Below, piece by piece: positions 1-64,000 of a stretch of 64,000 nucleotides of DNA. The stretch covers positions 44,293,740 to 44,357,739 of the forward strand of contig OX393552.1 in NCBI GenBank assembly GCA_947650365.1. Reading direction: 5' to 3'. The notes under the pieces are model-generated. The model was not told the DNA's origin. It did no database searches and saw nothing but the letters and a program-made list of their open reading frames with translations. How positions within the stretch are numbered: the first letter of the stretch is position 1; each line of letters opens with the position of its first letter. The position numbers and the translations under genes were made by a program. This DNA is from Chamaelirium japonicum. Taxonomy: Eukaryota; Streptophyta; Magnoliopsida; Liliales; Melanthiaceae.

Positions 1-1477
1 GGGATCATTAAGGCATCAACGGCTTGGATAAATTTAATATTGGATAAATTCACTAATGAAGCCCACAACTATAGCCAGTTATAACAAGATATAGATAGAT
101 GAAAATATCATTGTGTAAATGAAGTTGTCTGCATCACATCACATCACACAAGACCTCACAAAACTTCTCTCACTATCTTATTTCTTGCCGGCCCCAAATA
201 AATGGAACAATGCTTGTTGGTTATGATTTGGTATCTTAATTTCTACCAGCCAACCGAAGCTCCTCTTTTCCATTCTCATGACACGCACGGAGTGCCCTAA
301 GGGTGAACCTGGTTTACTTTCTATTCATTGGCGTATGGCACTCCCCATATATTAAAAGAAAGATGCATACACCTACGTCTTTGACCTGTAGTTTACCCTC
401 CCTGTTATTTAGACACCCAAATACCTCTTCCTCCCATATTTTGTGCATGATATGCTTTTTCCTTGGATGTGTGGCACTACCTATGGAAATTAAGGTAGGC
501 TACATCACACCCTAGTGGGACACGCATCGCTAGGAGAGCTTTTTTTTCTTGGGCAAATTACAAAAACCTCCCCTCAACTACACACCTCATTTCATATTGG
601 TCCCTCAACTTATTTTTTGAACAACTTGATCCCTAAACTATGCTCCGTCGGCATTTAGCCCCCTTTGTCAACTTTTATTCCGAAACTACCGCAGTCCTAG
701 TAAGCATAAGTTAAATATTCTAAAACTATTTTGAGTCTTATTGGAAATTGATAAGGGTATTTTCGGGATAAAAAGCTGGCACATGGGGCTAAATGCAGAT
801 GGAGCATACTTTAGGGATCAAATTGTTCAAAACAAAAGTTGAGGGACCAATATGAAATGCGGTGTATAGTTCAAGGGAGGTTTTCGTAATTTGCCCTTTT
901 GTCTTTTATAAAAGTGGATAATCAACCTCCGGAGAAACATCTGGAGATTATATTGTGAGAAAGAGAGGTCATTGAAATCTTTTATCTTCTTCTTTCTTCC
1001 AATTCAGATCCTTCTTATAGAGTGAGTTCCCCATTTTTTTTTTTATTCTAAGAGTTTGGTGGGTTCTTCATACGCCATTTGAATCCAGTGGCATGGAAGT
1101 CTGTGTGAGTGCCCTCCTATTTTGCATTTTTTCCTTCTTAAACTTTCTTTTCCTTCACTCGATCTTTCCTTGCAAGATTTTTCTACACGCTTCGGATTCA
1201 GCGTCTATATCAGAAATCATGTAAGTTAGCCTTAAATGTCAGATTTATGACCAAGACCTACCTAACTCTGGGTGGCATAAAGTACGCATGCTTTGGATTT
1301 ACTTCCTGTTTGATTCAATGCATGATTGGGAATGTACTGATATCTAATTTACTTGGCCGATTATTTGATCCAAGTTGATAAAATTAATATGGAGCTGAAC
1401 GAATGGACTGGATATGGTTTCACATCGTAACATGAGTAAAGGGCGGCGTGTAATTGCATGAGTAAAGAGTATCCCTC

Positions 1478-1566
<89 letters not shown>

Positions 1567-2100
1567 AGAGAGAGAGAGAGGATACGTGGTATAGGCTGGT
1601 GGCCTATTTCGACAAAATGGGCAGCCACCCATTTGATGCCCCTAGAGGTTTTAGAATATGCTGATTTTTTTGTGAGCATAAGCACCTTATCATATATAGA
1701 TAGATAGATAGATAGATATATATATATAGAGAGAGAGAGAGAGCTTACTCATGGAATCTTACTCATGCAATTACACACCGCCCTTTACCTACCTAAGAGG
1801 TTTCAGAATTTGAAAAAACTTGGTGGGGATGCTATCTATAGTAAGTTGAACATCCTCATAAAAAACCATCAAATTCTATAACCTCTAGTGGTAACAGATA
1901 TGCTATTCAAATTAACGGTTAATATGGATGGTCGATAAAGCTTCTAACATTTGATTCCCCTAGAGGTTATAGAATTTGATAGTTTTTTATGAGGATGATC
2001 AACTTGCCATAGATAGCACCCCCACCAAATTTCATAAAATTCTGAAGCCTCTAGGGTAGGTAAAGGATGATGTGTAATTCCATGACTAAGAGTATCCCAG

Positions 2101-2197
<97 letters not shown>

Positions 2198-5100
2198 TCT
2201 GCAACAGGTTTGCACACAACAAAAGAAAGGAAAGGCATTCACCAAGATGTTACTTCATAAGGCTCTCTTGGAGTTTCCCATCCCTGCCCTTCATTTATTA
2301 TCTGCCCAAATAAATAAATCAATGATAAAGTCTGTAGCATGTAACTGAAATAGGACAATTAAGTAAATTCATCACAACCATACTTTTGGTAATACTATCG
2401 GCATTGGGCTTTTCACAAAATGGAAAATTATTCCTAGCAAGAAAAACTGGCTGATTCATGTATAATAACCAAAAAGTAAATCCTCACTACGCAAAAAATT
2501 GTGGACTCGTTTTTTTGTTGGTGGTGTTGTTGAAATTTATTTAATGCTCAGTTTCTTCAAGTAAAAAAGCATAATCTAATAGAAAGGTGACAGTCTTTTA
2601 TTAAGGTATAAGAAAAATAAGATGTCTATCCCTTGCAAGAAGATGCAAATACATGACAGTCATCATTTTCAGGATTTAAATATCAGTACTATTTGACTGA
2701 TTTTGTCACATCTAACCACCAACTTTCCATAGTTATATCCATCATGGAATAACTATATTTTTGTGTTGATATGCAAATTCATCCACATTTGAAGAAATCA
2801 TTTGACCTCTAAAGTCAGTTTTTATAAGTTTTCATCACTGCTTAGTATTACATGATCGAGAAACGTGATGCAGAGAAGCTCAATTCAATGAAGACTCATT
2901 TCAGTCAGCCCCATGGTATGACCATTGAGAGGAGTTTACTTCTTGTCCTCATCTGTTGCAAGTGTCTTAGTATTTGGATCCTTCTCATTATTTTGGAGTA
3001 TGGAGCGGCGGTTTCATGAAAATTTAGTCAGATCAGTGGCAAGTTCAAAACTTAGAAGTTGGTGAGTTTAAGGGTTTTGGATGGCTTAAATTAACATCTA
3101 CAATTGACATTACAATTAAGTTGCAAGATAAAAGTTGTTTATCCTCTCAAGTCCTAAGTGTATCTGGTAAAGAATAGGAGAAAATGATGTGGTCTCAACT
3201 CTCAAGTCCCAAGATCTCGTAAGTTCTCAATAGAGGGACATATAATACATAAACGCAAGAGAAGTAGTAGGATTGATTCTCATAATTATAATAAAGTGAA
3301 ATATGTAAAAAATTTGTATTTGTATATTTGTATTCTATATAGTACCAAATCAAAAATAAATGTCTGATAGCAAGCTGATAAATGGAGTTAGCATTTGATT
3401 TAGTTGGTACCGACCACCGAATCCAATTCAATCAAGGACCCAGATTCGAATACTTTTTTATAACACAAATCACAAGCACTCGTCCATTACAAAATTCGAA
3501 CTTGTGTAGATTTTTCTCAATTCATCCATTTCTTCAAGAGAGAATGATAATTGTCTGTAAATGAATGATTTATTTGGAACAGAAGTTTCAAGATTTTTCT
3601 TTGTTTACAAGATATATCCTTAGACAAGTCAATACTTAAGAAAACTGACAATAAGAGACTTCTCAAGAGAAAGATGGTATTCTCTATAAGAAAATCTAAA
3701 GCATTTTAGTACACTTGCTAACTTATAATCAAGAAGATAAAGGTGAATCCAGGAAAACTAAAACCACAACAGACATTAAGAGTTGCTCACTTCAATTTTA
3801 AGAAAACAAGCATCTCTCGCCAAATATGTATCATATAAGATATGAAATAACGAAAAAAATGAATAAAAGGATGACATCAGAAATAGTAATATAATATTGC
3901 ATGCAAAATAATAGACCAGCAGGAAAAGAGTGAATGTGGTCTTTCTATTGTCACTTGCAAAAGGCTGCCACAAACATTTTATTACAGAGGCGCGATAAAG
4001 TATGCCTACACAAATTAAGACAGCATGCATACCTTCTTCACAACTCCCAGATCCTCACTGACAACCTGAAAAACAGAAGAAATTGAGTACGAATTGCTAA
4101 GGGATAAAACATGCTTTTAATGTTAAGCCCTTAACTAAGGTATACATTAGAACATAGACACTGGTAACCAAATTACAACTAATACCTACAAACCTAGTAT
4201 ATGACAGTAACAGTTCTGCATAAAGTGGTAACCGCAGATGAATGTGTTAACAGCAGCAGATTTACGTGAGAATAAAGCTAAGAATTTTTTAGATCGATAT
4301 GTCACACGCTAATATTAGTTCGTAGAAACTCTAGAATGTCTTCAACCAAAAGGTGACAATTTGTGTCCGAGTCTGGGGTATGTTGCTGACTGCTAATAGT
4401 TTGGCATAAACAACCTTATTTCAGTATTGCAGCGAGCTAAAACAGGTTTTGGGATTTCTCGAGTATTTCATATGTTGCTAATAAATTCAATGTACTTGTA
4501 AAGGGATTTGTTTTGCTCATCATTTATTTTCCCAACTGACTGGTCAAAGCTTCTTAGTAAATAATGAAGATTGGTGTCTCCAGTTAATCAACCAGGCTCT
4601 AATTTCAACAAAAAAGGATGACTACTTCTGGATCCACTCCAGTCGACGCTAATTCAATGTCATCAGAGGCCTATGTTCATCCGTTTTAGTGTTCTATGGA
4701 TTACGTTTATCCTTTCAAGAGACTTTATTACCAAGTGATCCTAAATTTTAATAATTTTCTGTAATTAGTTTGCACTGGAGTAATGCACACACATGGGTTG
4801 CACTGAGACATTAAAATTACAATGTCTTTCTAGATCTAACAAGACTGGCATGTATCAATTTGTGATGTTATAACAGAGTTACGCAACCGACATGGGTTCC
4901 TCCAAGGCATTAAAATCACAATCTCTCCCTAGATCTGACAAGACTCACCATATAAAATAACAACTTGCGATTTTATAACAAGGTTATTTAATGTGTTTTG
5001 GAAGCTCCATTAATATCAAAAATAGTGAAGTTATATTTCATTTTGTTCCAATCGGGCTGGTTCTGGATAGTTTTACTCCAAAGAAAATATTTGAAGTCTG

Positions 5101-8100
5101 CAATTCTTCCCCTCTCCTCACTTAAGTTGGGTTCCGGAGTACTATACAATGTCCATAACCATAACTATCGAGCCTAGTCCTAACTATTTGGGGTCGGCCT
5201 TATGCATCCTTCTTCGCTAGTTATTTTTGTTATGGACTATTTTGTTGTCATTAAAATATTCCACATTTTTCTAGCAATTTCTATCAATGTTATTTTAGGT
5301 CTTCCCCTCCTAGTTCTTGACCCTTCTACAGTATTCCGAGATCATCTTCTTACAGGACCCGCCTCTGCTCTCAATTGCACATATACCATCTTAATTTGTT
5401 CTCCATCACTTTATCCTTAATTTTTGCAACTCAAAAACTTCCTCAAATATACTCATCCCTCATTCTACTTTTTCCCTCCTAGTTTTATTGCACATCCACA
5501 TCAACATTCTCATCATTGCCACAGTCCCAAGCTCATCTTCTTTGTTGGAGCACCTTTATGGCTAACATTCTAAACCATGTAATGTTGCGGGGCCTTATTG
5601 TTTAAAGGCGTGTGTCAATCACAGAGCACCTCCATAGCTCCTCTCATCATCTATGTCTCCATTCTTCTGTATAATAGACTCAAGAAAACCGAAAACAATC
5701 TCAACATATATCCTACCATACCTAGTTACATCATCTATTAAGACCGATGATGGATCATGTTGAGATATCATGTCTTCATTCACTGAAGATTGTATCTTCG
5801 GGAGACGTCTTCCCACGCACACCGACCTTCTCCTCTCAAACCAGAAGGATTGGACTCCATGGTCGGCCTCAATCAGGAACGAGCTAGAGGGCTAGTTCCT
5901 CTATCGTCACCTCTTTCATGCGGTGGTACCTCAGAGGACTTCGACGCCCTCTACAAGCCCGGGATGCCAACTTCGTCCATCAAGAATGCTGATGGCACTA
6001 CAACAGAGATCGCCGCGACACCGGTGATTCCTCCCTCCGCTGCCGATATTCAACGTGTTACTGCACGTTGGGCCTTTAAGGATGCGCATGTCAAGGCCTT
6101 CCTTGTTGCCTCGATGGACACCTCTCTACGCAGTGGCCTCGTCGCCCTTCCGGATGTCTGCGCCATCTGGACGCACCTTTGCGGCCTCTTTGTCCAGTCG
6201 GACGGTGCACGTGAGGCCCACCTCCTGCGTGAGATGGTGACAGCTTAATAGGGTACCCAGCGTGTAGAGGCGTACTACACCCATATGGGAACCCTCTGGC
6301 AGGAGCTCAAGCAAATGGAGCCCGGACCTAATGCCTCAGCATTGGAGATCCAGTTGTTCCGGGAACGCCAGAAGGTGCACTTCCTCCTCGCTGGACTAGC
6401 GCCGACTATTCAGCCTCTAGCCGGGCAGCTGCTGTACCGGACCCGTCGTTGATGCGCTTCTCTCCGAGCAGTCCCGGTTGGCGAGCACCATACCTGCCCC
6501 TTCCACTTCATCTGCTCGTATCGGTCACGAAGGGGTTTTAGCCACCGCACCTCGTCCCTCTACTCCAGTATCGACACCACCCCTGACTCTTCCTCCTCGC
6601 TCTGGCGGGCTTTCCGGTGGGCGCTCTCGCGGGCGACCAACTGGTTGTGGCACGCCACCTATTTGCGCTTATTGCCACAAGTCCAGTCACCTAATCGAGT
6701 TTTGCTGGACTCTCCATCCTGAGCGTCGTACCGGACCCCTGGCCAAGGAGTACCAGTTCGTGACCCTCCTACAGCTCGTGCCGCATTGGTTGAGCGCTCC
6801 TCGTCAGCAGATCTTGCTCGACAGCAGTTCCAGATGTTCCAGCAGCACCAGCTGAGCTCCGGCGCCTCCTCCTCATCCGCCCCGCCTACTGCCTACTCGG
6901 CCAACTATGGTACTCCCTTTCCCTTGGTCCTTGACTCAGGGGCCTCTTAGCACCTTACACATGACCTTTCTATTTTTATTGACCTTCGTCCCGCCACCAT
7001 CCCCCCCTTCATACTGCAAATGGCTCTCATCTTTCCATCTCCCAGTGTGGATCCGTCTCCCCCTCCTCTGACACATCCGGTCGTCTCACCCTCCCTTCTA
7101 TTTACCACACCCCTGACTTCTGCATGAATCTTATTTCTGTTTCTACTCTTTGTAACTCTGGCCTGACAGTTTCTTTCTCTGCCTCTGGTTGTGTTGTGCA
7201 GAATCTTCCCTCGGGTTGGACGATTGGAACCGGTCGTAGAGTAGGTGGACTCTTCCACTTAGATTCTCATATGCCTCCCTCCCCCAGCAGCTTCTATGGT
7301 GTTAGTTCGTTTGTTGCCAACCTATGGTACAAACGGTTAGGTCATGTGTCCGAGCAACGACTTAAAAGCCTCTTTCAGTCTGGGGTTTTAGGTCGTGCTC
7401 CCTTCTCTTCTCTTTCCCCTTGTACAGGTTGTAAGCTTGCTAAGCTCACAACCTCTCCTTTTAGTCTTAGTAGGTCCCAGTGTGTCGCTCCGTTCGAGCT
7501 TGTTCACTCGGACATTTGGGGGCCTTTGCCCATGACATCAATGAAATGGTACCTTTATTATATTTCTTTTACTGATGACTTTTCTCGTTACACTTGGGTT
7601 TATTTGCTTCGCCTGCGGTCTGAGGTTTTCTCTGTCTACACTGCTTTTACTAACATGATACAGACCCAATTTAATGCCCGGATCAATACCTTCAGGTCTG
7701 ACTGTACTCGTGAATTCCTTTCTGCTGATATGTAATCTCTCCTATAGTCACACGGTACTCTTTTTCAGCAGTCTTGTCCGCATACTCATCGGCAAAACGG
7801 TGTTGCTGAGCGCAAACACCGTTACATTCTTGAGACGGCACGTTCTCTTCTTCTCTCTTCTGTCCCTCGCTCTTTCTGGGCAGAGGCGATCCTTACCTCC
7901 GTAAATTTAATTAATATCACCCCCTCCGCTGTTTTATCTGGTTCATCTTCTCATGAGCGTCTTTTCTCCTCACCTCCTTCATATGACATGCTCCGTGTCT
8001 TTGGCTGTACTTGCTTTGTGTTATTGCCTCCTCATGAACGCAACAAACAGTCCCCCACGGCAGCTAAGTGTGTTCTCCTAGGCCTAAGTACCGAGCATAA

Positions 8101-11100
8101 GGGTTATTGTTGCTATGACCATGTTGCTCGTCGTCTTCATCTCGCACGACATGTCTCCTTCTTTGAAGACGTTCCTTTCTACTCTCCCTCTTCTCAGGAC
8201 CTTCAGTTTCTCTCCCCCGTGTCTCCCCATGTCCCGTCTCCACCAGTTACGTCCACTTTTGTTGTCCCTCCTCCTGTCGGATCTTCCCAGCTCAGTCCCT
8301 GTGTTTCTCCTCCCGTAGAAACCTACCGGTTTGACCCTCGTGCACCCCCTCCGTGCCTCTCCCTGAGGCTCCCCCTGCATCTCCTCCCTCACCTCTGCCT
8401 CAGACTCCTGTGTCTCCTCCTCCGACTCTGCCTCCGGTTCCGCCGCCTCTGACTGAGGATCCTGCACCAGCTCTTGAGCGTTGCTACCCTCTGCGTGAAC
8501 ATCGCCAGCCTAACCGTCTAAATCTGTTTGTTGCTACTCGCTCTTATGCTCCCTCCTACCAGGTTTTTCTTACAGCTCTTCAAGCCACCCCTTCAGAGCC
8601 CCGCTCCTACCGAGAGGCTGTTCAGTACCCAGAGTGCCAGAAAGCGATGGCCGAGGAGCTTCAGGCTTTTGCTCAGATTGGAATCTGGTCTGTTGTCCCT
8701 CTTCATGCTGGAGTTGAGCCCGTTAGCTGCAAATTGGTCTACAAGGTCAAGCATCGACCGGATGGATCTATCGAGCGTCACAAAGCCCGGCTTGTTGCTC
8801 AAGGTTTCTCTCAGGAAGTCGGGATCGACTACGATGAGATCTTTGCTCCGGTGGCTCAGATGATCACAGTTCGTACTCTACTTGCCGTTTTTGTAGCGAG
8901 ATAATGGCCTCTCTTCCAAATGGACGTAAAGAATGCATTTCTTCAGGGCACCCTTTCTGAGGTTGTTTACATGCAGTCGCCACCTGGTTACTCCATGCCT
9001 CCTCAACATGTATGTCTTCTTCACCAAGTGGTCTATGGTCTCAAGCAGGCTCATTGTGCTTGGTTCGAGTGTTTTCGCAGTGCTGTTTGCTAAATTGGTT
9101 TCTTGGAAAGCTACCATGACCACTCTCTGTTTGTGTGGTCCTCACCGCAAGGGCGGGTTCTCCTTCTTCTCTACGTTGGCGACATGATCATCATAGGCGA
9201 TGATGTGGCTGATGTGGCATCGCTCAAAGCTCACCTACAGTGGCAGTTTCAGATGAAGGATTTGAGCCGTCTCTGTTATTTTCTTGGCCTAGAAATAGCA
9301 CAGAGTCAAGACGGCATCCTCATCTCTCAGCAGCGCTATACTGCAGATATCATAGCTCGAGCTGCACTTGTGGATCAGAAGGTTGCAGATACACCTGAGG
9401 AACTTAATGTTAATCTTCGGCCGACAGACGGGGAGCCTCTTATCGACGCTACACGATACAGGCAAATAGTAGAACAGCTTATCTACTTGTGTATCACCAG
9501 ACCCAACATCGCTCATGCTGTAAGCATTGTCAGTCAGTTCGTCTAGGCCACTCGCTCAGTTCACTATGCTGCCCTTTTGAGGATCCTTCGGTACCTACGA
9601 GGCACCATTACCTGATCTCTTCTCATGCCAGTAGATTCCTCTCTGGTTCTTCGAGCCTTCTCCGATGCTGATTGGGCAAGTGACCCTACTACTCGGCGCT
9701 CTACTACTGGTTTCTGTCTCTTTCTTGGTGAATCTCTTATCTCCTGGCGCAGCAAAAAGCAGGATGTTGTTTCTCTTTCCAGCACAGAGTCTGAGTATCC
9801 TGCTATGGCTTCAACCACCAAAGAGATCGTCCATGTTAGACGCATTCTTTCCGACTTTGGGGTTGAAGTCTCCTCACCTACTACCCTCTGTTGTGACAAC
9901 AAGAGTGCCCATCTAGATTGCCTGCAATCTGGTCTTTCATGAGCGAACGAAGCACATCGAGATTGACTGCCACTTCACACGAGAGCACTATGAGGCCGGG
10001 ACCTTCTCCCTACCACACATTTCTTCTGCTGAGCAGATTGCGGACTTCTTCACAAAATCTCACTCCACTCAGCGTTTCCTATTTCTGATTAGCAAACTCA
10101 CTCTATTTGACCCATCATGAGTTTGAGGGGGGATGTTGAGATATCATGTATAGGTGTGTGGTGTGTGCAGAGAGTGCATATTGGGAGAGAAGTGTGTGAG
10201 TATATCTAACTTGCACAGCAAGTCAGATTGTATCTATTTATATCCTTGAGCCTTAGAGCTGAATAAGAATCCCTTTATTTTTTCCCAAATCTTATCAGGT
10301 CAGATTGAGACTGAGAAAGTAATAAGCCCCATTGACATCTCTTCATCTGCAAAGAATTCTTGGACCTACCATTGATATGCTTAAACCACAAACCTATTGT
10401 CTATTTCCTGGTCAGCAATTGTAAAAATGGATTCATTATCATCACTATTTTAATTATTGCATTCCATAAACTGCATTTTAGTTTTACCAATTTTGTAGCC
10501 CTTTTCTTCCAAAACTTTCTTCCATATTTCAAAAGACGCATTTAACCATATCCTTATCTCACTGACTACACTTATATCATCTGCAAAAAACATATACCAT
10601 GGTGCTTCATCGTGAATATTAGCAGTAAGTTCATCCATGACAAAAGCCAAAAAAAAAGGGCTTAGACAAACCATGGTGTACATTATTTTGTACTTCTTGA
10701 ATATTAGAAGTAAGATGTACTATATAATCATTGAATATGAAAGTTATAATTTTATAAGAAAAAATGTAACTTTTTTATTCAAAAACAAACTGCCAGAAAG
10801 TGAGAATGCACATCTATTATATAAATTGTTTTTTACTAAATTCAACAATAATTCCTCACTCTCATCTAACATATTTTTTAATACCAAAAAATCATATCTT
10901 CCTAATGATATTTAAAATTTATTAAATAAATAAAGTAAAATATGATTTTGATGTGAAAATACCTCAGAAAACAACCCTGGTTTCTTTTTAGCAGCCTAAC
11001 ATCCAACTCCTAAAGAATCTTATCTCCAAAGTCCCACTATTCTCCATCAATCAAGAAGAAATCACGAGTTTGGATGCAAAAACTCTGAAAGAACTATTAC

Positions 11101-14100
11101 TTTTAAAAGGAACTTGGATCATTATTCTACTACTAGATATCTGATAACAGAGCTACAAAACAATGAACATTGTGGCTCAGATTTAACAATATTTGAGGAT
11201 ATCTTACTTTATCTATTGCTCCGCTCATCGCTCCTGAAGGATAGTCACGTAATGCCAAGGATATTCTGATTCCACATATTTTTTTGGTACGAAATAAGAG
11301 AAAATGATTTTTTTTTAAATAATCAATTCAATAAGATCAACAATGAATTAGAGCAAAGGACAAGAAGACCTAAAAAGTTCCCCGCTGATACATTCATGTC
11401 GTTTACCAATAGATTATGAATGAATTTTAACATATGTTTGCTTACATTCAGTAACTATAATGAAATAGGCAAAGTGAAGTCAGCATCAAAATGAGTAAAG
11501 ACATCAGTATATAACAAGAGAAATTATTAAAAACTAAATTTTGGAAACATCATTAATTCCCTGGGATGCTTCTTTTTCCATGCCCTGTAACCTCCATTTC
11601 AGTTCCCAAAAGAGAAGAATGGTCGAGTAGGAGACTAGCAAGCTTGAATATCCAGCAGTACCAAAGATTTAATGATTCTGCTACAGAGGAAATAACAAGT
11701 TCTAGGGTTCCAGCTGAGCTTCTCATGTTAAACTATATAAATGGGATAGTTAAATTAGAGTCGTTATTGACACATCATTCCGATATAACTGCCAGAATTT
11801 CAAATTCAAAATTTTAATAAAATTTGATTGACATATTACATATAATAATACTAATATTTTCATATAAAAGTCTTTATCATGCTGTTATATTGTTGTTATC
11901 AGTCATAATGACATTAGAACAGCTGATAAGGCCACAATAAAATCTAGTACTTTACTATAAACGAATTCTCATCTAGGGATTTTTATAACATTTAAGCATT
12001 GTACTTAGCGGATTAGTCCAGGGAACGTTACAATGGAATAACATGATATTTAAAAATTAAAACCTTGAGTCCTAGCCGTCATTGATTAAAAGGTAGAGTT
12101 GGGGCCCTCCAAAATGAGCACTCGAATTGCAATTCCTTCTCTTTTAAAGATTTAACTTTCACAAATGATCTGGGCCATGCGATATAGAGACAACTAGTCA
12201 TCGTTTCGCCTCTAAAGTTAATTAGATGCTCGAAACTACACCTCTAAAGACGGTATAACTAGAGCACGCAAGCTAGGAAAAGAAACATGAGGACTAAAGT
12301 TCAAAGATACTGCGAGGATGCAAGTTGATAATATAAAAGACTAAAGTGATAAAGAACATGCAAACTGTGCTTTAGCGAGAAAATCATAGCTGTGAATCAA
12401 GAGATATCAAGTTTGCTAAACTAAATGGATAAATGTAAATTTGTAATTCAATCAAGAAAACAAGCACATAGAAAAGACCTCAACTAAGGTCCCTTAGCAT
12501 TTGGTAAGCTCTTACCAAGTTGCTGAGCTTCAACAAACAAAATTTTCCCCACAACAACAATCAACAGTCAACTTTCTTGGAACTAACGGAATCAAGATTC
12601 GAGTATGAACAGAAGTAGGCAGTATACAATCAAATAGATGATATGAAACAGCAATCACCTTTTCATAAGTTGCAGAGACATATCATGAATAACATTTTCC
12701 GTACTCATAGGCGAACAAAAAAATGCATTAAAGAAAACAGCACAAAATCAACATTTCTTCTTTATAAATCTCGAGACAACTTCAGTAAAAGAGTAAAGGG
12801 CTTATCGCCCAATAATACAGATGGGGTTCAAAAGCACAAAACATTCATCTAACCGGTCATTAAGTTTCAAGGTAATGTATCACATGAGTGAATATTCTTG
12901 CCTTGACTTTAAAGAAATCGAGCATCTCAATTTCAAAATGAAGTTCATCATGCTTGGGGAAGTTCTCTGGAGCTGTAATTGGACAGTCAGCCTCGGCATA
13001 GTGTATCTCAGGTTTCATCTTGAACTGAAAATGAAGTTTATTAAAGCAATTTTCATTGGATCAAGAGAAAATATAATAAAAAATTCCACAAAGAGGCAAC
13101 TTTAAAGCTCCTATATATCTTGTGTAAAAGTTTGTACTCAATGGAAACAGCGGTTTTGTCTGATATGCCACATCATGTACATATTGATAGCACACAAACC
13201 AAAGTCTTTTTGTGAAATTTTTTATGTCACCATGCATCCAAATAGAACACACAATTATTCCACGTAAAAAATTGTTATAGAAGGATATGCCATGGTAGTG
13301 GGAGAGCATTTGCAATAGAATTATAACATGACTTGGGTAATGGTTGGGATTCTCGAGCCACCAGGTAAATGATTAGTCAACCCTGATAACCACTCGTTGT
13401 GTTGTGCTCAGTCCACCTTTAAGCATAAAAAACTCATCAGCCTGCATATCCCAATCTCCAGTTGCCAGCAGGAAAGCACTCCCAGCAAGAGGGTATCAAA
13501 ACTCACAAAAAAAAGAACTCAAAAGTAAAAGGCATACAATCAGACCTTTTCCACCATCCTTTATATATAATGTTTATTTGGATGGGAACTTTAAACAATA
13601 AAAAAGAACCATCTTCTAACTGTAGAGATTGAATATCTAGCACGGTAGCACCTACAAAAAAATATTAACCACTGATGGCAACATCGATGCAACAACATAA
13701 CCAAAAAACATCGCCTCTTCTATTATTTCCTAACCAGTTGTTCCTATCAAGGGCCTATTCGTAAGTCTAACCAAGTTCTATTTCAACTATTAATTGCCAA
13801 CCAGATTTTCTCAAGTATGTCTCTTTGTTTCCATACATAACTGAAGCCCCTTACTTGTCAGGGCCTCGACTGGTCTTCATCGCACATGGAACAGTGAACA
13901 CATGACCATAATTCTCAATCAAATAATGGTATCTGTATAGTCAACTTAGCAACCCACTATCTTTCTTTAGTTACTACATATTGAGCTCCACACATCCACC
14001 GGACACCATCAGCTCACAAAAGTTCTATCTTTGTAGCTATTGAAAGCTTGAAATATGAACATGTAAATGTATTGCAATTCTTTACTTTGGCAATATCGAT

Positions 14101-17100
14101 ACATATTAAGGCCGTTAATGGATATGGTTTTGGTTATTCACCACGTTAATGTTCAGAAGGAAAAATTTCAGCGACTTCAATGATTCAATATTAAATTGTA
14201 ATCCTCATTTCTCAATCAAATACGTAAAACTAACAGTACTGCTATATAAAATAAATGAAAAATCAATCAAATTATAATTCCCTCGTTTTTCTGGTGTGGT
14301 GTTACACTGTTACCGTGTTAGTGTGTGATTATTTACACCTGGTTTGGTTTCCTTTCAGTTGAATAACTTACTGGTTAGTTTTATTTTGCAAGTATGGTGC
14401 CTTCACATGGTCGGGGTGAGAGATCCCAGTTCCGGGTTTGAGTCGCTGATGCGACGGTTTGCTTATGGCCATGCTTGATGACAGTATTTCTTGGTAATGC
14501 ATTTCAGTATATTGCTAGCTTTAATTTCTGTCCCAATATTAACTAGGAGAATCAATTATCAACCTGTCATGTCAAATTGATCATCACAAGAGGAATCTCA
14601 TTGCTCATAGTGTGAATGATTTAGTCATCTTTCCAGCTTTAGCTCTTCTAAGAGTAATAATTATGTTGCGATAATTATTATGTAGGATTATTTGTACTAT
14701 TGCAATTACTTCTTTTTTTATGTTTAATTATGCGGAAATTATTAATTGCCATGCAATGTCCAATTTGTAGAATTGGTTAACTCCTTATCGGTAACTAGTA
14801 ATTGTTTAGGATCGGTTTTCTTATGTGTGTAGTTTTTATTTATTAAAAATGTTTAAAGTGTTTTAATCAAATTAGAGTTGCTTTAGAATAGATAACAAAT
14901 AAAAAGTATAAGGAATACATATTGATGTGCTATAATATAGCAAGTAGCCCTACCCTAAAAACCTAGTGACAGTCTCATACGCATGCTCCAATGTTCACAT
15001 CAGTGTGTGTTCTCTTGTGGGACATCTATTTATTGCAGGACTCCCATATGCCCCCCTACAATTTCCTAAATATCCTTCATTTCCCATCTTCCTTATAAAA
15101 TCACCTACACCCAAAAACATATCCCACATCAAGCTCGCAGCTGTAACATATGATCCCCCCCCCCCCCCTTTTTCTTTCCCTCCCTTTTCTGCATGTGCTC
15201 ATAGCCAGCCAGTGCCCAAGCACCCGCCCGCCGACGCTCAGCCCTGTGTGTTGTATGTCTAGAGTAGCCCAACATTGGTTGCAAGCCAACCTGATCCCAT
15301 CCCTCTTCTGCTATTGTTTTGTCGCCAAGTGTTGAGTAGCACACAACCGATTGAATTAGTTTATATAGCTCTGAAACTGCTTCTACATTTGTGTCCTATT
15401 TTGTCGATCCTAACATCAAATGACAGGAGAAGTAGAGGGACGAATAAACAATTGCGGGGCTTGGTCAAATCGATCTACCAGGGAAGGCACCGTGCATGAG
15501 CACTGCAGCCACGTGCGTAGTGCGCGCAGCGCAAGTCTCCTCGTGCTCCGGTTGTGAACACAACCCCCGTGCACAACGACCATCCGCAAACCTCGTGGTG
15601 TAGCTCATGCATGAGCATCCCGAGTGTGTTGTTCATATGCGTGCAGCCCCTGCCCATGTTGTGAGTCTTGTGACATGCCCTTGCGTGTGATTTCTTGTGC
15701 ATCGTGCATTAAACTTCAGCAGCCTTTGTGCGCGTTCAACAACGAGTGACCACTTTTCTGTTTGTGGACAATGTGTGGAGCACCTTCATCCTCGGCTTGG
15801 ATTTAATTTCCAAAAAAGGTGAGCATCTACAAAATCTCATTATTGTTGTATCATGTAGATCTTTATCGTTGATGTATTGCTAGTAATCAACCCCTTCGCA
15901 TAGTAATGGTAGGATTCTTGATTTAGATCACCATCTAGCCAGTAATCTTATATCAATATAGTGTACTCATCTCGTAACATTGTAATTTGTGCAATCAAAC
16001 ATGTAGCTCAACATTTAGTGGCATTGCCATGCCTCAAACACCTTGCTTGGGTGTCGTCTAGTTTTTTGTGCATACGACTCCCTAACCTTGGCTTCTACAT
16101 GCCAATGTTCTGACGTTTGATGCCTTTTTCTTTTGGCCTTGTTTAGCAATGATAATTCTTATAAACATTATCACCTTATTAGTCATCAAATAATATTAAT
16201 ATTGCATGCATCAGTGATTAGCAATGATAAATTTATTTGATCTCGTGCAGTGGTGTGTGTACTTTCAGTTTATACATACGAACGTTCTTTGTAATAGATT
16301 GACCGAATTATGCATCTAGTGATCCATGTTCTTCGGTTCTTGTTTGCATCATAGCATTGTCCCGGCATGTAGTGCCTTCACCTCTTGTATCGTATCAATT
16401 GGCATGGCATGTCTTTGCTTATCTTTTTCTTATCTTACGGTGTGGAGTCAGGTACCTTTAGTGCCTTTCCAGTTTCTAGCTTGAGGGTTAGTGCACTTTT
16501 GTGTGGTTGATGATGTGCTTTAGACTAGTCATGCTAGTTGGATGTTCACTCTTTGTATTTGGATTTTATTCCCATGTTTCGTTGATACATCATGATTTCT
16601 GATTTCGCATTGTGACAACAAAGTTGGCTAGCTGATTTAAATGTGGTGCACGTTACAACATGCGCCTGAAGCAGACTAGGGTTGATCACGGGGTTGGGTT
16701 ATGTTTGATCCTATGGGGAAGTTTCAATTATACTTTGAATTGATTGAATAACCCAATCCTAAGGTGTTTGGACCGGACGAAAGTGAGTTATATGTGAGTG
16801 CCCCATGGTGAAGTACCAAGTCCTCATTTCTCCGGTTGTGCATAATTTGTGCACACTGCGGTATCCCATGCACAGGAAAGGAATGGTCCCCTGGCGCAAA
16901 ATTAATAACCCATAACATTGTTACCGGAGTAGTAAAACCAGAGTTCACATTCTCCTTTCCCCTTCTTTTCCCTTTCTCCCTTCCTATATTATACTTAGTT
17001 AGCTTAGCCTTACCATCCTATTTATTGATGATGTCATAGCAATAGTATTAGCATTTTTGTAATATTCATTTTAGTCTCGCTTATTTCATAAATATAGTTC

Positions 17101-20100
17101 TAATTATATCTTCTTTAATTGCATTGTTCTAATATTGTCCTTGGGTGTTTATTTTATGATAACTACTTAACTCATCCTTGTTTAAATCTTCCAGCTTCAG
17201 GGACTTGATCTGCTGCACCGGAGCAGAGACACTTATTAATTTTCTTCAGTCGTTACTTTAGTTCTTCTAGTAATATATCAGTTATGGTTTGTATATTTTA
17301 AATTTTGTTAGTTGGTGCTCATTGTGAATCTGTGATGATATCAAGAAGGGTGTAACACATGATGTCTCTCTTGCTCTTAATTGAGGCCTCCGGAATTCTT
17401 GGATGAACTCTTGAGTGAGTGAGGTCAGGTGTAGTATAGCTAGTGGTGGTAGTTTACTTAAAATCTTCTCTTTATCCTAAATATTTTTGGAATAATATGG
17501 CATTCCATAGAATGAGTTTAATATATGTGATCATTAATAAAAATTGAAAGTTTTTTATAATTATCTGGTTAGATTGGGTGAGCGCGTTTCCAAATCAATA
17601 TTTTTTTAATCGATTGAATTTCGATGAAAAAGATATTCCCTTAAATATTTAAAAAAATGGATATCACTTCTACTTTCACTCTATTTTTTCCCTTACTTGT
17701 GAGTTTTGGGCGGACCTTTGTCAAATTGTGGGCATGACAGTAATAGATATCTTAGATACACCATTCATGTATTTAATCACCACCTTATCAATAGTAGTTG
17801 GGTAAGAGAATGAACATTGTAAGTTACCACGCATTGAGTTATGGTGGCAAAACAATATGTTGTACTCAGTGAAAACAAGCTTGTATATATGATTGAACGA
17901 AACTATGTACATTTGTTTTGCCACAAATATGTACTTGAGGAAGAGGCGAGACAATTGTAATGAGGGGTTAAGGGTCTCATCTCTTTGTGTAAAGGGGTCC
18001 TAGAATCCAGCTTATACATTGTTACAAAAGTCAAATCCGGTATTGCGAGTGGCAAATAGCAAAGGAAATTATGGTTGGATGATCTTGATTACCTACGATC
18101 CCAATAAGCATTCCACCAAAGGCTTCTAGTAAAAATTGTGTATGTACTTTGGAAAAAATTAATCATATAGCATCCATATTCTATGAAGGCTATCACATGT
18201 AACAAACAAGTGTACATATTCATGAATAATGCTCAAAGTAATTGTTGCAAACTTCCAAGTGTTGATTGCCAATGAGTATTCGTATACGTGCCATCAGATC
18301 TCATGTACATTCTGTATTGTATAGTCCGGATATCCCTAGATTGTGTTGTGTGGTACTCTTACCAATAGGTGAATATATAAATGGATATGTGTCTGCGCGC
18401 GCACGTGTGTAGAGAGAAGGGGAATGTTATCCTAATGAATGTATGCCCTAGGATTTCTCACTATTTTTTTTTTCTCTCACACATAATTAACATGGTGTTG
18501 GAACCAAGGTTTGAGAACTCTAGTTCAGGTTTAGATTGGGCGTAAAACGAATCCATTTGGCCAGTTCGATCGGGTTCCAGATTTGACCGTTTCGGCCAAA
18601 AATATTTAAAAACCAGAAATTGGGTGTGACTTAGTCGATCCAGAGTTGATTCAACCAATTCGGGTTTGATTCGGCCTCTTCGGGCCAAATTTGACCCCAT
18701 TCGGGTCTGATTCGGCATAGTCAAGCATGATTCGAGCTTGATTCGATTAAATTGGACATGATTCTGCCTTGTTCGAATCTGTTTTTGGTGAATCAAGATC
18801 CAAACAAGAGCAAAACACGTATGAATCAGGCCAAAATCGAAGGAACGGAGCTGAATCAGGGCGTATTATGGGTTTGATGATCTTCGGTTCAGATAAGCAA
18901 AAATCACCGGTTCGGCAATTTGGTTCGTGATCGAACGTACCCTAAACCATGGTATATATTCCTTTGAAAGAGTTTGATTTTGCAAACATCTCTATTAGGA
19001 ATTTTCTTTTTCTCTTTTCCTCTCATTCTATCTACTTTTTTCATCTCAATAGTACAACCATAGAGGTCAACGTAGACATGCAACCTCTAGGCGCTCAGCC
19101 ACCTTTGCATGAAAAGGAATTTGTATAAATAAATTTATCATGTAAACATCATATTGAATAAAGGTATCGGAAGAAGGTAGAAATCTATCCTTCAAATATA
19201 TTAACAAAAAATAAATAAAATTATAATTATGTGTAAAGTTTTTGGAACATGCATTCTGAATTTTTTTTTTCCGTAGGAATACATCTTAGACTTGTGAGGT
19301 AAACAAATTTACTACGCAAATGCTAGTGAACACATTAATATCAAACTCATTTTTGTTCCATCTTTTCAATTGAGTATCAAACCTTCTTAAGTAAACATAA
19401 AGGCAACAACTAATTCTATGAGAATATGGTCCTAGATTGACGCAAACAAGTGATGACTAGACTATGCAAAAGAGACCTTCACACATCCACCATGGGCTAA
19501 GTGTGTTACCTTCATAAACATTGTAATTTATGTGCCAAGGGTGTTGTCCTTAATGAGCATTCTTATCATTCTTAAGAAAGTTTACATGTTAACAAGTAAC
19601 AACCAAGACTCCAAACCTCTAGAAAGTGGAACTATTCTATTATCTACGCTTAAATTTCAAAAGTATGTTTTTCGAGATTTGGAGTATAATTTGTCACGGT
19701 AAGCTTTGTTCTAAGGCTAGGAAGCATGGACACTTCCCCAGGCCTCCCGTACCCGTGTCGGACATGTGTTGGACACCGACACTTGTCGGGCACTCGTCGG
19801 ACACGCACCGGACACGAATGTGCCATGTCCTACGTGCTTTCGGGAGCCGGACACTCCCCGGACACTCGGGACATTGCGGGTTGACGGACTGTTCGATATA
19901 AGGTCGGGTTACAAGCTGTGGTGATTCAGTTTTGGCTTCAACCTATCTGATCCTCTAAGATTATAACCTCAGAGAATCAGATAGGTTGAAGCCAAAACTG
20001 AATCGCAGCCGTTCTTTTGCATACCATTTGGGCTTGAGTGTGATTCACTTGTCAGGATGGTTCTGATGGACAGTTACTATTCAGGTTTGGCTTTAACTTA

Positions 20101-23100
20101 TCTTATCCTCTGAGGTTTCAGACAAGTTGAAGTCAAAACTGAAATACAACCGTTATTTTCCATACCATTTAGAGCTGTCTGCGATTCACCGATAAGGTTG
20201 GATGTAACTAACGATAGAGATTCAGTATGCATTAAATTTTCATTTTGGTTGTTTTCTATGAGGTTTTTTCAGTTATTGAAATATATATGAATTGCAAACA
20301 CACATAAAATATAAATTTAAAAATATTAATTTATTTTGTAGTGTCCCCGCCGTACCCGTGTCCTTTTATAGGATTTGTCGTGTCGGCAAACCCGTGTCGT
20401 GTCGTACCCGTGTCCCCGTACCAGTGTCAGTGGTTCTTAGTTCTAAGGACATTGTCGCTTTACGGCGATGGTGACTTGATTGGACTTTGATCCTAATTTT
20501 TTTTTCAGGTTTTCTTTTTATCCTTAATTATGTTGCACCCTGGTCTCCCTTATCACTTGGTTAAGGGCATTCAAAACTCCAAGCATGTCTCTTCATACTC
20601 TCTATTTTCCTCATCTTGACTTTCAAATTGAGACATTGATAGGATCAAGTACCAACTTGATACGATCTGATATCAACTAGATGGGATGTGTATGCTTGAA
20701 ATAAACAAGTGCAGAATTTAAAACATCAAATCAGATTTCAGCATAATAAAATCAGATTTCAGCAAAGCCTATTATCATGGTTCATCATTCATTCAATCCC
20801 AATCAGATTTTAACTTAACAAAACAATGAAACTGACAAGATGAACATTAATTTCAGATTATAAGGACTGAATTCCAGCAATAAGAACAAGAACAATCTCA
20901 AATTAATAAACCAATGTCTCAATAACAATCAAAGATCTAAACGAATAAACCTAACGGATGAGATTCTCGGGAAACCAAGGAATTTCGGAAACCCTAATAT
21001 GATTTCAGCAATAAGGCCGGTTGTAGAAAGCAGGTTATCACATGAAAATTATCGAGGATCGATCTCACCGTGCTTTGGTCAATGCCGGCAGCTTTCTGAT
21101 GCTCCGATGTTGCTGATGAATGGCGCGGAAGGGGAGGCGTGGCTCAGAAGACGGGGTGAAGAAGCCGAGACGACGGATCTTTGAAGACGAAGAAACTTCA
21201 CGTCGATCTTCCGTGAAGCCGTGGATGAATAGCGAGGCGACGGGGTAGAAGCTTGCGAAGGAAGAACAGGATGAGAAGCAAGGAAGAATTCGTCGGAAAG
21301 GATAAACCGAACAAGCGAGCCGCTTCTCCGTTTCTAGGGTTTCAATTCATATTCATCTCCCCTTTCTCTCAATTAGGGTTTAGACTTTATAGGGAATGAA
21401 AGCATGAAGGCACAAAAGGAAAGAAAGAGAGAGGGAGGCCGGTCGGGTAGAGAGAGAGAGAGGAACGCGCGGAAGAGATAGGGGGATCGGTGGGTATCCG
21501 CGGGAGAGAGAGAGGGCCGGTCGGGTGGGGAATTAGGCTAGGGTTTTGGGTTTTAATTTTCCCTCGAATCTCATCCATTGAGATCTATCCTAATTTAAGA
21601 TCCTATGGCCTAAAACCTAACACAGAAATGAGTCAGTTCGGCATCTGTGGCTCGAACCGGGTGCGAACATGGCTCGCACCTACCCAAACCAGAAATAAAA
21701 ACTGAAATAACTAAAGATCCGTTGGTCGGATCGAAATAAAGTAAAAACCAAAACTGTGGGGCTTCGATTAAGCTTTCCACTGATGCAGACGGATCGACGA
21801 TCGGGTTCCTGGATCTCCGGCGCGGATGAAAATACGCCATCAGCTGTAGAAAAACTGCACGTAGTAGGCTCGTCTGCATCAGACATCAAAAATATCCAAA
21901 CCAAAGTGGTTAAAACAGAATCAATATAATTAGCCATATATGTCCTCATATGGATGCCTGAATGTGTATTTTTTTCTACTCAAACAAGCTGATCCACTCC
22001 CTCCATGTTCACTAGAGCCCACAGGCTGCAGCTTTTTTGATAGAAAAATAAGTGAATTGTCATCTGGCCCATAGTTCCACTTAAAAAAATTAAGCCTATA
22101 AAATGGATTCATTTTCTTACCAATATATTCCTTCTCTTCTATTCTTCCCTACAGTTACAGCCTTCCAATTCTCACCTATAAAAGGATGGATGGAACATAG
22201 TAGAGTTCGAAAGGAATAACAACGATGAATTAACCACCAGGCTATTAGTGTTCTGATTCCATAAATATCACGGTGACAGCCCACAAAAATATATTTTAAG
22301 CGATTCAGGTGCACAGTTAATTGATCAGCATAACAAAATATCCCATCAAGACAAAACAACTTCCTTATACAGTAAGTGGATATCATCTTTAGTACGTGTA
22401 GACACAAAATTTATCGCACCCGAACCCGACTCGTGTGCGCCAACCCGGGGGCCAGCCCAACACAAACCAGGGCCCCACCGGACCCAACCTAGGCCAAAGA
22501 AGAGGCCGGGTGGGCCCGTCCACAAGTGGGGCCCACCCGGCCCCCCTTGGTAAACCGCGCCCCCCTTCCCGGAGGAAGGGAGCAGCCGGCCAAGGGAGAA
22601 AAGGAAAGAAAAGAAAAGAAAGAAAGAAAAGGAAAAAAAAAAGGAAAGGAAAGAAAAGAAAGAAGAAAGAAAGAAAAAGAAAGAAAGGAAAGTAAATCCA
22701 CCATATGTGGGGGGAGGTAGCTTGGACGTCTACACACCGTGGATCCGCGCCGATCCCTCGATCCAACGGACAAGAAACGAGGTGGGGTCACCATTGATTT
22801 AATGCGCAAGATTCAAATAAAAATTCAAAATGATTGAGCCATAACCAAGGTTCGAAATCTCCATTTCGGTGGAAATTTCGACCTTCTGGATATGGAAATA
22901 TTTCGTGGAAATATTTCGACAGTGTGGAAATATTGCAATTTTGTAGAAATGGTGGAAATATTGATTTTTTGATGGAATTTTTTAATGAAACTCCGGATAG
23001 TCATAAACCAAGTATAGATACACACTTTGGAACACTCACATAATATGTGTACCCTATCAAGGGGTGTAGAGCTTCACATAACATGTATTCAATGTATTAA

Positions 23101-26100
23101 GTTTGTGAGTGTTGTGCAATCTTATTTAGTTCGGTTTTGATATATATTTTTCAAATATTTTTTAATCCTTTTTTTGGATAAAAATATTTTTGAAATAAAG
23201 ATTAGTTGATTGTTAAAATAATGTTTCAAACGATTTTGAAAGCGGAGTTAAAACAAGAAAGTTATGCAAATTTGAAATTGTGCAAAAATTATGCTGAAAT
23301 GTGAAACACTGTTTTTTTACTAAGTCTGAAAAAACGAGTTTTTATATAGAAAAGTTTTTATACATTCAAAATTTCCTAAGACGGACCATGGTTTTCTAGA
23401 TGTACTCGTACTTCTACATCTTGTGGAATTTTTTGAGCTAAAAAGGAGTTGATTTAATCACTTTTCTCACCATGTAGATTTTATAAAAATCCATAAAAAC
23501 TGTTTTCTCCTACTAAAATTGAAAGTTTACTTTTTGATTCCTTTGTTTTTTGATTTTTTTGATATTTTTATTGAAATCAAATGGGGGGGTATTTGCTTAT
23601 TTACATATAATAACTTAAAGTAAATGGAGAAAATAAAAATTAAGTAAAACGACATTTACTTAAATGTTATTATATGAAAATAAGCTGCTGAGAACCAGGC
23701 CCCCCAGTCCCCTTTTATAACCAGTCAGTCACAGAATTTCGGATAAATTTCGCAAAATTTTTCGAAATTTTCGCAAAATTTCGATAAAATATCACGATAT
23801 TTCGTGGAGATGGAAATATTTCGTGGAAATATCGCGATATTTCGCGAAATTGCTCGATATTTTGACATTTTCAATTATGCTCGAGATTGCAGGTAATATT
23901 TCGTATCGGGGTTTCATTTTTCCGATATATTTCGCGATATTTCGCGAAATATATCGATTTTTTGTTCCATGGCCATAACTACCTCGCCAGAAAAAAGAAA
24001 GAAATAAAGATTTATTCCCCCATAAATGAGGGAATGAATCTTGGGTAGTTATAGGAGAGATATTCAAGGGATTCAAATAAATATTCCCATATCTCTCCCA
24101 CCCCCCTTCACCTATAAATAGAGGGGGAGGGGGAAGGCTCCGGAGGTCAGTCAGAAGACGAAGACAAGAAGACGCCAAGGCTCTGCATAGGAGGAGACTC
24201 ACTTTCAACGACCCAAGGCTTCACGAGGCTCGGACAAGCCTACCCTATGGGAACAACTTAGCCCATTGAAAGTCATCATCAATGTGAAGACCCTTGCACA
24301 GAAGATCAAAGTTTCAACTACTCGCACGAAGAATAAAGCTTGGAGAAGAAAGCCCGGAGTCGGCATCACCACGTCGTCTCCAACAATCTTCATCAACTCC
24401 GAAGATGCCACAAGCAAAGGCCGGAGAAGAAGATCGAAGTCGGCATCATCCCGTCATCTTCAACAAAGCTTCAACTCCTTGCACAAAGAAGAAAGCTTGG
24501 AGAAGAAGGTCCGGAGTCGGCATTACCCCGTCATCTCCAACAATCTTCATCAACTCGACGCCACAAGCAAAGACCGGAAAAAAAGATCGAAGTCGGCATG
24601 ACCCCATCGTCTTCAACAAAGCTTTAACATCTTGCACGAAGAAGAAAGCTTGGAGAAGAAGGTCCAGAGTCGGCATTACTCCGTCGTCTCCAACAAGTCT
24701 TCATCAACTTCGAAGACCCCCAAAAGCAAAGATCGAAGCTAGAGGAGAGGAAGCTCTGCAGAGGAGACTCGCCTTCACCGATCCAAGGCTTCACGAGGCT
24801 TGGGCAAGCCTACCCTATGGGAATGGCTTAGTCCATTGAAAGTCCTCATCAATGTAAAGACCCTTGCACAAGAGAATCAACCCTTCGACTTCGTGCACAA
24901 AGAAGAAAGCTCAGAGAAGAAGAAGCCTTCAACTCCGAAGACACCAGAAGCAAAAGCTGGAGAAGAAGATCGAAGCGGCATCACCCCGTCGTCTTCAACA
25001 AGCCTTCAACTCCGAAGACGCCAGAAGCAAAGGCCAGGAAGAAGATCGAAGAGGCATCACCTCGTCGTCTTCAACAAGCCTTCAACTCTGAAGACGCCAG
25101 AAGCAAAGGTTGGAAAAGAAGATCGAAGCGGCAACACCCCGTCGTCTTCAACAAGCCTTCAATTCCGATCAAGCAACACAAGCCCGGAGAAGAAAATCAA
25201 AGCGGCATCACCTCGTCGTCTTCAAAAAGCCTTCGACTCCGATCAAGCAAAACAAGCCCGGAGAAGAAGATCGAAGCGGCATCACCCCGTCATCTTCAAC
25301 AACGTCCGCCCCATTCACGAAGAAGAAAGCTTGGAGAAGGACATCCAAAGCGGCGCTACACCCGTCGTCTTCAAAACAAAGCCTTCAACTCCGATCACGC
25401 CAAAGAAGTCTGGAGAAGAAGAGAAGTCAAGCCGATGCCACAACCGTCAAGGAAACCGGAAGAATAAAGAAGACTTGGAGGACATCGTCATCGTCGTTTG
25501 AGGTGAAGATCACGCCAAGGACAAAAGCAAAAGCCCAAAGCTAAAGCCAGTGCAAAGCCAGAGTTACGCTCGCGCTAAAGCCACACATGTGCTGAAGCCA
25601 AGCAACTACAAAGAATAACGAGCAAAGCAACGCACTTTCTAGCCGATACGGCGCGAAGTCCGGAAAAAAGAAAGTACTGCAAGCCTTTACCCCTTCTACG
25701 TTCGAGCGTTATACGCTAAAGCTACGCCGACGCCAGAGCTACACCAAAACAAAGCCAGAGCCAGACGCCAAAAGCCAAAACCAACGCCAAAAGCACGATC
25801 GACGTCGCTAGCCGACGATCAAGGACGCTGAGGTCTAGCCAGAGCAAAGGGAGACGTGAAGACCGAGGAACGAAGCCAAAAGCCCCCTAGCCAGGAAAGC
25901 GCGAAGCACGAAAGGGACGAACGCAACAGCGAAGACTCCGTGGCCTCTCAAGAAACCCTCACCCTGTAAAGACCTCTGTCCTGGGCAACCCCTCCAGAGC
26001 TCTCGCACAAAGTAACGTGGAGACGCAGATCAAAGGGACCCTCCAGAAGATCCCTCCCACAATCTCCTGATCAAAAATTCGCCGCACTTGGCTCACCACC

Positions 26101-29100
26101 CCCGAGTCCCCAGGTCAGCGGCCTTGTAATCTCCATGTGCTCGCAATAAAGACGACCCGGATCTTTTTTCCGCACATACAGTACACATTAAATGTCATTC
26201 AAAAATCTAAAGTGTTTTTGACAACCTTGGGTGCAGCTCTTGGGGAATCAACTGGCATGGATGTAGGCCCATCCATTTGGTAACCCACTATGAATTAGTA
26301 CGCATGGCTCAGATAACAAAGCAAATACAATCATCTCCTCAGACGCCAATATCACTAATCTAATGAAGAAGTAAATTTCCTCAAAATCCAGTGTAAAATG
26401 TTGATTTGAGAGACTAGTGTTTTCAAATTTCAATAGAATATGAATAAGGATTAAGGAGATCACCATGATACTGCTGTTCGCTGAGATGTTATTATTATGT
26501 TGCAATGCAAAACTATAAGCTTTGGGATATTTATTATAACTTGATCTTCATTTAATCTCTGAAGATATAAGAGCAGTTTAGGTTCATGTACACACATGGA
26601 TCAGTCTATACAAGTTTAGGAGAACTACCATAGCTACTTCACCCTTGAACATGGTGGGAATGCCCTCTGAAAATCCAAATATCATCTTGCTTTTCCCCAA
26701 GACGTACCTGATAGGATTACCCTTTCCTGTTACATAAGGGAAGAGCAACGATCAGTATCAGTCCCCTACAACGTGGCTGAAATGACCACGCCTCAACAGT
26801 CAGCACAAGAGGCAACATCCAAATATTACTCTAGAAATAATACAATTTCTCAAGTAAAACCATTCAGCATAACAGTCATGACCTAGATGCAGCCAGACCA
26901 GCCGCCCAAATTAACTCTTGGCCAGTCTGCCTCAAGCTGGGTTAGATTTTCAATTAAACAAGCTCAAACAGTTTGACTGCTGTAACAGCCTTTACAAGGC
27001 CAGCTCAAAAAGGAAAGGTGATTTTAAAGAGAAATTAAGTGAACTCTTCAGTAACTAAATTTATGGTTTTGGCATGGACTTTACAAGCTCGGACAGCTTG
27101 ACAGTTGTAACAAGTTTACAAGGCCAGCTCAAAAAGGAATAAGGGGATATAAAGTACACTCTTCAGCAACCCATGGACCTAAACATGTACCTTGCCACCC
27201 TCTTATTTTTCTTTTTAAAGTAGCCCTGAGCCAAGTTGAGCTTCATAGACATGGCAATCCAATCCTAAGAGACAACTCACAGTGCAGAACTGGGCACCAA
27301 TGTCAGGCTTGCATAATGCTAAGGCCTAAATGGGCACAAGCATGGTACAGAACTGTCAATGTTCTAGTGAACTGGACTTGCCGAGAGGCTATTCTTTCAA
27401 TCCAACAGAAATTCCAATATATCAAGAAACATAAAGATGTGTACGTGCAAATTGTGGTCTCAAAAAGCAAAATTGGAGCGACCTAATCATTGAACTGGGA
27501 TTGAGCTGCACAATAAATGCTAAAATTTTAGGCAGTAACTCGATGACGAACGCCATCAAACATGACAGGAGATGACCAAAAAGCTAAAACAAACTGCACA
27601 TATGATAGAGACTTGTCACCAAAATGAACAAAGAGAAGATTTTGGGAGAACATATAAGCTATAGAGACAAGAAAATCTGATAAAATGACATATTTAGCAC
27701 AATCAAGGTCAACATAGAAGAGTGCCGTTATACGAAACTCAGTACTATAGAAAACGAAAGAGAATACAAGATATATTAGAGACCAGTTCAACAAAGAAGC
27801 ACACAACAACGACAACATAATACAAAACTGTATGTCTCGACAGATTTGGCTTGCACATAGGTTACTCTTTCCAGACAAACTACATGGGTTTAATTACCCG
27901 AAATAAATCATGTATGAATATTATATTTAAAGCCACGAAAAGGTTTGGAAATTGGAATCCATTCTTTTGAATCCTTTCCGAGCCATGAGCAAATGTTTTC
28001 AAATCCCCACCCATTTGAAGCCATGAAAAAATTGCCCTTCTCATAATCTCATGCAAATGACCTGATTTCATCGGGATTCAAGCTGAAGTATATACATTGG
28101 TAATAGACATGCAACATGTTCTAATCTCCACGCTCAACTTAGAAGTTTAATTACGTTTAAGTCGGTCCACGTTCCAAAATCCTAAAATCAGAAGGTCCCT
28201 ATTTATCTTAGACATTTCAAAACCATCTCCTAGTTTTTGGGTTTTCATGACTAATATAAATTTAAAATAGCTTAGATTATTTCATTAATTCAAAGGATGT
28301 TTTACTCCCTGGAAGAATGGTGTAGAGGAAAGAAGGAATAGAACTCTCTTGGGCATGCTACTCCAGTTTAATAATTGTCCCACGCCGACACTTTTGCATT
28401 TAGTTGGTCAGGCCATGTCACAACATAAGATCTGAACCTATGGACCCCTTAATATTGACATCCTTTCAGCCCAACTAAGTCTACATTAGGGCTTAGGCCG
28501 GTTTGGAGTTAAGCGAGGGGCAACTCGATTGTCACCTTGTGCAAAGCTGCATTGGTCAAGAATCACAGAGGTTTAATTTGACCATAGGAAAGAGCCACGA
28601 CATAAAATGTTCATAAATTTTGAAGTTATCAGTGATCCATCAAGTTGACGCCATATAAATGAGAAACTGTTTGTTGGTTGTCTTTGTATACCCGTATGGA
28701 AATTAATTGTAACACAGGATTTATTGGAACAAAAAGAAATTCACTCTCACTGGATTGTTCGAGGCACTGACACCTTGCAAAAAAAATAAGCAAATCAATA
28801 AAATTTCACTCTTCCCCCAACAAAGTATAATTCCCACTCCGCACCGCCATCCCATTCCCAGTCACACCCTCCTCACAGTCAATCTCCCAAACTCACATCT
28901 AACTCCACGTCAATCCTCAGCCACACCACTCTCATTATCTGCTATCTACCGAACTTTCTCATATTTCAACCCTTTGTTGGACAATATTACAGGATGTGGG
29001 GGTGATGGAGATGATCTGATGGTGAGCACTCTTAGACACTTCATTGTTGCCTTTACTCCTTCAATTCTTTTTTGGTTTCTGCCCCTTGTAGATATCAAAA

Positions 29101-32100
29101 ATTAGGAGGGTAAAGATATGTTAGTTCCATCCTGGATTCCTGGTACATCATGAAGCATTTGTATCCTTCGTTTTCATTCAGTTACCAAAACAGGCTATAT
29201 TTAACTTCAGGATCAACCTTTCTTCGACTACAATGGTACCAACATGACTAACAAAAAACTCCACGATCTTCAACCAGGATGGTATCAGCCATCACTACCA
29301 AAATTTTCCATTTGAAGCCTGATATACTTTCCTAAAAAGCTTCTCCGTTACTCGTTCCAGATCATTTTTTGTACTTACAGGGACTTCAATATAAAAAGAA
29401 CGAAAGAATGTCCAATAGCACACTAGTATTTCTCCTTTTCTCATTAAAATAAGGTATGAGCCAACATCCACATGCCCCAGCCCATTCAAATGGGGACCTA
29501 CTTTGCCATTCATTCCTATTATGAGCGTCTAATTTTAGCTTTCTTGTTCTAGCAAAATCAATCAAGTGATACCTTATTTCTAGAATGGTTGCCCGAATTG
29601 AACAGTCAGGAGTGATCTCATTAACACTTAAAAATGTCTTGTACTTTTCGTTCTTTTTCCAAAGCAAGCTAACACCCATATACACAATTATTGTAATACA
29701 ATATTAACTCACCATCCTGGTTATTATACTTCTTTTTACAAAATATGATCAATTTACCTTAATGAAAGGGGTTCGTCCGTGTAGATTGAGTGAGGTGAGT
29801 ATTGCTTGTGATTGTTGGTGTGGTTGGTGTTGGGTGGGATAGGCATGTACACCATTATTTGCAATTTGTGCAATCCAAATCTCAGCAATGAAGACAATTT
29901 ATGATTCCCTTCCACACCTATTCCATTTTTGGTCTTTACCATAGCAATCTAAGTATTTCAGAGGAAGTGTTGGAGTAGCACCAATTGAGGACAAAATGTT
30001 GAAAATGTTAAGATGGTATGGGTGTGTACAACGGAGTAGCTGCCTAAGAAAAATGCCTTAGAATATTGTGGACAGAGCAAGAAAGAGGAGGGGAAGAGGT
30101 AAAGTAACCTTGATGGAAGTTGCTAGAAAAGATAGGAAAAGCTTTCTGGAATAATAAAGATAGGCCTTAACAAAAAAGAAAGACAAAGAAGAATTTATAA
30201 GGCCGACACTGAATACATCGGACAAGGCTTGATAGTTACAGATATGGTTATGGTCTTTATCCTAGGACCCAGGTGACAGACATTACATTTCAAAACTCAG
30301 TGAAGGGAACAAAGCAAGGATCAAAATACCGGCCGGTACGAACCGTACCGGCCGGTTCAAACCGGGAATCGGACCGAACCGCACCCGTATCCAGTCGATA
30401 CCGGTTGCGAGGATTAAATCGCGTAAATACCGGCCAGTTCGACCAAATACCGGTTCGAACCGGCCGGTTTGAACCGGTTCCGGGTATGAAGCATGGTTTT
30501 GGGTGGTTTTTTCATTCCGGTTTTATTTTTTTAGGCATCTTTCTTTATTCCCACATGAGGTGAAGCTCCATACTAGCTGGATTTGCAAGATTTGAGCCAA
30601 AAACTCGGATTTGCAATATCAAAATCATATTTGAAGGTATGTTTTCATAATTTTTTTTATTTTTCTTTTGTTTTGTTGCATTTTTTTTGAAAAAAATCAA
30701 AGAATTGTGGTGAAAATGTTGAAACGAGCTAGATCTATGCCATCAAAGCTTAGATCTATAGATCTATAAGCATCATCTCCAAATTTGTATGATCGTTTCA
30801 TACAAATTTGGGGGGTTTTCAATTTTCGTTTCTTTTTTTGTATTTTTTTTTTAAATAAACCAAATAATAGTGGTGAAAATGTTGATATGGATCAAATCTA
30901 TGCCATCAAAGCTTAGATCTATAGTCTCCACGACCATACCCTATATACACCGGCAGCACTTATGAAGACAACACATGTGTCTTCGATTCACATAGTATGG
31001 ATTTTGGAGATAGTGGGAATGTTGGTGTTGAACATGGAGGTACTGGGGGTGCAAATGATAGTGGAGTTAGAGAAACCAGAGGACAGTGGCAACAACCTTA
31101 TTATGGACATGGAAATCCTCCATCACACTACCCACCACCATATTATCCTCAGCCAGAGCCAGAATCATCGATGGGTAGCATTGGGACTCCCCGTACGAAC
31201 TCCTTGGAAGTTCGTACGGGGAGCCTCAATATCAGTCATTTGTGTATGATTTCTTCCAATATCCGACATTGCCGCCATCTGGTCATCCACGAGGCAATGA
31301 TGATGATGATGAAATGTCGCCTGCCCGAAGTTCCATGCGGTACTAAGTTACTCAGTCTAAGTAGGTAAAAATATCTAATTCTCTACTCTTGTAAGTTATG
31401 GATATGCATTTTATTTGCTAAACATGTTAGGAGTTTTAGGACTATGAATTTGTGTTTATTATGTGAAATTGTAAAATATGACTCATGTAGTCGTATTAGT
31501 TGTGTAATTCATGTTTGTGCAATGGTCATGAATTGTTTTGTAATCCTTAAGCATAATACTAGGCTAATCTAACACATACAATTTAATAACTATATCAAAT
31601 TCCACAATTTAGAATCATACAGTGAAAACAGTGACTTTATAACTTAAAAAGACCGGTACATACCTATAACTAGTTTACTAATGAAAAAAAAAACATCACA
31701 AACCAGTATTTTAGATTATTCTGGATTTTTTGATTATTTTTTCAAATTTTTTTGAAACCAAAAATCAATTCACACCGGTATGGACCGGTTCGTACCACCC
31801 GATTCGAACCTTTTTTCGGCCGGCCGATAATTTGTCCGCGACCGGTATTTTTATCCATGGATCAAAGTCACTTCGAAGGTTTATCCTTTTTTTCCTTTGA
31901 GAGATCATATTGTGAAATACTTCGCCATGGTGTTTTTGCATTTGAGTTTCCAAAGATTCTTAATAGAATAATGAGCTAGTAGAGGGTCAACTACGAGACT
32001 ACGAAGTTGACATGGACAAACAAAATATGGCAGGAAATGAAACAATTTGTTTCTTGAGGTATTACTTTATGATACTCTATTATAATGTAGTAACCCAAAC

Positions 32101-35100
32101 ACCAACAGTACCAATTTCGCAAAGTAACCTCTCCAAGCAAGAGAAACTAACAACAAGATACTTATTTTAGCAAGTCAAGGCCTTAATAGCATGCTTGATT
32201 ACATTAAGCACAGTAAATTACCCTTTACGTGAACAAAATCGAACAAGGATAATGTTGCCTGAACATGCATTTACAAGATATTATTTAGTAAAATGCATTC
32301 AGTTTGAGTCCCAAGAAAAGTAGTACAAGTGAATTGGGCCCAATCCCAGGCCCTCATCTAAAAATTAATTGTGAAGTTGTTCTTGGATATTCGATTCATG
32401 ATCCCATTTTGAAGTCCACAAAGGACTTGTAGACACCATAGTTCCAAGAAAAGGATTCTACTAGGAATCTGTGGATAAGGTACATTGAAGTGTTTTTTCA
32501 GATTGTTGAAAATCCCTTAATATACTTCCTCTTCAAAAGATGTATCCAGATGAAACCACATAGGATAAAAAAAATGGAGGGAAGGTGCTACAACTTGAAA
32601 ATAAACTTATATTATCAATAACTTGTGGACTGTCAGGTGAGTGCATAATTACCTCCATGTTCTGATCGTGTAGAGTCAACAATAACTCCATCCAGTGTAC
32701 GAGTAGTGCAATGAAATATAACCTAGAAAATTAACCACCTCATAAGTATCCCTGTAGCCTGAGAATGGTACAATATGGGACAATAATCCAGGAATCTTGA
32801 GAGAAACATGTTAGAACAGTTAACAGCAGATTATATGTAAATTGCAAATGAGTGGCAACAAAAATAATAAGTAAGCACCAAGTGAAATAGACAGAGAGTT
32901 GATTCTACAATTTTTTAACACACATATTTCTAGGCAGTTTATTGTTAAGAGAAATTGAAACTGGAATGTCTTATTGCCAAAATATATGTGAGACAGATTG
33001 CTTCCGTTTTGCGAGACAACATTGCTCCTGCTTTACGACCTAATAAAGCGTCCAAAAGAATACAAAAATGATGCATCCTACTCAGGTTATAACCTGCTGG
33101 GATAGCTCATTTCACACAATTACAGTCTCGTTTTGGCATGTGGAGAATTACAGTAGGTCCACATATGCTCTAATTAACTCTCACCAGCAAGCGAGAGAGT
33201 ACAAGAAACATGTAATTACTAATGGGAAAAGAATTCTCTGTTATTAACCAAAATAATAACAGAAATATGACAATAATAAAAAGAAAACTAATGTACCGAT
33301 CTCCAACATTTACTTTCTAATGGTTCCTGCCTTTTTCATGTATAACGAACGAGGAATCCAAGTCACCAAAGACAAAAAAAAAAAGAATGTGTAATAAGAA
33401 AACGAACTCAACACTAAAGTACAGGGGCCAAACAATCAAAAGGAGTCATGTACAAAATATAATTCAATGAATTTCGACAACAATAAGTAAAATATTGTAA
33501 ATGAACACTGAAAACATCTCAGGATTTCAGTTATCCAAGTGCTTCTTGGGGATCTACATCTAAGTTAACACAAAATTGTTTCTTTTTTGAGCACGAAATT
33601 TTTTTATTGCTTAACCAAGCAGACCAATCATCAAATGTTCCAACAGAAGAATACATTGTTCATGGATTATACTTTCATACTAACAGAAAGTAACAAAAAA
33701 ATTATAGAGATTACCTGATCTCCCTCTACAGGTTTTTCAGTACCTCCTCCTGATCGGATGATTGCTTTCATAAAGCTTCCAGGAGTGATGTTTTTCCTCC
33801 TGAGCAGCATAAAGGAATGGCAGGTAATTACTAGAACAGTTTCATCTTAGTGAATGGAAAGAGAGCACTTAACTACAACAAGAGGCAAAAAAGATGCTAC
33901 TAATGAAGCTGTTCTCCTGACCAGGACTGGCTGGTCGTTACTAGAAATGTTTTACCTTAGTAAATAAAAAGACGGCACTTATCTACAGCAAGAGGCAAAA
34001 ATGACGCTAGTAAATGTAGTGAAGGAAAATAAAACTATTGAAAAGAAAAATCAGGAGCCCCAGGCATGTAAACTTTCAAATTTTATTTGATAGGACATTT
34101 AAACAATTGGATCCCATAAATAGTCTAAAGCTTAAATAACGAAATATAAATTCATACACCAGAAAACCTTGATATGGCCTGCTTTCTGCATACCAAATTT
34201 GGGAATGATACCAAAGAACACCTTTTCTGCATTAGATTATCACAGGCACAGCACATTCCTGATTGTTATTAGGGGGGATAACAAGGCATAGTTGCATATA
34301 ACTGCTGGATTTGGGACCAATACAATCTTTTGGTGATACAAAACAAAAGTGAAGTTGGAATTTAATATTTTAATTAGAAACAGTTCTGATAGAGGAGCAC
34401 AAGCAGGTGTTGACAACATCTTTTGTTATTCATAGGCACATCAGTCCAAAACTCATCACTCGCATGAAATTTCAATCATTAAATCAATGAATGGTTTCCT
34501 TTGCACAGAATTCTAGCAAGAGTGAAAACATAAGACACATGGCACAGTCCACAAATTAAAAGAATAACATAAGAAATAGGATTCAATGTGTTTGTGTAGA
34601 AGGGAAGACTTCCCCCAAAAAACAAGCATGTGGCCTTGTAGGATTTGAGAAGAAAGTATGGGAAAGAGAGGGAAGAAAATCCCTCACACACGGAATAGTA
34701 GTCACAGACTCCCCTGACCCGCGAGCGGGTCCCACGGGAAGAGAGAGTTCAGACCCTTGTCGCATTGAGGAGTAGATTTTGATCCTCTCTTTCCTTCTTT
34801 TTTTTGCTTCCACTAACATAAACTTAAGTTGGATGATTGGATTAGTGAAAGGTCATCCCCAACAGAGAAGAGAGAGGGGAAAAAGAGAGGTAGAATACCA
34901 AATCGAGCTCTTCTAAAAGACAATTCAGCAAATTTAATTTATCAAATTTATTGCATAATAAATTGAAATTGACTTCCAAGGGATGGAGGCCCCATCATTA
35001 TACTTAACGATCTATGATTTGTAACTCAGAAATAGGAACATAACCCCAGTAAAAATAAGACTACAACCACTTAGGTACTTCTAATCATAATTTTCCAATT

Positions 35101-38100
35101 TTCTGTGAATTTGTACATATAGATATAGGAATAGGACAAGGAAGAGAACTCACTTGTAAGTGGGAAGACTTTGGCCTTTTAGGATTTGAGAAGGAAATAT
35201 GAGAGAGGAAAAGAATCCCTCTCCTAAGGGGACTCCTCTCACCAGCAGGTGGGTCCCATGGGATGGAGTTTTAAACGCTTTCCCTCGAGAGAGTAGATCC
35301 CGATCCTCACTCTTTTTTCCTTTCTTTTTTTTTTTTGCTTCCAATTAAACATCAAACAATGTTGTTTTAGCTTATAATCATTATCCTGTAGTTAGGCTAC
35401 GTTCTTTAAAAGTCATTGCTGCCTTTCTCACCAAAAGGCCAAAAAGACCCTCGCTTTGACCCAAATTACATCTAAGTCCTATATTGCTGTAAGAAAATCA
35501 AAAAGGTACCTAGAACCTATACAAATAATAAAAATACTCAAAACGATTCCTAGCAAGGTTCCGGTTAACTATACTTACTCAATTTATACACACTTAACTT
35601 TTAAGTGCCCGATGGATGCTCCTGCATCACTTGGTCATGCACAAATCAAGACCAACCATGGTCTATCCTTCGTGCAAATCAAATAATGAACTACAGTCTT
35701 AGTTAATAGAAACCCGACTGATGTGCTGCAGGACTATATTGTACGAGGCACATGCACAATTGACCTCGTTCACGGAATGACTTGCTAGCGAATGTAGCAA
35801 GTTGACACCAAATATTTGTGGTGCACTTGCAAAGGACAATAGGAAACAATTTTTGTGGCCTGCAAACACTCACATGATATCAGGCATTTGGTATGCAAGT
35901 GTCGCATATAACATGTATCAAACACTCACATGATATCAGGCATTTGGTACTTCCCATATAGGTCATCGGATAGTGGACCTAGGTTAAGTGCATGATACAA
36001 TTATCCTTGTCTAGTTGGCACGAACCCGACCTCCTTCCAAGCGTCAAAACCTTGTACATAATGGTCACACTAATTTTTTCTCTTGAGAGACTAAAAACTC
36101 CCAAAGAGATGAATTGAAAATTCCTCTATTCCAATCCCCAACACTCATAGGTGCTAGCGAAGTGAGGCCATCTAGGGAGACTCAAGTTCCAAAAACATAT
36201 CGTGTTTGATTCACACAAATTTTAGGCAAAAAAAACAAAATAAAGTAGGCAAAGAACGAAGAAACATATTTTTCTTTTGTAATTTTATGAAAAGAGAAAT
36301 TTTAAAAAATAAAAAAGAACTGATTTTTAGAGGTTTCGTAAGTATATATGGGGACTTGATACAATGATATGACTTTGAGCCATGTATCCTATGTTTGATA
36401 AGCATTAGCATATAATTAACTTTCAAAGCCACAGTTGTTGGTATAAATTGAATTTAATGTGGTTTATTTGATTCTAATTGTGCTAAGTGGTAAAACATAT
36501 CTTGGAACAATCTATGCTCAAACGACCTAGGAAGCATCAGGATTATATGGGGGTTTTAGCCATAAACGTCACAAAGAGTCATTGTCGATACTTACCCTAT
36601 CGTACTAGTAGGCAAACAATAAATAAACTTCATTAAAGACTTGAACCTTCAAGCGGGCCTCAATTTTTTCCATAAGCTACCATTTAGTTGCTTACCAACA
36701 AGGTATATGCATTGATATTAGGTCCTCGATCTCAAGGAATGGTAGGGGTTTGTCTCAACAAAGTTCGAGAATTCAGGTTTGGATTCGGGTTAAGACCGAG
36801 TGAAAGAAAAACTTTGGCCATTTTGTAAAATATTAAACATCAGAAAAAGGATGTCCACAAATTCAAATAAGTTTGGTCTAGTACGATTGGCATGGGCTTG
36901 ACTTGGCCAGGGTCGAGTTTAGGTCTAGTGTTCGACCTATTTTGTTTGATTCAGCCAAATCGACTCTAATTCAGCATGTTTAGGACCTGATCCAGTCGGT
37001 TTAGTATAATCAGATCCGAACCGCGGATATTTCAAGCTTGGGGAGGTGTTCGCTTCAGATCAACCAAAATCCGAAACAGATCAGATTTGGGGGTGCTCCG
37101 GAGCGGATAGGCGAGAATCCGAACTGATTCAGGTGACGGTTTAGGTTTGAACGAATCATCGAAGCATGGGTCTCAATGTCGGACCATAAGCAAGCAAGTA
37201 TACTATCAAATGGAGTTTAGTATAGCAAAAAAGAAAACAATGCATATATGCTCTTAAAAACAGTTTATTGTGTAGTAACCCCTCCATTTACAAATTGCAT
37301 ACATTACCTCAAAAATATTTGGTATGTGATGTTCAACCACTCAATTTAGATGATGGTCGAATAATGTTAAGTTCAAAGAGATAAATGCCCTTGGATTTAT
37401 ATCTTTTAGAACTTTTCAAAAGAGCTATATGCAAAAAAAGTTAAGAACATAACACATAGCTTGTATACATTAGTTTAGAATAAACAAATAGAGTTTACAC
37501 ACAAGTCGTAAAGCTCAAAATAAGGAGGGTATTTGGGAGAGTATAAAGGTAAGAAAAGAAGGGTTAATTTCATACTACAAACCAATGTTTAAAAAGTCGG
37601 ATTGAACACTGAACCAAAAAGTTTCTTGGTCCGGTCCAAAGTGGTTCAACTGTCGGTTTGAAAGGTTGAACCGATTAAAGTATGTTACATAATTTTCTAT
37701 CGATACATATTTAGTGCTGGTTTTCATAAAGGAAAAGTTGGATCTGCAGTTTTGGTATTACGTGTTATGTGTTTGTGACATGGTCATCATTAGCTCGAGC
37801 CCTAGTTGTCGTGCTCTACTTTTTTAGAGCTCAAATTACACATATGACACCTTGCTTCAATGTGCAATTAATTACATTTTAAGTGGTCTAACAGGTTTTA
37901 ATGCTAAAGCATTTGGTTCATATGGGTTTTAGGCAGTCTTTTATCCAATCAAAACCAAACGAGAACTAGTACCGAATCAAGTCCAATTGGGTTAGTGAAC
38001 AATCTGGTCCAATTTTTAAAACATTGTTGCAACCTAACCGCAACTAGTCTTGGAGCGCGATATATATGAAAGAGTTTCAATAGATTTTTCTTCCCTTCTC

Positions 38101-40821
38101 AAGGCTATTAGCCATAGGAAAATTTAAAGAATGCAAACAATCGGATACTATGTAAATGAAATGATGAAAGTAATGACCTCCCATATTTAATTTCATCCAT
38201 ATGTTTCTATCTTCCAAAATGCACAAAACAAGTATATAACTCCCATATTAGAATCAATCTGATATAGGACGCGACACCCACATCCCACACACCCCGCACA
38301 ACATGGTGGCCCACATGAAAATCCCAGCCTAGCAGCCTGTTTAGTTTTTATTTTATTTTTATCATGTGTGTTTGAGTATTACTAGGAGTCCTAGTCTTGT
38401 TCTTATTGGAGTTGTAATCTTTTGGATTTGTTGTCTATTTAAAGGGCCCTAATCTTCACTTGCTATATAGTTTCATGAAGGTAAAAATTAGAAATTTTTC
38501 TCTTCTACCTTCTTGGTGGATTCCAAATTTATTTGCTTGGTGGATTTCAAGGTTTTATCAACAAAAACAGTGTTCTTCGTCTTTCCCATGCGTCCGAAGT
38601 TTTCGATCATGTTCTTCATCTGGCTCCTCTGCATCAAGTACTATCAAAGCTTCATGCATGCACTCCCTACTACGCCAAGTGGTATCCGAGGTTCGTGACC
38701 TAGCTGCCAACTACGCAGCAATCAGCCCTCATCCTAATGACCTGTGAGCACAGGCTCAATCCTTATCTTCTTGGAAGTTAGACCTCAAGTCGCATAGTCA
38801 AATTTCCTCGATCAGTCTCTATACCTAGTTTACACAATACCCAAATCAAAAAATTGACCACCTTTTTTCGTAAACCATGAGCCTAAGTCCTCATTCACTA
38901 AGAAGATAGGATGCCTTCATGGAGGGTATGTAGGGCTCGACAGCTAATCTTTGGGTAAACAATGGTGTCCTATGACATCCCCAAATAAAGAACAATGGTG
39001 TCCTCCTACGACATCCCCAAATAAAGCCATCGGGATCGATCAAATTTCCATCGCCGTTGTTGATGTAACATTGTAACTATCATATCTCCTAGACTGGGAT
39101 ACACCGATACTTCAAAACAGGTGCCGTACCCGTATCGGATACTTCCCGATACTCCGATACGGCCCGATACGGCGGGATACGTATCCGATACGGCTACGAA
39201 GTATCGGAATTAAAAAAAAAACAAAAAAAAAAAATCCGATACGGCGGGGATACGGGCCCGATACGTCGGGGATACGGCCCGATACGCCGGGGATACGGCT
39301 CGATACGTCGGGGATACGTCCCGATATACCGGGGATACGGCTCGATACGTCGGGGATACGGCCCGATACGTCGGGGATACGTATTGGGTCTAAATATATA
39401 ATATTATACATATATATTAGAGGGCTAGGTTCCTATGACATGTCATAGGGAGTACCCTATGACATATGGTGAATTAGTAATGCTAGAATGTTTGGAATGT
39501 GCTGAATTTTTTTGAGGGTGATCACCTTACCTTAGATAGAATGTCTACAAAAAATCAAAGCATTCTAAAACTTGTTGAGGCATCAAATACTAGAAGCTTT
39601 ATCGGCCATCAATTTTAACCGTTAAATTGAAAATCATATTTGATGCCTCTAGAAGTTTTAGAATGAGCCGATTTTTTGCGAGGGTCCTATCTAAGATAGG
39701 GTGATCATCCTCATAAAAATTCAGAACATTCTAAATATTCTAGGGTTACTAACTCACCATATGTCATAGGGTACTCCCTATGACATGTCATAGGAACTCA
39801 TTTTCCTTTATATTATATAGGATAAATTACACATAGACCCCCTGTATTATGAGCGATGATCACTTACACCCCCTATAGTTTGAAAACCCAAAACATAACC
39901 AGGAGGGGGTGCAAATGGTGTGTTTTTCGAAATAAAGGTGGGGATTTGTTGGGTTTTAAACATGAGGGGGTGTAAGTGATAATGGGTCAAACCCATCTGG
40001 TGAATCGCACTAATTGGATGCCACGTCAACTGGTGTAACGGACGGATGTGATTTTTTTTCGGTTATAACTTAACCTCAGATCGCTCAGACTGAGATCCCG
40101 TGGCCGCCCTTGTTGGAAAGCAAGAGAGGGGGAGCGACCAGGCGGCGACCACACCAACCAGGTGACGACGACGAGGCAGCGACCACACCGACCAGGCGAC
40201 GACGACGAGGCGGCGACCACACCAACCAGGCGACGATGACCAGTGCTCATGTTTTTTTTTTTCTTCTCTTCTCCTTTTCTTCTTTTTTGCTGGACGGACT
40301 GAGTTTCGCTCGGATTGATAGGGTTTCGGCCGCCGAACCTTGCCGATTTCGGCCGAAATCCACCTTTCCGGTCTTCTGCTGGACAGATTGAAGGGCAAAG
40401 TTGCTTTTCTGGGTTTTAAATCCAAAGCCTCGAGTGAGTTTTGCTCGGATTGTTAGGGTTTCGGCCGCCGAAACCTTGCCGGTTTTGACCGAAACCCTAA
40501 CAATTAGGCTAAAACCCACCTTGTCGGTCTTCTGCTGGACGGATTGAAGGCACAGTTACTTTTTTTGTTTTTTTTTTTCAAATCACATGATTAAAGGAAT
40601 GATCGAAGGGTTTTTTTAAAAATCCAAAGCCTCGTGTGAGATTCGCTCGGATTGTTAGGGTTTTAGCCGCCGAAACCTTAACGGTTTCAACCGAAACCCT
40701 AACAATCTGACTGAAATCCACATTGCTGTTCTTCTGCTGGACGGATTGAAGGTACAATTATTTTCAAACTATTTACTATTCATATTCTAGCACAAAAATG
40801 ATTATATTTAATTATTAATAT

Positions 40822-40853
<32 letters not shown>

Positions 40854-42074
40854 AAATTACAAACGTATCCCCGCCGTACCGCGTATCCTAGTTTTTTAAA
40901 AATCCACGTATTCCCGTATCCGTATCCCCGTATCCGTATCGGTGCTTCCTAGCTCCTAGACCACCTCTCTCTTCCCATCGTTTAGTTCCTTCCCTCCCTC
41001 AGCACGTTGAAGAAGAGCATGAGAGAAGAACAAACCACCAAACCCACATGATGTTTGGCGAGAGAAAAAGCGAGGAAGATGTTATTTTTTACTATTAAGG
41101 GTGGGATGAGAGAGAGACAATGTGAAAGGTTGAGTTAGTTCTTAACCCCACCTAGCTTATGTCGCATTAACATCGAAAATGGAGCCCAAAAGCAGGGCGT
41201 CCCGTCACAATACCTAATCCACACGAGACCCAAATCCAAACATTGGCCACTAGTCATTATTGGGGACAGCAATGGTGTGGTTTTGGGCAAAACCGAAACC
41301 GCACCACAATAACGAACCGCCACACTGAAACCGCACCGCACCGCGACGGTGTACCATTATGTAATACCAAAAACACACCATACGGTACGGTGTGGTACGG
41401 TTGCGGTTTATCATTATAATGGCCTAAACGATGCAGTTTTATGTAGTTTTGGTCAAAACCGAAACCGCACCGCTACACCGAAACCGCACCGCACGACAGT
41501 TTTATATTTTGGCAAACCAAAATCGCACCATGCGGTGCGGTTTACCACGGTTTTTGGTTTTAAACCGCACCGATGCCATCCCTAGTCATTACTTCCAACC
41601 CCTGCTTTGTCTCCTAAAGACATGAGCCTAAGTCCTCATTCTCTAAGAAAATAAATTGCCTTCTTGGAGGAGCATGTAGGACTCAACAGCTGGTCCTTGG
41701 CTAAATAAGGGTGTCCTCTTGTAGACTCGACATCCCCAAATAACACCATCAAGATCAATCAAATTTCTATCACCTTTGTGGATATAACTATCCTAACTCC
41801 TAAACCACCTCTCTCTTCACATCGTCTAAGCTCCTTCCCTCCCTCAGCATGTTGAAGAAGATCATGAGAGAAGAACCAATCACCTAAACCACAAAATATT
41901 TGGTGAGAGAAAAAGCGAGAAGATGTTATTTTTGCTATTAATGGTGGGAGGAGGGAGACGATGTGGAAGTTTCCAGGTTAAGTTAGTTCTTAATCCCACC
42001 TAGCTTTAGTTGCATTAACATTGGAAATGGAGCCCAATGGGAAGGCATCTAGTCACATTTGTCTAAATTAGGAA

Positions 42075-42112
<38 letters not shown>

Positions 42113-44763
42113 GATTTGTAATGTTAAAGGGGTAAATATGTTAAAAGATTTGAGTGGCATATAGGTATATATATAATCAAGCAAAGAAAAAGAGGAGAAA
42201 AACTATAAAATGTATATCAAAATAGAAGCTTATTTTGGGATAATATATGACTAATAAGTGATAGTTACTTGAATTACAATTGCACTAATAATAACAAGTT
42301 TACAACGACTAAGAATGTAAATTAGAAATTTAGGTTTGTTACAGTATTACAGATATCAAAAGTAGACGTGTCAACAATTGAGTGCAAGTATGTATATTAT
42401 TCGATTTAGGTAAAAGCTTTTATAATTTTCATATTTTACAAAAAAATAATTATAAAATAAAATGTACTTTTATAGGAGTTTAAATAAAAAGAAGAAGATA
42501 TGCATATCTGACTCGCAAATCTATACCTTGAGTAATAGTCCATGAGGAACATGTTCTTTTGAAAATACAAAAGAGACTATGAGAGGTTGGTGATGGTGTA
42601 TGTAGTGAAACGAAGTCTCCTTTGCAATCACCTTTTTTCCTCCCAGTATTTTCTTCTTTACTCCTTTTCTTTCGTTTTTGCTTTTTTCCTTCAAGTTTGT
42701 CAAAATTGCATGTGTTTGGGGAAAAAAAAAAGCTCTTTCAGATAGTACCAGCATTAGATAACCTACATCAGCTCGAACTACCTAACAGTATAACCAGTTG
42801 TTTGGGCTAATACAATCAGCTTCTCTTATGTACCAGGTCTACATCTTCACAGATGAAAATTATATACCAGCTCTACATCTCCACATATGAAAATTAAATT
42901 GACTATATTTGATGACTAGGTATTCGGAGGTGGTGTCAAATCAATAGGTGATTGTTTCTAGCTTCGTTCGGTGCATATTTTATAACAATATAAGCGTCCA
43001 TTAATTTCTGATAGTCAACTTAATTGGAGGAGCCTTTCATATTTCGCTGTTCTTCCCCACTTGTGGAGGACGCACCATATATAGGTTTTGAATCAGATAA
43101 ACACAAATAAATGAAATTAATGCAAAACTAATATCCCTTCGTATATTGTTGCAGGCTTATGTGGACCTAAATTTAGTCAGGTCCTTGATTATATGCTGTG
43201 GAGGATATATAGTGGACTGCTTTGGACAGACTTTTGGGTGCTATGTGAATCACTATTGAATTTGGTTCACTATTGAATTTGGTCTTCTCAGTGCCAATTT
43301 TGGGTCCATTAACCATCAAACTAGGGAGCATTCCTTGAACCATCAAAAAGGACTATTAATTTTAATCATGCTATCATAGATCACGAATCTTTACATGATG
43401 AAATCTTGAATGTTCTGTCCAATTAGCAATATGATATGATATGGTATGTTGGAGCTACAGCTACTTATGCACCTTATATCTATGTGAACAACCCAAACTA
43501 ACTAAGAAGCTCAATCTGGGGTGATCTAAGTAGTGTCGATAAGCTTCGAATGCAGGAGTGGTTTTGGGTACAAAAGTTAAGAAATTGTGTGCAAAAAAAT
43601 TAGATTGTGGAACAAAAAAAATTCGTTCATGATGGTTGTGTGTTTCATTGATTTTTGGCGTAAATACGGAATCTATATTTTAAAATACAGAACATCAAAT
43701 ATCGTAACTCCAATCGACGTAAGGTTGGTACCGAGTACTACTTGTAGCCAAGGATCAAAGAGTCGATATCAAATCATCTCGAGGTGGCCGGTTTCCCATA
43801 TATTTCGTCAATATTCGTGAATATCCACGAAACCTCATGATATACCGCGATACGTCACGATAATTATCATTTCGGTGAAGGAAAACTGAGATATTCCACT
43901 GCGCTTTTGCCGCAATGTTCAATGATTGGTTGAAAAGTGAGTGGGAAATGTTATTGAGAGAATACGGAGGCGATACCTAGGTTCTGATGCAGGTGTCTCA
44001 ACTAAATCACAGAATTCTGGCTAATAGGAGTGCAATACAACCTTGTTTAATTTGGTAACCAGGTGCAACAAGTTAACCACCAATTCGCAAGGCTTGGACT
44101 CGTCGTAAACTGGAATTGAGGATAACCAAAATGAGCCCACACGACAATGTACCTACAGTCAACTTGTGGTGTGTACATTTGGATTTTGGAGCATTAATTT
44201 TTTAAATGCCTATTTTGGTTCCTTAAACAGCAATAATTTGATTATAAGCCAATTATTTTCATCAGTGGACCAATGCACTTGATTGTTAGCCAATTGTTGT
44301 CATGAAATTATCCAAAAGCCTCTACAAGAACATAAGCATGCATCATATGAATGCCAGTTTTGATGCAAAGATCATCAAACTTTCACTGGCTACTCCTTTT
44401 GTTCATGTTTGTTTGCCCACTTCCTACTTATCGAAAATTTTCTCATCCTCTTACACTAAAAACCAGCCATCCATCTCGATCGTAATGAGAAAGGTCTGAG
44501 GACATCTGTATGATCTGAAGTAGATCTGATTGGGTACACACGAGAACAGATGCACGCGTCAAATGATGAGTTCTTTGATCTCTTTCTTCTCGATAGAAAT
44601 TCTGACGAAAGTGCTCGTTGAAGTTTCCGCAGTGAGATCAGAGCAGAAATTACATGAGAATAAGAAGATCGAACGAGGAGTGATACCTCTTGTCGTCGTC
44701 CTCCGATGATGATTTCTTCTTCTTTGGGACGAACTCCCTCTGCGCGGCTTCGTCCACGGCCAT
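1..44763 (-). CDS. PAS1: PASTICCINO1-like FKBP immunophilin gene, 5' part (exons 1-7), truncated by left window edge
   Basis: The coding sequence is join(complement) of 44687-44763, 33715-33799, 32653-32722, 26629-26726, 12902-13024, 4033-4065 and 2243-2301. The exons give one open frame of about 181 codons with matching phase at every junction. The product reads as plant PAS1 (FKBP72): a start MAVDEAAQREF, a lysine-rich stretch PKKKK, an acidic SSSEDDDKR, then a first FKBP-type domain (about residues 52-150) with RTLDGVIVDSTRSE, GIPTMFKGEVAMFKMKPEIHY and DELHFEIEMLDF, then DLGVVKK and GQGWETPREPYEV leading into the second FKBP-like repeat. Known PAS1 proteins are about 635 residues with three FKBP-like repeats, TPR repeats and a C-terminal membrane segment; those later parts lie off the left edge. 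In Arabidopsis PAS1 is an ER scaffold for very-long-chain fatty acid elongation that also affects cell division. The intron-exon reading is directly visible; the family call is from recognition and is firm. No stop or frameshift is seen, so the gene looks functional despite introns of up to 13.6 kb. Confidence 0.9.
551..896. mobile_element. Non-autonomous MULE-type MITE (346 bp)
   Basis: The termini are inverted: GGGCAAATTACAAAAACCTC at the left is matched by the complement of GGAGGTTTTCGTAATTTGCCC at the right. The 9-bp flanks TTTTTTCTT (542-550) and TTTTGTCTT (897-905) agree at 8 of 9 positions, as expected for Mutator-like insertions. There is no coding capacity. Confidence 0.75.
1481..1580. 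repeat. (TA)42 then (GA)8 microsatellite
   Basis: An uninterrupted TA run from 1481 to about 1564 is followed by GA repeats. Confidence 0.95.
1693..1743. repeat. (GATA)n-(TA)n-(GA)n compound microsatellite
   Basis: TAGA/GATA units pass into TA and then GA repeats, immediately before the foldback element. Confidence 0.9.
1760..2090. mobile_element. Foldback MITE between (TA)n/(GA)n tracts
   Basis: The arms at about 1762-1889 and 1959-2085 are imperfect inverted copies: ATCAAATTCTATAACCTCTA against its complement, with GCAATTACACACC and GTGTGTAATTCC outside. The core holds AACGGTTAA. A stray end fragment also sits at 1440-1480. It has no coding capacity. Confidence 0.7.
2102..2192. repeat. 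(TA)n-(GA)n microsatellite
   Basis: A TA run of about 53 bases is followed directly by a GA run of about 38 bases. Confidence 0.95.
2243..2301 (-). CDS. PAS1: PAS1 exon 7
   Basis: The 59-nt exon lies between acceptor TTGGGCAG| and donor TCTTG|GTGAATG. It encodes IINEGQGWETPREPYEVTS plus two bases (TG) of the next codon, the start of the second FKBP-like repeat. No later exon could be found between here and position 1, so exon 8 is probably outside the window. Confidence 0.87.
2302..4032 (-). other. PAS1 intron 6
   Basis: This 1,731-bp GT-AG intron is AT-rich with no recognisable element, RNA gene or coding segment. Confidence 0.8.
4033..4065 (-). CDS. PAS1: PAS1 exon 6 (33-nt microexon)
   Basis: The exon lies between acceptor CTGTTTTTCAG| and donor AAGAAG|GTATGC and encodes 11 residues, VVSEDLGVVKK. 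This is the linker between the first and second FKBP-like repeats and fits exactly between exon 5 (phase 0) and exon 7 (phase 0). Confidence 0.87.
5150..5757 (-). mobile_element. RTE-type LINE, 3' fragment left of the copia insertion
   Basis: Read on the minus strand this shows decayed RTE C-terminal motifs in shifting frames: SIIQKNGDID, a degenerate LHGLEC, and RRMHKADPK near the end, then a tail of GTTATGGTTATGG type. Many stops and frameshifts make it a fossil. The rest of the same LINE continues to the right of the copia element at 10,298. Confidence 0.7.
5758..10297 (+). mobile_element. Ty1/copia retrotransposon, defective, nested in an RTE LINE inside PAS1 intron 5
   Basis: Domains follow copia order on the plus strand: gag (from about 5859), CCHC knuckle CAYCHKSSHLIEFC (about 6664-6705), protease LVLDSGAS (6924-6947), GAG-pre-integrase LWYKRLGHVS (about 7322), integrase with HSDIWGP and TDDFSRYTW (7500-7900), reverse transcriptase (about 8620-9230) and RNase H with SDADWASD (about 9665-9990). 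The element is dead. A TAG stop (6948-6950) follows the protease motif, other stops and frameshifts occur throughout, and the reverse transcriptase box reads YVGD at 9172-9183, so one of the two catalytic aspartates is lost. The left LTR is cut to 16 bp (5758-5773), followed at once by internal sequence. The 5-bp flanks are GATCA (5753-5757) and GGTCA (10,298-10,302), a 4 of 5 match. It is antisense to PAS1. Confidence 0.9.
10134..10297 (+). repeat. 3' LTR of the copia element (about 164 bp)
   Basis: It begins TGTTGAGATATCATGT, identical to the 16-bp left remnant, directly after a polypurine tract GAGTTTGAGGGGGGA. The right end at TTATCA is placed by the CA terminus and the near-matching 5-bp flank, so it is less certain than the left end. 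Confidence 0.65.
10298..10690 (-). mobile_element. RTE-type LINE, reverse-transcriptase fragment right of the copia insertion
   Basis: On the minus strand the motifs LSPFFLAFVMDEL, WYMFFADDISVVSE and KMQFMEC match the palm and following region of plant RTE reverse transcriptases; the FADD catalytic box is intact. This is the 5' continuation of the piece at 5150-5757. Confidence 0.75.
12902..13024 (-). CDS. PAS1: PAS1 exon 5 (ends at a GC donor)
   Basis: The 123-nt exon of 41 codons begins after acceptor CATTTTCAG| with FKMKPEIHYAEADCP and ends with ELHFEIEMLDFFKVK, the last strand of FKBP domain 1. The donor is GTCAAG|GCAAGA, a textbook GC-type 5' splice site (AAG|GCAAG). No GT donor nearby keeps both phase and family alignment, so the GC donor is chosen. 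Confidence 0.9.
14400..14465 (+). repeat. Possible SINE fragment with tRNA-like box B
   Basis: The sequence GTTCCGGGTTTGAGTCGC resembles a Pol III box B (GGTTCGANTCC). No convincing box A or flanking duplication was found, so this is weak. Confidence 0.2.
18505..18951. mobile_element. hAT-type MITE, CAAGG...CATG family
   Basis: The termini CAAGGTTTGAGAACTC and CGTACCCTAAACCATG are imperfect inverted repeats of the same type as the elements at 22,846 and 30,315. The interior is a run of degenerate TTCGGGTTTGATTCGG-like short repeats. No clear 8-bp flank duplication was seen. Confidence 0.5.
19717..20440. mobile_element. hAT-type element with perfect 8-bp target duplication (724 bp)
   Basis: TTCTAAGG flanks both sides (19,709-19,716 and 20,441-20,448). 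The termini CTAGGAAGCATGGACAC and GTGTCAGTGGTTCTTAG are inverted repeats. Subterminal CCCGTGTCGGACA-like repeats are typical of hAT transposase binding arrays. A near-perfect hairpin lies inside at 19,923-20,004. It has no transposase. Confidence 0.8.
19923..20004. repeat. 34-bp-arm near-perfect hairpin
   Basis: The arms 19,923-19,956 and 19,971-20,004 pair with one mismatch around a 14-base loop. A second, decayed version of the same hairpin follows at about 20,078-20,145. Confidence 0.85.
20658..21881. mobile_element. LTR-like repeat, copy A (1,224 bp)
   Basis: It is closely similar end to end with 54,421-55,642. It runs from TGATACGATCTGATATCAAC to CTCGTCTGCATCA, giving TG...CA ends. The flanks CAACT and GACAT do not match, so this copy lacks a target duplication and may be a recombination product. 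It is either a solo LTR or a non-coding unit. Confidence 0.7.
22597..22693 (+). repeat. (GAAA)n-like purine tract
   Basis: An almost pure A/G run of GAAA and GGAAA units lies inside the LTR-like unit. Confidence 0.9.
22846..23971. mobile_element. hAT-type element with perfect 8-bp target duplication (1,126 bp)
   Basis: GCCATAAC flanks both sides (22,838-22,845 and 23,972-23,979). The termini are CAAGGTTCGAAATCTCC and the complement of CATGGAACAAAAAATCG. Both subterminal regions carry many ATATTTCG/CGAAATAT repeats. No transposase is present. It inserted into the 3.8-kb LTR-like unit and is therefore younger. Confidence 0.8.
24294..25500 (+). repeat. Degenerate tandem array, about 76-bp unit
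   Basis: Units containing GAAGATCGAAGCGGCATCAC and GTCGTCTTCAACAA recur with about 76-77 bp spacing in the right half, for example at 24,966, 25,042 and 25,119. Longer, more diverged units fill the left half. The open frames here encode repetitive Lys/Arg/Ser-rich strings and are by-products of the array. Confidence 0.8.
26629..26726 (-). CDS. PAS1: PAS1 exon 4
   Basis: The 98-nt exon lies between acceptor GTAACAG| and donor GCTATG|GTAGTT. It encodes 32 residues including PIRYVLGKSKM and EGIPTMFKGEVAM, the helix and following strand of FKBP domain 1. The residues FGFSEGI differ from the leucine-rich form (GLLEGI) I would expect, which is a mild divergence and not a break. Confidence 0.9.
26960..27170. 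repeat. Diverged tandem duplication, about 124-bp period
   Basis: ACAAGGCCAGCTCAAAAAGG occurs at about 26,994 and again at about 27,118, with related sequence on both sides. Confidence 0.75.
29960..30262 (+). mobile_element. RTE-type LINE 3' tail fragment
   Basis: The plus strand reads VGVAPIEDKM, LRWYGCVQR and KRRGRGKVTLMEVARKD, the conserved C-terminal end of plant RTE proteins, then GGCTTGATAGTTACAG and ATGGTTATGG. Stops are present; only the last few hundred bases remain. Confidence 0.75.
30315..31859 (+). mobile_element. hAT-type element (1,545 bp) with a possible transposase tail
   Basis: The termini CAAGGATCAAAATACCGG and the complement of CATGGATAAAAATACCGG are inverted. The flanks GAACAAAG (307-314 of the 30-kb block) and GATCAAAG (31,860-31,867) agree at 7 of 8. 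Both ends carry dense ACCGGCCGG and GGTTCGAACC repeats. At about 30,997-31,368 a low-complexity coding stretch (PPSHYPPPYYPQPEP, then YGEPQYQSFVYDFFQYP and an acidic NDDDDE in another frame) resembles the proline/tyrosine-rich tail of plant hAT transposases. That last point is an inference. Confidence 0.7.
32653..32722 (-). CDS. PAS1: PAS1 exon 3
   Basis: The 70-nt exon lies between acceptor TTTTCTAG| and donor CATGGAG|GTAATT. It encodes VIFHCTTRTLDGVIVDSTR and so on, the first beta strands of the FKBP fold, and ends one base into a Gly codon that exon 4 completes. Confidence 0.9.
32723..33714 (-). other. PAS1 intron 2 (992 bp)
   Basis: A GT-AG intron with AT-rich sequence and no identifiable element. 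It is the only PAS1 intron in the window of about 1 kb or less. Confidence 0.85.
33715..33799 (-). CDS. PAS1: PAS1 exon 2
   Basis: The 85-nt exon lies between acceptor CTCAG| and donor GATCAG|GTAATC. It completes the split Arg codon and encodes 28 residues including ITPGSFMKAIIRSGGG and EGDQ, the lead-in to the first FKBP domain. Confidence 0.9.
33815..34020. repeat. Local direct duplication next to PAS1 exon 2
   Basis: TACAACAAGAGGCAAAAAAG at about 33,875 is repeated as TACAGCAAGAGGCAAAAATG at about 33,983, with similar sequence before each. Confidence 0.7.
34600..35345 (-). repeat. Two diverged direct copies of a 200-bp repeat with poly(A)-like end
   Basis: The copies at about 34,600-34,810 and 35,150-35,345 share GGATTTGAGAAG, GGGTCCCA and GTAGATC, then a T-rich CTTTTTTTT tract followed by GCTTCCA. 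On the minus strand this is an A-rich leader or tail. The class is unclear (SINE or MITE). Confidence 0.55.
35863..35950. repeat. 56-bp tandem duplication
   Basis: CAAACACTCACATGATATCA begins at 35,863 and again at 35,919. Confidence 0.85.
36759..37168. mobile_element. hAT-type MITE (410 bp), CAAGG/CATG-like family
   Basis: The left end CAAAGTTCGAGAATTCAGG and the right end GAATCATCGAAGCATG are related to the 18,505 element. The flanks TGTCTCAA (36,751-36,758) and GGTCTCAA (37,169-37,176) agree at 7 of 8. The interior has GATTCAG/CCGAAC short repeats. Confidence 0.65.
37583..38026. mobile_element. hAT-type MITE with CAATGTTTAAAAA termini (444 bp)
   Basis: The left terminus CAATGTTTAAAAAGTCGG is matched by the complement of CCAATTTTTAAAACATTG at the right. 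Subterminal GGTTCAA/TTGAACC repeats are present. The 8-bp flanks CTACAAAC and TTGCAACC match only partly. Confidence 0.6.
38267..38692 (+). mobile_element. LTR-retrotransposon 5' remnant with PBS-like site
   Basis: The segment has a promoter-like TATTTAAAGGGCCC near 38,440, CT-rich leader sequence, and at about 38,680 TGGTATCCGAGG, close to the plant primer-binding site TGGTATCAGAGC complementary to initiator Met-tRNA. No coding region follows. The LTR start is uncertain. Confidence 0.4.
39429..39797. mobile_element. Foldback MITE nested in the hAT element (369 bp)
   Basis: Terminal inverted repeats of about 50 bp start GTTCCTATGACATGTCATAG and include CCCTATGACATATGGTGA. Inner arms with GATCACC and CATTCTAAAA pair around a core TTAACCGTTAA. 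It shares its core layout with the foldbacks at 1760 and 60,179. Confidence 0.8.
39830..39985. repeat. Inverted repeat of GGATAAATTACAC type, probably a MITE remnant
   Basis: TCACTTACACCCCCTATAGT at about 39,859 is complementary to the GAGGGGGTGTAAGTGA region at about 39,963. Only the left outer end (GATAAATTACAC) is recognisable. Confidence 0.5.
40138..40235 (+). repeat. Short tandem repeat, about 42-bp unit
   Basis: The unit GCGACCACACCAACCAGG followed by CGACGACGAGG occurs about two and a half times. Confidence 0.8.
41260..41581. mobile_element. hAT-type MITE (about 322 bp)
   Basis: CTAGTCATTA is repeated exactly on both sides (41,250-41,259 and 41,582-41,591). The left end GGGGACAGCAATGGTGTGG pairs with the complement of CCGCACCGATGCCATCC, of the plant hAT type GGGATGGCA. 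The interior is packed with AAACCGCACCGC repeats. Confidence 0.75.
42077..42108. repeat. (TA)16 microsatellite
   Basis: A simple TA run in PAS1 intron 1. Confidence 0.95.
44687..44763 (-). CDS. PAS1: PAS1 exon 1 (start codon)
   Basis: The ATG complement is at 44761-44763. The exon encodes 25 residues plus two bases of an Arg codon (AG|G) and ends at donor AAGAG|GTATCA. The lysine run and acidic patch match the N terminus typical of PAS1. The frame is also open upstream, to an ATG at 44931, but that extension has no resemblance to the family, so the downstream Met is preferred. Confidence 0.88.
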
Positions 44764-45090
44764 CCCTCGTCCTCTTCCGCCGAGTTTGAAGGCCGGCCGA
44801 ATGGAGAGAGCTGCAGCTCCGGCGAAGCTGTGCCCTAGTGATTCTGCAGAGAAGAGAAACCGGTGCCTCTGCTCGAGTACGGCAAGGGGAAAACGCCCAT
44901 GATGGGTCAGTTGGGTTGGTCTCCGACTCACGAGCGTGTCACGTGGTTCAGCAGCATCTACTCACGAGAAAACTTCGATGATGATTCAGCTGCGTTGGTC
45001 TCCCCACTCACGAGCATGGCTTTTCAAGACCATCACGATATTTACCATTGCCGTAGAGAGGGAAAACAAAATATTTTAGGATTTTTTTAA
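44764..45090 (-). promoter_or_regulatory. PAS1 5' leader and proximal promoter (inferred)
   Basis: GC-richer sequence directly upstream of the PAS1 start differs from the AT-rich surroundings. A G-box core CACGTG lies at 44,940-44,945. No clear TATA box was found. The transcription start cannot be placed from sequence alone. Confidence 0.4.
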
Positions 45091-45097
45091 TGAGATC

Positions 45098-45566
45098 AAT
45101 AAAGGGAATTTTTTCAAAATAAAATTTAAAATTAAAATATTTAAATAAATAATATTTGATCAAAAGTAATTATCATACTAGCGCTCTGACAACAACGTGG
45201 CATATCACAACCGTAAAACAAGTCGCGATATTTTTTTTCCCAAGTAGAACCCAGTATTTTGATTACAAGGTTTAAACTCGATATTATGGATATCGGGTTT
45301 ACCCGAAATCCAACGAGAAAACGACTAAGTATGGGAACCTTACATAAGGGGGCTTCGGTTAAAATTGGTGTCCAGAATATCGGGTTTAAGCCCTGTAATT
45401 TAAATATAAGGTTCTACTTGAAATAAAATATATATATATATATATCGCGACTCGCTTTACGGAGCTAACATGTCACGTGGCTGTCAGAGCGCTAAACTGA
45501 TAAATATTTTCAATCAAACGCTATTGAGTTAAATATTTATGTTTTAAATATTATTTTAAAAAAAGC
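45098..45566. mobile_element. Foldback element 1 of a pair upstream of PAS1
   Basis: The arms (about 45,115-45,228 and 45,442-45,560) are inverted: CTAGCGCTCTGACA...GTCGCGATA against TATCGCGACTCG...GTCAGAGCGCT. Inner arms CAAGTAGAACCCAG and GGTTCTACTTG also pair. No coding capacity. Confidence 0.7.
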
Positions 45567-45765
45567 CATCAATCAATTATTTCATAAAAAATTGTTTTGG
45601 ATATTTTATTCATGGGATTTTTTTCAAAATAACATTTTAAATTTATTAAATTATTAAAATATTATTATAACTTTTATAATTTCAAAAGTGATGTTCTGAC
45701 AGCCACATGGCAGGTCCATGTCGAAAAGGGCACCGCCACATAAGTCGCATAGGATTCTCGATGAA

Positions 45766-46050
45766 CATTGCATCCGGATTGTAGGGTTTAGTTTCGACAC
45801 TAAACACTGCATCCGGGTTGTAGAGTTTAGTTTAGACATTAAACACTGCATCCGAGTTGTAGGGTTTGGTGTCGAAACTGAACACTGCATCCGAGTTGGA
45901 GGGTTTTGTTTTGACATAGGGTTTAGTTTAGACACTAAACATTGCATCCGGGTTGTAGGGTTTAATGTCGAAACTAAACAATGTATCTAGGTTGTAGAGT
46001 TTAGTTTAGACACTAACCACTACAATCCGGTTGCAGAGTTCAGTGAGAGT
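45766..46050 (+). repeat. 39-bp minisatellite, seven units
   Basis: Units start at 45,766, 45,805, 45,844, 45,883, 45,940, 45,979 and 46,018, each with CACTGCATCCGGGTTGTAG followed by TTTAGT..GACACTAAA. The spacing is 39 bp except one 57-bp step from an 18-bp internal duplication. Each unit holds a small palindrome. Confidence 0.88.

Positions 46051-46052
<2 letters not shown>

Positions 46053-46112
<60 letters not shown>
46053..46112. repeat. (TA)30 microsatellite
   Basis: An uninterrupted TA run inside foldback element 2. Confidence 0.95.
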
Positions 46113-46115
<3 letters not shown>

Positions 46116-46247
46116 CAACGTGACGATGCATTTTTCGGCGCTCACCTGCCACGTGATCGTCAGAGCGTCACTTTTAAAATTATAAAATTTATAATGATAT
46201 TTTAATAATTATATATTTTTAAAATGTTATTTAAAAAAAAAAAACTT

Positions 46248-47203
46248 TTATCCATACCCAAAAATTACTAAAGCCCTTAGCTTAGCCACCCAAACCAGAG
46301 GGTCCGACCATAGACACCTGTTATTCCCGTCGGATCAGGCGGTTCCGGCTTGTTGAGATCTACAAGCCACCGAGAGAACCCCATGGGGCTCCCATCATAA
46401 GGGTCGCCTGATCGAACGAGTGGGAACTTATGTCGTTGGCTGGGCCACGAACCACAACGATTCAGTGGTTCGGGGCGACTATTTTAAGTCATTCGCAAAA
46501 TTACTCCCTTTTACACACACACCCCCTTTTTTTTTGTGGGGGGGTGGTAGCTTCTATTTTCAGCCCACCCCAGCCTCCCCCTTTCATATCCCATTCAGCC
46601 ATTCCCTTCGAACCTCCATACCTTATCATCTTCTCGTTGGGACATCCGTCTCCGACATCATTGTCTCTCCTCCTCCTCCTTCCTCTCCTTTCCCACTATC
46701 AGAGCCGCCACCACCACTCTTCCTCATTGTCGGAGTAGTTGTCACCTCTCATTCCCCCCCTTCTCCCCGTCCTCCTTTTTTTCATCGTTGGACTGTTGTT
46801 GCCTCCCCTTTTCCCTCCTCATCACCCAGCATGTTCATGTTGAATAATATTCGATAGTTAACTGCCGAACAATAATCAACATGTTCGGTAGTTCAGTGTC
46901 GAACATGTTCGGTATTAAACTACTAAACACGTTAGGCGAAGGAGAGAGGAGGGGAGGCAATGATGACTTCGATAATGAAAAAGAGGATGACGAGGAGAAT
47001 TGTTGGTGACGAATGTGCCAGCGAGGATGTGATGTGGTATGGACATTCGAAGGGGATGGGTATGAAAGGAGGAGGATGGGTTTTGCTGAAAAAGGGGGAA
47101 TGGGGTATGGGATAGTAGGGACATTCTTGGCATAAAAAAGGGAAATGGTTTTCCCATGTACTGTGGGGTATACTCATCATTTTTGGGGTATGAATAACAA
47201 CCC
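46248..47203. mobile_element. Long imperfect inverted repeat, possible foldback (956 bp)
   Basis: The outer ends TATCCATACCCAAAAATTA and CATTTTTGGGGTATGAATA are complementary. The long CT-rich arm (about 46,500-46,850) is inverted relative to 46,915-47,190, with CATTCCCTTCGAACCTCCAT matching the complement of ATGGACATTCGAAGGGGATG. The centre has CCGAACATGTTCGG-like repeats. No clear flank duplication was found. Confidence 0.5.
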
Positions 47204-47719
47204 TGTTGTTTTCACGGACAAGGGTAAATCAATGTAGATTCTCTCTCCTTGGCTTACCATAGCGCTAGCTGGGGTTAAAATTCACATGAGCCATCACTAG
47301 TAGTAACCAAACAAGCTAATGATTCACGACTTGGGCACAAGCTGATTGCAGCCGCATGTGACCATCCCAATCAAGTTGTAATGCCTGATACATTCGAGTT
47401 TTTTTTCATTAAGGGCACTCCAGTCTTTGCACATAATTTTTTTTGCATGTAGTAATATTTCTACTTGAAATAATTAAAATTGGTCTATGCTATTGCATAA
47501 GTATTTTTGTCGATGTGCGTATTTGGTTGGACTTGTGTTGGACCGGACCATGGGTCTTGGGTCTGGGTTGCGAGGCAACAGAAGTTGAATGAAATGACTA
47601 TGTGTTACTTGTACGTGTGTGAGTGTGCATGGGTGCACACGATTAGATACATGGATAATACGTCCTTGGTATGTTCCATGGTTAGGGTCACGACGTTGAC
47701 CCGACAAGACGTGGCATTG

Positions 47720-49513
47720 ATCCGAACACCCAATGTGGTGAACTTGAGATCTGTGCTCCTCAAGTCCAGTTTGTCCACTATCCCCAATTTTTTCATATCT
47801 ACTATGCTAATTCCAAAAGCTATCACAGATAAATTAAATATTATCCAATGGGATTTTGGGTGGGGATTTGAGCCTGATAGAAGGCATCTCTACTTGCTGG
47901 GATGGAATCAATTTCTTAAACCAAAGCTGAAAGGGGACCTCGGGTTCCAGGATATCACAGTTGTCAATCAAGCCCTAATCATGAAGATGGCTTGGGCCTT
48001 CTTGAAGAACCCAGATTATTGGTGGGTACGTGTTCTCGCCAATAAGTATTTGAGAGCTGCAGATTTCTGGTCTGACAAGCCAAAGACGGGTGACTAGGGA
48101 ACTTGGTGTAGTCTATTGAAGGGTCGGGACCTAATTCGACCATACATATGTTGGAGAGTGGGAGATGGTTCCTCCATTAAGATATGGGGCGAACAATGGG
48201 TTCCAGGTCTCCTAGACCGAGCTATCTTTAGACCGAGTAGAGAGGGAGCGATCCCTATGTGTCAGATCTTATTGATCCCATTTTTAGGTCCTCAAGATAT
48301 GATCAACTTGTCAGCCTTGAACTTCATCATATTGAAATTGAGGCGATTCTTCAGATCCACCTAGCTATCTCTCCGAACTCGGACAATTTATTGTGAACCC
48401 CGTCCTCAAACAGCCGGTTCACTATTCAATCGGCTATTGGTCCCTTTTTGCTAGACTCAATGAGGCCTCATCTTCGACGATTGAATATCAATTGGAAAGC
48501 CCTATGGAAGTCTAAAGACTGTTTGCTAAAGGCCCTGATTTTCGTCTGGCGGGCACTGCGGGGATGCCTTCCTACTACGAGGAGAATTGCTTCCCACCTT
48601 CCTCACGTGGACAAGGCTTGTTCTTTATGTAAAGAGGAGGAGGAATCTGAAGTGCACCTTCTCTTTCACTGCCCATTTGCTCGAGCAGTTTGGTTTGGGT
48701 CAGATCTGCAATTACTCACTGATGAGCCACAACAATCCTTGGACCAATGGATCAACCTGCTTCTGTCCCCAAAGATATCTAAGGTGACTCTGTTCAGCTA
48801 CGCTACTATCATACTCTGGAACATATGGAAGGCAAGGAACCGATGGATCTTTGATCGAGTAAGGCCAAAACCAGATCTAGTTATTATGACTTCTAACATC
48901 CTCTTTAGGGACTTTTCTTCTGGCATCCTTAGGGATCCGGCACCTCATCCTTCTCATTGGTTGCCGCCGGACATAAAAACGCTGAAAGTTAATGTGGACG
49001 GGGCGATAGGTGAATCGATGTCAGCCATCGGTGTCATCATTTGCAATAGTGATGGAGTCCACATGTACTCTGAAGGGGCCATCTTCAAGGCCTGCGAGGT
49101 GCTCGAGATTGAAGCTCGCGCTATCCTTGTTGGGTTGCAAGCCCTCTGCAAACTTGATGCCTCCACGGTGTTTGTGGAAGGCGATAATCAAGTCCTCATC
49201 GACATCCTGTCGGATGGAGATATCTCTCCACCATGGCAGACACAGAACATCGTATCTGACTGTAGGATTATCTCTCGTTCTTTCTCGGTGTGCCGATTTT
49301 TCCATGTCAAGCGGGACCAGAACAGTTGTGCAGATGCCTTAGCTAAGTTTGCGCTCAGGGAGCGGGTCGGTTTCTCTTCCATTTTCATTCATGATTGTAT
49401 TTCGTCTCTGGTGTCCTCTGAAATGAGACAATTTAATAATTGTAATGTCGCTCCGATTTTCAGGACTGGGACACCATGAATAGATCCTCCGTAGTTCCTA
49501 CCAAAAAAAAAAA
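47720..49513 (+). mobile_element. L1-type LINE, 5'-truncated, with RNase H domain and poly(A) end
   Basis: The remaining ORF2 C-terminal half shows LIPKAITDKLN, WGFEPDRRHLYLL, GDLGFQDITVVNQALIMKMA, then RVGDGSSIKIWGEQWVPG, a zinc-binding region CSLCKEEEESEVHLLFHC (near 48,617-48,670) and an RNase H domain (about 48,970-49,360). The RNase H keeps its acidic residues in VNVDGA, EIEARA, VEGDNQ and CADALAKFA. A TAG (48,095-48,097) and a frame break near 48,361 disable the protein. The end is marked by 11 A residues (49,503-49,513). The 5' boundary is approximate. Confidence 0.85.
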
Positions 49514-52500
49514 GAGTGCAGCTACACATGATAGCTTAACAACTTTTACTCTTTGGTATTATTGATTTAGATTTATATAACCCAATGAATCTAGGCTAAT
49601 GGGACAAGGGTTGAGAAGCTCACATGGTGGTTTCACCTAATCCTTTGGGATCTGATCTTATCCCATTAACCCCGAATCAAAAAATATGAGCCTAAGCTCC
49701 CCATTACCTCCCTTCTCTACCCCATCTCCATCTCCATCTCCATCTCCTCTGATCCCCCCAAACCCTCACCCGTTTCCACTTCATTTTCGAGCCCCACCGT
49801 CTGATCAACATCGGATGAAAAAAAAACACCAAACCAACTCAACCCAATCCCCTCTCCCTCCCCCTTTCCCTCTCCCGCTCCCTCTCAATTCTCTCTCTCA
49901 ATCCCCTTTAATCATGTCAGTGACTCAGTGCTGCTCTCTCCCTCTATTAAACCTGAAACATAGCCCCATTCCCGTTGAAATCTCGATTCCCCTCCCCACC
50001 ATCTTCCCCTTGTCTTGATCTCTCTCGGGATCTCGGGTGGTCGACGCGGAGACCTTGCGGCACAAGGAAGAGGAGGAGCGGCCGGCGGAGCTTCTCTTTT
50101 CTCTGTGGTGGCCATCGCGAGGAGTGGTCGTGCGGAGGACGGTCTCACGGTGGCTGCACGCGGCAGCCGGAGCGAGGGGCAAGGGAGGAGGACGCGCCGG
50201 AGCAGGGAGGAGCCGCAGCCGACTCCCTCCCTTCTGATCGGGTCAGCCCCCATTCTTTTTTTCTTCTTTGTGTTGTGGATCCAACCAGCCCAGCCGACCC
50301 TCTGGTTCCACCACTTCTCATGGCTGCAGTCGGCTGGGCATTCGACAGAAGCCGACCACCACCCGCTGCCACCTTGCCATCCCAAGGCCGAGACCTGGAC
50401 CCTTGGTATTGTTGCATAAGGTCGACCCCCCATCCTACCTACCGGATTCGGTGCTGATAACCCCTTGTCGTGCCTGACCTCGATCCTCGATCCATCCCTA
50501 TGACTGTATCACGACTTTCGAAAGCTGTGTTACTTGGTCACAATCGTTGAAACCATCAAACTCTGGGATTATGCTGTTTGGGTCATGCAATTTCATGGCC
50601 ATTGTTTATTTGTGGCATGTGAATCGTCGTGCTATGCACGGCGGCGAGCTGTCCAGCAGCCCACTTGCCCAACCTTGTCAATCCCGGGATTCGACTGGCT
50701 GAGCCATAATAGCCGTCGTCAATCCGAGCTCAGGCTCATGCGACTCGTTATCATCATAGTAACAACCATCATATTCTCACCTTAGCACAAGGTCATCTTG
50801 GGCGAATGATGAGTCGAACCGTCGATCTTGCGTAGACCCAACCCGATTTGTACACACTTAGGTCATGATGCTGAAGGCTCTTTCGGAGCACGAAGCATGC
50901 TAGTGTCAGCTCCTGATGCTGGTTTGACCTTTTAGTCGGATTATTACAATCGAACCATAGTATGACCCTTGGCGTCGGCAATGCCGATTAACCAAGACTA
51001 TACAATTAGAACAATTATTTTGTGTGCCAGTAGACCGGTGTTCATTGACGCCCAAATTTTCTTGACTCGGCCAGCTCAGACCTAACCCAATGATATTTAG
51101 TAGCAATTAATAATCATAGACTCGTCGTGTGTACTTGGCAGTTCATAAATGTGACGATCCAGTCGGAGGCAGATAAGAGGCCAGACTAGTAAGAGAACAC
51201 GATCGCTAACTAGGTGACATTTACTTTCTTTTTCGTGATCTTTAATAGTGGAAAATGAGAATAACTAAGAGTAGGTGTCCATTACACTGCATGCGGATCT
51301 CGACAGGCATCGTCGCATGTGGTCAAGTGGACCTCGCTTTGCATGCGGAATCGCGAGTCCGACGACGCATGCTTAAAACATTAATAATATAATAACAATT
51401 ATTTATTGATTACTTGAAGACTGTAATTAAGTATTCCTTTAAATTGAACCAATAAATGCTTAAATAATAAATATTGGGACCCACCCTCCTAAAGGAATAT
51501 GACGACCTCATTACACTGGTTTTCGAGAAGTGCTGGCCGAATCGTTTTAAGAGCAATGCGACTCTTTGCTGTAGTATTTTTATAGGTTGCGAGAGTAGTG
51601 CGGAAGCTGGGGTAAATTGTTGAAAATCTTTAATCACTAAATAGACTTTTTGCAGCTTTAATATATGTGTATGGGAATAATAATATGATAGTCTACCTGG
51701 TTAGAATGTAGGGACCCTATGTGCGTAAGGGCCGTGAATCACCCTGCGTGCACAGGCGAAGAAAAGTAAGTTAGGGGTCATGGGCAAGGGTTGTGGTAAA
51801 GTCAATGGGAGTAGCCCTTAAGTAGGGATTGACCTAGCAACCTTGTCCCGGAATAGTTGGAGTCCCCATAGTAAAACAAGTCGAGCGATAGAGCTTTACC
51901 GTGAAAGACGAAAAACCCTTTATGATCTTCTGGGTGAATTGTGCATGGTGTTGGTGGATGCACGACGAGAGAGTTGGCTCTCTACATCGAAATAAAAAGC
52001 CCTATAGTAATGCCCGATCGGGGGTAAGATGAACAAAATATCCGGGGTTCACATTAGGATAAATATTTTATATGATCATTATTAAGAACTATAGAATATT
52101 GATGTTGGACTAGGAAACTGTAGAGTGTGATAATTTAGTGACATTAAGATGGATGTCTTATTTAATTGTTCATTAACACCGTGGAATATTGAATGGACTT
52201 TATGTTAGACAACCTAGTGACAGTAGGAATTGTATGAGAACATAGACTACTTGTAGGCTTATGTTATCCTTCTGTAAACATTGATAATACTAAAATTGGT
52301 AAATATAATTTAATTCAATTAGATCGGTTGTCTCATATTATTAAAGGCTACTAGAATGTCACTAGCCATTAAATTGGCTAATCTCTTAATTTTCTATTGG
52401 GAGCTATTTTTTCGCACGACTAGACCGAACTGCAGGTTCAGAGGCTCAGGAGTAGCAGTAGGAGTCCATATGCAGAGTTAGAGTTACAGCTTTGTCTTTA

Positions 52501-54415
52501 TTTTAGTATGTTAGTCTCGTAGTTTTTTCTTTTCAAACAATGTAATTGTGTTGGAATAAGAGGTTCTTGAGTTAGTATTCTGTGGGTGTTAGATGCAATG
52601 ATCCAGCTGAATTCTTTTGGGTAGGCCTTTCTAAAGGCCCCAAGTCTAGGATATATCATGATGAAAATATAAGTACATATAATAGACCTAATTGATTAAA
52701 CCCTGTAGATAGGACCTCTAGACCGGTGCAGGATGAACATGATGAAAATATAAGTACATATAAAAGACCTAATTGATTAAACCCTGTAGATAGGACCTCT
52801 AGACCGATGCACTCGAGTGTCAGGGAGTGGGTGAGGCTACTTGGCTCACCGTCGGAGGCTTGAGCTTCGTGCTTGCTTAGGGGGACCCCCGTCAGCATCT
52901 AGCGGCACTGATGTGCGACCCATGCTGAGAGGATAGCCCTCTTAAAGGTCGAGTCTTGTTGAAGAAGTTCTCTCTCTATGACAATTTTTGTTTTCTCTAC
53001 TTGTTAATAAAATCGTTTTAGAAAAAAAAAAGATTCGTTGTTTTTCCCTCCTCTTTCTTTTCCTTATGTGTGAGCATAGAAGACGTCCTATGAGAACCCT
53101 AATTGGTATAGTTAATTTACCAAACCCAAACCCTCTTTCGTTTTCTCAACTCACACCTAGGGATCGGTCTTCAGATTTCTGGGGCGTGACACAAGTTCAC
53201 AACATCCTTGGTGACTCCTTTGCGGTGATTGGAAAGCAAGGAGGCAGAGCTATATGCAGGATCGACAGATACCGGAGGCCGATGACAGGCACCCTTATCT
53301 CGCACTCAAACTCAACAACAGGCTCCTCCAATCGGGAATCATACTCATCCTCGGCGATAGGCACCCCAACGGAGTGAATCGCACTAAATCCCAATGGCCG
53401 TGGTGGTCGATGGATCGCACCTAGCCCTCCGATCCAAGCACCTTCTAGGTGAATTATACTCCACTCCACCTGTGCAAGTAACCCTCACGTGAATCCCACC
53501 CAACCCTAGCAGTGGCATATTACCCTCCGTCTGCATCATGTCCACCTAAAAAAAAATCATATAAGCATGAGACTACTGCTGTGGGCCAAAGCAACGAAGT
53601 ATTGATCTTTACGAATATATTTATATTAAAATACATTACGGGGAGAGAGAGAGATGGCCTACGTGGTACTCTCCTAGTTAATTATCCATATGGCAACCCC
53701 TCTCTTTATATCTCTCTCTACCCTCCAGGAAGTTATTCATGGTCGTCGATGGTCGCTGCTGCTAGCCAAAGCCGGCAATTTCTAGTGGCAGTGTTAGTGG
53801 TAGAACTAGATGGAGATGGTAGTGTCGACGGTGCTGGACGGTGTGGTGACATTGATGGTGTTGGGTTTGATGTATCCTACATGTCAATTCCAACAATGCC
53901 CAACACATGAATTAGCTAAACATTACTAAAACTAATCAATCGATGTACATGAGATGCATAAATCCACCAGTCCACTTTAGTATGATTAAGGTAACTTAGG
54001 TATGTAGATAAGATCCACATACATAAGATATGAGTTAGCATGCACGCTTAAGTAGGTTCGTAGTCGGTTGCTAGACTGGACATCTAACATGTAAGACTGT
54101 AATATCATGAGCTTCTCGTTAAAGAGAGGTGGCTTATCTCGGTCATTGATATGAGCATTACGTTAGGTAGTGTTGATGCATTTGGAATACATCGAACAAA
54201 ATCAAGAAAAGAAATTAGTCTTAATAACTGTCAACCAAGACCATAAGACCTCTACTACTACTTGACTAGAACCAAAATCATAAAATATGTTGTGAACCTT
54301 AGGTCTAGTGTACTCTACATTGACTTACAAATCAAGTAGGATTGCTGCAGGCCAAAATCGGGCCGATTTGATAGTTTACATTAGATTCTAGAGAACACAA
54401 AATAGTTCGTAGAAA
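49514..54415. other. Intergenic stretch without an identified gene
   Basis: CT-rich (49,690-49,910) and then GC-rich sequence (50,040-50,450) gives overlapping open frames on both strands, none recognisable. From 50,480 to 52,650 I see nothing I can classify. It may be decayed LTR sequence. A direct duplication lies at 52,658-52,819. Confidence 0.5.
52658..52819 (+). repeat. 81-bp tandem duplication
   Basis: Two copies, at 52,658 and 52,739, begin ATGATGAAAATATAAGTACA and end with GGACCTCTAGACCG and a short tail. They differ at only a few bases. Confidence 0.9.
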
Positions 54416-54420
54416 TTCCA

Positions 54421-55642
54421 TGATGCGATCTGATATCAACTAGATGGAATGCGTAATGCTTAAATTAATCCAAGTGCAGAATTTAGAACATTAAACATCA
54501 GATTTCAGCATATGTAAACAAATTTCAGCAATGTTTAGAATCACTATTCAACATTCATTCAATCCCAATCAGATTTAAGTCAATGAGATCATAAAACTGA
54601 CAATAAGAACAATAATTTCAGATTATAAGGACTGAATTTCAGCAATGATAACAATCACTATCTCAAATAATATGCCAATGTCTCAAGAACAAATAAAGAT
54701 CTAAACGAATAAACCCTAACGGATGAGACTCTCGGGAAAACAGAATTTTAGGATTCCTACGGTAAAACAGCAATAAGGTCGGTTGTAGAAAAGCAGGTTA
54801 TCACATGAAGATTATCGAGGATCGATCTCACCGTGCTTCGGTCAATGCCGGCAGCTTTCCGATGCTCCGAGGTTGCAGATGAACGGCGCGGAAGGGGAGG
54901 CGTGGCTCAGAAGACGGGGTGAAGAAGCCGAGACGATGATCTTGAAGAAGAAGAAACTCCACGTCGATCTTCCGTGAAGCCGAGAATGAATAGCGAGGCG
55001 ACGGGGTAGAAGCGTGCGGAAGGAAGAAATAGACAAGAAGCCGAGAGGATTTCGTCGGAAGAGATACACCGAGCAAGCGATCCGCTTCTCCGTTGTTAGG
55101 GTTTCAATTCAATTCATCTCCCTTTGCAATTAGGGTTTTTAGAATAAATAGGGGATGAAGGCACAAGGCACAAAAGGAAAGGAAAGAAGAGAGAGAGAGG
55201 CCGGTCGGGTAGAGAGAGAGAGAGGACGCGCGGAAGAGAGGGACGCGCGGGCATGTTCGCGGGAGAGAGAGAGAGGGCCGGTCGGGTGGGGATTGGGCTA
55301 GGGTTTTGGGTTTTTTAATTTCCCTTTGAATCTCATCCGTTGAGATCTATTCTAACCTAACATCCTATGGCTAAAAAGTAAACACAGAAACGAGTCAGTT
55401 CGGCATCTGTGGCTCGAACCGGATGCGAACATGGCTCGCACCTACCCAAACCAGAAATAAAAACTGAAATAACTAACGATCCGCTGGTCGGATCGAAATA
55501 AAGTAAAAACCAAAACTGTGGGGCTTCGATGAAGCTTTCCACTGATGCAGACGGATCGACGATCGGGTTCCTGGATCTCCGGCACGGATGAAAATACGCC
55601 ATCAGCTGTAGAAAAACTGCACGTAGTGGCTCGTCTGCATCA
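54421..55642. mobile_element. LTR-like repeat, copy B (1,222 bp), with perfect 5-bp target duplication
   Basis: TTCCA flanks both sides (54,416-54,420 and 55,643-55,647). The ends TGATGC...GCATCA are 6-bp inverted repeats. The sequence is closely similar to copy A at 20,658. The size, ends and 5-bp duplication fit a solo LTR. Near the left end GATCTGATATCAACT resembles the complement of a Met-tRNA primer site, which is unusual for an LTR interior. Confidence 0.8.
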
Positions 55643-55959
55643 TTCCATAATCGGCGAGAGGAATTAGGTGTCTTATTGAGTAGCTTTCATGAACTGCTGA
55701 CCACCAAGGTTGGCTAGCCGTAATCAAAGTAAGATGGTGATCACGAGACAATTAGAAGTCGGGACTCATAAGGATGAGCTAAATTAGGAGGAACAGTCGG
55801 TACTAATTTTAGTTAGCTTCATGGAGACCAGATTGGAAGGGTTCAAGTGCAACATAGGGGATAAGGGTACTCACGGACATAATTGTATGTTCAAATAACA
55901 GTGTTCCATCCAAAGGTTTGGGTTTGGTGTCCCTAATAGAGCCTCCCCATTGAAGTTTT

Positions 55960-56133
55960 TTCTCCACCTTGTTGTGGCATCGGCTAACAACTCTTCCCCG
56001 TATCCACGCCGCTCCCTCCCTTTCTACCTCCTAGTTACTGGCCTTGGCCAGCCTGTGCATGTGGTTTCTTTGATTCGATCCCGGCCTCCAATCCCTTCGA
56101 TGCCAAGGCAGGCGATCGATTGATTCTCATCAG
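55960..56133 (+). promoter_or_regulatory. Possible PSF1 non-coding leader exon and core promoter
   Basis: A CT-rich, GC-richer segment ends at a strong donor, CATCAG|GTTAGT (56,131-56,139). It could splice to the acceptor at 57,501 just upstream of the PSF1 ATG. The same CATCAGGTTAGTCAACC motif recurs at 56,222-56,238, giving an alternative donor after 56,227. This is inference from splice signals only. Confidence 0.3.
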
Positions 56134-56139
56134 GTTAGT

Positions 56140-57500
56140 CAACCAATTCATTTTCATGTTCGTTTTCACCATTCGATCTAATTGGAAACGTCCGGCGACA
56201 CGTCCGACGACACTTCCTTTTCATCAGGTTAGTCAACCAACCTAGTCATTGCTTCTCAAAGGGGCTTATTTATGACTAGAAATTACTCAATTGATGTTGT
56301 TCGAGTTTACATGTGGTATAAGTGGTGCAAAGTATTCATGATGTTGAGCTGTACTTTACCGTTTAGCCCCCAGACAAATTATAGCATCTAATTCCATTAT
56401 GAAATTCAACTATTTGATCTTATTAGTTATCAATTGTATCGCTTGGCTGTGGTACTAGTCTAGTATACATGATAACAATGTACAAACTAGTTACCTTGGA
56501 ACACTTATCACAACCCTATGAATTGGCATGACTGTAAGTGTCAGCTAGGTGATTTGGTAAAGTCTTTGGGGGTTGGTACCCAAGACCGATTTCCGCTTGG
56601 ATCGAATTAATAACTGGTAGGGGGTTGCCTTAACCCTCCCTCAAATGAGACATCAAGAGGTTCTCAAAATAATAAAATAATAATGATTTTAAATCCTTTT
56701 ATTGTAATTGATTGGAATATAAATTACGGTAATCATTTTTTTTTTTTTATGCATATTGTTTTTTTCCCCCCTCTTTGGTCTTGACTCATGCTCCGAGTGC
56801 TCTCACCCGATCAACTGCCACCCAACGACGATCCTCCTCCACCAGCGGTCCTCCAATGGAGATCCCTCCCCTTGCCCTAAAACCCCTTGCGTTCAATGAG
56901 AGCCTCCACCGTCTAGCATGGAGGCGATTCACTTCCACCGATCCACTTCCGACAGATTTGTTCTTGCTTCCTTGGATCTAAACTTCTCCCCTTTCTACTG
57001 TGGGTTCTTGGAAATGGGATCGGTCTAAAATCGAATCTTGATGGGATTTGAGGTGAAAGTTCTACCTAATCTAAGATGGCAACATCTGCTTCTTATTTTT
57101 ATATCATTTTCCCACCAAATTATTATTCTTGCATTACTTTTATCAGGATATAATTGCAATAGCATACATCCTTAAGATTGTGATCAGACTACGTACTTGC
57201 AAGCACAATTTGATATATGGGTAAATCACACTTTGCCCCCCCTGAAGTTTAGCTCAAAAACACTTAACCCCCCTATAGTTAAAAAACTACATTTTGCCCA
57301 CTTCGATTCAGTTTTGATTAGATAAAAATTACCAAATGAGGAAATGAAGTAGTTGACAAAAGGGGTGTTGTGCTAACATTTCAAACTTTACAGAGCGATT
57401 TGGAAGTGTTTTTGAGCTAAACTTCAGGGGGGCAAAGTGTAATTTACCCTTGATATAATTCTGATATACTCATGCACACATGTTTTCCTTATATGTTTTA
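56140..57500 (+). other. Region between possible PSF1 leader exon and PSF1 start
   Basis: It may be an intron in the 5' untranslated region (56,134-57,501). It includes a poly-T/CT tract near 56,740-56,775, a short CT- and GC-rich open stretch (56,775-56,981) without recognisable product, and a MULE MITE. Confidence 0.35.
57219..57449. mobile_element. MULE-type MITE (231 bp)
   Basis: The inverted ends GGGTAAATCACACTTTGCCC and GGGCAAAGTGTAATTTACCC are about 45 bp long in all. The 9-bp flanks TTGATATAT (57,210-57,218) and TTGATATAA (57,450-57,458) agree at 8 of 9. It lies about 75 bp upstream of the PSF1 start codon. Confidence 0.85.
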
Positions 57501-57525
57501 GATAAGTGGATATATCTGAGCCGGA

Positions 57526-57600
57526 ATGTATGGGAGACGAGCATCTCAGCTTCTGAATGAACTAGCCTGCTGTGAAGCAGGACAGCTTACAGTGTTCAAT
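57526..57600 (+). CDS. PSF1: PSF1 exon 1 (start codon)
   Basis: It has 25 codons, MYGRRASQLLNELACCEAGQ then LTVFN, and ends at AAT|GTATGA. The preceding TATGTTTTAG| at 57,501 looks like a splice acceptor 24 bases before the ATG, which suggests an intron in the 5' untranslated region. Confidence 0.92.
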
Positions 57601-58055
57601 GTATGATGCTTTTGCTTACTCAATCTCAATGAAAGGTCACTGTTTTACACTTCATTTCCATTACAAATTTACAATCGGTTATTGTTCCATTTGGTCATTT
57701 ACTCTCAAAAAATTATACGAATATGCATTTTATCTGCAAGTAAATCATGCGATCCCATGGTGTAGTTTTACATGCTTTCAATTGTAGGTAATTCACTCTG
57801 TTAATCCAATAGGCGTTGCTTGTGAAAATCCATGTTTTATCTTCACAAGTTTCAAAATGTACGTTATGCCGCTTTTGTTTCCTAACTGTATGTCCAAACA
57901 TATGATCTTGGAAATTTGCCTCAGTAGTCAGTAGGATAACTAGGTCTCTAGATTATACTCTAGGGCACACAAAAACGGACAAGGATATAGACACTGACAC
58001 AGATACAGACACGACGAATCTTAAAATAATAGGACACAAACATGGCAAGGACACA

Positions 58056-58132
<77 letters not shown>

Positions 58133-58276
58133 GCATGCTATAATGCGGCATGCTGTAAGTGCGGCACCACACCGTAGCCGTCTGATGCACCCGCTGTGCG
58201 CATCGCATGCACGCAGCGGTGCATCAGACGGTTGTAGTGTAGCGCCGCACTTACCGCATGCCGCATTATAGCATGC

Positions 58277-58307
<31 letters not shown>

Positions 58308-58702
58308 GGAATGAGATGCTGCCTATCAAAGCAGCGTTTTTGCTGCTTTGAGACATTGTTTGACCATCCTAGAAGTTTTGGAATTTGATGAAATTTGGTG
58401 AGGGTGTTGTCTAGGGTAAGATGATCATCCTCACAAATTTTCATCAAATTCCAAAACTTCTAAGAGGGTCAAATGGTTGAAGCAAAATGCTGCAGATTTT
58501 AACGGTGACTCCAGACGACTGATTTTGCTTCGACCATTTGAACCCCCTAGAAGTTTTGGAATTTGATGAAAATTTGTGAGGATGATCATCTTACCCTAGA
58601 CAACACCCTCACCAAATTTCATCAAATTCCAAAACTTCTAGGATGGTCAAACAATGTCTCAAAGCAGCAAAAAATGCTGCTTTGATAGGCAGCATCCCAT
58701 TC

Positions 58703-58775
<73 letters not shown>

Positions 58776-60570
58776 TATAATGCGGCATGCGGTACGTGCG
58801 GCACCGCACCGCAGTCGTCTGATGCACCCGCTGCGTGCATGCGATGCACGCAGCGGGTGCATCAGACGGCTACGGTGCGGTGCCGCACTTACCGCATGCC
58901 GCATTATAGCATGCCCCCATATATATATATATTAATATTATATACACACACACACATATACATACACAGACACCCCATTCACAATTGATGACTAAGAAAT
59001 ACAACAATGTGGTTGTTTTTGATATTTCGGGTTTGTCATACAGAAGAATGGAGTGATATATGATGATACTAGTGGAAGTCCGTGCCGATCGAGATGCAGC
59101 GAGTTCCTTCAGCAGGCACGACATTTTTTTGTCGGTACTCAGACAACCGTCTTCGGCGGCAACACACCCTCGACTGCACCCTCCCTCTATACGTCTCTCT
59201 ACCTCTCTGTGTGTGGCGGCTGTGGCCGCAACCCTCCCCCACCCATCCACCTTTGTGTGTGTGTGTGTGGCTGAAGCCTCGCACCAATCCACCTCTGTGT
59301 GTGTGTGCGCGCGTGTGCAGCCCCCCACCTATCCACCCTCTCTCTTTCTCTATGTGTGTGTGCGTGTGTGTACCAGGCACCAACATATCCCACCAACCTA
59401 GGGTGGGTGGTGGTGATAGTGACATTAGAGGGGAGAAAAAAAATGATGTGATGTTAACCCATCAATCGCTCTTTTTTATAATAAAAACCCCTCAATTTTT
59501 TACAACCCCCCAATCTTTATCTCCTCTATCTACTCTCTCCATCCCATTTTCCTTAAGATCTTGACCCATTTTTACATTTTGGACGATCGGATATGTCCGA
59601 GATAGTGGCACACTTGTAATTTTTTGGACATGTCTTCCCTAACATGTATTATAAGTTATCCAATAGAATTAGAACTGGTTGGACGAAGTGGAAAGGGCCT
59701 CGGGAGTACTATGTGAACGACACATGCCTTTAAAACTTAAGGGTAAATTTTATAAGACAACAATAAGGCCCACAATGTTATATGGTTTAGAATGTTGGCC
59801 CTTAAAGAGATGAGGATGCTGAGGTGAATGTAAGAAAAAACTAGGAGGGATTGAGCGAGGAATGAATGTATCAGAGAAAGTATTGGAGTGACACCAGTTG
59901 TGGACAAGATAATGGAGAACATATTAAGATGTTTTGGGCATGTACAACGTAGAGCAGAGGCGGCCTCGATAGGGAGAGTGTCCCATATTAGTGTGTAAGG
60001 TCCAAGGAGGAGGGAAAGATCTAGAATAACATTGATCGAAGTTGTTAGAAAAGACACAGAGAAACTTTCATGGAGGGTAGATTTCCCTAAATATAATTGA
60101 ATAATGAAGAACGATTCATAAAGTCGACCACAAGTAGAAGGGGCATGCCGACATGGCTTGATGGTTATATATATACAGTAATGATCAAGTGCTCACCCTT
60201 ATGGCGCACAACTCGTCCACTACAGCTTAGTAGACCTCCCTAGAGGTTTCAGAATGTGCTGATTTTTTGTGAATGTCTTATATATGCAATAGATAGGACA
60301 TCCACAAAAAACCAGCCATTTCTACAACTTCTATCATGATAAGACATTATGTGCATTATCGGCTGTTCATATTAACCGTTAATTTAAGGATCACATATTG
60401 ATGCACCTAGAAGTTATAAAAATGGCTGATTTTTTATGGATGTTTTATCTATTGCATAGATAGATAAGACTTCCATAAAAAATCAGAACACTCAGAAACC
60501 TCTAGGTAGGTCTACTAAGTTGTAGTGGATGAGTTGTGCACCAAAAGGGTGAGCACTTGATTATTACTCT

Positions 60571-60667
<97 letters not shown>

Positions 60668-62689
60668 TCAAAACACCTTTTGAAACTTGAAAACAAAGGT
60701 TGTTACACTTTATATTACTCCCTCCCTAGGCATGATATACCAGATACTGAATGAAACTAACTTTGGTAGATAACAACACAATATAAATGGATGTATCAAC
60801 TTTGTAATACTAGTACTAATCCCGTGCGATGCACGAACGGTTGTGATGCCGCTCGATCGGATCGCACATCCTTTACTCCACTTTGTTAGGCGTTCGAGAG
60901 AAAAGCCATCCAACGTATAATAAATATATATGATATATGGTAACACGAAACGTTGTAGGTTGTATGTAAGGCGAAGGAGATTTTTTCAAAATGGGACAGA
61001 TGAGAGGAGGGGGTAGAGATTAATGGGATATGTTTATCTCACTAATGAGTGTTTCATGTGATTAAGATTTTTTTAAAACGGGAAATAGGAGTGGATGGGG
61101 TAGAGACTAATGGGGTCCATTTATCTCATTAATGAGTGTTTCATCCGTTTATTTCATTGTTGTTCCCCCCAGCCACCATCATTAATATCAATCAATTTTT
61201 TTTTCTTTTTATTCTCATATAGAAACAAAAAATGGAAAGGAAAGGCTGCTACATAGTACGTGGCACCAAATGCCTCAGCTTTATAAGAATAGTATAGATA
61301 ATGAGGAGTTTTATCTTAGAGAAGACGTGGTGTTTAATAACTACATAAAACTATATGAATGTGCATCTATTGAGATATGTGCTTAGAACATTATTCAACT
61401 ACTTTGGGGAATATCGGAGAAGTTTTATGGCTCAGTTTTTACTGGCAAGCCTTTACGCATCACAATGGCTGCTTTATGAATCAAACAGGTGACTCTATAA
61501 TGGTTAGAGGGGATTTGACATTTATTATTGTAGGCTAAACATCAAAAATCTTTTTTTCTAAGCTCAATATCTCAATTTTCATTGTACTTTTTTGTCTTCT
61601 TTCTAATCATTATGTTGAAAAATAAAAGTGCAGTAAGCTCTTGGATATGTCTCTCGATTTGAAGAATTTCATTTTCATATTTTAGATTCACTATTTTTTT
61701 TTAACAATGTATTTTTAAATTGATAATGCAGACAAATGCATTCAATGATGTCATAAAGGAATGCAGCGAGCATAACTTGCAGCTCCAATCGTTGATCAGG
61801 TACTCTTTCCTCTGCCCAACGCATCTACAATTCACCAAAGATATTACAAACACATAACCGCTGTTTGTGTAAGGACCAATTTGGTCTTCTGCGCCTTCTC
61901 TCAGCACTGTAATATGCTACCTTTCTGAAACAGGAAAATTCGGGATGAGAACTTGGACATACAGACAACTAAAAACGATGATCATTTTGGTGCTGTTATA
62001 CATCATCTCTCTTTAATCCGTAATAAACGATGTCTCATGGCTTACATGTAAGTAACTAATACTTCCATAACTTTTGCTTGGTTGAAAATAAAGTTTCTTG
62101 GTAACACACGACGCCAAAGCATTTCCACTTACAAAGTTTCTATTTTTGGGTTATGTAATTAAATAGGTACAACCGGGCTGAAATTATTCAGAGCTTGAGA
62201 TGGAAAATTGGCCGTGAACTTCCCTTAGAAATTCAGGAAAAACTGAATTACTCAGAGAAAGAGTATTTCAAAAATCACTCCGCAGCCATAGAGTCATACA
62301 TGTCGGAACTGGATCTTGATTTGACTTTGGTATGTCTTGCCTTTTTCCTCTTAATCCTGTTTGCTGTGATGGTACACTTGAGCGCACCATTTTTTTTTTA
62401 TGTTTTTTTTTTGTACTGACAAATGGCAATGCATTTGCAGGACATGGTTCCCCCTAAGGATCCTTATATTCGAGTTAGGGTACTCGATGACATTGGTGTG
62501 GTGTGTCTTGATGATCATGAAGTATCTCTCACACAGCAATCGTTGCATTTTATTAAGCGCACGGATGCTGAACCGTTCATCTCACAGGTTTGTCATCGCT
62601 GGTTCAGCCTCTGACTCGGGTTTTTATCTTCTTCTAATACAATATCTGTGCATGGATACTAGGGGCTGATGGAAGAGTTCCTGGAGTGA
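57526..62689 (+). CDS. PSF1: GINS complex subunit PSF1, complete coding region in six exons
   Basis: The coding sequence joins 57526-57600, 61732-61799, 61934-62047, 62167-62329, 62441-62587 and 62663-62689, giving 197 codons with GT-AG boundaries and matching phase throughout. The product matches GINS PSF1: a start MYGRRASQLLNELA, then FNDVIKECSEHNLQLQSLIRK, HHLSLIRNKRCLMAYMYNRAE, EIQEKLNYSEKEYFKNHS, DMVPPKDPYIRVRVLDD and a short C-terminal B domain ending LMEEFLE. PSF1 with PSF2, PSF3 and SLD5 forms the GINS tetramer, which joins CDC45 and MCM2-7 as the CMG replicative helicase in the nucleus. The usual plant length is about 200 residues, so this copy is full length. Exon 1 starts directly with the conserved MYG and ends FN, as the family predicts. 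Its separation from exon 2 by 4.1 kb of transposons would hide it from simple gene finders. No defect is visible. Confidence 0.95.
58059..58128. repeat. (TA)35 microsatellite
   Basis: The first of several TA tracts that separate the palindromes in PSF1 intron 1. Confidence 0.95.
58129..58280. mobile_element. 152-bp near-perfect palindrome, copy 1
   Basis: AGGGGCATGCTATAATGCGG at the left is matched by its complement at the right, with pairing nearly to the centre, where GATGCACCCGCTG faces CAGCGGTGCATC. It is flanked on both sides by (TA)n. Confidence 0.85.
58307..58705. mobile_element. About 399-bp foldback between (TA)n tracts
   Basis: The ends AGGAATGAGATGCTGCCTAT and the complement of GGCAGCATCCCATTCCT pair. 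Arms of about 170 bp include GATGATCATCTTACCCTAGA and CCTAGAAGTTTTGGAATTTG. The short core contains TTTAACGGTGACTCC. Confidence 0.88.
58706..58773. repeat. (TA)33 microsatellite
   Basis: A TA run separating the foldback from palindrome copy 2. Confidence 0.95.
58774..58918. mobile_element. 145-bp near-perfect palindrome, copy 2
   Basis: It is the same element as 58,129-58,280 (GCTATAATGCGGCATGC ... GCATGCCGCATTATAGC) with a few differences. Its left GGGGCAT end is lost into the TA tract. Confidence 0.85.
59650..60175 (+). mobile_element. RTE-type LINE 3' tail fragment in PSF1 intron 1
   Basis: The motifs ASGVLCERHMPLKLKGKFYK, TTIRPTMLYGLECWPLK and later fragments in other frames match the end of plant RTE proteins. 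The element ends with GGCTTGATGGTTATA. Stops and frame shifts are numerous. Confidence 0.8.
60179..60566. mobile_element. Foldback MITE (388 bp) in PSF1 intron 1
   Basis: Terminal inverted repeats start TAATGATCAAGTGCTCACCC and run about 90 bp. Inner arms contain CCTAGAGGTTTCAGAATGTG and its partner, and the core has TTAACCGTTAA. It is bordered by (TA)n on the left and (GT)n on the right. Confidence 0.85.
60574..60664. repeat. (GT)45 microsatellite
   Basis: An uninterrupted GT run next to the foldback end. Confidence 0.95.
60810..61298 (-). mobile_element. Non-autonomous Helitron (489 bp)
   Basis: On the minus strand it starts TCTATACTATTCTTATAAAG, a classic plant Helitron 5' end, preceded by A. 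It ends with a hairpin CGTGCATCGCACG, then 12 bases and CTAG followed by T. Inside are two diverged copies of an about 88-bp block with TTTATCTCACTAATGAGTG. No Rep/helicase coding is present. Confidence 0.8.
61732..61799 (+). CDS. PSF1: PSF1 exon 2
   Basis: Acceptor AATGCAG| opens TNAFNDVIKECSEHNLQLQ and so on, and donor GATCAG|GTACTC closes it. It ends with two bases of an Arg codon that exon 3 completes. Confidence 0.94.
61934..62047 (+). CDS. PSF1: PSF1 exon 3
   Basis: Acceptor GAAACAG| and donor TACAT|GTAAGT bound the exon. It encodes KIRDENLDIQTTKNDDHFGA and then the strongly conserved IRNKRCLMAYM core of PSF1. Confidence 0.95.
62167..62329 (+). CDS. PSF1: PSF1 exon 4
   Basis: Acceptor AAATAG| and donor ACTTTG|GTATGT bound the exon. 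It encodes YNRAEIIQSLRWKIG, EIQEKLNYSEKEYFKNHSAA and ESYMSELDLDLTL, the helical A domain of the family. Confidence 0.95.
62441..62587 (+). CDS. PSF1: PSF1 exon 5
   Basis: Acceptor TTTGCAG| and donor TCACAG|GTTTGT bound the exon. It encodes DMVPPKDPYIRVRVLDDIG, then a B-domain segment ending FIKRTDAEPFISQ. In family members this part carries the surface used to bind CDC45 and MCM. Confidence 0.95.
62663..62689 (+). CDS. PSF1: PSF1 exon 6 (stop codon)
   Basis: Acceptor GATACTAG| is followed by GLMEEFLE and TGA. The eight-residue terminus matches the expected G-x-M-E-E ending of plant PSF1. The preceding intron is only 75 bp. Confidence 0.9.
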   Translation, partial: GLMEEFLE

Positions 62690-63560
62690 TGCGGGAGTCC
62701 ATGTTCGTCATTGTTGTTGGTGGCTTTCTGTTCCCTGTATGCATTCTCATTTTTCACTTTCTTCAGTTCTTTGTTGCATATTAAAATTCTATCAAATTTG
62801 ATAGACAAGCTGCCCTTATCAAGAAGCACTAATCTTGATTCTAAAGAAAGCTTGTTCATGATGTTGTAAAATTATTCTTGAAGTTGCATGGACTAGCATT
62901 GATATTGAAGTTAAATCTCATATATTTTTCTTCAACCATATTAAAAACTGATGCTGGATAAGAATGAACTATCCTCTGAAGCTCCAAGTCAGATGTTAAC
63001 CCTGGACGATGAAGAAAAGACTCCCGCTTTATTTGTTGGAGGACAACACTATCCTCAATATAGCTTCTTCTCTTGGCTTTTCGCTACCAAATGAGGTGGA
63101 GAGTACAGTCTCTGCTCGCTCATATCCGGGACTTGAAAAGTCAACAACTTCAAAGTCTCGAGACTTAGGTTTTTTTTAAAAAAATCTTGGCTTAGGGGAT
63201 TTTGGGCTGATCTTGTTTAGTCTTTGTTTGTGGGATTTCTTTTGGTTGTGATGATACCTTTTAGCCATTACATGTGACTTCTTTTTCTGAAACTTAATAG
63301 ACAAGTTGGGTTCAAGGCCAAACCCCTCCCCCACGCCCCACAATTAGAGGGAATTCTCGAAAAAAAGAAGATTGAGCTTATACAGCACTACCTTCCAGTT
63401 CAATTGGTGTTGATGACTTTGACGAGGCGATGATGATTTGTGAATTGCTTCAGTAATCAAAGGTTTGTGTAGCTGAGTGCTATTTACGGTGTGCTTTTAT
63501 ATCACTGTGAAACTAGAGCTTGAACAGGTCATGCTACTTGTTGGGAGCCATCCAATGAGG
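62690..63560 (+). other. PSF1 3' flank
   Basis: This stretch presumably holds the 3' untranslated region, but I cannot place the poly(A) site. No further conserved coding segment was recognised. Confidence 0.35.
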
Positions 63561-63569
63561 CGAGCAGGG

Positions 63570-63895
63570 ATCGAAACCCCTTCCTCTCCTCCTCCTCCTT
63601 CTCCCTCCTCTTCCTCTCCTCCGCCTCCTCTTTTCTCCTCTCCTTCTCCTCCTCCTCTCTCTGCTTCCTCTCCTCCTCCTCCCTTCTCTCCCCCTTCCTC
63701 TCCTTCCTCCTCCTCCTTTCGCTCCTCCTCCTCCTCCCTCCTCACCCTCTCTTCTCCCCCTTTCTCTTCTCCTTTCTCTTCTCCTTCCTCCTCTCCTTTC
63801 GCTCCTTCTCCTCCTCTCCTCCTCCTCTTTCTTCTCTCTCCTTATCCTTCTTCTTTCTCTCCTCCTCCTCCTCCTCCTCCTACTCCTCATTTTTC

Positions 63896-63964
<69 letters not shown>
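63570..63964 (+). repeat. Polypyrimidine tract: (CTC)n-rich then (CT)32
   Basis: An almost pure C/T strand for about 390 bases ends in a perfect CT run (63,900-63,964). Open frames on the minus strand here encode Glu/Arg/Gly-rich strings and are artefacts. Confidence 0.95.
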
Positions 63965-63968
<4 letters not shown>

Positions 63969-64000
63969 ATGCTCCATATGTTTCTTTTGTTTCTATCGTT

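Follow-up and report, generated by a model that had tools for sequence, protein, structure and literature searches.

In the portion of the Chloranthus spicatus study available to us (PMC8626473), long genes and long introns are described as prevalent in Chloranthales and magnoliids. Across 2,184 orthologs, the mean intron of C. spicatus measures 3,681 bp compared with 153 bp in Arabidopsis, 876 genes among these orthologs exceed 20 kb and LTR elements appear to be the main contributor to intron length. The accessible text on Magnolia biondii (PMC7917104) reports introns averaging about 2,774 bp, some of them exceptionally long. As to splice sites, the available part of PMC6310983 puts GC-AG introns at about 1.2% of plant introns. 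We found no published report on the intron structure of the gene encoding PASTICCINO1 (PAS1), a plant multi-domain FKBP, in an open-access literature search limited to long introns, splice sites and GC-AG introns, and the text of a microexon paper (PMC8831610) contains none of the terms FKBP, PAS1, large intron or long intron.

The window analysed here, a stretch of 64,000 nucleotides, very probably carries the 5' part of a normal and probably functional PAS1 gene with old intron positions, introns lengthened in part by mobile elements and a GC donor that is probably old. We identified seven exons on the minus strand, collinear and in frame, that together comprise 545 coding bases across 42,521 bp; their placement, proposed by the first-pass annotation, was confirmed by tblastn, splice sites and reading frame. 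Exon 1 (44763-44687, 77 nt) contains the start codon and ends in phase 2, and is followed by exon 2 (33799-33715, 85 nt, phase 0 at its end), exon 3 (32722-32653, 70 nt, phase 1), exon 4 (26726-26629, 98 nt, phase 0) and exon 5 (13024-12902, 123 nt, phase 0). Exon 6 (4065-4033) spans only 33 nt and is in phase 0 on both sides, whereas exon 7 (2301-2243, 59 nt) breaks off within a Trp codon, in phase 2. The six complete introns measure, from intron 1 to intron 6, 10,887, 992, 5,926, 13,604, 8,836 and 1,731 nt. The incomplete intron 7 crosses the window edge, and the span of more than 44 kb given by the first-pass annotation holds only if this intron is counted up to that edge. The joined seven-exon frame is free of stops. 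All six acceptors are AG, and six of the seven donors are GT; the splice sites had been called intact, as they are, with no mention of the GC donor that follows exon 5.

This layout is that of a long-intron gene, with normal exons and a span well above 20 kb. As in the long-intron genes of C. spicatus, insofar as the available text describes them (PMC8626473), an old exon structure is combined with long introns that contain LTR-type elements; the mean of the six complete introns of PAS1, about 7.0 kb (41,976/6), compares with 3,681 bp in that species. The end of exon 7 at 2243 is indicated by the window residues EVTSW, which pair with EVKLW in Magnolia and EVKSW in Tasmannia. An end at 2254 (donor gaa/gtaaca) was also considered and ruled out, because the next residues, VTSW, match VKLW and VKSW of these relatives.

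The exons were compared with chance matches in tblastn searches that used four PAS1 proteins, from Magnolia (P0121, 618 aa), Tasmannia, Cocos and Nelumbo, as queries. Exons 2, 3, 4, 5 and 7 were recovered by all four queries at 40-80 bits (E ≤2e-7, ≤1e-7, ≤5e-10, ≤4e-15 and ≤8e-6, respectively). With the Magnolia query, the matches were collinear, with E-values of 1.7e-5 for exon 1, 1.6e-11 for exon 2, 6.3e-9 for exon 3, 4.1e-12 for exon 4, 9.6e-17 for exon 5 and 6.4e-7 for exon 7. Recovery of exon 1 depended on the query: its 39.3 bits with Magnolia compare with E-values of 0.001 for Tasmannia, 0.044 for Cocos and 0.033 for Nelumbo. The top matches outside the exons reached 21.2, 21.6, 25.0 and 24.6 bits across the four queries (maximum corresponding to E 0.38), and the reversed-window control gave 23.9, 23.5, 26.2 and 25.4 bits (maximum corresponding to E 0.17).

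Exon 6 was not significant by tblastn alone (E 0.49-1.5; 0.64 with Magnolia). Among the 200 open minus-strand segments of the form AG-33 nt-GT/GC, it scores 47 and the next segment 18; the maxima of the control scans were 7 on the plus strand (202 segments) and 15 and 8 on reversed sequences (207 and 177 segments). This 33-nt exon stands out only when its position and splice sites are taken into account. For PAS1 residues beyond 182, the only tblastn matches in the window with E below 1 were related-domain matches at exon 4 (with Nelumbo also at exon 5) and one low-complexity match, at E >0.3. With no proper match to residues 182-618 inside the window, the remainder of the gene must lie outside it, in line with the earlier proposal that the gene continues past the window. 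The further FKBP-like domains and the C-terminal TPR region expected of PASTICCINO1 would be encoded in that outlying part.

The encoded product corresponds to approximately residues 1-181 of the 618 residues of Magnolia PAS1, with which it is collinear, and contains a complete FKBP_C domain (PF00254, E 1e-17, domain positions 1-94 of 94). Compared with PASTICCINO1 proteins, the window holds the first part only, and devotes more than 42 kb to 182 codons. The assignment to PAS1, already made by the first-pass annotation, is supported by PASTICCINO1-annotated relatives: among the best 120 of 445 matches, identity is 81% to Magnolia sinica, 79% to Dioscorea rotundata, 77% to Cocos, 77% to Tasmannia and 73% to Nymphaea. 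The M. sinica protein (P0121) is the closest named protein among the matches listed, at 81% over the 178 residues compared (E 2.2e-103). Wheat FKBP73 (3jym, 3jxv), the best solved relative, belongs to the same FKBP fold family (phmmer, E 1.8e-36) and matches much more weakly than Magnolia PAS1, the two E-values coming from databases of different size; among full-length relatives, the product is nearer to PAS1 than to other plant FKBPs. Neither the best 120 of 445 matches nor the 39 matches to shorter proteins included a protein identical to the window exons, and these matches therefore yielded no transcript from the source species. We also found no PAS1-coding DNA in a scan of prokaryote contigs, and neither Rfam nor tRNA scans of the window produced a match.

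In a tree of 36 sequences and 182 columns, the window product is placed beside Dioscorea, Musa, orchids, palms and grasses with UFBoot 96 (94 for the group without the window). Since Acorus and Spirodela fall outside that monocot group, we do not trust the monocot-side placement in this short tree.

The age of the exon borders was assessed from database proteins, in which fragments, skipped exons and retained introns served as border markers. Of the 64 break positions collected from 218 proteins, 34 lie within about one residue of a junction in the window. Such positions account for 18 of 161 (11%) by chance, and the resulting binomial probability of 2e-16 is overstated because related proteins share breaks. 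The other 30 breaks are off the junctions, and seven of these lie in the variable N-terminus, at residues 11-12. The Hibiscus syriacus protein P0205 lacks residues 111-151, which is exactly exon 5, and also residues 44-59, which match no exon; in Stylosanthes P0211, the 11 missing residues are consistent with the 33-nt exon. Junction 1/2 is supported by one protein only and junction 2/3 by two. As breaks tend to coincide with the window junctions, the intron positions look old. At the level of these protein sequences, the exon pattern appears old at least from junction 3/4 to junction 6/7, and it is the intron lengths that would differ. Separately, PAS1 proteins of other plants (P0204, P0205, P0211 and others) frequently show a skip or a read-through where exon 5 ends.

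Intron 5 (4066-12901, minus strand) is a GC-AG intron, reading AAG/gcaaga at the donor and ttttcag/GTT at the acceptor. It shares the GC donor and AG acceptor with the plant GC-AG introns covered by the available part of PMC6310983, and differs from them, as far as that text goes, in its length of 8.8 kb and in the 33-nt exon that follows. The junctions at residues 110, 151 and 162 are all in phase 0, and a read-through protein reveals the donor by the residue that follows the exon, valine for GTN and alanine for GCN; the donor gcaaga of the window translates as Ala-Arg. At junction 151, the exon 5 border, 15 of 210 proteins diverge. Eight of these begin with Ala-Arg like the window (three from Brassica, one each from Phlomoides and Corchorus, and three others), and one more, from Quercus lobata, begins with Ala-Ile. 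The others begin with Val-Ser (Dioscorea alata P0210 and the grass-like metagenome protein P0195), Glu-Arg (one, Cuscuta) or Ile-Leu (two, D. alata), or skip exon 6 (one). At junction 110, eight of 215 proteins diverge, seven with valine, of which two are exon-5 skips, and one with phenylalanine, which is misaligned. At junction 162, eight of 201 diverge, seven with valine (including one apparent skip) and one with glutamine; valine is weaker evidence at this position because exon 7 itself often begins with it. Alanine starts none of these 16 diverging proteins at the two neighbouring junctions.

Because the read-through proteins at exon 5 mostly start with alanine and none do so at the neighbouring junctions compared, the GC donor of PAS1 intron 5 is likely, though not proven, to be conserved into eudicots. 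Four or five lineages back it when the three Brassica proteins are counted once and the two ARISYLF readings once. We consider it rather probable that the GC donor has been kept since before the eudicot split, with GT in its place in some monocots, and that it is paired across 8.8 kb with the 33-nt exon; both Val-Ser readings, which resemble GT, come from monocots. The competing explanation, which we regard as unlikely, is that the GC donor is private to the window, the product of a recent mutation or of an erroneous base, and that Ala-Arg elsewhere has another cause. The evidence from other plants is at the protein level only, and the Glu-Arg of Cuscuta and the Val-Ser of P0210 and P0195, the latter as expected from a GT donor, fit this explanation. 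It is opposed by the predominance of Ala-Arg at exon 5, with the additional alanine in Quercus, and by the complete lack of alanine among the diverging proteins at junctions 110 and 162.

A different reading takes the locus for a redundant duplicate, or one in early decay, and places the working PAS1 elsewhere in the genome. We compared the product with 85 thinned PAS1 proteins. At the 93 columns conserved in at least 90% of them, the window differs at two (L35F and L94F), whereas each of the 85 proteins set against the rest differs at 3.19 on average (maximum 15). When the 31 columns with full invariance are considered, L35F is the single deviation of the window; the comparison proteins average 0.16 and reach 2 at most. 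That substitution at an invariant column is the one observation in favour of a duplicate. The frame is open and the splice dinucleotides are intact over seven exons, and the changes at the 90%-conserved columns are fewer than in the average PAS1, although a young duplicate would look alike. The exons join in phase with conserved PAS1 residues, as originally described, and we read the conservation pattern as free of signs of decay, one residue being unusual; a duplicate of this kind seems improbable. It is highly improbable that the long spans are an assembly artefact of wrongly joined contigs, given that the window contains no N, that all exons lie in order on one strand in one piece and that the intron lengths resemble the class reported for related lineages.

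Several repeats were identified within the introns by Pfam searches (1-45 kb in six frames with X at stops, giving 18 frames, and 45-64 kb in two frames) and by self-comparison of the window. Intron 5 contains a broken Ty1-copia element (5758-10149, plus strand, antisense to PAS1), for which 5758 marks the start and 10149 only the beginning of the 3' repeat. Its gag_pre-integrs, rve, SH3 and RVT_2 (E 3e-58) domains lie in different frames, a gag match of 19.8 bits and Pol_BBD are under the Pfam cut-off, and its ends still share 17 bp (5757-5773 and 10133-10149). Also under the cut-off, at 20.0 versus 29.6 bits, is a minus-strand match to reverse transcriptase at about 10465-10665. Intron 4 carries a 1.2-kb dispersed repeat (20658-21881) that is 87% identical to 54421-55642 and has no target-site duplication. 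The copy at 54421-55642 starts with TG, ends with CA and is flanked on both sides by TTCCA, like a lone LTR. Self-comparison also identified palindromic MITE-like elements in intron 1 (39429-39797) and intron 7 (551-896), a palindromic element consisting partly of AT repeats (1692-2155) and smaller repeats at approximately 5153-5453, 29952-30247, 38876-39078 and 40947-42057. Of these smaller repeats, 5153-5453 is inverted relative to 29952-30247 and 59809-60052, as part of a dispersed repeat of about 70% identity. Only one intronic element in 1-45 kb carries coding domains above the Pfam cut-offs, and less than half of the intron sequence, 42 kb in all, is assigned. Where the first-pass annotation counted at least a dozen distinct insertions, several are borne out, namely one copia element and other repeats, and a dozen is possible but not established.

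Other features of the window include a tandem array at 24307-25422, with units of 74-77 bp and about 152 bp and long plus-strand open frames that have no Pfam match, and a Gly/Tyr/Pro-rich open frame of 147 residues at 30925-31368 (plus strand), also with no Pfam match. Upstream of PAS1, a long open frame at 48397-49479 (plus strand) matches zf-RVT and RVT_3 (RNase H-like), as in plant LINEs. Palindromic repeats lie between long AT/TG runs at 58063-58964 and 60177-60568 and include segments related to 1796-2155 and 39495-39744.

Our preferred reading remains that of a normal PAS1 gene with lengthened introns, whose transcription, splicing and function are predicted from sequence. RNA polymerase II would transcribe the whole span into one pre-mRNA of well over 42 kb, and the ordinary U2 spliceosome would remove the introns at their old positions. 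Insertions may have caused much of the intron growth, lengthening introns and being tolerated where donor, branch region and acceptor were spared. The GC donor of intron 5 would probably be as old as the split from eudicots. With introns of such length, recognition across the exon is expected. Exon-wise recognition is awkward for an exon of just 33 nt that is preceded by a GC-donor intron of 8.8 kb.

Introns of this size are in themselves no novelty, and the gene is ordinary for genomes of this class; what is new beyond the first-pass annotation is the GC donor and the evidence for old junctions. With its exons of 33-123 nt, its single GC donor and introns that reach 13.6 kb, the locus offers a clean example of a gene that would be lost to gene finders restricted to short introns or to GT donors. 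If gene finders reject GC, this donor would explain the frequent read-through and skipping in database PAS1 proteins, and its conservation, if true, would be a practical warning for annotating PAS1 across plants. The combination of a GC donor, an 8.8-kb intron and a 33-nt exon is the one mechanistically interesting point of the locus and, should the reading hold, would provide a test case for how a weak donor is joined to a 33-nt exon over a giant intron.
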